A stretch of DNA of 41,395 bases from a virus: positions 1 to 41,395 of IMG/VR virus record IMGVR_UViG_3300023184_000251; one strand, given 5' to 3'. The notes under the pieces are model-generated. The model ran no database searches. It had not been told where the DNA came from and worked only from the letters and a program-made list of their open reading frames with translations. Shown one piece after another: positions 1 through 41,395 of the stretch; positions within the stretch are counted from its first letter, which is position 1, and every line of letters begins with the position of its first letter. The translations under genes and the position numbers were made by a program.

Positions 1-145
1 AGTTACTGGTGCTTCTGGTAACTCATCAAGCCAGAACTTGCGCAAAGACATTGAGTACATCAAGACTAGGTATCGTGTAACGCAAGTAATGAATGTGCCA
101 CAAGCAGAGAAACTAATGAGACGACTACAAGGAGGAAAGCGCTAA
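1..145 (+). CDS. 3' end of the vWA protein gene, partial copy
   Basis: Codons in frame from base 2 encode the last 47 residues of the von Willebrand A protein that is complete at 39846-41201. The stop TAA (143-145) overlaps the ATG of the next gene (TAATG). The window edge removes the 5' part, so this is a contig-end fragment and not an independent gene. Both base differences from the complete copy are silent. Confidence 0.9.
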   Translation, partial: VTGASGNSSSQNLRKDIEYIKTRYRVTQVMNVPQAEKLMRRLQGGKR

Positions 146-339
146 TGGATGAACTAATGAAAGAACTTAAGGCAATTACAAATGCTGAGGGTAATAAAAT
201 CTCTGGCGAATGGGCAAAGTTACAACTTGACCTATTGCGTCAGTCAATACCACTAGCAAATGAGATGATGGCAAGCACCAATGTCAAGGCTGTATTGTGT
301 GTTGGTCAACAGATTACTCACGAGCAATTTGATGCTGAT
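1..339. repeat. Left copy of the terminal direct repeat (contig wrap-around)
   Basis: These 339 bases match 41057-41395 base for base except for ten substitutions (positions 38, 109, 181, 183, 194, 195, 202, 203, 330 and 336). There are no indels, so identity is about 97 percent. Within the two coding regions most changes are synonymous; the exceptions are two Asn codons (Asn to Asp, Asn to Ser). The pattern fits a circular or circularly permuted phage genome whose contig ends come from two co-existing strain variants. A true divergent terminal repeat is the alternative. Confidence 0.9.
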
Positions 340-846
340 GACCATATTGAGCAGGTAGGTCCTAATCTTGAGGCTTACTCAGGAATAGGTGGTGGAGAAG
401 CAGTGGCTTGTCGTATGAAAGGTGCTATGGGCACTAAAACGGCTGACCATATGCTTGAGTTTCTTGAGAACAAGGAACTGCTGTTGTCTTTACACAATGC
501 CAGCAATTATATGTCATTGCTGATGTGTGTACAGATGAAGAAGTCATTCTTTTCTGCTATGACAACACCTGGTGGTGTAGCCATTACTATCAGTCACACT
601 GATGGTGCTGTAGATCAAGAGTTTTACTTGCCCTTTAGCGATGATATGGAGGATGAGAAGCTGTATAGGAAAGCATATGATGCTCTCACCGTCAAGCAAA
701 GGAAGATGATCACAGGCTTAGCCGAAGCACAGCAGATGCCACCTAAACTCAAGCAGGAAATGCCTGAGATTTACGAAAAGATGATGTATGTGATCAAGTC
801 CATTGGTCACGACCATTTCGCAGATCCAGACGCAGAGCAGGATTGA
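145..846 (+). CDS. Unknown protein coupled to the vWA gene (233 aa)
   Basis: I do not recognise this 233-aa protein. Its ATG overlaps the stop of the vWA gene in TAATG, and a GGAGG-like site sits just before it (131-135), so it is very likely translationally coupled to the MoxR-vWA pair. It is acidic and probably cytoplasmic: there is no signal peptide or membrane helix. It has a Gly-rich turn (SGIGGGEA, about residues 79-86), a Met-rich stretch near 122-140, and a charged C-terminus ending in DPDAEQD. Its place as last gene of the operon suggests it is a partner or substrate adaptor of the ATPase/vWA machine, but that is inference. The start of a second copy is at 41201. Confidence 0.85.
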   Translation: MDELMKELKAITNAEGNKISGEWAKLQLDLLRQSIPLANEMMASTNVKAVLCVGQQITHEQFDADDHIEQVGPNLEAYSGIGGGEAVACRMKGAMGTKTADHMLEFLENKELLLSLHNASNYMSLLMCVQMKKSFFSAMTTPGGVAITISHTDGAVDQEFYLPFSDDMEDEKLYRKAYDALTVKQRKMITGLAEAQQMPPKLKQEMPEIYEKMMYVIKSIGHDHFADPDAEQD

Positions 847-848
847 TT

Positions 849-914
849 ATGACTACTATGTCAATCAAGATAATGCTTGTACTGACCATCGTGGGATGGG
901 TAATCAGTAAGTAA
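849..914 (+). CDS. Possible 21-aa membrane peptide
   Basis: An ATG two bases after the stop of the 233-aa gene opens a 21-codon frame. It encodes a mostly hydrophobic segment (from about residue 5 to 19, rich in I, M, L, V, W) ending in Ser-Lys, with AGGA about seven bases upstream. It could be a single-span membrane peptide made from the same operon. It is too short for codon statistics, so treat it as possible only. Confidence 0.35.
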   Translation: MTTMSIKIMLVLTIVGWVISK

Positions 915-918
915 TTCG

Positions 919-986
919 CCCACCACCATCACATAGCATACGCGGGAGATGCGCCAACTCATTTACTCACGGTGCTATGTGGTGGG
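919..986 (+). other. Inverted repeat in the 847-1110 spacer
   Basis: CACATAGCA (930-938) pairs with TGCTATGTG (973-981). The flanking CCCACC (919-924) can pair with GGTGGG (981-986) if ACCATC is bulged out. The result is a long imperfect stem ahead of leader element copy 1. There is no T-run, so it does not look like an intrinsic terminator. Function unknown; possibly part of the 5' untranslated structure or a processing site. Confidence 0.45.
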
Positions 987-1024
987 ATAGGGAATACATA
1001 GCCAGGTTTAGTAATACTAACGCT

Positions 1025-1075
1025 TGCCGAGCGTCGTTCAGCCGTTCGGCAGGATTAGAGTGGGCAACCTGCCCA
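1025..1075 (+). promoter_or_regulatory. Structured leader element, copy 1
   Basis: First hairpin: TGCCGAGCG (1025-1033) pairs with CGTTCGGCA (1043-1051), nine pairs with one G-T. It contains the core GCGTCGTTC shared with three other copies at 2110, 37794 and 38549. Second hairpin: TGGGCA (1061-1066) pairs with TGCCCA (1070-1075) over loop ACC. An A/C-rich linker and a GGAG ribosome site (1101-1104) follow, then the ATG at 1111. TAATAC at 1012-1017 could be a -10 box. The element is likely a 5' UTR regulator, or a DNA operator built of GTTC direct repeats. Confidence 0.65.
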
Positions 1076-1110
1076 AGAATAACCAAACATAACCAAACAA
1101 GGAGCAAGCA

Positions 1111-1791
1111 ATGAAAACCCCATCAGCAAGTGTTAGTGAAAGGAAAGTACAGGTATCACCAGCCCATCCAGCATCGCCTAGATTTAGGCTTAGTGATCCA
1201 CCAGCCAAGACAACGCCAAAGCCAAGGGCTGCTTATGTCAAGAAGCCAAAGAAAGTACAAGCATTGGCAGACAAGGCAATCCAGTACCTGTTTGAGAACT
1301 TGGGTGAATGGGCTGTCATTGGCACATACCCAATCCCAAAGAGAAGCACAAAGGCTGGTGCTATCCAAGCAACAAAGGCAAACTATGCCAAAGTATGGTA
1401 CGCACAACAAGTGCTTGACGATGCTTTAGCAGCAGCGATTGCGTATTGCTCAACTTCATACCAAGTTGACAGTCGTATTGATTGGTCAGCCGATGGCAAA
1501 GCCCGTGAGTTGCGCTTTAAGGTTACATACATCCAAGAGCCAGGCGAATACGATAACGGTATGTGTGAGATACACGCCAAGATCGAAAGCGATAACAATT
1601 ACCGTATGGAAAGCGCCATTGCTGATATTGACGCAGAGTTAGACGGTTGGGCTCAGGCTGCTGCCGATAACGATGGCATCAACGAAGTATCGCTTATCGC
1701 AGAGCGAATGGTCAAAGCATCAGGCTTGCGCTTGGATCAAGTGTTGCCACTGGCACTTGGTGAGTGGATGAACACTCGGATATCACAATGA
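1111..1791 (+). CDS. Unknown protein (226 aa) behind leader element 1
   Basis: I do not recognise the family. The start ATG is preceded by AAGGAG at good spacing. Residues 1-50 are basic, Pro/Lys-rich and probably disordered (SPAHPASPRF, PKPRAAYVKKPKK). The rest is a folded alpha/beta-like region with aromatic and charged residues (near 60-175, including a GEWAVIGTYPIP segment and a DSRIDWSADGKARELRFKV segment) and a helical tail. There is no membrane segment. The basic N-terminus could bind nucleic acid. The next gene overlaps by ATGA, so the two are co-translated. Several other frames are open here, but only this one has a ribosome site and a protein-like composition. Confidence 0.85.
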   Translation: MKTPSASVSERKVQVSPAHPASPRFRLSDPPAKTTPKPRAAYVKKPKKVQALADKAIQYLFENLGEWAVIGTYPIPKRSTKAGAIQATKANYAKVWYAQQVLDDALAAAIAYCSTSYQVDSRIDWSADGKARELRFKVTYIQEPGEYDNGMCEIHAKIESDNNYRMESAIADIDAELDGWAQAAADNDGINEVSLIAERMVKASGLRLDQVLPLALGEWMNTRISQ

Positions 1792-1961
1792 ATATCCCAA
1801 AGGCGTTGGCAGCAATCAATGAGATAGAGAGTTGGATAGCAGCAGGTGAAACTGAAGGCTATGACGATAAGTACAACCAACTGTTCTTTCTACAGGATCT
1901 AGTGTTTGAGTTAAAGTCTGCTGTATCCAATGCGTTGACAAACCCCTTGGTTAGCGCATAG
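1788..1961 (+). CDS. Small unknown protein (57 aa)
   Basis: The ATG at 1788 overlaps the previous stop (ATGA). A GTG further upstream (1764) would add eight residues inside the preceding gene and is less likely. The product is acidic and largely helical (KALAAINEIESWIAAGETEG...), with Tyr/Phe/Leu-rich amphipathic helices. It looks like a small partner of the 226-aa protein. No family recognised. Confidence 0.7.
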   Translation: MNIPKALAAINEIESWIAAGETEGYDDKYNQLFFLQDLVFELKSAVSNALTNPLVSA

Positions 1962-1977
1962 AGATACAGAGTAAGGC

Positions 1978-2019
1978 TAGTGATGGTGGTAGTTTGTGGT
2001 TGTCCTACCACCATCATTA
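1978..2019 (+). other. 15-bp hairpin in the 1962-2188 spacer
   Basis: TAGTGATGGTGGTAG (1978-1992) pairs with CTACCACCATCATTA (2005-2019) over a 12-base loop; 14 pairs are Watson-Crick and one is G-T. There is no T-run after it, so it is not a classical intrinsic terminator. It lies immediately after the 57-aa gene and ahead of the SOS-box pair and leader copy 2. It may be a processing or stability element at the end of the upstream transcript. Confidence 0.6.
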
Positions 2020-2082
2020 CGCCCACCACAATCATTGGGCATAGCCCACCAATATCACTCGGCTTACGCTATAGCATATGTA

Positions 2083-2111
2083 CGAACAAGCGTTCGCCGA
2101 ACAAGTGTTTG
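2083..2111. promoter_or_regulatory. Two tandem LexA/SOS-box-like sites
   Basis: CGAACAAGCGTTCG (2083-2096) and CGAACAAGTGTTTG (2098-2111) both match the Gram-positive/actinobacterial LexA pattern CGAAC-RNRY-GTTYG, with one base between them. The first is a perfect dyad of the half site CGAAC. They lie about 80-105 bases before the ATG of the 81-aa gene, right beside leader copy 2. Host LexA binding there would make the gene DNA-damage responsive. A phage regulator with the same half-site is the alternative. Confidence 0.6.
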
Positions 2112-2167
2112 CCTAAGCGAGCGTCGTTCGCCCGTTCGGCAGACTTAGAGTGTCACCACAAGGTGGC
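2110..2167 (+). promoter_or_regulatory. Structured leader element, copy 2
   Basis: The shared core GCGTCGTTC-N2-CCGTTCGGCAG (2121-2142) is followed by TTAGAGTG, nearly as in copy 1. GCC (2111-2113) and GAGCG (2119-2123) can pair with CGTTCGGC (2133-2140) with a five-base bulge. The second hairpin has a different sequence from copy 1 but still pairs: GTCACC (2152-2157) with GGTGGC (2162-2167) over ACAA. That compensated change supports a functional RNA stem. The ribosome site GGAAGG (2175-2180) precedes ATG 2189. Confidence 0.65.
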
Positions 2168-2188
2168 AAGTAACGGAAGGGTAGACTA

Positions 2189-2434
2189 ATGACGGCAACG
2201 CCATTACCTATCGCAACCTTTACAAAAGTTGGCGTAGTTACTGTCGCTGGCAAGGAAAAAGCAATTTGGGGACTACAAGTCTCCATTGACGCTAATCCTG
2301 TCGCTGGTATGACGGTGAACGCTGTCAATCGCTTCGGCGCTTCACAAGTGAAAACACTTGGCGCTCAAGTCATTGACCAGCAACGCGTCAATCTTTTGAC
2401 AGGTGCGATCAGTCTCGTATTCCAAATCGCTTAG
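2189..2434 (+). CDS. Unknown small beta-rich protein (81 aa)
   Basis: The ATG follows GGAAGG at good spacing. The 81-aa product alternates hydrophobic and small polar residues in short strands (for example VGVVTVAGKEKAIWGLQVSI and GAISLVFQIA), with few charges, which suggests a compact beta fold. No signal peptide. No family recognised. It has its own leader element and SOS-like sites upstream and a strong terminator downstream, so it appears to be a monocistronic unit. Confidence 0.75.
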   Translation: MTATPLPIATFTKVGVVTVAGKEKAIWGLQVSIDANPVAGMTVNAVNRFGASQVKTLGAQVIDQQRVNLLTGAISLVFQIA

Positions 2435-2506
2435 GCGATACGGTACGAGCAAGCAATTAGAGCCTGACTTGCGCAGGGTAATCTCTAGTTGCTGTCTTAT
2501 TCACTT

Positions 2507-2554
2507 GCGCTACTCCAGTCGTTAGCAATAGCGACTGGGGTAGTGCCTTTTTTT
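2507..2554 (+). terminator. Strong intrinsic terminator after the 81-aa gene
   Basis: A 15-base stem (2507-2521 with 2532-2546, GCGCTACTCCAGTCG against its complement with two G-T pairs) with a ten-base loop is followed by seven T residues (2548-2554). It closes the accessory block before the structured region and TerL. Confidence 0.9.
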
Positions 2555-2656
2555 GTACCCCGGGGGTATAATAATAACCCTCCTCACCGGTTTGTACATA
2601 TCGATTACCTACCCATAGGTGTTTTATGGGGCCACCAATATATATTGTTTTAGTCA

Positions 2657-2672
2657 TGGTGATATATCACCA
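2657..2672. promoter_or_regulatory. 16-bp perfect palindrome
   Basis: TGGTGATATATCACCA is self-complementary over all 16 bases. The inner GATATATCAC recurs at 5087-5096, upstream of the 1565-aa gene, and GGTGATATATTAC occurs at the capsid promoter (20158-20170). It could be an operator for a dimeric regulator, or partly a promoter -10 region. Confidence 0.45.
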
Positions 2673-2834
2673 GGGGGATGGCCGCTAAAAAAGAAAAACA
2701 AAAAAGAATAAAAAAAAAGAAGCACCCAAAAGACCGAGTAATGCTCCCCCCACGCTTCGGTTCTCCAACCCAGGCCGCCGTAGCTATTCTTTCTAGCCGA
2801 CACCTGTTCTTCTTTCTATTCCCTCACTATGTGT

Positions 2835-2894
2835 GTGAGCATGGGAATCGAACTCCGTTTCCGGTCACGATTAGCCTCCCCACCCGTTGCTCAC
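2835..2894. other. 60-base unit closed by a 7-bp stem, tRNA-like on the - strand
   Basis: GTGAGCA (2835-2841) is the exact complement of TGCTCAC (2888-2894). Read on the - strand, the unit ends with TTCGATTCCCA directly before the closing stem, which recalls a tRNA T-loop followed by a 7-bp acceptor stem. At 60 bases it is too short, the T-stem does not pair properly, and I cannot fold D and anticodon arms. It is either a decayed tRNA-like element or an unrelated hairpin. Confidence 0.35.
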
Positions 2895-2930
2895 TTAACT
2901 ACTTAATGGGGTCTGGCTCTTGGAACTAGC

Positions 2931-2977
2931 TAGTGTGCTGTCTTCCCGACAGGTGTGTTTGTGAGTGTAGCACACTA
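2931..2977. other. Inverted repeat next to the - strand small gene
   Basis: TAGTGTGCT (2931-2939) is complementary to AGCACACTA (2969-2977). Inside it CTGTC (2938-2942) and GACAG (2948-2952) form an alternative hairpin that shares two bases with the outer stem. The right arm overlaps the stop codon of the 36-aa - strand gene, so it may act as that gene's transcript end, although there is no T-run. Confidence 0.45.
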
Positions 2978-3085
2978 TTCCTTGTTTGCGTCTACGTGAA
3001 GCCCTTCTTTAATTTTTTTCTTTCGCCAAGCATCGGCAGCAGCCAACGCATCGGCGAGTAGTTCTTTGTCTGTTAGTTCCTTCAT
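2975..3085 (-). CDS. Possible 36-aa - strand protein, divergent from TerL
   Basis: This is the only plausible - strand gene. It encodes 36 residues beginning MKELTDKELLADALAAADAW and ending VDANKE: a charged amphipathic helix with balanced K/E/D and Ala, unlike random translation. Its ATG is 16 bases from the TerL ATG in the opposite direction. There is no Shine-Dalgarno; TAATAT lies six bases before the ATG, as expected for a leaderless mRNA. Function unknown; perhaps a small regulator. No other evidence of translation. Confidence 0.4.
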   Translation of the reverse strand: MKELTDKELLADALAAADAWRKKKIKEGLHVDANKE

Positions 3086-3093
3086 GGTAAGAT
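3066..3093 (+). promoter_or_regulatory. Candidate leaderless promoter for TerL
   Basis: TTGTCT (3066-3071), a 16-base spacer and TAAGAT (3088-3093) form a weak sigma-70-like pair. Its expected start point falls at about 3100-3102, on the TerL ATG. No ribosome site precedes that ATG, and leaderless mRNAs are common in actinobacteria. The assignment rests on spacing alone. Confidence 0.35.
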
Positions 3094-3101
3094 ATTACTA
3101 C

Positions 3102-5063
3102 ATGAAACAAGGTAAGAGAGCCATCAGTCCGGAAGACAGGGCAATATTTTGGCAAGCACTTCAAACCGGTATGGGTCTCAAGGAATGTGCACGCATGGCT
3201 GGTATCTCCTACCAGACTGCACTGGCATGGAACTCTAAAGCAAAAGCTACAGCTGCACAATTAGACCAAGCAGAGCTTGCGGGTTTGCGCGCAGCCAAGA
3301 CCGGTGGCGGTAATGCACTGGCATTGAACAACATCAATAACAAAGACATGCCCCCTGTTGTTCCCAACGGAAGACTGTCCCCTCGCGCACAGCGTGGTAT
3401 AGAAGACTTCGACTATTTCCGGCGTGTGTACTTGGGCCGTGTGCCCTCTCCATGGCAGGTTGATGCTGCATACAAGATTGTAGAGATGTTGGATCACCCG
3501 GAGAAACAGTTCTGTGTACTCAACGTACCTCCTGGTGCCGGCAAGAGTACCCTGTTCCACGACGTAGCTGTGTGGCAGATAGTAAAGAATCGACACATAC
3601 GTGTAATGATCGGTTCAGTATCACAAACGTTGGCTAAAATGTATAGCCGTCGTATCCGCGAAACGCTCGAAAGAACCGTCCCACTAAAGCCAGACCCAGA
3701 AATGGTGAAGCGTGGACTAGCTGTTGATGCAGAAGCGTGCCTTGCTATTGACTATGGAAGGTTTAAACCACAGAATTTAGGCGCTTTGTGGCGTGCAGAA
3801 GAGTTTGTTGTTGACCAATATGCGGGAGAAGGGCTAGATAACAAGGAACCAACCGTGTCTGCGTACGGTATTGAGTCAGAATTCATTGGTCACCGTGCAG
3901 ATCTGTGCCTATTTGACGACGTAGCCAGCACAGAAAACTCAAAAGAGTCTGTAGGTAGGGACAAACTGCTTGAAAGATGGGATGCAATGGCAGAAGCCCG
4001 TGTAGATCCGGGTGGTTTGCTTGCAGTTATTGGCCAAAGGCTGAGTCCGTTGGACCTTTACGCACATTGTTTGTCCAAAGTGTCGTATGACGCAGAGGAA
4101 GACGAGTCATACACCGGTGAAGACGTTAAAGAACTTGGAAATGAAGAGCCAATTAAGTCGCACAAGTACCATCACCTTATTTACAAAGCGTACTACGAAG
4201 AATTGGACACCGGACCAGCGTCAAGGAAGATGACAGCACCGGCTTGGCCGGAAGGACCACTACTCGAGCCGTTCCGTTTGTCATGGAAAGATCTTTCGTA
4301 CGTCAAACACAACAGTCCAAAGAAGTTCCGAGTTGTTTATCAGCAAGAAGACCTTGCCGACGGTCACTATCTGATCGAACGTGTGTGGGCAACTGGTGGA
4401 ATGGGACCAGATGGAGTTCTGTACCCGGGCTGCATCGACAAAGATCGCCAACCGGGACACATCCCGCACAACTTGGCTCCACCAATTATCAGCATCGCCA
4501 CTGTCGACCCTAGCCCTACTGAGTTTTGGGGTATACAGTGGTGGTTGTACCAACCAGAAACAAATCTTAGGTACCTGGTTGATCTAGCGCGCGTCAAATT
4601 GACCGCAGAGGAGTTACTTGGTTATGACACCGGTTCCAGAGAATATTCGGGCGTTATGGAAGAGTGGCAAAATCGCGCGATGGAAATGGGCTATCCGATA
4701 TCGCACTGGATTGTGGAAGTAAATGCTGCGCAAAGGTTTCTCCTCGCTCATGACTTCGTACGAAAGTGGCAGGCGCTACATTCGGTCAGTGTCATCGCAC
4801 ACACCACGTCACGCAACAAGCTGGATGAGAGTCTAGGCATCGAAGCCCTTCTCCCGCCACTTTGGAGGACGGGGCAAGTAAGACTTCCAACTATGTCGGG
4901 CAGTTGGAAAACGCTTTCTCTTGTTGATGAGATGTCATCTTGGACAAGAGGCAAGAAGCATGGCACCGACTTGGTGATGGCTCACTGGTTTGCCGAGCTT
5001 CATGTTCCGCAAATGATTCAACCAGTACTACCACCAAAGTTGTGGCGTCCAAGCTGGATTTAA
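3102..5063 (+). CDS. terL: Terminase large subunit with N-terminal HTH
   Basis: This is the DNA-packaging motor and headful/cos nuclease, 653 aa from ATG 3102; a TTG at 3066 in the same frame would add 12 unlikely residues. Residues about 8-50 form a helix-turn-helix-like segment (GLKECARMAGISYQTALAW) of the sort usually found in small terminases. The ATPase shows Walker A PPGAGKST (143-150) and a Walker B-like LCLFDD (268-273), where Asp stands in the usual Glu place. A C-terminal RNase-H-like nuclease is suggested by D469 (ATVDPS), E539 (IVEVN) and D623 (GTDLVMA). No separate small subunit is seen nearby, so the HTH may do that job. Confidence 0.9.
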   Translation: MKQGKRAISPEDRAIFWQALQTGMGLKECARMAGISYQTALAWNSKAKATAAQLDQAELAGLRAAKTGGGNALALNNINNKDMPPVVPNGRLSPRAQRGIEDFDYFRRVYLGRVPSPWQVDAAYKIVEMLDHPEKQFCVLNVPPGAGKSTLFHDVAVWQIVKNRHIRVMIGSVSQTLAKMYSRRIRETLERTVPLKPDPEMVKRGLAVDAEACLAIDYGRFKPQNLGALWRAEEFVVDQYAGEGLDNKEPTVSAYGIESEFIGHRADLCLFDDVASTENSKESVGRDKLLERWDAMAEARVDPGGLLAVIGQRLSPLDLYAHCLSKVSYDAEEDESYTGEDVKELGNEEPIKSHKYHHLIYKAYYEELDTGPASRKMTAPAWPEGPLLEPFRLSWKDLSYVKHNSPKKFRVVYQQEDLADGHYLIERVWATGGMGPDGVLYPGCIDKDRQPGHIPHNLAPPIISIATVDPSPTEFWGIQWWLYQPETNLRYLVDLARVKLTAEELLGYDTGSREYSGVMEEWQNRAMEMGYPISHWIVEVNAAQRFLLAHDFVRKWQALHSVSVIAHTTSRNKLDESLGIEALLPPLWRTGQVRLPTMSGSWKTLSLVDEMSSWTRGKKHGTDLVMAHWFAELHVPQMIQPVLPPKLWRPSWI

Positions 5064-5068
5064 TTTTG

Positions 5069-5077
5069 TGGTACTAT
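5069..5077 (+). promoter_or_regulatory. Candidate extended -10 promoter for the virion operon
   Basis: TGG-TACTAT is an extended -10 motif six bases after the TerL stop, in the 52-base gap before the 1565-aa gene. No good -35 is visible. GATATATCAC (5087-5096), half of the palindrome at 2657, lies just downstream. The ribosome site AGGACG (5103-5108) precedes ATG 5116. Confidence 0.35.
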
Positions 5078-5115
5078 GTCGTTACAGATATATCACGAGA
5101 TTAGGACGAATGTAG

Positions 5116-8100
5116 ATGGCAAAAAAGAAGCCTGATCCTGCTGCGGTAGCACAGAGGAAGCAAGAACGCGTCGCCTTTGTTCAAGCACATCCAAATCTTG
5201 CCCCGGAACAAGCACGTCAGCAATTTTATGTTCAAACTCGTACGGAAGAACTCTCTGCTGCAGGTAAGTCGGTAGACAAGCAAGCTCTTCGCGACAAGTT
5301 CCAAAGTGGACAAGTTTCTCGTGAAGGGTTCTACACCCCTGGGGATATAGCTCGGTTTAATACTTCTGGTTCCAACAACGGTGGCAGTCTTGCCGACAGC
5401 AAAAAAGATACCGTTAGTTCGCCAACCAGTCTTACAACTCCTACCGGAGTAAAGATGCCTGCTGCTGGGTATATGGCACCAAAGACAACTACTGCTCTCG
5501 GTCTTGAAGTTACACCAACCACTACAGTGCCTTCTTCTCCGACAACAACTCCAACCACAATACCGGTAACCGACGCACCCCCAAAGACCGTACTTAAAAC
5601 CGGCAACATTTCTGGACCAAACGTGCGCATGGGAACGAAGAAAGCACAACCAACGAAAACACCAGCTCCGGCAGCAACAACCAATGTAACTTGGAATCCA
5701 AATCAAGCACCGCTTAGTTATGGAGTGCCAGATTCCGTTATTGGGATTCCTGGTAAAGATTACAAAACATCCGGCACGGGAGACAAAAATCTTACCGCTT
5801 ACAGTAAACAAAAAGAAAAAAACAGAAAAGAGTTTGGCAATACTTCGGGTTTGATTGCAGAAAATTTAATTACCGGAGCCGCCGCTACTGCTGGTGGTGC
5901 TATTGGTTCTGTGGTTCCTGGAGTTGGAACAACAGTTGGTGCCGTAGTTGGTAGTGCTATTGGTACGGGTCTTGGAAACTTTGCATACAACATGTTTGAC
6001 CCAATTGACACATCAGAGAGTTCTGGTGAAGCAGGTAAAAGAGCTGGAATCTATGGTGCTGTAGATCTAGTCGGCGGTGCAGTAATTTCAGGTGCTTCCA
6101 AGGTAATAGCTCCTCGTGTCGGACCAACATTAGGCAAAGTATTTAACAAAGTGCTTGGTCCAAACACAGACGACGCTGTAAACGCAATTGATTATTCGCC
6201 GTTCGCCCGAGATATGAACGTCCCCCGAACATCATCAGCTGTTGATCCCATTGCTCGACAACAAGCAGCAGACGCCGCAACAAAACAACCAAAGGTTATT
6301 ACAAAAATTCAATCAACCATTACAAAAATTCAAAACAACCGTAGGGGATACACGCCTAAAATTGCTCCTTGGGCAGATGATGCCGCATCAGCTGAAACAT
6401 TTTACAGGACTCCATTAGGTGACCTAAAAAGTAGCAATGCTCCTCTTGGCGAAATTCGTGCTCCAAAGTTTGAGCGTATGCCGGAAACAGTTGAAACACC
6501 AAAGCCACTTACTAGTGCAGACAGAATGGAAAACGCTGCTGCCGTAGTAGCAAAAAACAGCGAAACTAAACCACCGGTAGCACAAGCAGTTGACCCAAAC
6601 CCATCGTTGCATGCTTCTAAGCAAGCAGAAATGCAAGCTGCAGTGCCGGAAACTTCTACAATCGAAGTACGTACAAAAGATACTTTGCCAGCAACCAAAG
6701 CGCCAAAAGCAAATACGCGTAAGCCAAGAGCAAAAAAAGAACCAGTAGTTGAACAACCAAAACCAATAATTGAGACATCGTCTGGTGCTACAGCTCCTCG
6801 CGATTTTGCTGCAGAATACAGAGCAAAAACAGCAGCGGAAGATTTTGAATACGATCAAGGACTTACCGACTGGGTAAACAACAATCCAAAAGAAACAGAT
6901 GACATTCTTTATGATGTGTTTTTTAATGGTTCCGGAGGGGGAAAAACAGATTTAAATAATTTGTCTGGCATATCCGGACAAAGGGTTTCTCGTTCAGATC
7001 TATTTGATGGCAATCGTTTTGGACGTAGATCGCCAATGGACCGCGGCATGTTTATTGAAGATGCCGGTGCACAACCGGTTGGCAATCTAAATCCAACTCC
7101 AGCCCCAGCAGCAAACATCCGCGAACATAAAGGCATCAGGTACACGGTTGACCCAAGCAACCCAATGATAGGCATAGAAGAAGGTACTGGGGTACAGTTT
7201 ACCTTGCGTAAAACCAAATCCGGCAAGCCAGGCACGCCTCACTTTGATGGAGTAGACGTTGCTACCGGAAAACCTAAACTTCGTACGCCAAGAACAAAAT
7301 TTGCCAATGCTACTGAACGTAAAGCTGCAGAAAAAGCTGCAGAACAAACAAGAACCGCTGCAACGTCAACCAAAAGAGCTGAGGGCGCTGTGACAACAGA
7401 ACAAGCTCTTAAAGCAGCCCAAGAAAAAGCAAATGCTGGAAAAGTAGTAACACAGGGAGAATTCCCAACAGCACCAAAACTACGCGGCAAGAAGTTGCAG
7501 CAGTATAACCGCGATGTTGCTTCGGGTAAAATACAACCGGAAGAACCATTTGTTTATTCAGTTAAGGAAGTAACGGAAAAGCCGGTAATTGGGGAAGGTT
7601 CAATGCCTCGCAAGCCAGTAACTTCCTTGGGTACTACAAAAGCACCGACAAAAACAATGGACATTGAAACGTTTAAAAAACTGAGCGACGATATGTTCAA
7701 TCGTTCCAATGCACAGTTATCAGACCTTGCTGACAGTCGTGTAGCCAACGCACAATATGATGCCATTGTTGCTGAGTATGGAAAAGATTCAGTAGACAAA
7801 ATTATTAAATCCGTTCGTTTCCGTCAACAAGTTGCCGATAAAAAACTCTTTGCCGGAGAACTTAACGACGTAATGGGCGCTGGACAAAGAGAAGCTCTAC
7901 AAAAGGCAAATGATTTAGCCGACGCAAGATCGTACGCAGATTGGTTCTCATCACGAGAAGCACAACAAATGAGGGTAGACAATCCTGCACTGTTTTCCGA
8001 AATTGTAAACAAGCCGGAAAATGTTGCTAAAAGAGCACTGATTACAAAGACAACAAACTCTGATGTGGCTAGCACTATGCCGCGTAGTTTCCGTCAATCC

Positions 8101-9813
8101 CGTGTTGATATTAACGACAGTCTTGCTCAACAAAGAACAGCACTACAAGGAGCAAGAAGCGAAGAAGATGTTGCTCTTGGACTCAACGCTGACAAACCAA
8201 CAGCTGCCCAGGTTGACGCTGCGTTTACTGACGCTGGTAACGCAGATGATTTTGCTGTTCCGTTTGGTCAAAACGATTATGAAGGGAAAATTGCTTGGGC
8301 TGACAGTAGGCCATCCCAACCAATTCGAGACACAGCATGGGAACGCTCCTACGCAGCTAAGAAAAAAGCTTCTGCGGACGCTGCTGAAACAATAGCCAAC
8401 GGATCCGATGACGAGGTTTTGGCTCTTGCTAAAAAATATGAGATTCCGGTTTCTGGTGAAACCCCTGCTGATGTTGCCAAACTAAGAAGCGAACTTGCTC
8501 GCAGACAAAATAGGTCTGCTAGTGGTCCTGGAAGAACTTCAGAACGGAGCGTTCGTTTGGATGGGGTACCACCACCAGTTAAGCCCCTACAAAGTGATTT
8601 GATATCACAAGGACTTAACAAAACAGAAATAAAAGCAGCGTACGATGCACACCGCAAGGCGTATCAGGATTGGGCAGATGAAGCTGTTATGCAGGAAAAC
8701 CCATTTGCAAATCAATTTAGGTTTGCAGAAGCACCAAAACCGCGTGCGAAAGCTGTTCCTGTAAACCGTACAACTGTGCACCCGAACGGAACACCAAAAC
8801 CAACATTGACAGAGTTGCCACTAAAGCCTAACGAAGTAGAACTTAGAGCAAAAATTGGCAAAGACGGTTACACAAAAGCAGACATGGACGCCGAGATTGC
8901 AGCCAATACAAAACTCCGTGCTGAGATTTCTGTTAAACGTCAACAGGAAGCTGCTGCTATAGCCAAATGGAATAACGAAGCAGTTACAACTACCACGCCA
9001 AAGAAGCCACATTGGACCGAAGCTGCAGATGCAAAAGACGATGCATGGGGCATGGCCAACCGCAAACTACTTGCTACAGATCCAGAAAAGTGGCATGCAA
9101 TACGACAAGCCGCTGAAGAAAGAAGAATTGCCCAACACGTGGCAAATATTTCTACGCCAGAGGGAGAAGCGGCTCGGGCTGGTGCTGCAGCAGAAAGAGC
9201 ACGTATGGCGGCGCACAGAGCTGAACTCAAAATGCCGGCCATACAGCCAGATAGAAATGTTTTGCAGCAAGAAGATTGGGTGGCCGAAGTATCAAGAAGG
9301 TTCTTTGGAAATACAAACGCACAAGCACCTACCATCCCGGTAGCGCGCACTCCTCGCAGTGCAATGCCGGAAGTTTCTGTCGCTGATTGGGAAGCAAACG
9401 TAAACCAAAGATTCAATAATCCATCAAGTGACATACCAAGATTGCGACGACCAGGCGCGCCTAATCGTCCTTTCGAGGCCGGAAAAGATACCTTGGGACA
9501 ACTCAATATGAACCCAGGACAAATAGGAATGTCCGGAGCAGCAAATGATTTGGCTGCTGCACAAGCACGTCAAAGCTCACAAAGCGGTACAAGCGCACTA
9601 TCTGGATATGTAGATGATGTTTCAGAATCTGTTCAACAACTAAAAGCAGAGTTGGGTACTCTTGCCAGCAAACTTAATAGCGCTAAAACACAAGCACAAC
9701 AACGAAAAATTACTGGACAAATGCGCAACATTCAGGATGAAATTAACCTCCGAGAAACTTCTCGTATTTCTGGAGAAAAAGACAATTATGAATATGATCT
9801 AGGATTGGACTAA
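5116..9813 (+). CDS. Giant putative internal virion/ejection protein (1565 aa)
   Basis: Between TerL and the portal lies a 1565-aa protein with no enzymatic domain I can name. The N-terminus is Lys/Gln-rich and helical; about residues 85-200 are a Thr/Pro/Ala-rich disordered region. A Gly/Ala zipper-like membrane-active stretch follows (around 252-330, LITGAAATAGGAIGSVVPGV and on). Very long Ala/Lys/Pro/Glu-rich segments alternate with short helices, and a coiled coil (KAELGTLASKLNSA...) comes near the C-terminus, which ends NYEYDLGLD. Such composition, size and position match ejection or inner-core proteins of short-tailed phages that cross the cell envelope during DNA entry (inference). ATG 5116 has AGGACG upstream. 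The stop abuts the portal ATG. Confidence 0.75.
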   Translation: MAKKKPDPAAVAQRKQERVAFVQAHPNLAPEQARQQFYVQTRTEELSAAGKSVDKQALRDKFQSGQVSREGFYTPGDIARFNTSGSNNGGSLADSKKDTVSSPTSLTTPTGVKMPAAGYMAPKTTTALGLEVTPTTTVPSSPTTTPTTIPVTDAPPKTVLKTGNISGPNVRMGTKKAQPTKTPAPAATTNVTWNPNQAPLSYGVPDSVIGIPGKDYKTSGTGDKNLTAYSKQKEKNRKEFGNTSGLIAENLITGAAATAGGAIGSVVPGVGTTVGAVVGSAIGTGLGNFAYNMFDPIDTSESSGEAGKRAGIYGAVDLVGGAVISGASKVIAPRVGPTLGKVFNKVLGPNTDDAVNAIDYSPFARDMNVPRTSSAVDPIARQQAADAATKQPKVITKIQSTITKIQNNRRGYTPKIAPWADDAASAETFYRTPLGDLKSSNAPLGEIRAPKFERMPETVETPKPLTSADRMENAAAVVAKNSETKPPVAQAVDPNPSLHASKQAEMQAAVPETSTIEVRTKDTLPATKAPKANTRKPRAKKEPVVEQPKPIIETSSGATAPRDFAAEYRAKTAAEDFEYDQGLTDWVNNNPKETDDILYDVFFNGSGGGKTDLNNLSGISGQRVSRSDLFDGNRFGRRSPMDRGMFIEDAGAQPVGNLNPTPAPAANIREHKGIRYTVDPSNPMIGIEEGTGVQFTLRKTKSGKPGTPHFDGVDVATGKPKLRTPRTKFANATERKAAEKAAEQTRTAATSTKRAEGAVTTEQALKAAQEKANAGKVVTQGEFPTAPKLRGKKLQQYNRDVASGKIQPEEPFVYSVKEVTEKPVIGEGSMPRKPVTSLGTTKAPTKTMDIETFKKLSDDMFNRSNAQLSDLADSRVANAQYDAIVAEYGKDSVDKIIKSVRFRQQVADKKLFAGELNDVMGAGQREALQKANDLADARSYADWFSSREAQQMRVDNPALFSEIVNKPENVAKRALITKTTNSDVASTMPRSFRQSRVDINDSLAQQRTALQGARSEEDVALGLNADKPTAAQVDAAFTDAGNADDFAVPFGQNDYEGKIAWADSRPSQPIRDTAWERSYAAKKKASADAAETIANGSDDEVLALAKKYEIPVSGETPADVAKLRSELARRQNRSASGPGRTSERSVRLDGVPPPVKPLQSDLISQGLNKTEIKAAYDAHRKAYQDWADEAVMQENPFANQFRFAEAPKPRAKAVPVNRTTVHPNGTPKPTLTELPLKPNEVELRAKIGKDGYTKADMDAEIAANTKLRAEISVKRQQEAAAIAKWNNEAVTTTTPKKPHWTEAADAKDDAWGMANRKLLATDPEKWHAIRQAAEERRIAQHVANISTPEGEAARAGAAAERARMAAHRAELKMPAIQPDRNVLQQEDWVAEVSRRFFGNTNAQAPTIPVARTPRSAMPEVSVADWEANVNQRFNNPSSDIPRLRRPGAPNRPFEAGKDTLGQLNMNPGQIGMSGAANDLAAAQARQSSQSGTSALSGYVDDVSESVQQLKAELGTLASKLNSAKTQAQQRKITGQMRNIQDEINLRETSRISGEKDNYEYDLGLD

Positions 9814-11568
9814 ATGCTAACTGCTGAACAAATTGTTGCGCTCTATGAAGAGCGCAAGCGCATTCAAGGGCCACTGCATGAGCAAATGAAGAAGGTTCGA
9901 GAACTGGCTAACGGCGATGTGATTATCCCGCTTAACGAGCTAGACAAGTCAGCCACAGCATCGGTAGCTAACCTGTTGGTCGTTGGTCTGGATCAGATGT
10001 CGATGCGTGTTGCATCAACCATGCCGGCACCGTACTTTCCTCCAGTTAAAGACGGAAGCGAATGGAGCAAAAAGACCGCCAAAACGCGCAAACAAGCAAT
10101 GCAAGCAATGTGGGCCCACAACAGAATGCCACAAAAAATGCGCCGCCGGGCACGACATCTACTTGGCTATGCTTCGTCACCTGTTTATTTGAAGCCAGAC
10201 TTTGGAACATTTATACCTAAGTGGACCGTAATTAACCCACTTAATACATACGCTGCACCAGTTGATGACATGGATGATCCACTTCCAGCTGATTGCATTT
10301 TTACATATCGCGCAACAGCCCAGTACTTGCTATCTCGATATGGTGAAGATGTTATTGGAAACTTACGTATGGGACGCGTTAGTCAAGACAGCAAATTTAC
10401 CATGCTGGAGTATTGTTCGGCTACCGACATTCAACTAGTTATTGTTGGTGCCGACCACGACAACGATTTTAACCGTGCAGAGAACTCGGGTGTACCTACG
10501 CTGCTACTTGAGTCCATTCCAAACAGAACCGGACGCCCATTAGCCGTTGTTCCGAACAGGATCACATTGGACAAACCACGTGGTCAATTTGATGGTGTAC
10601 TTGGCATGTATTACACACGTGCTCGTTTGCAGGCTCTTACCGAGATTGCTATTGAGCGTGGTATCTTTCCAGAAGAATACCTTGTTGCTCGACCAAACGA
10701 AAACCCGGTCATTGTTCAGGTGGCTGACGGCAAATCCGGTCAACTAGGAATTGTCAAAGGTGGAGATCTTCAACAACAACAGATCAATCCTGGCTACAAA
10801 ACGGACACTGCCTTGGATCGTTTGGAACGGCAGGAAAGACTTGAGGGATCGATTCCTGCAGAGTTTGGCGGCGAGTCCGCAAGCAATATCCGCACAGGTC
10901 GTCGCGGAGAAAACGTTCTGTCTTCGACAGTGGACTTCCGCATCCAAGAAGCTCAAGCAACATTTGAGTCGTCACTCCTTGAAGAAGACAAGATTGCTAT
11001 TGCCATAGAACAAGCATACTGGGGCAAGCAAGCAAAGTCCTTTTATATCCCTGGCCGCAGTGGGGGCTATACATCGTCGTATGTTCCCAATAAGATCTGG
11101 GAAACAGACTTCCATTACGTTTCTTATTCTGCTGCTGGTTCAGATGTAAACAGTCTTGTTGTTTCGTTGGGTCAGCGTCTTGGTGCCGGATTGATGTCGC
11201 TTGAATCGGCACGTGAGTCCGATCCAATGATTGACGATCCAGACATGGAACACGACAGAATTATTGCTGAGGGTATTGAGTCTGCATTGCTCACATCCAT
11301 TCAGCAACAAGCAGTAGACCCAATGGGTCCATACCAACCAGATGACTTGGCCTATCTAACGCGCCTTGTTATCGAAAAGGACTTGCCGCTGTATGAGGCC
11401 GTATCACGCACACAGCAGCGCGCACAAGATCGACAAGCAGCCATGGCTCCAATGGGAGCCCCAGAAACAATGCCTGGCCTTGCCGCACCAGGGATGGGTG
11501 CTGAGCAACCAGTAGCACCTGGTGGCGGAGGTCTGGACAGTCTCCTTGCTCAACTAGGAGGAAAATAA
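9814..11568 (+). CDS. Portal protein (584 aa)
   Basis: This is the dodecameric head vertex through which DNA is packaged and released. The length of 584 aa is usual for podovirus and siphovirus portals. It opens with a helical region (TAEQIVALYEERKRIQ). An 'LLVVGLDQMSMRVASTMPAP' region and a 'HLLGYASSPVYLKPDF...INPLNTYAAP' segment follow, as in portal cores where 'NPxxxY' follows a strand-rich domain. Later come a helical stem with 'GRRGENVLSSTVDFRIQEAQATFESSLLEED', typical of portals, and a Gly/Pro/Met-rich tail. The ATG follows the previous TAA directly, with AGGA upstream, and the next gene overlaps by TAATG. Confidence 0.85.
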   Translation: MLTAEQIVALYEERKRIQGPLHEQMKKVRELANGDVIIPLNELDKSATASVANLLVVGLDQMSMRVASTMPAPYFPPVKDGSEWSKKTAKTRKQAMQAMWAHNRMPQKMRRRARHLLGYASSPVYLKPDFGTFIPKWTVINPLNTYAAPVDDMDDPLPADCIFTYRATAQYLLSRYGEDVIGNLRMGRVSQDSKFTMLEYCSATDIQLVIVGADHDNDFNRAENSGVPTLLLESIPNRTGRPLAVVPNRITLDKPRGQFDGVLGMYYTRARLQALTEIAIERGIFPEEYLVARPNENPVIVQVADGKSGQLGIVKGGDLQQQQINPGYKTDTALDRLERQERLEGSIPAEFGGESASNIRTGRRGENVLSSTVDFRIQEAQATFESSLLEEDKIAIAIEQAYWGKQAKSFYIPGRSGGYTSSYVPNKIWETDFHYVSYSAAGSDVNSLVVSLGQRLGAGLMSLESARESDPMIDDPDMEHDRIIAEGIESALLTSIQQQAVDPMGPYQPDDLAYLTRLVIEKDLPLYEAVSRTQQRAQDRQAAMAPMGAPETMPGLAAPGMGAEQPVAPGGGGLDSLLAQLGGK

Positions 11569-11909
11569 TGCCAAACTATCCAAATAGGTCAGACCTGCGT
11601 GATGTTGCTACCTACGGCGACAAAGCAAACATAACTCGCGCCAAACAAGCAATGCCAACAGGCAAACCGCCAACAGAAGTTAAATATACGGCACCAGGAT
11701 CACTGCCGGATCTACTGCGCCCAACAGAACGACCAAACTCTCCAATTACCACAGGGGCAGATTTTGGTGCTGGGATAAACTCTTTACAAGCTGGGATACC
11801 GCAAAGGTCAGCAGGACAATCAGCCATAGATGAAATTGCGGCTATTTCTCGAATGTACCCAACAGAAGAATTAACATCACTTCTTGACAAGTATCGGAAA
11901 AATCAGTGA
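11568..11909 (+). CDS. Small protein after the portal (113 aa)
   Basis: Unknown family. The 113-aa product is Pro/Thr/Ala-rich and likely disordered for about 75 residues, then has a helical end (AIDEIAAISRMYPTEELTSLLDKYRKNQ). It overlaps the portal stop by TAATG and the next gene by GTGA, so all three are coupled. Probably a minor virion or assembly protein. Confidence 0.75.
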   Translation: MPNYPNRSDLRDVATYGDKANITRAKQAMPTGKPPTEVKYTAPGSLPDLLRPTERPNSPITTGADFGAGINSLQAGIPQRSAGQSAIDEIAAISRMYPTEELTSLLDKYRKNQ

Positions 11910-14900
11910 GATGGCAAACAGGATTATCACCGGAGGCGTATGACGCCATATTGTTTGGTGGTATAGAAAGACCGCCTACTGCAGTTCAAGACGGTGGTCG
12001 TGTTGCCGCAAATATGGCAAACATTTCAGCCAGGGCTCCATGGTTACAACCAGACACAATGCTGGCATTGGCCAAAAGCAACGCAAGTAACGAAGCTATT
12101 GATGAGCTTGGTTACATGTCTGGAACACAACAAACAAGTAATACCGCCGCAAGTGTCGCTGCCAACACACTTGGATTTGTGGGTACGGGAATAAAAAAAG
12201 TAGTTGGATTTTTGGGTGGGGCACTTAATATTGCAAAACTGATTGGTGGAGCAGTAACTCCAGATATGGCAGCAAAACCACTTTCTGCAACAGGCGATCT
12301 TTTACATGCCGGATTAATGACTACAAAAAAACCACTTCGTTATATTACTGCTGGACTTGACACAGTAACCGAAATGGTGGATTACACCGCAGCATCGGTT
12401 TTGGGTGGCCTAGGTGTACCAATTGAATATACGGAAGAACCAGTTGGTGGATTCTGGGACTCTACATCAATTGGGCAATTGTTATCTCATCCCGAAGATC
12501 AAGGTGAAGGATTTATAATTAGCCAACAAATGCGAGAAGCACAGGCCAGAGAGGCACGTGCTCGTCGAGGAGAAATAAACGGATCTGCATTTACAATTGG
12601 TAGAGGCATGGCCAGTGTTGTTTCAACCCCAGGCACGGTTATGTACAACCGCATCTCCGGAATAATTGACGTAATCAAAGTATTGTCTATTCCAGACCCA
12701 GCAAAAGGCGTTGCCAAAGTTGTTCGAGCCGGCTTGCGTGGAGCAAAAGTTGCCGAAGAAGTTATTCCTATTGTGTCCAAGGCATCGCGCGCTGGGTTAT
12801 TTGAGGATCTGGCTGTAGCAATTGATGACACAAGAATGGCCAGCGTAAGAGCGGCAGCAGACATGGGTCTTTCAAGAACGCTTACCGGTGGAGAAGTAGA
12901 CCTTGTTAAGTTTAACGACTTCTTTACACGTGACCCACGCGCCATCAAATTTACTGACTCAATGATTAAAGAGACAGACGCCGGAAAGATTTTTACCGAA
13001 ACATTTAATTCAAAGGTCGACCCAGATGTTGCTTACATGTTGAGCAAAGCTACAACAAAAGATCAAGTTGTTGCCGCGTTGACCGGCGGATATGAATATG
13101 GTTCACCAGTTATTGACACCACTGTTAAAGGGCTTCAAATGTCCATTAGGGAAAAAGCAACGGCTCCATTTTCTCGATCTCGTTTGTTTGCTGAGTTTCC
13201 AGACAGAATGGTTAAATTAACCGGCACCCCAACAGAACGCGCTCACGCAATTAAAACCATGGCTTTGAGTCTTAGGGCCGGCGGTGTACAACCGGAAGAC
13301 GTAAATGCGTTTTTAAGAAAAGCTGTTGAAGCCACATCTTCTGTTGGTGGACACGTTGCCGCAAAAGAAACAGACGATTTATTTAATGATTTTTTAACCA
13401 AATCAATTATCTCTAATGGCGTAACTCCAGAAGCCGCTCAGTTGGCAGTTACCAAAGGACAAGAAACAATGGACATTATGAGGTCATACCTCAGAAATCG
13501 TCAAGGAATTAACACGGACAACGGTTTTGCATGGGATTTAATGAACAATCCAGTTATCAAAGCATCTGTACCACCAGCAGTTCACAACGAGTGGTTGTCC
13601 AGAATGGCTGGAGCTGGTGGAGGATACGGAGAAAACTTATCGTTTGGTAGCGCAATTCAACATGTTGACTTTATGGATAGAACTCGCGTATTGCCAGACC
13701 CACGGCAGCTACGCCGGTTAACACGCAATCCATTTATATCAAAACACCTTGAGGCCGCTGGAGAAAAATTAAAGAGTGACGGCGGTACGTTATTTGCAAA
13801 ACGAGCATTTGTTGGAAAAAAAACTAAACTTGAAATAATCACCGATAGAAAACAATACAAAATACTTCAGGACGAAATTGATGTTTTAATGAAACCATAC
13901 GTTGGGGCAACAGTTCCACCTGCCGTTATGGGTGATGTATTGGTCAAACAAGCAGCCCAAACAGCACTTAAGAGCGAAAAGAAAGTTCTTACTGGAGAAA
14001 TGCGGGCACCGTTTGTTGCTACAGAACTTGTCCAAAATGCTATTTGGAAACCACTCACATTGATGACCGGTGGATACATGATGCGCAACATGCTTGATGC
14101 CCAAGTGCGTATGGCACAGGCCGGCATTGGGTCATCCAACATTAGGTTTGGTTCTGGAATATTGCATCCAATGCAGTATATTTCTCTTGTCATTGGTCGA
14201 ACCAATAAAACCGACATTATGGGCAACTTAATTACTGCAAGCGGACGTAGGGGTGGAACCAAAGGATCTGCATACAAAGCCCTTGAAGAACTTAACTCAG
14301 AACTTGCTGAGCGCATATCAGGTTCCGCCAGAGTACGTGGCATGGCATCCGCAGACGTAGCAGACCACACACGAAAAACAAACAGTTGGCACGTTGCCCA
14401 AAGATCAGACCCACGTGCTGGATTGATAAACCACACAGAAGGCATGGTGCAACAGTTACAAAAAATTCACGCAGACCCGCTAAGTCATATTGTTGCAAGA
14501 ATGGCAACCAGTGGCGCCAGTGATGACTCAATAGCAGCACAGGTTGTGCGCAAAATCATGGAAGATAAAAAGATTTTTACTGATATTAATAATAAATTTA
14601 AAAGTGGTATTGAGGTGTGGGATAACAACACAGCGCAACATCTTCGCTTGCCGGTTGTTGATTTAGATGAAGTTAGGGCCACCAGCGGAGTAGATGAAGT
14701 TAAAAAAATCCTTGATAGTTACGCTCGCAAAGTAATTGTTGGTAACGCAAATACACATATTGGCGGTATGGATTCAATGAGTTTTATTGCTGCTTATGAC
14801 AGAACTCCCGTTACGGAAATCAACGGTTTAATTCGACGCGTTGCCGCAAAACATTCCGACATGCTTGACACTGGGGGTTTTCCAGTTGTTGCTGGTGGGG

Positions 14901-16960
14901 TTGATATTGGTATCGAAGTAACACTCCCTGGTGGTGTCAAAGGAATTGTGGTCAACACAATGAATTCCGGAAACGAAGGTGTTGTTGTCCCATTTAGAGA
15001 AGCTGGTTCTTTAACACGCGTAAAGGGCGGAACCGAATATACAAAAGCAATGATTCACAACGCTCCACTATACGACGAAACCACCAAAAAAGGTTTACCG
15101 CATCTTGTTGCCCGCGAAAGAAGTGGTGGAGATATTGCCGATATCAAACCAGGAGAATTAATAAGTAAGTCTTGGGACAAAACTACCGGGATGTTTTTCA
15201 ATGGTCTTAACGAATTTACTAGCAGGCATCTTGAGCGGTCACCAACTTTTAGACACTTCTACTACAAGAACATTCTTGATAGCACAGATGACTTAAGTAA
15301 TGCAGCAGCAGCAACCATTCTCAGGGATCTTGGTGCAAAAGCAGCCGCAGATGGTGTAAGCATCTCAAAGTTTGTTGGCAACAAACAATTAGTAAAAAAG
15401 CTTGAAGCGATCGTTGCTAACCCAGCACACAAAGGTGTTGGCACAATTGCCGAAGTTGATGACTACGCAAAGATGCTTGGCCTTAAACAAATGGAAGACC
15501 TGCTTTTTGATGCTTCAAACACCAACAACTTAAAGGATATTTTACGCGTTATTGTTCCGTTTGGAAACGCATGGAACGAAGTTATCGGTAGATATTCAGC
15601 AAAATTAATGGATGACCCAATCCATATGTATCGTCAGTTTCAACGAGTAGAAACAGCATTTGAAGAGGCTGATCCAGACATGGATGGTCGTGGAATGTTC
15701 TATCGGGATCCACAAACAAACGAACTGATGTTTATGTTCCCCCTATCTGGAGCACTAACCCAGGTGTTTGGTGCTGAGTATTCTGCTGGTCTGTCAGCCC
15801 CCGTAAAACGTCTGTCGCAAGGTATCAACGTGTACCCAGGTATTGGGCCAGTTGCGCAATTTGCTGCCAGTTATTTCATTAAAAGCACGCCAAAAAACGA
15901 TGAAATTCTTCAAATGTTGCTTCCATATGGAAAGTCAAAAGACGTTGGCGATTTAATGCCTGGATGGATAGCAAAAGTACAAGATGCATTGGCACAGAAC
16001 GAAACATGGACTGCGGGTATTTACGCCAATACAAATCTAGAAACCATACGAGCTGAATCCACCACAGGCAAATATGATCTTTCCAAACCAGAAGATAAAC
16101 AACGTTTGTTGGATGTTTCTGCCAAAAAGGCTAGGTGGCTTACATTCTTGCGCGCAGCGTCACAATTCTTTGGTCCAACCTCCGGTGGGTTGGAGTTTAA
16201 GGTTGATCTGCCCGGAGGAGATGTGTATGTAAAAGAGCTTATTAAAGAGTTTCACTCAATGCAACAAGATGATTACGATTCTGCAGTTGGGCGATTTATT
16301 GGTTTGCATGGAGAAAACGCCGCATTGTATATATCCTCAAAAAGCGAATCAACACAACAAGGTTTAGAAGCAACGGACGATTTTGGTGATTGGGAGCGCA
16401 ACAACCAAGACCTTATTGGGGCGTACTCACGTACTGCAAACTACTTAGCACCATCGTTTGGTGAGTTTGATTTTAAGGTTCAAGAACGCCAGATGGAAGA
16501 AGGCAAGAGAGTACCAGTATCTGATGAAAGATTAATCGAGCTTGCCCATATTCGTCTTGGTTCCTCTAGGTATCGTGCAGCCAAACTAGCAATGGGTCAA
16601 TATCCAAGCGCCAAAGAAAGAGAAATACTTGCAAACTACCGTGTTGCATTGAGTGATCAATACCCAGGTTTTACTCCACGTGCGGAATTCGTAACAAACG
16701 AACATTACAATGACCTTGCCGAACTTGCTAAACTTGTAAAAGATCCACGCGTTGAATGGAATCCCGCCGTTCCAGCAATTACACAGTGGCTAAAAGCACG
16801 CACAGAAGTGATGAATGCCAATAACGTACCGACATTAATGTCTAAAAAAATGACTTCCGCAAGGGCTGATTTGTTTGTACTTGGAGCCAACCTTGCTGCA
16901 ACAAATCCATCTTTTGATAGAATTTGGCAAAGATTGCTTTCCCAAGAGGTAGAAGATTAA
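11906..16960 (+). CDS. Giant putative virion protein (1684 aa)
   Basis: The largest gene. The GTG start at 11906 overlaps the previous stop (GTGA), with GGAAAAA upstream; I prefer it because no in-frame ATG lies close. A hydrophobic Gly-rich stretch occurs near residues 88-120 (NTLGFVGTGIKKVVGFLGGAL). Long helical regions follow, then a beta-like part around 990-1060 (a DIGIEVTLPGGVKGIVVNTM segment), and a conserved-looking hydrophobic block near 1210-1310 (DILRVIVPFGNAWNEVIGRY, then GMFYRDPQTNELMFMFPLSG). That resembles large inner virion proteins of podoviruses and big tail-less gene clusters. No protease, lysozyme or polymerase motif was seen. Likely ejected with the DNA. With the 1565-aa protein it frames the portal gene. 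Confidence 0.75.
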   Translation: MRWQTGLSPEAYDAILFGGIERPPTAVQDGGRVAANMANISARAPWLQPDTMLALAKSNASNEAIDELGYMSGTQQTSNTAASVAANTLGFVGTGIKKVVGFLGGALNIAKLIGGAVTPDMAAKPLSATGDLLHAGLMTTKKPLRYITAGLDTVTEMVDYTAASVLGGLGVPIEYTEEPVGGFWDSTSIGQLLSHPEDQGEGFIISQQMREAQAREARARRGEINGSAFTIGRGMASVVSTPGTVMYNRISGIIDVIKVLSIPDPAKGVAKVVRAGLRGAKVAEEVIPIVSKASRAGLFEDLAVAIDDTRMASVRAAADMGLSRTLTGGEVDLVKFNDFFTRDPRAIKFTDSMIKETDAGKIFTETFNSKVDPDVAYMLSKATTKDQVVAALTGGYEYGSPVIDTTVKGLQMSIREKATAPFSRSRLFAEFPDRMVKLTGTPTERAHAIKTMALSLRAGGVQPEDVNAFLRKAVEATSSVGGHVAAKETDDLFNDFLTKSIISNGVTPEAAQLAVTKGQETMDIMRSYLRNRQGINTDNGFAWDLMNNPVIKASVPPAVHNEWLSRMAGAGGGYGENLSFGSAIQHVDFMDRTRVLPDPRQLRRLTRNPFISKHLEAAGEKLKSDGGTLFAKRAFVGKKTKLEIITDRKQYKILQDEIDVLMKPYVGATVPPAVMGDVLVKQAAQTALKSEKKVLTGEMRAPFVATELVQNAIWKPLTLMTGGYMMRNMLDAQVRMAQAGIGSSNIRFGSGILHPMQYISLVIGRTNKTDIMGNLITASGRRGGTKGSAYKALEELNSELAERISGSARVRGMASADVADHTRKTNSWHVAQRSDPRAGLINHTEGMVQQLQKIHADPLSHIVARMATSGASDDSIAAQVVRKIMEDKKIFTDINNKFKSGIEVWDNNTAQHLRLPVVDLDEVRATSGVDEVKKILDSYARKVIVGNANTHIGGMDSMSFIAAYDRTPVTEINGLIRRVAAKHSDMLDTGGFPVVAGGVDIGIEVTLPGGVKGIVVNTMNSGNEGVVVPFREAGSLTRVKGGTEYTKAMIHNAPLYDETTKKGLPHLVARERSGGDIADIKPGELISKSWDKTTGMFFNGLNEFTSRHLERSPTFRHFYYKNILDSTDDLSNAAAATILRDLGAKAAADGVSISKFVGNKQLVKKLEAIVANPAHKGVGTIAEVDDYAKMLGLKQMEDLLFDASNTNNLKDILRVIVPFGNAWNEVIGRYSAKLMDDPIHMYRQFQRVETAFEEADPDMDGRGMFYRDPQTNELMFMFPLSGALTQVFGAEYSAGLSAPVKRLSQGINVYPGIGPVAQFAASYFIKSTPKNDEILQMLLPYGKSKDVGDLMPGWIAKVQDALAQNETWTAGIYANTNLETIRAESTTGKYDLSKPEDKQRLLDVSAKKARWLTFLRAASQFFGPTSGGLEFKVDLPGGDVYVKELIKEFHSMQQDDYDSAVGRFIGLHGENAALYISSKSESTQQGLEATDDFGDWERNNQDLIGAYSRTANYLAPSFGEFDFKVQERQMEEGKRVPVSDERLIELAHIRLGSSRYRAAKLAMGQYPSAKEREILANYRVALSDQYPGFTPRAEFVTNEHYNDLAELAKLVKDPRVEWNPAVPAITQWLKARTEVMNANNVPTLMSKKMTSARADLFVLGANLAATNPSFDRIWQRLLSQEVED

Positions 16961-17964
16961 TGACCACCAAACCACCAATTGAAGTAACCGCGGCTGGATT
17001 TGAAGCGTTCAAAAAAGCCTGGAAAGCCAAGGGCTCAAATAGCTCTCAAGTTTTTGACGACCAATTAAACAAAGAATTGTTTACAAAATATGTTGATTCC
17101 GTAACCGTAGAAAACAACAAAAACGCCGAAAAACAAGCTCAAGTGGCACTCACACCCGAAGAAGAAGCCGCGGCTACAGCAGAACTTGTTAAAACATATC
17201 AAGATAATTTAAATGCCACTGTGCCCCAAGTTGACAAAACTGAATACAAAATACGTGCCGTCAATCTTACTCCGGCTAATCTTGCTGCCGGTGCTGTTAA
17301 ATACGGCGTTAACATGGCCCTCCCGGGATCTGGTGTTGGAAGATATTCCGGTAGCAATTTAACCGATGAAAGCGGCAATGTGTCTAGCCGTGGAAAATAC
17401 GACACATCTGCATCTGGAGCTGACGCAGCAAACGTTTATTACGAAATTATTAATAAAGACAAAACTGGTGCTGCCATTACCGAATTTCTTGAAACACTAA
17501 GGAACTACCAGTACTACGGAGATAGTAAGCCATCGGAACTAGCCAAAAGCAAAGGCGGAGTTGAGGCCAAAGATCTTAATGCTATAGCCGGATTTCTTGA
17601 CCGTTCAAACAATTCCATGCTTACATGGAAAGCCGAACTCATAAACATGAAGAAACTTCCACCAGTTGCATCTAGTGGTAGCGGTACAGCCCCGTCGTAC
17701 TCCTCAAGAGAAGACATGGCTTCGTACCTGCGCTCTGCTGCATTTAGCAATCTTGGTCGTGCGTTGACACAACAAGAAATGGATAACGCAATTAAGAACA
17801 TCCGTGATGGCCAGGTTGCGGCTTCTGGGGCTGGTGGTGCTACGGCTCCGACACTTGCTTCTTCATCTGATGCTGCAGTTCAGGCAGCAGCACCGGGTGA
17901 GGCTGCCGCATATGGTCTTGGTGCAGCACTTGACATTCTATTCAAAAAGCACGGAGCAAAGTAA
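16960..17964 (+). CDS. Putative virion-module protein (334 aa)
   Basis: ATG 16960 overlaps the previous stop (TAATG); a TTG 36 bases upstream in frame is unlikely. The protein starts with a Lys/Glu-rich helical part (FEAFKKAWKAKG..., 'TPEEEAAATAELVKTYQ'). A central Gly/Ser region follows, then a helical domain with 'LETLRNYQYYGDSKPSELAKS' and an Ala/Gly-rich C-terminus. Family unknown. It is coupled in tandem with the next two genes, which have similar size and style, so they may form a set of inner-head or ejection components. Confidence 0.7.
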   Translation: MTTKPPIEVTAAGFEAFKKAWKAKGSNSSQVFDDQLNKELFTKYVDSVTVENNKNAEKQAQVALTPEEEAAATAELVKTYQDNLNATVPQVDKTEYKIRAVNLTPANLAAGAVKYGVNMALPGSGVGRYSGSNLTDESGNVSSRGKYDTSASGADAANVYYEIINKDKTGAAITEFLETLRNYQYYGDSKPSELAKSKGGVEAKDLNAIAGFLDRSNNSMLTWKAELINMKKLPPVASSGSGTAPSYSSREDMASYLRSAAFSNLGRALTQQEMDNAIKNIRDGQVAASGAGGATAPTLASSSDAAVQAAAPGEAAAYGLGAALDILFKKHGAK

Positions 17965-18962
17965 TGGCACCAGCAAAGAAAAACCCACCAGAAAAAGACA
18001 CTGGAATTAAAATCCCTACTGGCGCCGAACAAATTAAGTCCCGCTACCCAGCGTTCATGGGTCTTTTTGGTACGGCCGAAGATAAAGCCAAACTTGTTGC
18101 AGAATTTGGCGAAGACTTGGTAAACGTACTACTTGACGTTCTTGCTGATGATACGCGCAAGCCTGAGTTAAAGCATTACGATTTTAGCTCGGTAGAGGGT
18201 AAGGCTGCATTTGAAGCAAGGATTAGCGCTACGTCGTATGTCCGCGACACCATTGCTGCTCAAAGAGCGTTTCAACTACAGGCTCCTACGGAAAAAGAAA
18301 ACACCGTCAAAGAACGGATGAAGACTCTTTCAACGGCGTATGGAGATTTAAAGTTAACAGAACCACAGTTAAGATCTATTGCTACAACCGCGCTTATGCG
18401 TGGCTACACAGATGGTTCTATCAGTCTTTCCCACCTGATATACAGCGAGACAAGCAAGACAACCGAAGGTATGCAAGCTGTTGCTGCAGGTGCTGATGCA
18501 GGAAAACTGCTTGCCATTGCAAAGAGTTACGGTTGGAAACCCAAAAACCTACTTGACAGAATTAAATCTACCCTTACCGGAAGCTATGGCGTAGACGCAG
18601 AAAGCGCAGACAAAACGCAATCAGTAGAGAGTTTTACCCAGGCTGCCAAGGATCAAGCTATAGGATTGTATCCCCATTTAAAGGCGCAAATACAAGGAGG
18701 GTCAACCCTAGATGACATCTTTAGTGGCTACCGCAGTCTTACAGCCAAACTGTTGGAACTTCCAGAATCAGCCGTAGATGTGTCTAATCCCATCTACGCT
18801 CAGGCTCTTGGCAATATGGAAAAAGGCCAGATGAGTCTTGCCGATTGGGAGACCAAAGTAAAGACTGATCCAAGAATGGGATACAACAAAACCAACCAGG
18901 CCAATCTCGATGCGCAAACACTTGGTTTGTCGCTTGCTCGTATGTTTGGAAAGGTTAAGTAA
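17964..18962 (+). CDS. Putative virion-module protein (332 aa)
   Basis: It overlaps the previous stop by TAATG. It is mostly helical: a basic Pro-rich start, then 'SRYPAFMGLFGTAEDKAKLVAEFGEDLVNVLLDVL', and several Leu/Ala helices, including 'LLAIAKSYGWKPKNLLDRIK' and 'DQAIGLYPHLKAQIQGGSTLDDIFSGYRSL'. The latter pattern ('A...YP.L..QI..G.....I...Y') is common in inner virion proteins of actinophages, as I recall it. Function inferred from context only. Confidence 0.7.
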   Translation: MAPAKKNPPEKDTGIKIPTGAEQIKSRYPAFMGLFGTAEDKAKLVAEFGEDLVNVLLDVLADDTRKPELKHYDFSSVEGKAAFEARISATSYVRDTIAAQRAFQLQAPTEKENTVKERMKTLSTAYGDLKLTEPQLRSIATTALMRGYTDGSISLSHLIYSETSKTTEGMQAVAAGADAGKLLAIAKSYGWKPKNLLDRIKSTLTGSYGVDAESADKTQSVESFTQAAKDQAIGLYPHLKAQIQGGSTLDDIFSGYRSLTAKLLELPESAVDVSNPIYAQALGNMEKGQMSLADWETKVKTDPRMGYNKTNQANLDAQTLGLSLARMFGKVK

Positions 18963-20134
18963 TGGCAAAAATGAGTGACCCTAATTGGACAGGTCCAGGT
19001 CCTGGACCCGCTGATGCCGCTTATGGTGGAGGCGTGGATGTTGGTGCTTCTACGGGTAGTTGGATTGATTTAAATCCTCTTGACAAAGCATTACAAGGAA
19101 TGCAACAAGACCCAACTTTTTGGGAATTTATAGGACAACCACAACCAAATGAATTTAAGCCGGGTGGAAGCAACGGCATTCCTTTACCAGAAAAACCTAG
19201 CGGTTCTGGTGGCGACGGTGGTTCTGGTTCTGGTGATGACGGTGGCGACGGTGGCGACGGTGGTGGCGACGGTGGTGGGTCTACTGGATCAACCGGCAAC
19301 AAAGACGCACTTGCAACTATCAACGCAGTGCTTTCAAAATATGGGCTTGGTTCACTTGCCGGACAACTTTGGAATATGCACCTCAATAAAGAGGTTGACA
19401 TTACCAACGAGGATGCAATTGCTTACGTACTCAAAGATACTCCAGCTTGGCAGGAACGTTTTGCCGGCAACATCGGCAGAAAAGCAGCAGGACTCGCCGA
19501 GCTAAGTCCCTCTACATACATTGGCATGGAAGAAATGTACAAGCGCGTGCTTAAAGCAAACGATATGCCAGCAGGTTTCTACGACAACCAAGAGGCACTT
19601 AACAGCCTTATAGCCGGTGATATTGACTCCCAGGAGTTTAACGACAGAATTGGCTATGCGCGTAGCATTGTTCACGACGCTCCAGCCAGTGTTAAAGCAC
19701 AGATGCAAGAGCTTTACGGCATTAGCGAAGGCATGTTAGTTGCTCACTTTATTGACCCAAAACAAGCTGATCCATTGCTTAAAGAACAAGAACGTACGGC
19801 TCGTATTGGTGCTGCCTCGCTTGAGCGCGCTGGTATGCAGTTAACCAGAGAACAAGCCACAGACCTGGCTAAGCGTGGTTATACAGAAGAGCAAGCCAAG
19901 GCTGGGTTCTCTGACGTGGCCGCTCTTGGTGAACTCAAACAAACTTTATCGGGTGAAGAGTCTGTAACACAAAACGAAATGATTGGGGCTAGTTTCGGAT
20001 ACAACACAGACGCACAAAAGAAACTACAAAAAAATCAACGACGACGCGTTGCTGAGTTTGAAGGCGGTGGAAGTTTTGCCAAGAGCCAAGGAATTGGTGG
20101 ATCAATAAAAAGCGGCGTAGGTGGTCCCGAGTAG
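18962..20134 (+). CDS. Putative virion-module protein with Gly/Asp linker (390 aa)
   Basis: It overlaps the previous stop by TAATG. The N-terminal 75 residues are Pro/Gly-rich. Residues about 80-112 are an almost pure Gly/Asp/Ser linker encoded by a repeated GGTGGCGAC-type tract (about 19207-19280). The C-terminal 270 residues are helical ('ALATINAVLSKYGLGSLAGQLW', 'EEMYKRVLKANDMPAGFYD', 'LTREQATDLAKRGYTEEQAK'). The flexible linker joining two parts suggests a structural or tether role. It ends the long head operon before the capsid promoter. Confidence 0.7.
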   Translation: MAKMSDPNWTGPGPGPADAAYGGGVDVGASTGSWIDLNPLDKALQGMQQDPTFWEFIGQPQPNEFKPGGSNGIPLPEKPSGSGGDGGSGSGDDGGDGGDGGGDGGGSTGSTGNKDALATINAVLSKYGLGSLAGQLWNMHLNKEVDITNEDAIAYVLKDTPAWQERFAGNIGRKAAGLAELSPSTYIGMEEMYKRVLKANDMPAGFYDNQEALNSLIAGDIDSQEFNDRIGYARSIVHDAPASVKAQMQELYGISEGMLVAHFIDPKQADPLLKEQERTARIGAASLERAGMQLTREQATDLAKRGYTEEQAKAGFSDVAALGELKQTLSGEESVTQNEMIGASFGYNTDAQKKLQKNQRRRVAEFEGGGSFAKSQGIGGSIKSGVGGPE

Positions 20135-20139
20135 GGTTA

Positions 20140-20168
20140 TTGACACACCAGTGCATCGGTGATATATT
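20140..20168 (+). promoter_or_regulatory. Consensus sigma-70-type promoter for scaffold/capsid
   Basis: TTGACA (20140-20145), exactly 17 bases, then TATATT (20163-20168). This is the best promoter in the window and lies in the 151-base gap before the scaffold gene. Expected transcription start is near 20175, just before a chain of hairpins. It would give the capsid genes their own strong transcript. Confidence 0.8.
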
Positions 20169-20175
20169 ACTAAGC

Positions 20176-20266
20176 ATCTCGAAAGAGATACCTGTTGGAG
20201 AGCCCCCCGGCTTCGACATGAACATAGGGGCGAGATTTGCAGCCATCTGAACCCTCCGGTCAGATG
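20176..20266 (+). promoter_or_regulatory. Three-hairpin leader of the capsid mRNA
   Basis: The leader starts with ATCTC-GAAA-GAGAT (20176-20189), a stem capped by a GNRA tetraloop. GCCCC (20202-20206) pairs with GGGGC (20227-20231). CATCTGA (20244-20250) pairs with TCAGATG (20260-20266). The ribosome site AAGGAG (20275-20279 region) follows and then ATG 20286. It could stabilise the mRNA, or set scaffold or capsid translation by feedback. No known riboswitch class was recognised. Confidence 0.5.
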
Positions 20267-20285
20267 TGGGCAGAAGGAGCGGGTC

Positions 20286-20741
20286 ATGTCAGATTCATAC
20301 GCAGAGTTTGAGGACGATAGCCAAGACCAAGTTACGAAAGATCCAGTGCGCGCACAATTGCGCAAAGTGGAACAGCAACTGAAAGCAGCCGAGGCGAAAG
20401 TCAAGGAGTTTGAAGGAGCAGCTCGCGAATTAAATTTCGTTAAGGCTGGTGTTAATACATCAGATCCTGGCGCAAAATATTTCGTTAAGGGCTACGACGG
20501 AGATCTAAGCCCAGAAGCTATTCGCGTAGCAGCCCAAGAAGCAAATCTCATTCCAGTCAGCAATGGCGAAACAGTCCAGGCAGCCGAACAGCAAGCTTGG
20601 TCAAGGGTGAATAACGCATCTCGGGAAGGTGAAAAGTTCGAACCAGTTACAGACTGGGTTGAAAAGATGGCTAACGCTAAGAATGAGCAAGAAGTGAATC
20701 AACTCATGGCTCAATACAACGCAGAGCAAGCCAGAAAATAA
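20286..20741 (+). CDS. Capsid scaffold protein (151 aa)
   Basis: Position directly before the major capsid gene, small size, strong acidity and a coiled-coil N-terminal half ('VRAQLRKVEQQLKAAEAKVKEFEGAARELNFVKAG') fit an internal scaffold that templates procapsid assembly and then leaves. The C-terminal end is helical and charged (KMANAKNEQEVNQLMAQYNAEQARK), as usual for the coat-binding tail. AAGGAG precedes the ATG. Confidence 0.7.
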   Translation: MSDSYAEFEDDSQDQVTKDPVRAQLRKVEQQLKAAEAKVKEFEGAARELNFVKAGVNTSDPGAKYFVKGYDGDLSPEAIRVAAQEANLIPVSNGETVQAAEQQAWSRVNNASREGEKFEPVTDWVEKMANAKNEQEVNQLMAQYNAEQARK

Positions 20742-20743
20742 CC

Positions 20744-20770
20744 CCCCAGTAGGCGCACTACCTTCTGGGG
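20744..20770 (+). other. Hairpin between scaffold and major capsid genes
   Basis: CCCCAG (20744-20749) pairs with CTGGGG (20765-20770), and GTAG (20749-20752) can pair with CTAC (20758-20761). There is no T-run. It probably acts as a partial block, or as a processing site that sets the scaffold:capsid ratio. The AAAGGAAA ribosome site for the capsid follows. Confidence 0.5.
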
Positions 20771-20789
20771 CTACCCAAAAGGAAATACA

Positions 20790-21740
20790 GTGGCATATAC
20801 CCAACAATCGTCACTTGGCGTAGACCAAGCGGCGTACGACCGGTTAGCATATTTTGCTCTCCGTTCAGAACTCCTGTTCGATCAAGCAGCAGACGTTCAA
20901 GCAACAAACCAAGCAATGACCGGTTCTTCGGTGATCTTTACGATCTTCAGTGAATTGGCAACAGTAACCACACCACTTACGGAAACATCAGATGTGACAG
21001 CTGTCGCAATGGCTGACTCCAACGTAACGGTGACATTGACTGAATACGGTAGCACTGTCAACACAACTGCCAAGTTGCGTGGAACAGCGTTCCTTGACGT
21101 TGATGCAGCTGCTGCAAACCTCATTGGTTACAACGCAGGAAGCTCAATGGACGAAGTTGTCCGTGAAGTTCTTGCAGGTGGAACCAACGTTTATTACGGT
21201 GGTGGCGGTTCAACAAACCCATCAAGCCGTGTAACGGTTCAAGCCGAAGACACTATCGAAGCGAACGATGTTCGTAAGGTAACAGCAGCCCTCCGTGGTG
21301 CAAACGTAAGCCCATGGAGCGGTTACTACATCGGCTTTATCCACCCAGACGTTTCGTACGATCTCCGTCGTGAGACCGGCAACGCCTCGTGGAACGCCCC
21401 ACACGTCAACATGGACACCGCCAACATCTACACAGGTGAAATCGGTACGTTCGAGTCGGTCCGCTTTATTGAGACCCCTCGCACCAAAGTACGCACGGAC
21501 ACAGGCGAATCCAGCACTGTAGACGTCTATGACACCTACATCATGGGTCGCCAAGCATTGGCAAAGGCATACTCCTTTGTTGATGGAAACGGACCTGTTC
21601 CACAGATCCGCCGAGGCCCAGTGGTTGACTCGCTCATGCGTTTCAATCCAATCGGTTGGTACTGGTTGGGTGGCTACGGCCGCTTCCGTGAAGCATCATT
21701 GCGTCGCATTGAGTCTTCATCTTCAATCGGCACTAACTAA
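20790..21740 (+). CDS. Major capsid protein, N4-gp56-like (316 aa)
   Basis: This is the shell protein of the head (HK97 fold expected). The start codon is GTG 20790, with AAAAGGAAA upstream. It opens AYTQQSSLGVDQAAYDRLAYFALR. The 'RKVTAALRGANVSPWSGYYIGFIHPDVSYDLRRETG' region followed by 'NIYTGEIGTFESVRFIETPR' is the familiar core pattern of the N4-gp56 capsid family. The C-terminus ends in a basic 'GRFREASLRRIE' segment. The length fits that family. Preceded by the scaffold gene; flanked by hairpins on both sides. Confidence 0.85.
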   Translation: MAYTQQSSLGVDQAAYDRLAYFALRSELLFDQAADVQATNQAMTGSSVIFTIFSELATVTTPLTETSDVTAVAMADSNVTVTLTEYGSTVNTTAKLRGTAFLDVDAAAANLIGYNAGSSMDEVVREVLAGGTNVYYGGGGSTNPSSRVTVQAEDTIEANDVRKVTAALRGANVSPWSGYYIGFIHPDVSYDLRRETGNASWNAPHVNMDTANIYTGEIGTFESVRFIETPRTKVRTDTGESSTVDVYDTYIMGRQALAKAYSFVDGNGPVPQIRRGPVVDSLMRFNPIGWYWLGGYGRFREASLRRIESSSSIGTN

Positions 21741-21754
21741 GTTAGTATCACTGC

Positions 21755-21784
21755 GGTGGTCGGGGGGTCAAACCCTCGGCCACC
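21755..21784 (+). terminator. Stable hairpin after the major capsid gene
   Basis: GGTGGTCGGGGG (21755-21766) pairs with CCCTCGGCCACC (21773-21784): twelve pairs, two of them G-T, over a six-base loop. The T-run is absent, so it may be a weak terminator, a 3' stability element for capsid mRNA, or both. A TATACT box follows. Confidence 0.5.
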
Positions 21785-21791
21785 TCTGGTG

Positions 21792-21797
21792 TATACT
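21792..21797 (+). promoter_or_regulatory. Candidate -10 box after the capsid hairpin
   Basis: TATACT, preceded by GGTG, sits 20 bases before ATG 21818. No -35 is recognised. A related GGTG-TAGTAT occurs just before the 167-aa gene (26077-26086). It could restart transcription of the tail genes after the capsid hairpin. Confidence 0.3.
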
Positions 21798-21817
21798 TGT
21801 GATGACGAAAGGTTTCT

Positions 21818-22186
21818 ATGTCAATCTCCAATTACGCTGAGTTAAAGATTCTCGATCACACAACCGGTAGGTCCGCATGGACTATGCCTACAAACGTGTA
21901 TGTAAAATTACACACGGCCGATCCTGGTGAAGCTGCTACATCTGCTGCTGCTACTGAGACAACTCGTAAGGTCACTGCTTGGGCCGTAGCTGCGTCAGGT
22001 GCAATTGCTACTTCTGCAACCATCGAATGGACCAACGTTGCAGCCACCGAGGTGTATACGCACTGGTCACTCTGGGATGCCTCAACAGCAGGTAATGCTT
22101 TGTGGACTGGGGCTTTGTCCGCTTCTGCCTCCGTTACTGCCGGTGACACTTTTCAAATCACCTCTTTAACCCTTTCACTAGACTAA
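21818..22186 (+). CDS. Small beta-sandwich virion protein (122 aa)
   Basis: It begins SISNYAELKILDHTTGRSAW and has 'NVYVKLHTADPGEAA', then 'ATIEWTNVAATEVYTHWSLWDASTAGNALWTGAL' and 'AGDTFQITSLTLSL'. This is the recurrent pattern (VYLxLhTADPG ... thwslwDa..Gn.l..G.L) of a widespread small phage protein usually annotated as a minor virion or tail-fibre protein. A decoration or vertex role is possible. The ATG follows AAAGG. Confidence 0.7.
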   Translation: MSISNYAELKILDHTTGRSAWTMPTNVYVKLHTADPGEAATSAAATETTRKVTAWAVAASGAIATSATIEWTNVAATEVYTHWSLWDASTAGNALWTGALSASASVTAGDTFQITSLTLSLD

Positions 22187-22199
22187 GCAGCGGGGCCGC

Positions 22200-22955
22200 A
22201 TGGCTGTCCCACTCGATTTTAAAAGCCCCTTTGTTGGTGGAACTGCGTTCTATCTTGGCGTAACAACATATACCCGCACAGCTACCGGTAGTGGTCTTGG
22301 TACAGAATCCGCTGCTCGATTAATTAAATCTCCCCGCACCGCAACAGGTAGCGGCACCGGAACAAGTACCACTGTTGAAATCAAAGTTAGAGTCAGGGTC
22401 GGCAGTGCTTCTGCCGGTACTGGTTCTTCTACTGTGTCACAAGTCCTAAAAAGAATTGTTACTGGAAGCGGTTCTGGTACTGGTTCTTCGACTACAATAG
22501 GACTCCATGTTTCACCACGAACTGCTACTGCATCTGGCACGGGAACGTCGTCAACGCTACAACTCCTCAAGATCCTCCGTACTGCATCGGATGCGGGAAC
22601 GGGATCGTCAGTTACTGTATCTGCACGGATACACTTCAGGACTGCTACTGGATCGGGTACGGGATCAGCATCCTCCGTCCACTACAAATTCCACATGTTC
22701 CGACCACCGGTAGAACTTGTTGGTCCGTTCATGCTTCTCCACGGAGATAAGATAGCCAACAAGCTAGGCAGGCACTTTGAGCCATTTGAGCGTGGCAAGA
22801 ATGTATACCAGCTTAACGATCTTTCGTTTACCGAAAACGATCCATGGTCACCAGACAACTACATCAAAGTGTTCCATGGTGGACACGTACATGCCCTTAC
22901 AGAAGATGAGTATACCGACCTAGTTGCAGCAGGATATGGAGCAAACATTACATGA
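22200..22955 (+). CDS. Repeat-containing virion protein (251 aa)
   Basis: The N-terminal AVPLDFKSPFVGGTAFYLG is shared with the 614-aa protein at 24223. Residues 26-167 are seven units of 19-22 residues built on R-T-A-T-G-S-G-x-G, probably stacked beta strands. The C-terminal 80 residues form a different domain (PPVELVGPFMLLHGDKIANKLG..., 'VFHGGHVHALTEDEYTDLVAAGYG'). The product is likely a minor capsid or tail protein whose N-terminus docks on the virion. The next gene overlaps by ATGA. The Ser/Gly/Thr repeat content resembles glycosylated or adhesive spikes, but nothing proves that. Confidence 0.7.
   Translation: MAVPLDFKSPFVGGTAFYLGVTTYTRTATGSGLGTESAARLIKSPRTATGSGTGTSTTVEIKVRVRVGSASAGTGSSTVSQVLKRIVTGSGSGTGSSTTIGLHVSPRTATASGTGTSSTLQLLKILRTASDAGTGSSVTVSARIHFRTATGSGTGSASSVHYKFHMFRPPVELVGPFMLLHGDKIANKLGRHFEPFERGKNVYQLNDLSFTENDPWSPDNYIKVFHGGHVHALTEDEYTDLVAAGYGANIT
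22275..22700 (+). repeat. Seven tandem ~60-base coding repeats (RTATGSGTG units)
   Basis: Inside the 251-aa gene the unit RTATGSG-x-G plus about ten variable residues recurs seven times (residues 26, 46, 66, 85, 107, 127 and 147). The unit lengths are 20, 20, 19, 22, 20, 20 and 21. The DNA copies have diverged, so this is an old tandem expansion that could still change copy number. Confidence 0.8.
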
Positions 22956-23221
22956 AACATGCAGAAACACACCCAACCTTAGATGTAGACGGATGCTTTG
23001 CTTGTCGCATTAGCGGACTCACTATTGGCGTCAGTGACAAGTTTAAGTCAGAAAACGTACGTGAGTCCACTTTGTCAAAAGATTTGGCTGCATACAAGAG
23101 GTTGCGAGCAAATGGAACCCAACCTAAGCAAATAGATGGAAGTGCTAATGTGGAGTCGAGAGCAGAAGAAAAATGGCAAGTAAACTCGGGAGTTCTCCCG
23201 GACCGCTTGGTCCACATATAG
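22952..23221 (+). CDS. Small Cys-containing protein (89 aa)
   Basis: Starts at an ATGA overlap with the previous gene. It has H3, H7 and a C15-x-x-C18 pair in 'HPTLDVDGCFACRI', then a Lys/Arg-rich region and an acidic tail. Short proteins opening 'HPxxDVxGCFxCK' recur in actinophage genomes among head-tail genes (from memory). Zinc binding by the His/Cys cluster is possible. Role unknown. Confidence 0.7.
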   Translation: MKHAETHPTLDVDGCFACRISGLTIGVSDKFKSENVRESTLSKDLAAYKRLRANGTQPKQIDGSANVESRAEEKWQVNSGVLPDRLVHI

Positions 23222-23235
23222 AAAGGCAAGTAACC

Positions 23236-23334
23236 ATGTCTGCAAAAGGCGAAAAGTACAAGTCCAAAAGTGCCATGAAAAAGCACGAAAGCATGGAAAG
23301 CCCTGCAAAGAAAAAGGCTGAGAAAAAGAAGTAA
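23236..23334 (+). CDS. Lys-rich 32-aa protein
   Basis: A short frame with ATG 23236, preceded by AAAGGCAAG, stops directly before ATG 23335. It encodes 32 residues, 13 of them Lys (SAKGEKYKSKSAMKKHESME and a KKK end). It has the right spacing and no alternative overlapping gene. Small Lys-rich proteins of this type occur among virion genes and may bind DNA. Confidence is moderate because of length. Confidence 0.6.
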   Translation: MSAKGEKYKSKSAMKKHESMESPAKKKAEKKK

Positions 23335-24219
23335 ATGTCTACCGCTGGTGCACTCATCAACCGTGTTTCGCGACAGCTATTGTCTGGAACAGTCGAAGAA
23401 CGGAACAAGTTAGCTACAACAGTTAACTCTGCCGCCACGTCGATTGTTATGACATACGCACTAAACTCTATTCGTGCTGGGGCAGTTTTTGAAATTGACT
23501 CAGAACTTATGTATGTTTGGTCGGTTGATACTGCAACCTTAACAGCTACTGTTGAACGGGCTTACGCCGGAACAACAGCTGCGGCGCACACCAGCGGTGC
23601 CATTGTTGTGTACAACCCTCGGTTTCCGCAGCAGCAATTACTTGATGTCTTAAACCAGGACATTGATGACCTTTCTAGCCCACTAAACGGTTTGTATAGG
23701 GTTATTACTGTTGATCTTTCATACAACGGATCCGATCGGCAGATCAACATACCTTCGGCATCAAGCATTATTGACCTTATTGATGTTCGCTTACGGTACC
23801 TGTCAGACGATTTTGTTGCGCTTCGTGGGGCTAGGTTGGCACGCGATTTGCCAACTGCAGACTTTGCTTCAACGTTTGCCATTACTCTAGATCAACGCAC
23901 CATGGCCGGGACGTTGCGAGTTCGTTATCGTGCACCGTTTGTGCGCGCTACAACTACAGCCGACAACCTGCAAACAGTTTCATTCCTGCCAATATCTATG
24001 GAAGACATTCTTGAATATGGAATGATGTCTCGTATGTTGGCTCCACGCGAAGTTAAGCGCAACTTTACAGAGTCACAAGGAGACACTCGTAGGTCTGATG
24101 AAGTTCCTGCAGGTGCCGTAGGTGGATCTGTAGCTAATATACTCAGACTGCGTAGAGACCGCATTATTGCTGAAGCCGCCAAATTGGCAAAACAATATCC
24201 ATTAACAATTAGGGTTTAA
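23335..24219 (+). CDS. Putative head-tail adaptor / tail tubular protein (294 aa)
   Basis: The order MCP, small proteins, this gene, then a 614-aa beta-propeller-like gene matches the adaptor-nozzle pair of short-tailed phages. The N-terminal helix (GALINRVSRQLLSGTVEERN) is followed by a beta domain (AATSIVMTYALNSIRAGAVF..., 'ERAYAGTTAAAHTSGAIVVYNPRF') also seen in the fibre protein at 26096. Next come a helical part ('FPQQQLLDVLNQDIDDLSS') and a C-terminal helical part with 'MEDILEYGMMSRMLAPREVKRNF'. The function is inferred from order and size. Confidence 0.6.
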   Translation: MSTAGALINRVSRQLLSGTVEERNKLATTVNSAATSIVMTYALNSIRAGAVFEIDSELMYVWSVDTATLTATVERAYAGTTAAAHTSGAIVVYNPRFPQQQLLDVLNQDIDDLSSPLNGLYRVITVDLSYNGSDRQINIPSASSIIDLIDVRLRYLSDDFVALRGARLARDLPTADFASTFAITLDQRTMAGTLRVRYRAPFVRATTTADNLQTVSFLPISMEDILEYGMMSRMLAPREVKRNFTESQGDTRRSDEVPAGAVGGSVANILRLRRDRIIAEAAKLAKQYPLTIRV

Positions 24220-24222
24220 CGT

Positions 24223-26067
24223 GTGGCAGCGCTACTCGATTTCAAAAGCCCATTTACAAACGGCGGCGCATTCTATTCGGGTGGCTCAATTACCCCACTG
24301 GTTCCCTTTGTGTTCCCGGTAGCAATCAACGGTAGGTCATACATTGTTGACAGTAAGTCTGGCGAATTTACTCGTCAGTACGACGATCGTGTGCGTGACT
24401 CGGTTGACCAGTCAGCTGAACCTGGCGAAGCATCCATTAACTCTCAGGGACTCTGGCGTAGATCGCAATCGTCTTGGCATTACGGTGCTGGGCAAAAACG
24501 CTCAGATACAGCCGACGCAGAACCATACCGATTTAATACGTCCAAGGGTGTAGATGTATGGACTAACGGCAGTTTGTCGTTGTTAAAAGACACCACTCAA
24601 ATCCTGTCTGATGCGGCCGCAACGCTGCAATCTATTGTTGCTGGCACAACACCACAACGTTTGTATGTAGCTTCGGGCAACACTGTTGTGTTTTATGCAA
24701 CTCTTGCCGGTAGTTCTACACCGTGCACTGGAATGCCTACTGGAAACGTTGGTTCAATGGCAACCGACGGATACAACGTGTGGGTTTCGTTTGCCGCCAA
24801 TGGCATCTCCATGACAAACACCTCTTCAACCGTGTTGGGTGCATACATTACCGGTACGGATACGTTTAACAAAATCAAATACGCCAAAGGCCGTTTGATG
24901 GGTGCGGTTGATAACAAAATGTATAACTTTATTACCGGAGGAACTGCTGCTTCTGGGTTGTTGTTTACTCACCCAAACACTGGCTGGCGATGGGTAGGGT
25001 TTGCCGGTGGACAAAACCATATCTACGCAGCCGGTTACGCCGGACAAACATCGTTAATCTATAAGACCACCATTAAGACAGATGCTACGGCACTAGATGC
25101 TCCTACTGTGGCTGCCGAGTTGCCTGAAGGTGAAGTTGTTACAGCGCTAGATTCTTACTTGGGTTACGTATTGATTGGCACGACTACAGGGTTTCGGTTT
25201 GCATCTTCGGACACAAACGGGAACCTTGTCGTGGGACCATTGATTGAAGTTGGTCAAGTAGATGCGTTTGCCTCACAAGGACGGTTTGTTTGGTTCTCGT
25301 ACAAGAATATTGATGCTACGTCAACTGGCATTGGTCGAATGGACATTGGCACACAGATTGCCACTAACCAACCTGCATGGGCGTCAGACCTAATGGTAAC
25401 CGCACAGGGTGCAGTGCCTTCGATCAGTTTGTACGGTACGCGGCCTGTGTTTACTGTTACCGGATCAGGTGTCTACTGTGAGCACGCAACCAACCTAGTT
25501 GCATCAGGCACCCTAGAAACAGGACTATACCGTTGGGGGGTTATCGACTCAAAGCTTATTCCTAAATGGGACATGCACACCGAGGCACTTGCGGGAACAG
25601 TGGTGCTGTCTGCTAACCCAGATCTTACGGGTTACGCCACAGTTGGAACGGCATCTATTGCCGGTGAAAGCAGTTTCTCGTTTAACGGATCAGAGTCCTA
25701 TCTGTACGATGTCGAGGTCAAATTAACCCTAAGCAGGGCAGCCAACAACACTAGCGGCCCCAAGGTCAACCATTGGATGGGTAGGGCATACGTAGCCCCA
25801 CTGCGGTCAGAGATATTCTCGGTCCCTGTTCTGCTGCACAAACAGCTCAGCGTCCGTGGCATAGATTACTTCTTTGACGTAGAGGCCGAACTGGCAGCGC
25901 TAAGAGCTTTGGTAAGCGACCCTTCAGTTATTATTTACCAAGATGGTGCCAACACCTACTCCGTCATTGTCGAGAACCTGCAGTGGAAGCCAATGGATAG
26001 CTCCCAGATTGCTACCGGCTGGTCGTGGGATGGAACGTGTGTTGTAATTATGCGGAGCATACGATGA
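24223..26067 (+). CDS. Putative tail nozzle protein (614 aa)
   Basis: GTG start at 24223, four bases after the previous stop. Residues 1-20 (AALLDFKSPFTNGGAFYSGG) repeat the N-terminal motif of the 251-aa protein. The body is a string of short beta strands with aromatic/Gly turns ('TPQRLYVASGNTVVFYATLAG', 'TDGYNVWVSFAANGISM', 'NKMYNFITGG', 'GQNHIYAAGYAG'), as expected of beta-propeller or barrel tail proteins. The C-terminal third has 'NHWMGRAYVAPLRSEIFSVPVLLH', found in some tail proteins. A tail-tube nozzle or hub is likely; a surface-binding spike is the alternative. Confidence 0.6.
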   Translation: MAALLDFKSPFTNGGAFYSGGSITPLVPFVFPVAINGRSYIVDSKSGEFTRQYDDRVRDSVDQSAEPGEASINSQGLWRRSQSSWHYGAGQKRSDTADAEPYRFNTSKGVDVWTNGSLSLLKDTTQILSDAAATLQSIVAGTTPQRLYVASGNTVVFYATLAGSSTPCTGMPTGNVGSMATDGYNVWVSFAANGISMTNTSSTVLGAYITGTDTFNKIKYAKGRLMGAVDNKMYNFITGGTAASGLLFTHPNTGWRWVGFAGGQNHIYAAGYAGQTSLIYKTTIKTDATALDAPTVAAELPEGEVVTALDSYLGYVLIGTTTGFRFASSDTNGNLVVGPLIEVGQVDAFASQGRFVWFSYKNIDATSTGIGRMDIGTQIATNQPAWASDLMVTAQGAVPSISLYGTRPVFTVTGSGVYCEHATNLVASGTLETGLYRWGVIDSKLIPKWDMHTEALAGTVVLSANPDLTGYATVGTASIAGESSFSFNGSESYLYDVEVKLTLSRAANNTSGPKVNHWMGRAYVAPLRSEIFSVPVLLHKQLSVRGIDYFFDVEAELAALRALVSDPSVIIYQDGANTYSVIVENLQWKPMDSSQIATGWSWDGTCVVIMRSIR

Positions 26068-26095
26068 AAATCAAATGGTGTAGTATAGGAGTGAC

Positions 26096-26599
26096 ATGGC
26101 AGCTGTAACTAGACGACAATATAAGGGTGCTGCGGCATCGACCACCATTACTGCGACGCTGACCAGCGTTGCTACTACAACGACCCTTACGGCTACTACA
26201 GGCTGGCCAACTACGGCCGCTGTCCCGTTTTATGTAGTAATTGATCCAGGTAACTCGTCTGAGGAAAAGTGTTCGGCAACCATTTCTGGTTCTACTTTGA
26301 CGTTGACTCGCGGGCAAGATGACACAACCGCAGTATCACACGCTGCTGGTGCGACAATCTATCCGGTGTTCTCGGCCGTTGAGGCTAATGAGGCCAACCT
26401 ATTAGCTTCTACTTTGACCACACGCGGCGACATTATTCGTATGGCCTCTGGTCCTACGGTTGGTCGTTTGGGTTTGGGCGCATCGGGATATGTGTTAAGT
26501 TCGGATGGCACGGATGTTGTTTGGGCAGCTATCCCAGCTAGTGGTGGTTTGTCTACAACAACAGAAGGTGCAATCATGATTATGGACGTAGGAGTTTAA
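26096..26599 (+). CDS. Tail fibre N-terminal-type protein (167 aa)
   Basis: Ribosome site AGGAG precedes ATG 26096. The first 100 residues follow the common fibre-base pattern ('TGWPTTAAVPFYVVIDPGNSSEEKCSATI...LTLTRGQDDTTAVSHAAGATIYPVF') that anchors fibres to phage tails. The rest (LASTLTTRGDIIRMASGPTVGRLGLGASGYVLSSDGTDVVWA) is the repeat-like shaft motif seen in many fibres. It is short and probably works with the following genes. Confidence 0.7.
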   Translation: MAAVTRRQYKGAAASTTITATLTSVATTTTLTATTGWPTTAAVPFYVVIDPGNSSEEKCSATISGSTLTLTRGQDDTTAVSHAAGATIYPVFSAVEANEANLLASTLTTRGDIIRMASGPTVGRLGLGASGYVLSSDGTDVVWAAIPASGGLSTTTEGAIMIMDVGV

Positions 26600-26600
26600 T

Positions 26601-26945
26601 ATGGCATCAGGCGACAGAACAGAATCACGGCTTTCGGGTGGTACAGCCCCCGTACAGTTGGGTACTACTTCGACAACGTTGTGTACGGTTACGACTGGTC
26701 ACACGTTTGTGGTAAAGCAGATTATTATTGCTAATACGGATACGGTTGACCGTACTGTGACTTTGGCTATTGGTACTTCGGCTACGGCTGCTAATCGTTT
26801 GATGTCTAACTTGCCGATTGGTGCGAATGATGTGATGATTTGGGATACGGCTTTGGTGTTGCTGACTACGGAGACTTTGACTGGTTTGTCGGATACGGCA
26901 AGCAAGGTGAATGTGACTGTTGTTGGTTGGGATAAGACAAACTAG
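26601..26945 (+). CDS. Small beta-rich tail protein (114 aa)
   Basis: Starts one base after the previous stop region (taatATGG). The 114 residues alternate strands and turns (TSTTLCTVTTGHTFVVKQII, 'NRLMSNLPIGANDVMIWD', 'TLTGLSDTASKVNVTVVGWD'). This is a recurring phage pattern in proteins that cap or decorate fibres. It lies between fibre genes and is likely part of the adsorption apparatus. Confidence 0.65.
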   Translation: MASGDRTESRLSGGTAPVQLGTTSTTLCTVTTGHTFVVKQIIIANTDTVDRTVTLAIGTSATAANRLMSNLPIGANDVMIWDTALVLLTTETLTGLSDTASKVNVTVVGWDKTN

Positions 26946-26947
26946 TT

Positions 26948-27577
26948 ATGGGTATTACTCCTGCTTACGGTGTTGGTTCGTTAAAGACTGGTGTTTGCAC
27001 TAGCACTACTCGCCCTGCTGTTCCTTTTGACGGTCAAACAATCAGTGAGACTGATACCGATTTACTAAAGTTGTATAACGGTACGGCATGGGTTAGTGCT
27101 GGCGGTATGACTTTGCTTTCCACGACAACGCTTACAGGTGCAAGCACAACAATTAGCAGTATTGACCAAACTTACACAGCGTTACAGATTTATATTACCA
27201 ACGCTTATTCGTCTGTCACTACTGGCTACTGCCGTTGTTATATTAACGGCGATAGCACGGCGGGTAATTATGTTTCAAGTACAAATCGTTTTAGAGGCGG
27301 TACAAGTGGTTTGGCTGACGATACTTTTACTTGGGCTGGCTGGCCGTTTCATAACAGCACTGCAAGTAATTTTATTTCCGTTAATTTACCTAACTATGCA
27401 AGTACTACAGTAAAAAAAGTTTGGTCTACTTTTGGTAGAGGATTGACCGATACTGTAGTTGGTGGTTGGAATGGTTCTGGTATATGGGATAACACGGCAG
27501 CAATAACTTCTTTACAATTTATTAACAGCGCAGGCAGTTGGTCGGCTGGCACAGTCTTAATTTATGGGGTGAAATAA
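26948..27577 (+). CDS. Tail fibre paralogue A (209 aa)
   Basis: First of three related fibres. The N-terminal ~50 residues contain 'TTRPAVPFDGQTISETDTDLLKLYNGTAW', shared with B (27783) and C (28615). The middle is variable (Gly/Ser/Thr/aromatic beta-rich). The C-terminus ends 'AGTVLIYGVK', matching 'GGTIRVYGYANS' in B and 'GGTVRVYGYQNS' in C. The conserved ends with divergent middles suggest a shared attachment module and a variable receptor-facing module. Confidence 0.75.
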   Translation: MGITPAYGVGSLKTGVCTSTTRPAVPFDGQTISETDTDLLKLYNGTAWVSAGGMTLLSTTTLTGASTTISSIDQTYTALQIYITNAYSSVTTGYCRCYINGDSTAGNYVSSTNRFRGGTSGLADDTFTWAGWPFHNSTASNFISVNLPNYASTTVKKVWSTFGRGLTDTVVGGWNGSGIWDNTAAITSLQFINSAGSWSAGTVLIYGVK

Positions 27578-27786
27578 TGTCTAATCCACTAATCCGCATA
27601 CACGACATGGCAACAGGCGAAACCATTGACCGTGAAATGACAGACACCGAACACGCCGAATACAAAGCGACACAAGCCGAAGCCAAAGCACAAGCCGATG
27701 CTCTTGTTGCCCGTACTGTTGCCCGTGAAGCGTTGCTCACCAAACTTGGTATCACTGATGAGGAAGCAAGGATGTTGCTGTCATGA
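27577..27786 (+). CDS. Small fibre-associated protein a (69 aa)
   Basis: ATG 27577 overlaps the fibre A stop (TAATG); an in-frame ATG 39 bases upstream is inside fibre A. The product starts SNPLIRIHDMATGETIDREM, is highly charged and helical in the middle (Glu/Ala/Lys), and ends with the phage motif 'VAREALLTKLGITDEEARMLLS'. That C-terminal motif recurs in small proteins next to fibre genes, probably assembly chaperones or trimerisation helpers. Related to the 64-aa gene at 28421. Confidence 0.65.
   Translation: MSNPLIRIHDMATGETIDREMTDTEHAEYKATQAEAKAQADALVARTVAREALLTKLGITDEEARMLLS
27718..27755 (+). repeat. 38-base exact repeat, copy 1
   Basis: These 38 bases encode the shared end motif VAREALLTKLGIT of the 69-aa protein and are identical to 28541-28578 in its 64-aa relative. 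Base-perfect identity between otherwise diverged genes points to recent recombination or gene conversion. Confidence 0.9.
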
Positions 27787-28412
27787 CAATTTCTGCTACA
27801 ACACAAGGTCTACGCATGGGTGTAGCCACATCGTCGTCTCGACCTACGGTTCCGTTTGATGGTCAAGTTATTTCGGAGACTGATACCGATTCGTTGCAGG
27901 TGTATAAGGGTACGGCGTGGGGGCAGGCTAGTGGTTTGGTGTTGATTAAAGCACAAACTATTGGTACAGGTGTCACAAGCGTTGCGGTTACTGCTGCGTT
28001 TAGTGCTACTTACGATGCCTACAAAATTACTGTTACTGGTGGTGTTGGTAGCGCCAACTCAAATATAAATATGGTTTTAGGTTCTACTACAACTGGTTAC
28101 TATTGGTGTTCTGTATCTTCAGGTTTTGACGGTACAGGGCCTTATTCTGCTGGCGCAGAAAACATTAGTTCGTTTATTGCCACTGGATTATCGCAAACCT
28201 CAACACTTACATTAAACTTAGATGTACTTGCACCTTATTTGTCAAAAATTACTACTGTTATGGGCGCACGAACAGGCGCTGTCGCTGGTTCTGGCGGTGC
28301 ATATTACGGTTTCCAAAACACAACAACATCATTCACCGATTTCACTTTGTCTCCAACAAGCGGAACATTGACAGGCGGAACTATTCGTGTTTACGGATAC
28401 GCAAACAGTTAG
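27783..28412 (+). CDS. Tail fibre paralogue B (209 aa)
   Basis: ATGA overlap with the preceding small gene. 'TSSSRPTVPFDGQVISETDTDSLQVYKGTAW' matches paralogue A; 'AFSATYDAYKITVTGG', 'TTTGYYW' and the C-terminal 'SFTDFTLSPTSGTLTGGTIRVYGY' match paralogue C. The mid-region is more like C than A. Beta-rich, likely trimeric tip protein. Confidence 0.75.
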   Translation: MTISATTQGLRMGVATSSSRPTVPFDGQVISETDTDSLQVYKGTAWGQASGLVLIKAQTIGTGVTSVAVTAAFSATYDAYKITVTGGVGSANSNINMVLGSTTTGYYWCSVSSGFDGTGPYSAGAENISSFIATGLSQTSTLTLNLDVLAPYLSKITTVMGARTGAVAGSGGAYYGFQNTTTSFTDFTLSPTSGTLTGGTIRVYGYANS

Positions 28413-28420
28413 GGCATGAC

Positions 28421-28615
28421 ATGACATACAAAATACAAATAGACGACTTAGTGCGTGACGCAACCGAAGAAGAAGCCGCCGCAATAGACGCACAAATAGC
28501 GGAAGCCGAAGCCCGTGCAGAGGCAGCCGCAGCCAAAGCCGTTGCCCGTGAAGCGTTGCTCACCAAACTTGGTATCACCGCTGATGAAGCACAACTATTG
28601 TTGGGAGGTATGTAA
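28421..28615 (+). CDS. Small fibre-associated protein b (64 aa)
   Basis: Acidic Glu/Ala-rich helix (EEEAAAIDAQIAEAEARAEA) ending in 'VAREALLTKLGITADEAQLLLGGM', the same end as the 69-aa gene, while the N-terminus is unrelated. The stop overlaps the next ATG (TAATG). Same inferred chaperone or trimerisation role. Confidence 0.65.
   Translation: MTYKIQIDDLVRDATEEEAAAIDAQIAEAEARAEAAAAKAVAREALLTKLGITADEAQLLLGGM
28541..28578 (+). repeat. 38-base exact repeat, copy 2
   Basis: Identical to 27718-27755. The two copies lie 823 bases apart in direct orientation, so recombination between them would delete or duplicate exactly one fibre gene (paralogue B) with its partner. Confidence 0.9.
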
Positions 28616-29301
28616 TGCCGTTGTCTACTGTTTTGGGTGCGCAGTCTTTGGTTCAGCCTGCTGTGTGTACTACTGCTACTCGTCCTGCGTCACCGTACAC
28701 AGGTCAAGCAATTTATGACACGACTATTTCTGCACTGTTGATTTGGAATGGTACAGCGTGGACAGGTACAGGTGGTTTGCAACTTGTTACTACTGCAACT
28801 TGTTCGTCTGGTGGTACAGCAGTTGGTGGTGTGGTCACTATTGGTAGCGCAGTTTCTAGTGTGACTGTGGCTACTGCGTTCAGTGCTGCTTATGACGCAT
28901 ACAAAATTATTGTTACTGGCGGTGCTGGTTCAACTAATCAAGGATTAACACTTACTTTAGGTTCAGCCTCTACGGGCTATTACGCAACGTATTTTCGTAC
29001 TGCAAGCGCATCATCAGCAACTTATGACGGGCAAGTCACAAGCAACGGTGCTGGTTGGAATGAATTTGGGTTTGGCACAACGAGCGGTATAGGTATGAAC
29101 ATAGAATTACTGAGCCCGTTTTTGGCTAAAACAACTATTGCAAGCGGTGTTTACACAAGAGGCAATCAAACGGTTCTTGGTGCAGGAAGTGTAAGCGGTT
29201 TTCTAAATGACACCACAAGTTATACAGCATTTACAATTACGCCTTCTACTGGCACAATGACAGGCGGAACAGTACGCGTGTACGGATACCAAAACAGTTA
29301 A
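28615..29301 (+). CDS. Tail fibre paralogue C (228 aa)
   Basis: 'TTATRPASPYTGQAIYDTTISALLIWNGTAW' aligns with the N-terminal module of A and B. 'AFSAAYDAYKIIVTGGAGSTNQGLTLTLGSASTGYYATY' and the end 'SYTAFTITPSTGTMTGGTVRVYGYQNS' align with B. Probably the outermost or alternative fibre. It precedes the secreted Thr/Pro protein. Confidence 0.75.
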   Translation: MPLSTVLGAQSLVQPAVCTTATRPASPYTGQAIYDTTISALLIWNGTAWTGTGGLQLVTTATCSSGGTAVGGVVTIGSAVSSVTVATAFSAAYDAYKIIVTGGAGSTNQGLTLTLGSASTGYYATYFRTASASSATYDGQVTSNGAGWNEFGFGTTSGIGMNIELLSPFLAKTTIASGVYTRGNQTVLGAGSVSGFLNDTTSYTAFTITPSTGTMTGGTVRVYGYQNS

Positions 29302-29304
29302 GAT

Positions 29305-30771
29305 GTGCGTAGTTCTCGTTGGCTGATATTTGCGCCTGTAGCAATACTTGCACTGTTCGCACAACCCGCCAAAGCAGACGTTACAGGAGACTGGACATAC
29401 AGCCAATCGCAAGCATGCAACGGTTCTGTTGAAGTAATTGGCACTTCGATTACCCTTCACGGACCTGACTACGGTGGTTGCAGCGGTCAAGCGCATTGGG
29501 TGAAGATTGAAACCACAATCCCTGCGGATGTGGACACAATAGATTTTACTTGGACATACCAAACCAACGATGGCTGGTCATACGACCCACCACAGTACGG
29601 TATCAATGGGGTTTACACGTTGATTACGCAACAAAACAATGCGACAGGTTCAATGTCAATACCTGTTCAAGAGGGCGACATCTTTACGTTTCGTCAGTAC
29701 TCGACAGACTCTTGCTGCCAGCCAGGGCATTTAACTATCAGCAATCTTTCTCTTTGGGATGGATTAACAACCACTACAACCACGGTTCCACCCACTACAA
29801 CTTTGCCACCCACTACAACTACGGTTCAGGAGACAACAACAACATGGACAACCACAACTTCATCCACGACTACAACGACGACCACTACTACTATTGCACC
29901 CTCTACGACTGTGCCTGTAACACCAAACTGGACTACTACGACACTTCAAACAATCGCCACAATCCCAGTAGAGCCAACAATGCCAGACCCGCCACCAACG
30001 GTTCCTCTACCACAAATAGAGCCGCCAGCCATGCCAGAGATACCACCCCTCGTACTACCAGAGATTGAAACATATCCACCAGAAACATTAGAACTCCCTC
30101 CCGACGTTGTGGACACAATGCCTTACCCTGTGGACACATACCCTACTGTTTATCCACCCGATACCCTACCGTTTGTCGGGCTACTACCAGAGCCACCAGA
30201 CACCATGCCTCTGCCACCCGACATGATGCCTTTGCCACCAGACATGCCACTAGACGCACCAGAACCCCCTCTAATGCCCCCAATGGAACTTATTGAGGAA
30301 TTACCACCTGAACTCGTAGAAGCCCTCCTAGACGCTGGCGACACATCTATACCGTTAACGGAAGAGGAGTTCACCGCCGTTGTGGACACCATTGAAAACC
30401 TAGCCCCCGAAGAAGCAGTAGCACTCATCACCCAAATCCTTGCCACCGCAGTAACAGCCGACCAAGCCGAAGCCCTCGCTTCTAACCCTGAAGTGTTGGC
30501 TGTCATCACCGAAGAACAAGCCACAGAAATCTTTGAAACTATCGAAGTAGCACAACTAGATGAGACACAGATAGCCGAACTCACAGCAGCAATCCAAGCA
30601 GCCCCAACCAAAGTCCGTAAAGCCTTTGAAAAAACCATCAACATTTTCGGCGGATTTGACGACTATGTGCCAACAGGCTCCAATATCCCTGTAGGAGAAC
30701 GACGAACCCTCATCGCCATTGCAGCAGGGACAACCCTCACAGCAGCAAGTAGTAAGATAAAAAGGAAATGA
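29305..30771 (+). CDS. Secreted Thr/Pro-rich surface or adhesin-like protein (488 aa)
   Basis: GTG start at 29305, four bases after the previous stop. Residues 1-25 are a clear Sec signal peptide (SSRW + ILALFAQPAKA, cleavage expected after AKA). Residues ~26-150 form a Cys-bearing beta-sandwich-like domain with aromatic turns ('CNGSVEVIGTSITLHGPDYG', 'ADVDTIDFTWTYQTNDGWSYDPP'). Residues ~152-215 are an almost pure Thr/Pro stalk (TTTTTTVPPTTTLPP...). Next is a Pro/Met/Leu-rich stretch, then an acidic helical domain (ELPPELVEALLDAGDTSIPL..., 'AEALASNPEVLAVI') and a hydrophobic, basic C-terminus (LIAIAAGTTLTAASSKIKRK). It is probably exported to the host surface, since virion proteins lack signal peptides. 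Possibly an anti-superinfection, adhesion or lysis-timing factor. Thr-rich runs occur widely in actinobacterial secreted proteins. Confidence 0.75.
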   Translation: MRSSRWLIFAPVAILALFAQPAKADVTGDWTYSQSQACNGSVEVIGTSITLHGPDYGGCSGQAHWVKIETTIPADVDTIDFTWTYQTNDGWSYDPPQYGINGVYTLITQQNNATGSMSIPVQEGDIFTFRQYSTDSCCQPGHLTISNLSLWDGLTTTTTTVPPTTTLPPTTTTVQETTTTWTTTTSSTTTTTTTTTIAPSTTVPVTPNWTTTTLQTIATIPVEPTMPDPPPTVPLPQIEPPAMPEIPPLVLPEIETYPPETLELPPDVVDTMPYPVDTYPTVYPPDTLPFVGLLPEPPDTMPLPPDMMPLPPDMPLDAPEPPLMPPMELIEELPPELVEALLDAGDTSIPLTEEEFTAVVDTIENLAPEEAVALITQILATAVTADQAEALASNPEVLAVITEEQATEIFETIEVAQLDETQIAELTAAIQAAPTKVRKAFEKTINIFGGFDDYVPTGSNIPVGERRTLIAIAAGTTLTAASSKIKRK

Positions 30772-30935
30772 AACGCCTAGCTAACCTCATCAAAGATAAC
30801 GCCTGGACATACGCAGGCACGGGTCTAGTTTTGATCACCTTGTCTGGCCCTACACTCCGGCAAGCGGTATGGGTGGTTGGTGTATCATTGGTATTACACG
30901 CAGCATTAACTCTCAGCACAAAGGAATCAGAATGA
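30768..30935 (+). CDS. Small two-helix membrane protein, holin-like (55 aa)
   Basis: ATGA overlaps with both neighbours. After a basic start (KRLANLIKDNAW) there are two hydrophobic segments, about residues 15-29 and 34-50, with a short polar turn between. Size and place just before the next membrane gene and the endolysin suggest a holin or antiholin. Confidence 0.65.
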   Translation: MKRLANLIKDNAWTYAGTGLVLITLSGPTLRQAVWVVGVSLVLHAALTLSTKESE

Positions 30936-31168
30936 AAAAAGCACAAGACATCGCAGGTCGTATCGTGGCAGTGTTCCTGTCCTCAGCATTGGCGATCGTC
31001 GGCGGCAGTGCCGTTATTGCCCCAGAGTTGGAAATTTGGAAGTCGGCTGTGCTTGCTGGTTTTGCTGCATGTGCAACCGTTATTCAAAAGTTGGCGCAAG
31101 CATCGCTCGATGGCAAGTTGACAATGGAAGAAATCAACAGCGCATTCGGCGCAAAACCTTCCAAGTAA
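30932..31168 (+). CDS. Putative holin (78 aa)
   Basis: Start ATG at the ATGA overlap, with GGAAT upstream. Two predicted membrane spans, about residues 10-29 (RIVAVFLSSALAIVGGSAVI) and 36-54 (WKSAVLAGFAACATVI), then an amphipathic Lys/Asp tail with 'LDGKLTMEEINSAF' near the C-terminus. The 'DGKLT.EEIN..F' end is usual in actinophage membrane proteins beside endolysins. It would make the lesion that lets the endolysin out. Endolysin starts five bases later. Confidence 0.7.
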   Translation: MKKAQDIAGRIVAVFLSSALAIVGGSAVIAPELEIWKSAVLAGFAACATVIQKLAQASLDGKLTMEEINSAFGAKPSK

Positions 31169-31172
31169 AACT

Positions 31173-31700
31173 ATGGCGTACCCTGTTGTACCGGTCAAAC
31201 TGTGTAGTCACCTAAAAGGTGCCGTTCCAGGCAAATTAGCTGCAGAAAAACTACGCCAAACCGTAGGTGGCACACTCCACCATTGTGCTGCTGACGCTTG
31301 GGAAGCAATGGTAGAAGCAGCAAGCGTAGCTGGTATCAAATTGAGACCGACCAGCAGCGGCGACACATATCGCACACTGGAATTACAAACCAAAGCATTT
31401 TTTTTAAGGTACCAACTAGAAGACACCGGCAACCCAGACACACGCACCTTTGAGGGCAAGAAGTGGTACCTCAAAAAAGGTCAAGCTTGTTTGGCTACAC
31501 CGGGTAAGTCCCAGCACAACCTTGGCATTGCCGTAGATGTGGCTAACGCTAAGGGTCACACGCTGGATTGGATGCTAGCCAACGAACACCTGTTCGGTTT
31601 CTCACATGAGGTTCAATCAGAGCCGTGGCACATTCGATACACCCAGGGAAACAAAGTTCCGGCTGCAGTTGTAGCGCACCTAGCTACGAAAGCCGTATGA
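31173..31700 (+). CDS. Endolysin, VanY/M15 peptidase (175 aa)
   Basis: Cuts peptidoglycan stem peptides (D-Ala-D-Ala carboxypeptidase/endopeptidase family). S113-x-H115...D122 in 'SQHNLGIAVDV' and W152-H153 in 'EPWHIRY' are the zinc ligand motifs of the family; the Glu before W is the likely catalytic base. The first ~60 residues are helical and may help wall binding. No signal peptide, so it depends on a holin. The length of 175 aa suits a single-domain endolysin. Confidence 0.9.
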   Translation: MAYPVVPVKLCSHLKGAVPGKLAAEKLRQTVGGTLHHCAADAWEAMVEAASVAGIKLRPTSSGDTYRTLELQTKAFFLRYQLEDTGNPDTRTFEGKKWYLKKGQACLATPGKSQHNLGIAVDVANAKGHTLDWMLANEHLFGFSHEVQSEPWHIRYTQGNKVPAAVVAHLATKAV

Positions 31701-31701
31701 C

Positions 31702-31908
31702 ATGGATGCTGTTTGGGCTGCTGTCGTTACTGGTAGTTTTGGTCTGCTAGCAATAGTCGTTGCCAAACTAGGCAAAGAAAACAAAGCTGACCACGCTGTA
31801 GTGCAGGGGATTTTGCGTGGTATGCACAAAACTATTTACCGGACAGAAGACAAAATAGACAAGGTTGCAGAGAAGCTTTCGGGGCATCTGGAAAACCACC
31901 AAAAATAA
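31702..31908 (+). CDS. Membrane-anchored coiled-coil protein, lysis cassette (68 aa)
   Basis: One N-terminal span (residues 3-22, VWAAVVTGSFGLLAIVVAKL) and a charged C-terminal helix 'YRTEDKIDKVAEKLSGHLENHQK'. It begins one base after the endolysin stop. Topology and place fit an accessory holin-like or spanin-like lysis protein. Confidence 0.65.
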   Translation: MDAVWAAVVTGSFGLLAIVVAKLGKENKADHAVVQGILRGMHKTIYRTEDKIDKVAEKLSGHLENHQK

Positions 31909-32078
31909 TAGTTGCAATTTCTTTTTTTATCTGATTGACTGGAGGCCGGGGGGTGGGGCGGAGGCAATCCCTTCAATCGGTTCCAGATATGCACACAAAG
32001 TGTGCCCCCTCCCAACCAACAGAAAAGCCTAACGTGTAGCCATTTAAGGACAAGTCTGCTACACTGCGGATAACAGTG

Positions 32079-32111
32079 CACAAGGGTTTTCCTCCCTTGT
32101 TTTCCCTTGTG
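32079..32111 (+). terminator. Terminator/alternative hairpin switch
   Basis: CACAAGGG (32079-32086) can pair with CCCTTGT (32094-32100, seven pairs, followed by TTT), which forms a terminator-like stem. It can also pair with CCCTTGTG (32104-32111, eight perfect pairs), which would use up the sequence after the Ts. The two pairings exclude each other. An intrinsic terminator or attenuator ahead of the early operon fits, but the T-run is short. Confidence 0.5.
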
Positions 32112-32171
32112 ACTGTCTGGGTTGAGGTGGGCCTCCTTCGTCGGGTTGGAGGTTCATCTCCCCGGGTCATT

Positions 32172-32199
32172 GCATCTTGATGCGTCATGATGTATCATG
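32172..32199. promoter_or_regulatory. Pair of dyads before the early operon
   Basis: GCATC-TT-GATGC (32172-32183) and CATGAT-GT-ATCATG (32186-32199) are two perfect inverted repeats, each with a two-base centre, separated by two bases. They lie 28-55 bases before ATG 32227, which suggests an operator for a dimeric repressor of the early genes. Confidence 0.45.
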
Positions 32200-32226
32200 G
32201 TTGTATCGCTACACAACGGAGGACAA

Positions 32227-32481
32227 ATGACACGAGGATCAACAGCACCAGCGCAAAGCTTATTCAGTCAGAAGCTAAGCACAAAGAGGAAGGTCGATCA
32301 CGCAGTAGATCTTCAAAAAACATTGGATCCGGAATCTTATCGGGATTTTATGGAGGCACTGAAAAACATAGCAATCAGCGCGCCAGTTCTTTGCGCGACA
32401 TTGAAAGAGTGCGGATACGTAATATCCCCAAGCACCCTGTCCCGATGGAGAAAACAAGTAACGAAAGGATCAACAAAATGA
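32227..32481 (+). CDS. HTH DNA-binding protein (84 aa)
   Basis: First gene of the early operon, with GGAGG six bases before the ATG. The basic N-terminus is followed by an acidic helical part (DPESYRDFMEALKNIA) and a C-terminal helix-turn-helix ('APVLCATLKECGYVISPSTLSRWRK'), where 'STLSRWRK' reads as the recognition helix. Ends in basic Lys/Thr. Likely a transcription factor or small DNA-binding protein that acts at the dyads upstream. A stand-alone small terminase is less likely given distance from TerL. Overlaps the next gene by ATGA. Confidence 0.65.
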   Translation: MTRGSTAPAQSLFSQKLSTKRKVDHAVDLQKTLDPESYRDFMEALKNIAISAPVLCATLKECGYVISPSTLSRWRKQVTKGSTK

Positions 32482-33491
32482 CCAGCGAATTCAACGAGGT
32501 GCTCAGCCAATCAGAAGAAATCATTGAGCTACGAAAAGCCCTAAAAACAGCACAGCTTGCAACAGCAAGAGCTCAACGCAAAACTGCTGACAACATTGAG
32601 GCCGTATATAGGGCAGCAAAAGATGCCAGTCTTGCCACCGGCAAACCACCAAAGTTCCCGGTATACAAAATGACTAAGGGAAAAAACCCTGAAGTAGCAT
32701 TAGTCCACGCAACCGATTGGCAGCTTGGTAAGCGAACAGCAGATTATGGAGTAATTACATGCCGTACACGCATAGACCAGTTAGTGACGAAGGTCCTTTC
32801 TCTGACAGAAATTCAAAGGTCGCACCATCCGGTGAACGAGTGCGTAGTTATGTTTGGGGGAGACATGGTGGAAGGCGTTGGTATTTTTCCGGGCCAAGCG
32901 TATGAAATTGAAGCACACTTATTCACACAGCTGTTTGAAGTTGCCGGGATTATGGAGTCAATGCTTCAACGACTTAGCGCGCACTTTACCAAGGTGCATG
33001 TTGTGTGTGAGTTTGGAAACCATGGTCGATTGGGTCGCAAAGGTGACATGCCATCAGGCGACAACATCGACAGAATGGCCTACCAAATTACATCGGAGCG
33101 AACAAAGGATCTCAAAAATGTTACTTGGCAGATGTCAAATGACTGGTACCAGATCGTTGAAATAGGAAACTACAGAGCTCTTTTGGTGCACGGAGACGAG
33201 ATCAACTCATTCGGTGGTAGTACGCCGGCCTTTGGAATCTTGCGCAAGTGCAACGCTTGGTCAACCGGTGTTGTTGAGCCGTTCCAAGATGTGTACATGG
33301 GTCACTGGCACACACCAATGACACTGACCATGGCAAATGCAGGAAGAATCTTTGTTACCGGCAGCACAGAGTCACACTCTGAGTACGCCCGTGCGTTTAT
33401 AGCTGCAGTGGGCAAACCATCACAGCGACTTCACTTTATTGATCCGAACAAAGGTCGCGTTACTGCGGAGTACACATGTTGGCTGGACTAA
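32478..33491 (+). CDS. Metallophosphoesterase (337 aa)
   Basis: Calcineurin-type fold: D80-x-Q82 (HATDWQLG), GGD 127-129 (FGGDMVEG), GNH 180-182, HGD 238-240 and GHWH 275-278 are the ordered metal-binding motifs. The first motif has Gln where D-x-H is usual. The N-terminal 60 residues are a charged helix. The longer reading from 32187 would overlap the HTH gene entirely and start without a ribosome site, so I use the ATGA overlap at 32478. Such phage enzymes sit beside recombination nucleases and may act on nucleic acid ends or nucleotides; substrate unknown. Confidence 0.8.
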   Translation: MTSEFNEVLSQSEEIIELRKALKTAQLATARAQRKTADNIEAVYRAAKDASLATGKPPKFPVYKMTKGKNPEVALVHATDWQLGKRTADYGVITCRTRIDQLVTKVLSLTEIQRSHHPVNECVVMFGGDMVEGVGIFPGQAYEIEAHLFTQLFEVAGIMESMLQRLSAHFTKVHVVCEFGNHGRLGRKGDMPSGDNIDRMAYQITSERTKDLKNVTWQMSNDWYQIVEIGNYRALLVHGDEINSFGGSTPAFGILRKCNAWSTGVVEPFQDVYMGHWHTPMTLTMANAGRIFVTGSTESHSEYARAFIAAVGKPSQRLHFIDPNKGRVTAEYTCWLD

Positions 33492-33796
33492 ACAGACACA
33501 CAGTAGAACCGTGGACCTTACTGGAAGTGACATGGAGAGATGCATATGATGCAGAAAATGGGTGGACCGCAGTGTCCACATACAAACCGGAAGATCAAAT
33601 AGCGCGAACCGTTGGCTACATATGGAAAGATTGCCAAGAACACTACATCACTTTGTGCGGAACAATGTTTGATTCCGAGTTGCCAAAGGTGGAGACGGTA
33701 GGTAACGTGACACACATACCAATTGCAATGATTCAATCAGTTCGGATACTTAAACAAAGGAGAAATTATGAACGGGTACAGATACACGATCGTTAA
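33476..33796 (+). CDS. Unknown phage protein (106 aa)
   Basis: Starts inside the end of the phosphoesterase gene (16-base overlap) and overlaps the exonuclease start by 29 bases. Small, aromatic-rich ('LLEVTWRDAYDAENGWTAVSTY', 'ARTVGYIWKDCQEHYITLCGT', 'VTHIPIAMIQSVRILKQRRN'): a probable compact beta barrel. Small proteins with 'VTWxDA' and 'xGyi' segments recur in recombination modules of actinophages. Function unknown. Confidence 0.7.
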   Translation: MLAGLNRHTVEPWTLLEVTWRDAYDAENGWTAVSTYKPEDQIARTVGYIWKDCQEHYITLCGTMFDSELPKVETVGNVTHIPIAMIQSVRILKQRRNYERVQIHDR

Positions 33797-34718
33797 ACCA
33801 ACCCACGGAAGCCAAGAGTGGCTGACGGCGCGTTGGAAAGATGAAGACGGGCTTGCCCGCATAACCGCGTCGGTTGCTGCAGCAGTTCACGGGGAAAACC
33901 CGTATATGACGACAGCCGATCTTGCGATCGAACTTCTCGCCGAGAACGCGCCCACACCAAAAGAAGCAAACATGGCAATGGAGCGCGGGAACAGACTTGA
34001 ACCTGTTTTAATTGAGTGGTTCGCCGACCTTGAACATATAGAGGTGTCGACACCGGACGTTCTTTACGCGTTTAACACGGACGGAAACTCAGTCCGGTTG
34101 CTTGCAACACTTGACGGTATAACACCGGACGGCATTCCAGTTGAGATCAAAACATCCAAGAAGATGTGGACTGGTTCACTTCCCCCGATGTGGTATTGGC
34201 AGGGAGTCCATCAAGCAATCTGTGCAGACTCAGACAGGGTTGAGTGGGGTATCTTTGACAGCAACCTAGAGTTGCACCGCCACACGCAGGTAGTTACATC
34301 AGACGAAAAACAAAACCATATTGCTGCTTGCCAAGAGTTCCTTGGTTATATTGACGCAGGTGTGGTACCACCAAACGCACAGATGAGTTACGAAAACGCA
34401 AGCTACCTCAACCCATCAAACTCATCCACCGCAGAGTTGCCTGAAACTTTTGTTGTGGTGTTGGAATTATTGGAAACAGCTCGTACTCTTAAAACGGAGG
34501 CAGCTGCTTTGGAGGAGCACGCAAAGACCGAGATAGCAATGGCCCTCAAGGGCTGTGATGTCGGCTCAATAAACGGAGATAAGGTGGTTACTTGGAAAGT
34601 CTCAAAGAAATCATCGTTCGACACTACAAGGTTCCAGTCGGAACACCCAGCTCTAGCAGAAAAATACATCAAGCAGACAGAGTACAGAACAATAAGAACA
34701 ACAAAAAGGAGCAAATAA
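33768..34718 (+). CDS. YqaJ-type recombination exonuclease (316 aa)
   Basis: A 5'-3' exonuclease of the lambda-Exo/YqaJ fold that makes single-stranded DNA for annealing. E78 (ERGNRLEP), D116 (ATLDGIT), E126-x-K128 (VEIKTSK) and Q145 (WQGVHQA) match the PD-(D/E)xK catalytic set and the following helix. Ends in a basic Lys/Thr tail. Followed after two bases by an annealing-like gene, a classic pair. AGGAG lies about nine bases before the ATG. Confidence 0.85.
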   Translation: MNGYRYTIVKPTHGSQEWLTARWKDEDGLARITASVAAAVHGENPYMTTADLAIELLAENAPTPKEANMAMERGNRLEPVLIEWFADLEHIEVSTPDVLYAFNTDGNSVRLLATLDGITPDGIPVEIKTSKKMWTGSLPPMWYWQGVHQAICADSDRVEWGIFDSNLELHRHTQVVTSDEKQNHIAACQEFLGYIDAGVVPPNAQMSYENASYLNPSNSSTAELPETFVVVLELLETARTLKTEAAALEEHAKTEIAMALKGCDVGSINGDKVVTWKVSKKSSFDTTRFQSEHPALAEKYIKQTEYRTIRTTKRSK

Positions 34719-34720
34719 CA

Positions 34721-35377
34721 ATGGCACACTTCAACTTAGATAATTACGAGACAGTCGAAGATCGACTTGTTAAGTTTTGGCACGATCATCCGGATGGTCG
34801 CATTGCAACAATGATGGAAGACATCACCGCCGACAAGTCAATGGTCGTCTTTCGTTGCGATGTCTACTTTCATGCAGATGACCACAAAGCAAAAGCAAGT
34901 GGCTACGCCGAAGAAACACGGAACAGCAGTCCGGTTAATAAAACTTCCTTTGTGGAAAACTGCGAAACCTCGGCAATTGGCAGAGCCCTAGCCAACTGTG
35001 GCTACGCAGCCAAGGGTTCACGCCCTAGTCGCGAAGAGATGGAGAAAGTGCAACGAGCACCACAAGCAGCAGCACCACAGTTCACCTCAGCACAGGTAGT
35101 CAGTATGTTTGAGGGATCGGCAGAAGTTGCAGCAAAGCCAGCACCGGTCATCAAAAACCCTGGAGCCGGTGCATCACCGAAGCAGGTTGGACTCATCAAG
35201 TCCATCATCAGAGGCCAAGGAATGACAGAAGCAGAGGGCAACGAGTACGCCGGCGTAGTTGTTGGTCGGGCCATTACTTCTCTTAATGACATTTCAATGG
35301 GAGAAGCTAGCCAACTGATTACAGCACTCAAAGCAGTGCCAGTTACACCAGCATCACCACCCGAAGATCCTTTCTGA
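34721..35377 (+). CDS. Annealing/Erf-like recombination protein (218 aa)
   Basis: ATG 34721 has AAAGGAG upstream. The core 'RIATMMEDITADKSMVVFRCDVYFH', 'ASGYAEETRNSSPVNKTSFVENCETSAIGRALANCGYAAKGSRPSREEM' is the pattern of phage Erf-type single-strand annealing proteins ('ETSAIGRAL...'). A Pro/Ala linker leads to a small C-terminal domain 'GASPKQVGLIKSIIRGQGM...ITALKAVP'. Partner of the YqaJ nuclease in the adjacent gene. It could also act on single-stranded DNA in replication. Confidence 0.65.
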   Translation: MAHFNLDNYETVEDRLVKFWHDHPDGRIATMMEDITADKSMVVFRCDVYFHADDHKAKASGYAEETRNSSPVNKTSFVENCETSAIGRALANCGYAAKGSRPSREEMEKVQRAPQAAAPQFTSAQVVSMFEGSAEVAAKPAPVIKNPGAGASPKQVGLIKSIIRGQGMTEAEGNEYAGVVVGRAITSLNDISMGEASQLITALKAVPVTPASPPEDPF

Positions 35378-35547
35378 TGCGCACCATCCAGTGTCAAAAA
35401 TGTGCTTCTCTGATCAGGAGTAATGGTTTGACACTGGTTGGCTGTCTTTGTGATCCGGACAGTCCAACATGGATTGCGCTTAGACCTGATGAAAGACTTA
35501 TGCTTGGCAGTCACGCCGACTGGAAGGAAATTCATGAACATTCATGA
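35377..35547 (+). CDS. Small Cys-rich protein (56 aa)
   Basis: TGATG overlap with the previous stop, so coupled. Contains C6-x-x-C9 and C23-x-C25 in a short chain, likely a zinc ribbon. The rest is Asp/Trp/Arg-rich (DPDSPTWIALRPDERLML). Short of 60 codons but with good overlap spacing, so I take it as real. Confidence 0.6.
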   Translation: MRTIQCQKCASLIRSNGLTLVGCLCDPDSPTWIALRPDERLMLGSHADWKEIHEHS

Positions 35548-35698
35548 GTGGATAGAGTACGGAATAAAAAACAAGTTTTGTTCTGCAGCTGTGTGCAACA
35601 CACACGAAGGTTTACCGCAATCGGACAAAGAACTTGATGAGTGGGATCAAGGCGGAGATCCATGCGTGTATGGATTAAGGTTGTATGAGCAAGAGTAA
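35534..35698 (+). CDS. Small zinc-binding-type protein (54 aa)
   Basis: ATG 35534 with GGAAGGAAA in front; the longer frame upstream lacks a ribosome site. 'NIHEWIEYGIKNKFCSAAVCNTHEGLPQSDKEL' and 'GGDPCVYGLRLYE' carry C-x5-C, H and C, a pattern known in many actinophages for a small protein of unknown role. Overlaps both neighbours by 14 bases. Confidence 0.75.
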   Translation: MNIHEWIEYGIKNKFCSAAVCNTHEGLPQSDKELDEWDQGGDPCVYGLRLYEQE

Positions 35699-36023
35699 AG
35701 CCAAAGGCACAGCATTCGAAACATTGATTGTTGGTTACCTTAAAGCTACCTATCCAAACGTAGAGCGCAGAACACTCAGTGGTGTGCACGACAAAGGTGA
35801 TATAGCCGGTACAAACAAAAGGCTTGTTTGGGAGTGCAAAGATCACAAGACCTTGAACTTTTCAGGCTGGCTAAAAGAAGCCGAAGTAGAGAGAGGAAAT
35901 GCCAACGCAGAATACGGTATCGTTGTTGCCAAACGACGTGGACACGGAGATGCCGGGGCACAGTATGCTGTGCTTACGTTAGAAGCTTTGGTGCAATTAC
36001 TTAAGAAAGCTGGTCTAGTTTGA
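35685..36023 (+). CDS. Resolvase-like PD-(D/E)xK nuclease (112 aa)
   Basis: Residues E12, D39 (KGDIAG) and E50-C-K52 (WECKDHK) match the catalytic set of archaeal Hjc/VRR-type nucleases, with a basic, Gly-rich later part ('KRRGHGDAGAQYAVLTLEAL'). It lies after recombination genes, so a Holliday-junction or branch-cutting enzyme is likely. The length of 112 aa is right for the family. AAGG site before ATG 35685; overlaps previous gene. Confidence 0.75.
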   Translation: MSKSKAKGTAFETLIVGYLKATYPNVERRTLSGVHDKGDIAGTNKRLVWECKDHKTLNFSGWLKEAEVERGNANAEYGIVVAKRRGHGDAGAQYAVLTLEALVQLLKKAGLV

Positions 36024-36041
36024 TAAACTCGGAGGAATCAA

Positions 36042-36455
36042 ATGAAACGACTTACTGTTATAGCCATATCCTTGATCATGTCGGTTATGCCATCGGGCCA
36101 TGCTCATGCTGCGAAAAAATCAGGCTTGTGTCCACAATGGCGAGAGCTTGCGCTGTCTGTAGGGTGGCGCATCCAGAACCTTTCTACATTAGATATATTG
36201 ATGCACCGCGAGTCAAGGTGCCGGCCTGGTGCGCTGAACTCTACATTAAATCGAGACGGCTCCTCGGACTATGGCCTTATGCAAATCAACGACAAAACAT
36301 GGTGTTTGCCGAGCAAGTACGCGTTCAAGGGGTACCTACAGGCGCAAAAAATACTCAAAGATTGCAACGAGCTTCTTATCCCGGCAGTCAATCTAATGGC
36401 AGCACTAGCAGTGTACGAAGCAGCGGGCAATAGTTTTAGCCCATGGGGAGAGTAA
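36042..36455 (+). CDS. Secreted lysozyme-like transglycosylase (137 aa)
   Basis: The start has CGGAGGAA just upstream, much better than the overlapping 137-aa frame at 36020. Residues 1-23 form a signal peptide (KRLTVIAISLIM...AHA). After it, E57 in 'LMHRESRCRPGA' is the catalytic Glu of SLT/lysozyme folds, 'SSDYGLMQIN' (74-83) the substrate-side motif, and the end 'LAVYEAAGNSFSPWGE' fits. C30, C60, C88 and C108 could make disulfides outside the cell. It cuts glycan strands. Its place in the early module, far from the lysis cassette, suggests a role other than final lysis, such as secretion of an anti-superinfection lysin. Confidence 0.8.
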   Translation: MKRLTVIAISLIMSVMPSGHAHAAKKSGLCPQWRELALSVGWRIQNLSTLDILMHRESRCRPGALNSTLNRDGSSDYGLMQINDKTWCLPSKYAFKGYLQAQKILKDCNELLIPAVNLMAALAVYEAAGNSFSPWGE

Positions 36456-36499
36456 AGAAACCTCAGCAGACTAAGCAACAACGGAACAAGGAGCTGTCA

Positions 36500-36775
36500 A
36501 TGGAGATATTAAGTTCCTGGTCACTTAAGAACAAAAGCTGGGAATGGCGAGAAGATGCTGCTTGTTTGGGCATGACCGGAGACATTTTTTTTGGCAAGCT
36601 TGGCTACAACCAAAAGCACATTGATGCAGCAAAAGCCGTGTGTAAATCATGCACGGTTAAGCGCGCCTGTTTGGAATATGCAAACGACAACGTGATGACA
36701 CACGGTGTGTGGGGTGGCAAAACACCTGCTGAAAGGCTTGTGTTGCTTGGGTTAAAGCGTTGGCCGGTGTCATGA
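36500..36775 (+). CDS. WhiB-family regulator (91 aa)
   Basis: Fe-S transcription modulator. C22, C48-x-x-C51, C57 with 'GVWGG' (69-73) are the cluster ligands and turn of the Wbl family, which exists only in actinobacteria and their phages. ATG 36500 has AAGGAG six bases ahead; a start at 36443 would add 19 residues and lacks a ribosome site. Wbl proteins bind sigma factor region 4, so this one probably redirects the host polymerase. Overlaps next gene by ATGA. Confidence 0.9.
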   Translation: MEILSSWSLKNKSWEWREDAACLGMTGDIFFGKLGYNQKHIDAAKAVCKSCTVKRACLEYANDNVMTHGVWGGKTPAERLVLLGLKRWPVS

Positions 36776-36906
36776 TACCAACACGGGTACTGGCTGATGC
36801 GATACGCTTATTAGAGAAGACCTGGGTTGGTGCTTCTGACACAGACGTACTAATCCATGTAATAACCGAATTCCGCAAGGAATTGGCTACAAGGAGCAAG
36901 AAATGA
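36772..36906 (+). CDS. Small helical protein (44 aa)
   Basis: ATGA overlap at both ends. A helical, mixed-charge 44-residue chain (IPTRVLADAIRLLEKTWVG..., ending RSKK). Operon position and overlap support it; no family. Confidence 0.6.
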   Translation: MIPTRVLADAIRLLEKTWVGASDTDVLIHVITEFRKELATRSKK

Positions 36907-37106
36907 GCGAAGAAGAGCAGTTCTTAAGTCAGGTAAGCATGGACTTACAGGTGGCCCTAGACAGGCTTCGAGAAGAAAAAGCTCTGCTATCTGCAGAATT
37001 AGCCCAACGACACCAGGCATACGCCGAAGCACTTGATATCATCAAAGAGCAAAACTCCGTAATTGACCGACTACGGATACACATACAACAGGGAGTAGAA
37101 CTATGA
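36903..37106 (+). CDS. Coiled-coil protein (67 aa)
   Basis: AAGGAG lies at good spacing before the ATG. The whole chain is one long heptad-like helix (SMDLQVALDRLREEKALLSAELAQRHQAYAEA...). May be an adaptor or oligomer scaffold for its neighbours. Next gene overlaps by ATGA. Confidence 0.7.
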   Translation: MSEEEQFLSQVSMDLQVALDRLREEKALLSAELAQRHQAYAEALDIIKEQNSVIDRLRIHIQQGVEL

Positions 37107-37504
37107 AACCAATGTACATTGAGCTATTTGTGGACAGGCTGTGTGGCTTTTTCCCCAAAGACAACATTGCCAGGAACACAGTAAAAAAAGCTTGGCTGCA
37201 CGACGAGTACCTCCTACTTAACGTGGAGGAAGAGGAAGTCAAAGCTGCTTTAGCCACACTTGAGGCAGATAAATCGTTTCCTAGCCTGCACAGGGTTAAA
37301 GAAGTGTTCCGTGCCGGCCGCAAAGGCAAGATGGATGCCATTACAAACAACTGTGATGTTTGTGGTGGAACTGGATGGGACAGCGGAGAACGCTGGGAAG
37401 AAATAGACGGCGCATACGTTGTAACCACGCCAAAGTTGACACAACTTGGTATTTTGGGTGACACACAAAGTTATGTCAAAAAATGCGAGGACTGTTTGGT
37501 ATGA
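37103..37504 (+). CDS. Zinc-ribbon protein, possible replication accessory (133 aa)
   Basis: N-terminal ~75 residues are helical ('YIELFVDRLCGFFPKDNIARNTVKKAWL...LEADKSFPSLHRVKEVFR'), followed by 'CDVCGGTGWDSGE' and 'CEDCLV', a DnaJ-like CxxCxGxGW...CxxC zinc ribbon. Similar two-part proteins near phage replication genes may be helicase loaders or initiators; that is only a guess. Overlaps by ATGA on both sides. Confidence 0.7.
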   Translation: MKPMYIELFVDRLCGFFPKDNIARNTVKKAWLHDEYLLLNVEEEEVKAALATLEADKSFPSLHRVKEVFRAGRKGKMDAITNNCDVCGGTGWDSGERWEEIDGAYVVTTPKLTQLGILGDTQSYVKKCEDCLV

Positions 37505-37677
37505 CCAACTGGCAATGCCCTAAATGTGGAGATAGGATCACTACACACATCAAAACATACCCACCGGTATGTCACAATCAATATAATCATTCCCGCAACG
37601 GAGAAACAATGGAGGAAGTACATGAGCCAGCCAAGCGTAACCGTATTGAAAGAACTGATCTCGGAAGTACTGAATAA
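37501..37677 (+). CDS. Zinc-ribbon protein (58 aa)
   Basis: ATGA overlap start. 'WQCPKCGDRITTHIKTYPPVCHNQ' is the small phage zinc-ribbon pattern (CxxCG...THI...PPxCH). The tail is charged. Reads 56 bases into the following gene, so the two share sequence in different frames. Could be a transcription or host-takeover factor. Confidence 0.65.
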   Translation: MTNWQCPKCGDRITTHIKTYPPVCHNQYNHSRNGETMEEVHEPAKRNRIERTDLGSTE

Positions 37678-37795
37678 CACCAACGAGGCAGCAAGAGATG
37701 TAGCAAGAGAAGCAGCAATACACATGGCATCACAGCTAACCAAAGCTGAGGTTGACGAGGCAATGCACGATATTAGCCTCACCCTAAGCCTCTAG
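37622..37795 (+). CDS. Small helical protein ending the early operon (57 aa)
   Basis: GGAGGAA at 37611-37617 and ATG 37622 decide the start; upstream in-frame starts lack such a site. Starts SQPSVTVLKELISEVLNNTN and is helical and acidic (AREAAIHMASQLTKAEVDEAMHD). Its stop nearly touches leader element copy 3. Confidence 0.6.
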   Translation: MSQPSVTVLKELISEVLNNTNEAARDVAREAAIHMASQLTKAEVDEAMHDISLTLSL

Positions 37796-37843
37796 CCGGC
37801 GTCGTTCGGCCGTTCGGCACGATGACAACGGCGGGATTCCGCC
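37794..37843 (+). promoter_or_regulatory. Structured leader element, copy 3
   Basis: Core GGCGTCGTTCGGCCGTTCGGCA (in 37798-37819; shared GCGTCGTTC at 37799-37808) with GCCG (37795-37798) able to pair with CGGC (37815-37818). Second hairpin: GGCGG (37830-37834) with CCGCC (37839-37843) over GATT, a third sequence version of the same stem position. AAAGGAG and ATG 37863 follow. No clear promoter before it; it sits right at the end of the upstream gene, so it may be inside the early transcript. Confidence 0.6.
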
Positions 37844-37862
37844 ACAAACAAAGGAGCAGTAC

Positions 37863-38429
37863 ATGACAGAGCCAGGAACACAAGAATACTTTCTAGCCGC
37901 ATACGGTGAGATAGAGAGACAGCTATCAGCCGGCCCACGCACAGGTAAAGATACCTATCTGTATGCCATTGTTGCTAAACAGGCAAATTCAGCCTTAACC
38001 GGAGAGCTTGTCGATGCAGCTGACGAAGATGCAATCATGGCAATACCAATTGCATCCGATGGCAACATATCCCACCTGCTGGAGTCAGAGTTTCTTTCAG
38101 TAGTAGCGTTTACAACGCCGGGACTAACAGCAACAGCAATTAGGTTCGGTGCGTATGCTGGATTGGGAGGCTCAACAAACGTTGAGATCATGTTATTCAA
38201 CAACACATCCGGCTACATGTATGCGTACGTCAGGACTCTTGGTACCGGTCAAGTAACTAGCAGTGTGATAGATATCAGCAGCGATGAGTTTGTTACCAAC
38301 ACACCGGGCAGGCTATTAGCTGCATTCTCGGACATGCCGTACCACATGATTGAGAATAATTTCGAAGAGTATGCGCAATTGCGTGACCAGGTTGTGTCTA
38401 CGTTTTCCGAATTCTACGCTACGGAGTAG
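37863..38429 (+). CDS. Unknown protein (188 aa) behind leader element 3
   Basis: Good AAAGGAG before the ATG. The start is helical (TEPGTQEYFLAAYGEIERQL), then mixed alpha/beta regions with Gly turns ('ATAIRFGAYAGLGGSTNVEIMLFNNTSGYMYAYVRTLGTG') and a helical acidic end (FEEYAQLRDQVVSTFSEFYATE). No membrane helix. No family recognised. First of the accessory block by map order. Confidence 0.8.
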   Translation: MTEPGTQEYFLAAYGEIERQLSAGPRTGKDTYLYAIVAKQANSALTGELVDAADEDAIMAIPIASDGNISHLLESEFLSVVAFTTPGLTATAIRFGAYAGLGGSTNVEIMLFNNTSGYMYAYVRTLGTGQVTSSVIDISSDEFVTNTPGRLLAAFSDMPYHMIENNFEEYAQLRDQVVSTFSEFYATE

Positions 38430-38460
38430 CCACCACCACCACCACCACCACCACCACCAC
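38430..38460. repeat. (CCA)10 microsatellite
   Basis: Thirty-one bases of CCA repeats directly after the 188-aa gene stop, continuing as a degenerate CCA tract to about 38473. If read as coding in a shifted frame it would be poly-His, which I reject. Other spacers near the leader elements also carry short CCA runs (921-929, 2007-2013). Confidence 0.9.
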
Positions 38461-38476
38461 TGCCACCACTGCCATC

Positions 38477-38511
38477 ACTACCCCTCAAGCATTAGTTTGG
38501 GGGGTAGTTTT
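38477..38511 (+). terminator. Intrinsic terminator after the 188-aa gene
   Basis: ACTACCCCTCAAG (38477-38489) pairs with TTTGGGGGGTAGT (38496-38508), 13 pairs with two G-T, loop of six, followed by TTTT (38508-38511). It separates the 188-aa unit from the MoxR-vWA operon. Confidence 0.85.
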
Positions 38512-38548
38512 GCGTTATGGCTTAATACTGTAATGCACTACTTGGGGG

Positions 38549-38593
38549 GCGTCGTTCGTCGGGTCGGCAGACTGAAAGTGGGCAACCTGCCCA
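38549..38593 (+). promoter_or_regulatory. Structured leader element, copy 4 (MoxR-vWA operon)
   Basis: Core GCGTCGTTCGTCGGGTCGGCAG (in 38549-38570), then ACTGAAAGTG and the second hairpin TGGGCA (38579-38584) with TGCCCA (38588-38593), identical to copy 1. The first hairpin has lost its left arm here. A TAATAC box (38523-38528) like that of copy 1 lies upstream, and GGGAG precedes ATG 38622. It stands before the whole MoxR-vWA operon. Confidence 0.65.
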
Positions 38594-38621
38594 AGACAGA
38601 CCAAGCAAGGGAGAGCAAATT

Positions 38622-39092
38622 ATGTCCGTATCCACCACGCAAGCCTTAGCGGTTTGTGAAGCCAAGCTATACAAAGCAGACAAAAAACTTAAGCAGAGTG
38701 CTTTTGATATGTCTGCTGCCAGTATTTACTATCTGGACGAAAATGGCGATGCCGAGTTCCTTTCTATGCACGAAGATGTTTACAAACTTCTCAAGGATGA
38801 GAATGTCTTGGAAGCGCTTACAGCGTTCATTGAGCCACGCTTTATCATTGTCACTTGTGGTTGGGCATCACCATTAGGTAATAATGACGAAGATGTAGCA
38901 CCAAGCCAACATCCAAAGCGTAGGCGAGTTCGCTTGTCTATCGCAGTGGATGACAAAAACATCATCTCTGTCATTCGTTTTAAGAATGACAAGGGCAATC
39001 CACAAACAGAAACCAACGGGTCAGGCACTCTTGCTGACGAATGTAGAGAGTTATACAACCAAGTAATCACCAACAAGAAAGCAGGGAAATAA
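38622..39092 (+). CDS. Unknown first gene of the MoxR-vWA operon (156 aa)
   Basis: GGGAGAG site before the ATG; next gene begins two bases after the stop. Charged alpha/beta protein ('ALAVCEAKLYKADKKLKQ', 'EPRFIIVTCGWASPLGNNDEDV', a basic HPKRRRVRLSIAVDD strand, 'ELYNQVITNKKAGK' end). No membrane region. It might be a substrate-binding or regulatory partner of the ATPase. No family recognised. Confidence 0.8.
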   Translation: MSVSTTQALAVCEAKLYKADKKLKQSAFDMSAASIYYLDENGDAEFLSMHEDVYKLLKDENVLEALTAFIEPRFIIVTCGWASPLGNNDEDVAPSQHPKRRRVRLSIAVDDKNIISVIRFKNDKGNPQTETNGSGTLADECRELYNQVITNKKAGK

Positions 39093-39093
39093 A

Positions 39094-39846
39094 ATGGCAA
39101 CATCAACGAAAGCACCAGCAATAGCAGATTGGGAAATGGCGAACTTCGCTATGGAACACGGACTGGACAGGGTATTGCTTTACGGCAAGCCAGGTACAGG
39201 CAAGACCTACTTTGGTCTCAACTATCACCTACACGATCAAAAGTCATACCGTTTGATTTGCACAGACGAAATGACTGATGGCGATATGATCGGCAAGTAC
39301 AAGCAAAACGACAACGGCATCTGGAAGTTTGAGGAAGGCGTTGCTATCAAGGCTTGGCGTACTGGTGGTCGCTTGGTTGTAGACGAAATCAACCGTGTAA
39401 ACGGTGACATTGAGTCACGGCTTATGGCAATCATTGACACCGTTTCGTCAAGTTCATACGAACACCCAGAGACAGGCGAGATCATTCGCCCTGCTGCTGG
39501 GTTTAGTGTTGTGGCAACGATGAACGGAGAGCCAGACGATTTGTCACCAGCAGTACTTGACAGATTGGTTGTTCGTGTAGAGATCGAAAGACCACACCCT
39601 GATGCCATCTTGGCATTGCCAGAGAACTTGCGTGACATTGCGTTGGAATACTCAATGCGAGATGACGCAGATCGTTACTCATTGCGTTCATTCTTTGCCT
39701 TTGCGCAACTATTGACAGCAAGCAATGACCTCAAGTCATCAGCACACATCTGCTTACCACGCATTGCCAAGAGCATCATCAGTTCTTTGTCTATCGTTTC
39801 GGCAGAGGATCAAGCATTGGTGTCACCTAACAGGGAGGTGTTTTAA
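39094..39846 (+). CDS. MoxR-type AAA+ ATPase (250 aa)
   Basis: Walker A GKPGTGKT (31-38), Walker B LVVDEIN (94-100), sensor-1 Asn in 'VATMNGE' (N144) and a likely arginine finger in 'VLDRLVVRVE' (R157) are all in order. The protein is compact (250 aa). MoxR ATPases work with vWA proteins as metal-insertion or remodelling chaperones; phage copies are often mislabelled as cobaltochelatase CobS. Overlaps the vWA gene by one base (TAATG). Confidence 0.9.
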   Translation: MATSTKAPAIADWEMANFAMEHGLDRVLLYGKPGTGKTYFGLNYHLHDQKSYRLICTDEMTDGDMIGKYKQNDNGIWKFEEGVAIKAWRTGGRLVVDEINRVNGDIESRLMAIIDTVSSSSYEHPETGEIIRPAAGFSVVATMNGEPDDLSPAVLDRLVVRVEIERPHPDAILALPENLRDIALEYSMRDDADRYSLRSFFAFAQLLTASNDLKSSAHICLPRIAKSIISSLSIVSAEDQALVSPNREVF

Positions 39847-41201
39847 TGGGTATCGCTAGGAAGAAAGCATCAGTCAATGTGGTAGCACCAGAAGTACTAC
39901 CAGACAGACCGATGATCCAAACCCAAACTTACCAAAGTACTGGGGAAGCGTTTTCACTAGACGCTGTTGGTGTTTCTTTTGCCAAGACAAAGGGAGGGAG
40001 AAACACATACAAAGCACCAACAGGTGACAGTGAGCCAGCCGCAATCATTCGTGATTATGTGCTTATCCGTAGTCGTTACGACTTGCCCTACGCAGAGAAA
40101 CGAGCCAAGCAATGGCACGTATCAGAGCACAGCATTGAGACAGCCAATCGTATATTTGCGAATGTGCGTTATCGACACGCATTTGGCGAAGATCCAAGCG
40201 TTGGAACTGTTGATACTGGTTTGCTTAGTGCTTACCTCAGCGAAGGTAATCCACCAAAGCAGGCAATTCTTGCTGCTATGTCTCACGTAGGCACAGACGC
40301 ATTTACAGTACTAGTGCGCTCTATCAAAGATCCAGACATTAGGGCGCAACTCAATGACTTTGAGTCAAGTTGTATTGACTTGATGTATGACGGATACAAG
40401 AAATATGGCACAGTGTTAGCCGGTATCAATGACCCAAACGATTGGCGCAGGAAGCGTTCTGTCAAATACTGGAAGCAGTTTGCTGAGTGGATAGACAACT
40501 ACTCTGACAATGTGCGTAGGGAAGCAGGTGAGCGTAGGGCTGAGCGAGACCAAAAGAAAGTTTTGGACAAGCCAAGCAGAGCGTATCCAAAGAGAGATGA
40601 TTTGATTGGCAATTGGGAACAACTTGTTGTATCCAAGCCTGAACTTAGCATCAATCACACTGGCAAACTTGGTCGCAGGACTATAGCCAACGACAGTGGC
40701 AGAGAGCCAAGATACATCAACAGGATTGTTACTGATCCAGACAGGCGTATCTTTTCTCGTAAGACAAGAGCATTGGGTGGCGTAGTAGTTATTGACGCGT
40801 CAGGATCAATGCAATTGTCTGAGGATGATCTTGATCGTTTGCTTAAGTGTTCAGCAGGTGCGACTGTTGTTATGTATTCTGGTGGACATAACAATCCACG
40901 TATGCCTAACACTTGGGTTATTGCCAAGAAAGGTCGTATGGTACGCACACTGCCCGATGTGCCTGGCAATAACTGTGTTGATGGTCCTGCACTTATCTAT
41001 GGTGCATCACTTAGGGAGCGTTCATCACAACCACTCATTTGGGTAAGCGATGGCGAAGTTACTGGTGCTTCTGGTAACTCATCAAGCCAGAACCTGCGCA
41101 AAGACATTGAGTACATCAAGACTAGGTATCGTGTAACGCAAGTAATGAATGTGCCACAAGCAGAAAAACTAATGAGACGACTACAAGGAGGAAAGCGCTA
41201 A
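39846..41201 (+). CDS. vWA (MIDAS) protein, partner of MoxR (451 aa)
   Basis: The N-terminal 130 residues have a disordered part, then a helical region. A basic helical middle ('VRREAGERRAERDQKKVLDKP') leads to the vWA domain near the C-terminus. The MIDAS motif D317-A-S-G-S is seen in 'VVVIDASGSMQLSEDD', and a later acidic 'WVSDGEVTG' strand fits the metal-site loop. CobT-like in architecture, but no cobalamin genes are nearby. Forms an ATPase-adaptor pair with the preceding gene. Its tail is repeated at the start of the window. Confidence 0.9.
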   Translation: MGIARKKASVNVVAPEVLPDRPMIQTQTYQSTGEAFSLDAVGVSFAKTKGGRNTYKAPTGDSEPAAIIRDYVLIRSRYDLPYAEKRAKQWHVSEHSIETANRIFANVRYRHAFGEDPSVGTVDTGLLSAYLSEGNPPKQAILAAMSHVGTDAFTVLVRSIKDPDIRAQLNDFESSCIDLMYDGYKKYGTVLAGINDPNDWRRKRSVKYWKQFAEWIDNYSDNVRREAGERRAERDQKKVLDKPSRAYPKRDDLIGNWEQLVVSKPELSINHTGKLGRRTIANDSGREPRYINRIVTDPDRRIFSRKTRALGGVVVIDASGSMQLSEDDLDRLLKCSAGATVVMYSGGHNNPRMPNTWVIAKKGRMVRTLPDVPGNNCVDGPALIYGASLRERSSQPLIWVSDGEVTGASGNSSSQNLRKDIEYIKTRYRVTQVMNVPQAEKLMRRLQGGKR

Positions 41202-41395
41202 TGGATGAACTAATGAAAGAACTTAAGGCAATTACAGACGCTGAGGGTAGCAAAATCAGTGGCGAATGGGCAAAGTTACAACTTGACCTATTGCGTCAGT
41301 CAATACCACTAGCAAATGAGATGATGGCAAGCACCAATGTCAAGGCTGTATTGTGTGTTGGTCAACAGATTACTCACGAGCAATTCGATGCCGAT
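41057..41395. repeat. Right copy of the terminal direct repeat
   Basis: See the left copy at 1-339. It includes the last 145 bases of the vWA gene and the first 195 bases of the 233-aa gene. Ten substitutions separate the copies, six of them clustered at 41237-41259. Confidence 0.9.
41201..41395 (+). CDS. 5' end of the 233-aa unknown gene, partial copy
   Basis: ATG 41201 overlaps the vWA stop exactly as at 145. The 65 codons present match the complete gene at 145-846 except Asn to Asp and Asn to Ser at codons 13 and 17. The window ends inside it. Confidence 0.9.
   Translation, partial: MDELMKELKAITDAEGSKISGEWAKLQLDLLRQSIPLANEMMASTNVKAVLCVGQQITHEQFDAD

Follow-up and report, generated by a model that had tools for sequence, protein, structure and literature searches.

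A short element repeated four times ahead of accessory genes of this phage raises the question of whether it is a structured RNA leader, as the original prediction proposed, or something else. The window (the whole stretch analysed, 41,395 nucleotides, positions 1 to 41,395 of IMG/VR record IMGVR_UViG_3300023184_000251) contains GCGTCGTTC exactly four times, all on the + strand (1031, 2121, 37799 and 38549). With up to 3 mismatches allowed, the 21-base block matches these four places alone in the window and none in any of 100 dinucleotide shuffles, confirming that the repeat copies are real. The copies precede four accessory transcription units, and every copy is followed, as had been noted, by a ribosome site and an ATG, the ATG being 33-49 bases past the predicted transcription start (+1). 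Describing the copies as dispersed is misleading: the window ends overlap (41057-41395 vs 1-339, 97% identity, 329/339), so all four fall inside ~5.5 kb of the closed map, in one stretch and in the order 37799, 38549, 1031, 2121. The phage host is most likely an aquatic actinobacterium. The features, in the coordinates of the window, are as follows.

1031..1039, + strand: copy 1, conserved 9-mer GCGTCGTTC, -31 to -23 of the predicted start
1050..1055, + strand: copy 1, -10-like hexamer CAGGAT, aligned with CATACT/TATACT/TATAAT of relatives
1061..1075, + strand: copy 1, predicted 5'-terminal hairpin TGGGCA-ACC-TGCCCA, predicted +1 ~1062
1111..1791, + strand: copy 1 gene, 226 aa (distant homologues in L096, L097 and L100, each 3' of the same leader)
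2083..2111, + strand: tandem palindromes CGAACAAGCGTTCG (2083-2096) and CGAACAAGTGTTTG (2098-2111), upstream of copy 2
2121..2129, + strand: copy 2, conserved 9-mer GCGTCGTTC
2140..2145, + strand: copy 2, -10-like hexamer CAGACT
2151..2168, + strand: copy 2, predicted 5'-terminal hairpin TGTCACC-ACAA-GGTGGCA, predicted +1 ~2152
2189..2434, + strand: copy 2 gene, 81 aa, with a terminator-like hairpin (2507-2546) after the gene
37799..37807, + strand: copy 3, conserved 9-mer GCGTCGTTC
37818..37823, + strand: copy 3, -10-like hexamer CACGAT
37830..37843, + strand: copy 3, predicted 5'-terminal hairpin GGCGG-GATT-CCGCC, predicted +1 at 37830
37863..38429, + strand: copy 3 gene, 188 aa, with a terminator-like hairpin (38477-38508) after the gene and before copy 4
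38549..38557, + strand: copy 4, conserved 9-mer GCGTCGTTC
38568..38573, + strand: copy 4, -10-like hexamer CAGACT
38579..38593, + strand: copy 4, predicted 5'-terminal hairpin TGGGCA-ACC-TGCCCA, predicted +1 ~38580
38622..41201, + strand: copy 4 operon, encoding a 156-aa conserved protein, a MoxR-type AAA ATPase (39094-39846) and a 451-aa phrog_33218 protein (39846-41201)

The 451-aa protein is called vWA below, a label taken from the original prediction. The 156-aa first protein of the MoxR operon has a confident predicted structure (pLDDT 86) and no PDB match below E 0.001. Across the joint, a 233-aa gene (145-846) is next after the copy 4 operon.

The block common to the four copies, GCGTCGTTC-N6-TCGG-CANNNT, looks like a promoter with a sigma-A-like -10 hexamer and a motif near -26, without the usual -35 site. 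CANNNT is found in 4/4 window copies, its A (-11) and T (-7) being invariant, and YANNNT in 21/21 close elements (A was fixed by the search, T was free). The profile of 21 elements, from searches in which hexamer letters past the second were free, has T at -7 in 21/21, C at -30 in 21/21, T at -25 in 19/21 and G at -14 in 21/21. The hexamers of one relative (L100) are TATAAT and TATACT, and GTTCGTCGGGTCGG, found upstream of the copy 4 hexamer, occurs in L100 too, at the -10 TATACT of that genome. TTGACA at 16-18 bp spacing is absent before all four copies; a TTGACA-type -35 hexamer is present in the more distant relatives L036 and L032, and L034, L040, L026 and L037 have TTGAC 13, not 23, bases before the hexamer. 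A generic sigma-70 scan did not report the four hexamers of the window (CANNNT is a poor match to TATAAT), and TAGAGT, another candidate -10 of copies 1 and 2, was dismissed, as it is not retained in copies 3 and 4 or in the relatives. The terminator-like hairpins ahead of copy 4 and past the copy 2 gene were counted for the promoter reading.

The original prediction placed the first of two RNA hairpins within this block, at CCGTTCGGCA, where we observed no RNA folding signal (z near 0). A single RNA leader is therefore not what the whole element appears to be, since the conserved block has a -10-like hexamer and no folding signal; the "structured leader" is better divided into a promoter-like block and the second hairpin. 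A transcription start downstream of the hairpins, named at the outset as counting against an RNA element, probably applies to the first hairpin and not to the second. Rfam gave 0 matches above gathering score in the window and in L096, L097, L099 and L100, in agreement with the earlier statement that no named element has this form.

The second hairpins are present as predicted (copies 1 and 4 have the whole hairpin and its flanks in common). Folded from 5 bases past the -10 hexamer, all 4 copies have z below -1 (mean z -2.5). The hairpin starts 5-6 bases past the hexamer in 4/4 window copies, while its distance to the ATG varies from 19 to 35 bases, which ties it to the transcription start and not to the ribosome site; together with the promoter-like block, this makes the translational control once suggested, or a riboswitch-like element, less likely. 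For 20 elements from relatives, picked by repeated sequence alone with the hairpins not consulted, mean z in the same fold window is -1.48 (14/20 below -1), and z is near 0 upstream and downstream of it. Among 18 strong hairpins, 15 start 4-8 bases past the hexamer (shifted anchors give at most 2), and the hairpin is weak or absent in 3 of the relatives' elements (L099 at 4686, L100 at 222 and L106 at 3908).

Compensated pairing had been claimed from the four copies alone, for which the arm-swap test gave 789/10,000; given this value and the stem shared by copies 1 and 4, the four copies are insufficient for the claim. Across genomes it holds: in the relatives' elements own arms fold at -8.12 kcal/mol vs -4.62 kcal/mol for swapped arms (0/10,000 permutations), with no signal in windows shifted 15 or 30 bases. 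The folding and arm-swap results support selection of the second hairpin for pairing, not for sequence. The test for G.U wobbles, an excess of which would point to RNA and not DNA pairing, was negative (16 G.T vs 27 A.C). A block-free scan (YANNNT plus a hairpin before a start codon) found 5 vs 7 and 10 vs 16 matches, reversed sequence being no worse; as this is not above control, the architecture can be recognised only with the block as a marker. Searching for a -10 anchored on hairpins gave weak enrichment with crude leaders and 14/43 with a better leader set (shuffle mean 6, maximum 13), and a regex test on independent vWA loci was supportive, with mean z -1.32 (11 leaders, a small set) vs -0.32 at other sites.

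Relatives whose vWA protein is 53-62% identical have the same arrangement ahead of the same genes. In L095-L100 and L102 an analogous block precedes these genes and ends in CAGACT, CATACT, CAAACT, TAAACT, TACGAT, TATACT or TATAAT. About 20 related phages keep the layout with almost no letters in common, and their repeats had to be located genome by genome, not by common sequence. Block identity is 0.89 within genomes (partly guaranteed by the way the elements were found) vs 0.51 between genomes (0/2000 shuffles), whereas identity of the hairpin region is 0.35 within and 0.34 between genomes. The same folding peak is seen at 27 further promoters, picked by eye, in 14 more distant relatives. Among terminase relatives, searching with the block sequence recovered the close relative L013 only, plus one 4-mismatch match in L078; in host genomes there were 14 scattered single matches in unrelated bacteria, at chance level.

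We consider it likely that the four elements are promoters joined to the 5' end of the transcript, giving a hairpinned mRNA start with a protective stem-loop. Each copy would be a phage promoter fused to its own transcript's 5' end, at which CANNNT would serve as the -10 hexamer for host RNA polymerase carrying a sigma-A-type factor. The GCGTCGTTC block (-31 to -23), which an activator probably reads, would stand in for the missing -35 contact. Transcription is predicted to start 6-7 bases past the hexamer, on the base with which the second inverted repeat begins. A stem-loop of 5-7 bp would thus open the mRNA, and an A-rich leader without structure, the ribosome site and the ATG would come after it. 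The 5'-end hairpin would most likely shield the mRNA from RNase E- or J-type nucleases, which require a 5' end that is free and single-stranded, and in each phage genome the recognition sequence of the putative activator may have changed in step with the four blocks. More tentatively, an as-yet-unnamed phage-encoded activator may replace the -35 contact of host sigma-A at the four promoters, its specificity and the blocks having changed together in each lineage, so that each phage would have its own promoter dialect with a +1 hairpin kept by pairing alone. WhiB (36443-36775 in the window) occurs also in relatives where no element was found, which was counted against the hairpinned-promoter reading. 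The part of the original proposal in which a shared element co-ordinates the accessory operons as a regulon is supported, although not as a single RNA leader.

Four other explanations were weighed. The block could be a promoter with a hairpin that serves as the site of a phage RNA-binding or antitermination factor, as an early pause or anti-pause signal, or as a ribosome-site opener, which we regard as unlikely: a +1 hairpin leaves the polymerase early and its restriction to four operons suits specific control, but from copy to copy and genome to genome the stem and loop letters change freely, a point against a sequence-specific binder, the stem does not include the ribosome site, and put-like antitermination sites comprise two stem-loops and are larger. 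It is improbable that the whole 50-60 bases, with a start further upstream, form the cis-regulatory RNA first proposed (a riboswitch-like element or the target of a translational repressor). Conservation of the block in the genome is good, it lies shortly ahead of the ATG, and the second hairpin is under selection for pairing; against this, the block shows no folding signal, has at its end a -10-like hexamer whose A and T are invariant (it is TATAAT in L100) and matches no Rfam family, hairpin spacing is fixed to the hexamer, and copy 3 begins 3 bases past the stop codon of the preceding gene. Equally improbable is a +1 palindrome that works as DNA, whether as a repressor operator or extruded as in phage N4 virion-polymerase promoters. 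With their 6-bp stems and 3-base loops, the hairpins of copies 1 and 4 resemble those of N4 promoters, and the wobble test does not favour RNA; however, an operator would keep its letters, the N4 hairpin is upstream of the start while the one here begins at the predicted start, and no RNA-polymerase family was matched among the products searched, those of 1565 and 1684 aa included, so an N4-like promoter was rejected. That these are functionless repeats recently copied with the accessory genes, with chance hairpins, is very improbable: copies 1 and 4 do look as after duplication or conversion, but the same four places are occupied in genomes with ~60% vWA identity, pairing is kept with different letters, and the folding, arm-swap and hairpin-position results contradict it.

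If the hairpinned-promoter reading is true, promoters and mRNA starts of a large group of uncultivated phages could be located by a sequence rule. There would also be a natural set of ~50 5'-terminal hairpins, largely unrelated and all at the same position, with which the role of 5' structure in actinobacterial mRNA survival becomes testable. The concerted change of four blocks per genome would then point to a specific regulator, and the MoxR operon and the three other genes would be one regulon.

LexA (SOS) boxes are of the type CGAACNNNNGTTYG. Resembling the actinobacterial form, CGAACAAGCGTTCG and CGAACAAGTGTTTG lie at -69 to -56 and -54 to -41 of copy 2; there are 5 strand-matches in the window vs 0.13 expected, and none near copies 1, 3 and 4.

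Several known systems share parts of this architecture. T7 gene 10 has a leader in which the transcript carries a +1 stem-loop, an AT-rich leader and a ribosome site, and the transcripts here would likewise have a stem-loop at +1 (a predicted start); unlike this phage, T7 has its own polymerase and an invariant promoter, and no phage polymerase was found here among the products searched. Planktophila phage E7 (OX376640), an isolated freshwater actinophage with a whiB-like gene and a sigma-70 gene (PMC10202952), has a related terminase (25% identity), and no repeated leader block of this kind was found in it. Cluster K mycobacteriophages have start-associated sequences (SAS/ESAS), with the 13-bp SAS at translation starts (PMC3203893). 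These too are short repeats that precede some of the phage genes, and include inverted repeats with a phage-group-specific consensus, whereas the repeat here is promoter-like and its inverted repeat is downstream of the block, without a consensus. The SAS GGGATAGGAGCCC has 3 matches in the window (2-3 mismatches) vs 4.9 expected, none at the four starts. Mycobacterial PafBC-dependent -26 promoters rely on sigma adaptation (PMC11804915). They share with the present block a sigma-A -10 hexamer, a motif near -26 and the lack of the usual -35 site. The RecA-NDp consensus is TTGTCRGTG-N8-TANNNT, for which 76 window matches (up to 3 mismatches) were found vs 71 expected, none at the four blocks.

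There is also a likeness to the ompA, papA and aprE leaders, whose 5'-terminal stem-loops stabilise bacterial mRNA (Emory 1992, Bouvet 1992, Bricker 1999 and Hambraeus 2002, as cited in PMC3997798; such stem-loops are reviewed in PMC7509114). As in these leaders, a small stem-loop at the extreme 5' end would be followed by an unpaired leader and a ribosome site, the hairpin being near the mRNA 5' end (by predicted start only) and maintained by pairing, not sequence. This kind of 5'-terminal stem-loop is already known, and stabilisation is putative here; what differs is a repeated module on one promoter family, its position kept across many phages while its letters change.

The original prediction described four dispersed RNA leaders, each with a shared block, then a second hairpin, a ribosome site and an ATG, and the four copies are present as described: GCGTCGTTC occurs four times in the window, on the + strand every time, and the 21-base block GCGTCGTTCNNNNNNTCGGCA has no further site in the window and none in shuffled sequences. 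The ends of the 41,395-base virus record overlap over 339 bases at 97% identity (41057-41395 versus 1-339; 10 mismatches, with six falling in 181-203), which points either to strains with small differences merged into a circular map or to a terminal repeat that is imperfect. Once the map is closed, the copies are grouped together, in this order:

37799, + strand: copy 3, before a 188-aa gene
38549, + strand: copy 4, before an operon of a 156-aa gene, a MoxR ATPase and the vWA protein
1031, + strand: copy 1, before a 226-aa gene
2121, + strand: copy 2, before an 81-aa gene

Among the products of these units, only the MoxR ATPase and the vWA protein (phrog_33218, a family without assigned function) matched known families. 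The 156-aa product (38622-39092) and its relatives in alignment A4 form a conserved family (invariant D-Y, GWA-P, S, R, R, G) whose members sit next to MoxR and vWA in many phages; a PDB search with the AlphaFold model (pLDDT 86) gave no match. Long inverted repeats lie upstream of copies 1 and 2, at 917-985 (CCACCACCATCACATAGCA...TGCTATGTGGTGG) and 1978-2019 (TAGTGATGGTGGTAG...CTACCACCATCATTA), respectively; they have no T run and are possibly terminators or processing sites.

Searching with the vWA protein retrieved three near-identical contigs, each with copies of the element (only two in one short contig). A terminase search gave 80 loci (69–99% identity), about 25 of which contain the MoxR module, and a second group of relatives, loci L095-L100 and L102 (vWA identity 53–62%) among them, came from a profile of 14 vWA proteins. 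The terminase shares ~25% identity with its counterparts in Streptomyces phages and Planktophila phage E7 (PMC10202952), and a WhiB gene on the phage points to an actinobacterial host.

Four of these relatives each carry the block three to four times, upstream of homologous genes; its sequence varies by genome, and the terminal hexamer is always YANNNT.

Terminal hexamers of the blocks, and second stem before the 81-aa gene or its homologue
Window: stem GTCACC/GGTGGC
L096: CAGACT, CATACT, CAAACT; stem GTGAGG/CCTCAC
L097: TAAACT, CAAACT, CACAAT; stem GTGAGG/CCTCAC
L099: TACGAT, TACGCT, TAAAAT; stem GTGGC/GCCAC
L100: TATAAT, TATACT, CATACT; stem GTCGGA/TCCGAC

GTTCGTCGGGTCGG stands immediately 5' of the hexamer in both copy 4 and L100. 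Across 21 elements, T at -7, G at -14 and C at -30 are invariant, and -26 to -24 is mostly T. Because the hexamer and these positions fit a sigma-A -10 with a -26 motif, we predict from sequence that the block is a promoter lacking an ordinary -35 site. The window's predicted -10 hexamers are weak matches, and a block-free scan did not find the element architecture above control. In the more distant L036 and L032, by contrast, TTGAC sits at the usual -35 distance. Repeated promoters in L034 (4326, 8834), L040 (3702, 8243), L026 and L037 have TTGAC 13 bases before a -10-like hexamer, a spacing one helical turn less than 23; in L034 and L040 the TTGAC is directly flanked by a C-run/G-run inverted repeat.

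Two tandem CGAACNNNNGTTYG palindromes lie upstream of copy 2 (2083-2111), and others are found in L036 (3507, 7789, 8256), L032 (4623, 8444, 8920), L034 (8800) and L040 (8208), those of L036 and L032 at exactly -50 to -37 in six promoters. They resemble actinobacterial SOS boxes and may render these phage promoters responsive to DNA damage. Another perfect box, CGAACACCTGTTCG, lies at 31583-31596 within a 175-aa gene whose product has a tape-measure match in PHROG and a weak VanY-like one.

Folding 28-30-base windows stepped along the elements gave one clear peak, starting 5 bases after the hexamer, with z mostly near 0 elsewhere. Mean z at the peak is -2.5 in the window's copies (4/4 below -1), -1.48 in 20 relatives' elements picked without reference to hairpins (14/20), and -2.2 in 31 hand-picked promoters that include the window's four (27/31); three relatives' elements have no good hairpin. 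Of 18 strong hairpins, 15 start 4-8 bases past the hexamer (moved anchors, at most 2). In the window, hexamer-hairpin spacing is 5, 5, 5 and 6, and hairpin-ATG spacing is 19, 20, 28 and 35. The hairpin would thus begin at the first transcribed base of a predicted start site; being tied to transcription start and not to the ribosome site, it fits a 5'-end function better than the translational control originally suggested.

Compensated pairing in this stem, also claimed originally, is strongly supported across relatives, where none of 10,000 arm swaps paired as well as the own arms and shifting the windows gave no signal. The four copies by themselves offer too little evidence (789 of 10,000 swaps as good as the own arms), in part since copy 1 and copy 4 are the same. 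A wobble test did not separate RNA from DNA pairing. Hairpin-region identity is 35% within and 34% between genomes, the letters being free to change while pairing holds. Block identity is 89% within genomes, a value partly built in by how elements were found, and 51% between genomes, a difference that at homologous places is not due to that method. With identity high within genomes and low between them, block copies change together, as would follow from all four being read by a single trans-acting protein.

The block, hexamer pattern, positioned hairpin, kept pairing and shared genes were all computed here. In the mechanism we propose, sigma-A polymerase, assisted by an activator at -26, would use the block and start at the hairpin's first base, and the hairpin would shield the mRNA 5' end from RNase E or J type decay. 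The 5'-terminal hairpins of ompA, papA and aprE protect against such decay (PMC3997798, PMC7509114). Mycobacterial PafBC is an activator standing in for the -35 contact (PMC11804915); its RecA-NDp consensus has no match at these blocks. No Rfam family or named phage element matched, and host genomes had no copy. We consider the promoter-plus-5'-hairpin module of these uncultivated phages real and conserved, and see in it not a new RNA class but a variation on known things: sigma-A promoters, 5'-terminal stem-loops and phage start-associated repeats.

Follow-up and report, generated by a model that had tools for sequence, protein, structure and literature searches.

Fibrillar adhesins are built from a signal peptide, an N-terminal adhesive domain, a stalk of folded repeats and a C-terminal anchor with an LPxTG motif (PMC8286594). 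Among phage proteins, Llp of T5 is a lipoprotein made early that binds one outer-membrane receptor and prevents superinfection as well as unproductive adsorption to lysed fragments (PMC9586334). LysZ, from the C. glutamicum phages CL31 and Cog, is a membrane-anchored extracellular protein of 177 aa with one TMD and a proposed N-in/C-out topology; its proposed targets in lysis are lipid-anchored glycans at the surface (PMC13056207). RI of T4 is an exported antiholin and is said to sense superinfection (PMC8385771). The protein described here, P1, can be set beside each of these. It resembles fibrillar adhesins in its signal peptide, its stalk, its probable C-terminal anchor and an N-terminal head that may be adhesive and in many relatives is PA14, but it is phage-encoded, its stalk is Thr/Pro-rich rather than made of folded repeats, it lacks LPxTG, it has a dedicated membrane partner of 55 aa (P2), and its gene adjoins lysis genes. 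If P1 masks its host, it would be, like Llp, an exported phage protein that stops unproductive adsorption at the host surface; however, it is not a lipoprotein, and the likeness would be one of mode of action. With LysZ it would share a membrane-anchored extracellular position in an actinophage and possibly an action on glycans, although P1 has 488 aa, a signal peptide, a probable C-terminal anchor, an exchangeable head and P2. Should P1 be a sensor, it would resemble RI in being an exported phage protein tied to a holin system.

The window analyzed is a stretch of 41,395 nucleotides, the IMG/VR record IMGVR_UViG_3300023184_000251. P1 is encoded on the plus strand, as are all the features of the module given below, at 29305..30771 (GTG at 29305, TGA at 30769-30771), 3 bases after the stop of the preceding gene, and its translation and IMG/VR relatives point to an exported, stalked surface protein. 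A predicted Sec signal peptide covers residues 1-24 (29305..29376; VRSSRWLIFAPVAILALFAQPAKA, followed by D), with a maximum Kyte-Doolittle (KD) value of 1.86 over 17 residues, and its pattern, RWLIFAPVAILALFAxxAxA, is kept across the relatives. After the predicted cleavage site (AKA, then DVTG) there is no Cys, so the lipobox of an Llp-type lipoprotein is absent. Next comes a head, termed type A and exchangeable within the family, which is a predicted beta-sandwich with four Cys (residues 25-153, 29377..29763; AlphaFold2, fold matches and dN/dS), followed by a Thr/Pro stalk (about residues 154-222, 29764..29970) and a Pro/Met-rich rod (about residues 223-331, 29971..30297), both read from the sequence. 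An acidic helical domain, the C domain (residues 348-462, 30346..30690), was defined from the AlphaFold2 model and alignment A1, and the chain ends in a hydrophobic helix (residues 463-482) and the basic tail KIKRK (together 30691..30768). A preliminary description of the locus had proposed this same order, from signal peptide and Cys-containing beta domain through Thr/Pro stalk, Pro/Met stretch and acidic helices to a hydrophobic and basic end, and both the sequence and the AlphaFold2 models bear it out.

The C-terminal 141 residues are modeled as helices (mean pLDDT 84.0), with helix 116-135 of the C-domain model corresponding to the hydrophobic end. This helix and its hydropathy suggest a membrane anchor, but the segment is weakly hydrophobic (mean maximum KD over 15 residues 1.73, range 1.44-2.16, in 122 members), so the anchor is given here as probable. 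A sortase anchor was considered and rejected: LPxTG is missing, most members have Y-x-P-x-G-S-x-x-P-V-x-x-RR before the hydrophobic end, and in the homologue from phage DSL-LC01 the chain runs on into P2. The family segment between the head and the last 140 aa varies from 37 to 260 aa and averages 43% Ser+Thr and 17% Pro; Pfam finds no repeat domain in the P1 stalk, which is low-complexity Thr/Pro instead. In 73 distinct full-length relatives, Cys is confined to the head (four in 70, two in 3), with none in the stalk or C domain, as would fit disulfides formed outside the cytoplasm. With a median dN/dS of 0.117, the head is under purifying selection and is the most constrained part of P1; the C-domain median is 0.252, and both values indicate selection at the protein level and an ORF that is not a product of chance.

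Searches of Pfam and NCBIfam gave no family for P1. A match to PHROG 14018 ('major tail protein', E 0.15) fell on the Thr-rich stalk and was set aside as chance. The fold search with the C domain returned nothing confident in the PDB, and its confident matches were all uncultured-phage proteins; the PDB fold matches, all weak or of large rmsd, were discarded, and so was a sequence match to protein A constructs that scored low. Relatives of P1 are nevertheless numerous. A scan of IMG/VR recovered 62, and a second scan with the C-domain alignment 292, both scans being pattern-seeded and counting related contigs separately after removal of identical C-terminal sequences. By these comparisons P1 is a member of an unnamed phage family and not a singleton. 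Exactly one copy occurs per record in 26/26 whole records (25 from IMG/VR, plus DSL-LC01), and the P1-P2 module recurs in phages whose genomes measure about 37 to 210 kb. The sole GenBank phage record that matches P1 is Actinomycetia phage DSL-LC01 (Dishui Lake), apparently assembled from a metagenome; P1 was thus not found in any cultured phage. Uncultured Caudovirales proteins in BFVD (for example A0A6J5SZ50, A0A6J5P167 and A0A6J5Q6G8) have the helical C domain in common with P1 and belong to the same family. They are named uncharacterised, 'PA14', 'Fibronectin type III' or 'TerB_like', having been annotated singly, by head or weak domain, with no function assigned.

The phages with P1 are likely to infect actinobacteria, a reading supported by WhiB, an actinobacterial marker, which is encoded in 24/25 phage records and at 36545-36739 in the window. 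Tyrosine integrases were detected in 0/25 records and serine recombinases in 0/20, with positive controls, which together with the gene layout suggests lytic phages, bearing in mind that IMG/VR records can be fragments; lysogenic conversion by P1 is unlikely, since no integrases were detected. A pattern-seeded, non-exhaustive search of 84,980 bacterial and archaeal genomes gave 567 pattern matches with the alignment of the C domain and 18 with that of the type A head, of which 0 were confirmed as relatives. The preliminary description had suggested that P1 was acquired from an actinobacterial host and that its beta domain might be traced in host genomes. The host assignment is supported, but acquisition from the host is not: in this pattern-seeded search no C-domain or head match was confirmed, and the detectable family is phage-wide. 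Elsewhere in the window, the portal gene (9814-11568) has a very large ORF on either side, at 5116-9813 (1565 aa) and 11906-16960 (1684 aa); the former has weak tail-lysin-like PHROG matches only, and the latter has none.

At least six unrelated N-terminal modules, among them a jelly roll resembling a CBM (type A), PA14 and an FN3-like domain, occur on the same P1 anchor. Typing of 84 proteins, with PA14 assigned by Pfam and FN3 and PPC by eye, gave 34 of type A (the P1 of the window), 42 of type B (PA14), 4 of type C, 2 of type D, and one each with an FN3-like (L046) and a PPC-like (L058) head. Pfam PA14 scores in type B lie around the cut-off of 24 bits, at 24.7 bits (E 2.2e-5) in L033 and just under it, at 23.4 bits, in L012. 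The exchange can be seen at the DNA level between a type A and a type B locus (L002 and L012), which are 94-100% identical across the stalk and on through the C domain, 91-99% in P2 and 80-98% in the signal peptide and just upstream, but only 34-58% identical in the head. The P1 head is a swappable cassette.

Details of the type A head come from its AlphaFold2 model, which is all-beta (mean pLDDT 84.9). Its best VIA structural match is the C-terminal domain of Vibrio VesC (6bqm; Z 11.8, rmsd 2.3, 111 aligned), and others include a hyaluronan-binding module (4d0q; Z 9.2, rmsd 3.0, 108 aligned) and a gingipain adhesin (3km5; Z 8.7, rmsd 3.4, 118 aligned). Various CBM, MAM and gingipain adhesin domains come next at Z of about 8-9; the CBM families as a group span Z of about 7.5-9, are interspersed with MAM, protease and other domains, and stay below membership level. 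Pfam and NCBIfam give no match to a named carbohydrate-binding family or recognised adhesive domain. The modeled fold would be of the CBM/adhesin kind, a fold that by itself gives no ligand or function. In type A pairs whose C domains are less than 50% identical, the heads are still 70% identical, and such stronger conservation of the head across distant phages is expected of a conserved ligand. Upstream of P1 in the window lie fibre-like genes at 26948-27577, 27783-28412 and 28615-29301, which have a similar N-terminal motif (TRPxxPxxGQxIxDT..LxxYxGTAW-like). The stretch 26948-29301 is a hypervariable locus, with complete turnover even where P1 C domains are nearly identical. Head type does not co-vary with these upstream genes: close pairs with the same head and with different heads share equally little upstream DNA, and a match of the head to the phage's own fibres is therefore not supported.

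P2 (30768..30935, 55 aa) starts in an ATGA, a 4-nt overlap with the stop of P1. This predicted membrane protein matches PHROG 29041, a family of unknown function (E 1.9e-37), and has no holin family match and nothing in Pfam or NCBIfam; its core, GTGxVLITLSGxT, is near-invariant. P2 was found by pattern directly after P1 in 55/56 loci, 42 of them with overlapping stop and start, and by tblastn in the last (L062). Conversely, loci picked on P2 alone have the P1 C domain in 51/51 distinct upstream ORFs. In 15 records selected by capsid, both genes are present in 9 and neither in 6 (Fisher p 0.0002), some of the 6 being fragments, with two records, of 38,961 bp and 31,372 bp, long enough to judge. 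P1 and P2 are obligately paired, being gained and lost together. In some phages they form one chain: the terminal 55 residues of the 944-aa P1 homologue of DSL-LC01 match PHROG 29041 (E 1.8e-5), and 9/9 distinct ORFs recovered by pattern from large phages, in which multi-domain heads also occur, are P1-P2 fusions. The fusion fits a P1 C-terminus and a P2 N-terminus that lie on the same side of the membrane, and we infer that the separate proteins are in physical contact; a physical complex is the direct prediction. The exchangeable head, the paired P2 and the fusion were all absent from the preliminary description.

P2 is followed by a gene for a holin-like protein of 78 aa (30932..31168; 4-nt overlap with the P2 stop) and then by one for a VanY/M15 peptidoglycan peptidase (31173..31700; Pfam VanY, 2e-14), a probable endolysin. 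The four genes thus stand in series with 4-base overlaps or gaps, ATGA overlaps linking P1, P2 and the holin-like gene. The assignment of the latter draws on a weak match of a longer ORF, 30869-31168, to PHROG 443 ('holin', E 0.021). The 78-aa protein is in PHROG 26427 ('nuclease'), a label that looks wrong for a small membrane protein. The best PHROG of the VanY protein is 16823 ('tail length tape measure protein', 4e-47, residues 904-1069 of 1948), which suggests that a VanY domain within tape measure proteins drives this label. In 107 family loci with enough flank, the 3 kb downstream contain a holin-like gene of the window type in 98 cases, VanY in 100 and at least one of the two in 103, in agreement with the earlier claim that P1 is encoded before the lysis genes. 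Lysis genes also remain near P1-P2 in several phages of 100-200 kb, though their order or strand differs. Two loci (L058 and L059, 5025-6502) have the holin-like gene ahead of P1 and P2 still directly behind it, and in a 202-kb phage (L239, 4583-8654) VanY lies ahead of the fused gene, itself preceded by an ORF (4583-5392) that looks glycosyltransferase-like by eye. Relatives that lack P1-P2 retain VanY with a different small holin-like ORF, so P1-P2 is an accessory unit. Gene order suggests that P1 is expressed late.

That P1 is an exported surface protein with the anatomy given above can be held with considerable confidence, its export and membrane topology being read from sequence. The preliminary description had likewise assigned P1 to the host surface and not the virion, and this is strengthened by the signal peptide, the head-only Cys (73/73) and the obligate membrane partner. 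For its role, we tentatively favor a late host-surface fibre with P2 in its base that masks glycans, an account that as a whole falls somewhat short of probable. P1 would be made late in lytic infection of an actinobacterium and exported by Sec. Its disulfide-bonded, carbohydrate-binding-like head would be held out on the Thr/Pro stalk and Pro-rich rod, while the C-terminal helix and P2, as one unit, would anchor the base in the cytoplasmic membrane. The head would bind conserved glycans of the infected cell's own envelope and cover them around lysis, so that progeny would not be lost by re-adsorbing to the dying cell or its debris, and late superinfection would be reduced. Glycan as the ligand and masking as the benefit are a guess from fold and context, and masking taken alone is a possible function, held less firmly than the account as a whole. 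It is preferred because the head is conserved and has a sugar-binding-like fold, and by analogy with T5 Llp. The lack of co-variation between head type and upstream fibre-like genes might count against it, since a head that masks the receptor used by the phage's own fibres might be expected to vary with them. Moreover, the early timing of Llp differs from that of P1, whose operon is probably late; the hydrophobic segment at the C-terminus is short as well as weak; and the persistent link to lysis genes, despite changes of order and strand, suits a role in lysis at least as well.

Such a role is nearly as likely as masking, because of the lysis neighborhood and P2. As an accessory lysis part, P1 could sense an outside cue and time lysis via P2, perhaps in the manner of RI and holin T in T4, or it could act on surface glycans and so aid the breaking of the envelope at release, as proposed for LysZ. 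The adjacency to holin-like or VanY genes in nearly all loci, kept nearby in several of the large phages, and the ATGA chain from P1 to the holin-like gene all favor it, and a near-invariant P2 core fused to P1 would suit one conserved output with exchangeable inputs. The precedent of RI, an exported antiholin, points the same way. RI itself is a small protein that lacks a stalk, an exchangeable head and a C-terminal anchor. Against a lysis role, the pair is dispensable for lysis as such, given the relatives that keep VanY and another holin-like protein without it; it occurs where the window-type holin-like gene is undetected; P2 lacks a holin family match; and a disordered Thr/Pro stalk would be a poor transmitter of signals. 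The most specific form of this proposal, a modular surface sensor in which an exchangeable sugar- or particle-binding head acts through the conserved helical base on P2 to set the time of host burst, is unlikely.

Adhesion to other cells ranks third, behind masking and lysis roles, and is unlikely. Here P1 would stick infected cells or debris to cells, particles or polysaccharide, and progeny would be released near new hosts. The order of N-terminal head, stalk and C-terminal anchor is the usual one in fibrillar adhesins of Gram-positive bacteria, where PA14 counts as one of the most frequent adhesive domains (PMC8286594); the multi-domain heads of the large-phage forms would also suit this use. 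On the other hand, the benefit seems small in dilute plankton, and P1 lies in the lysis region of phages in which integrases were not detected. A virion protein whose signal-peptide-like N-terminus is coincidental or otherwise used is very improbable: P1 does lie directly behind genes that weakly match virion structural families (PHROG 20787), but conservation of the signal peptide in distant relatives is unlike a protein made without an export signal, and the Cys limited to the head, the obligate membrane partner P2 and the fusion to it argue for export.

P1-P2 probably belongs among phage-encoded host-surface proteins, as a recurring and unstudied phage system. Freshwater actinobacteria are among the most abundant bacteria of lakes and, to our knowledge, their phages are almost uncharacterised. 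In this setting, a recurring two-gene phage module beside the lysis genes is predicted to display a swappable binding head at the surface of the host. A masking of glycans by P1 would account for the way in which these phages escape being lost on debris, and a tie to lysis would instead give lysis timing an external input.
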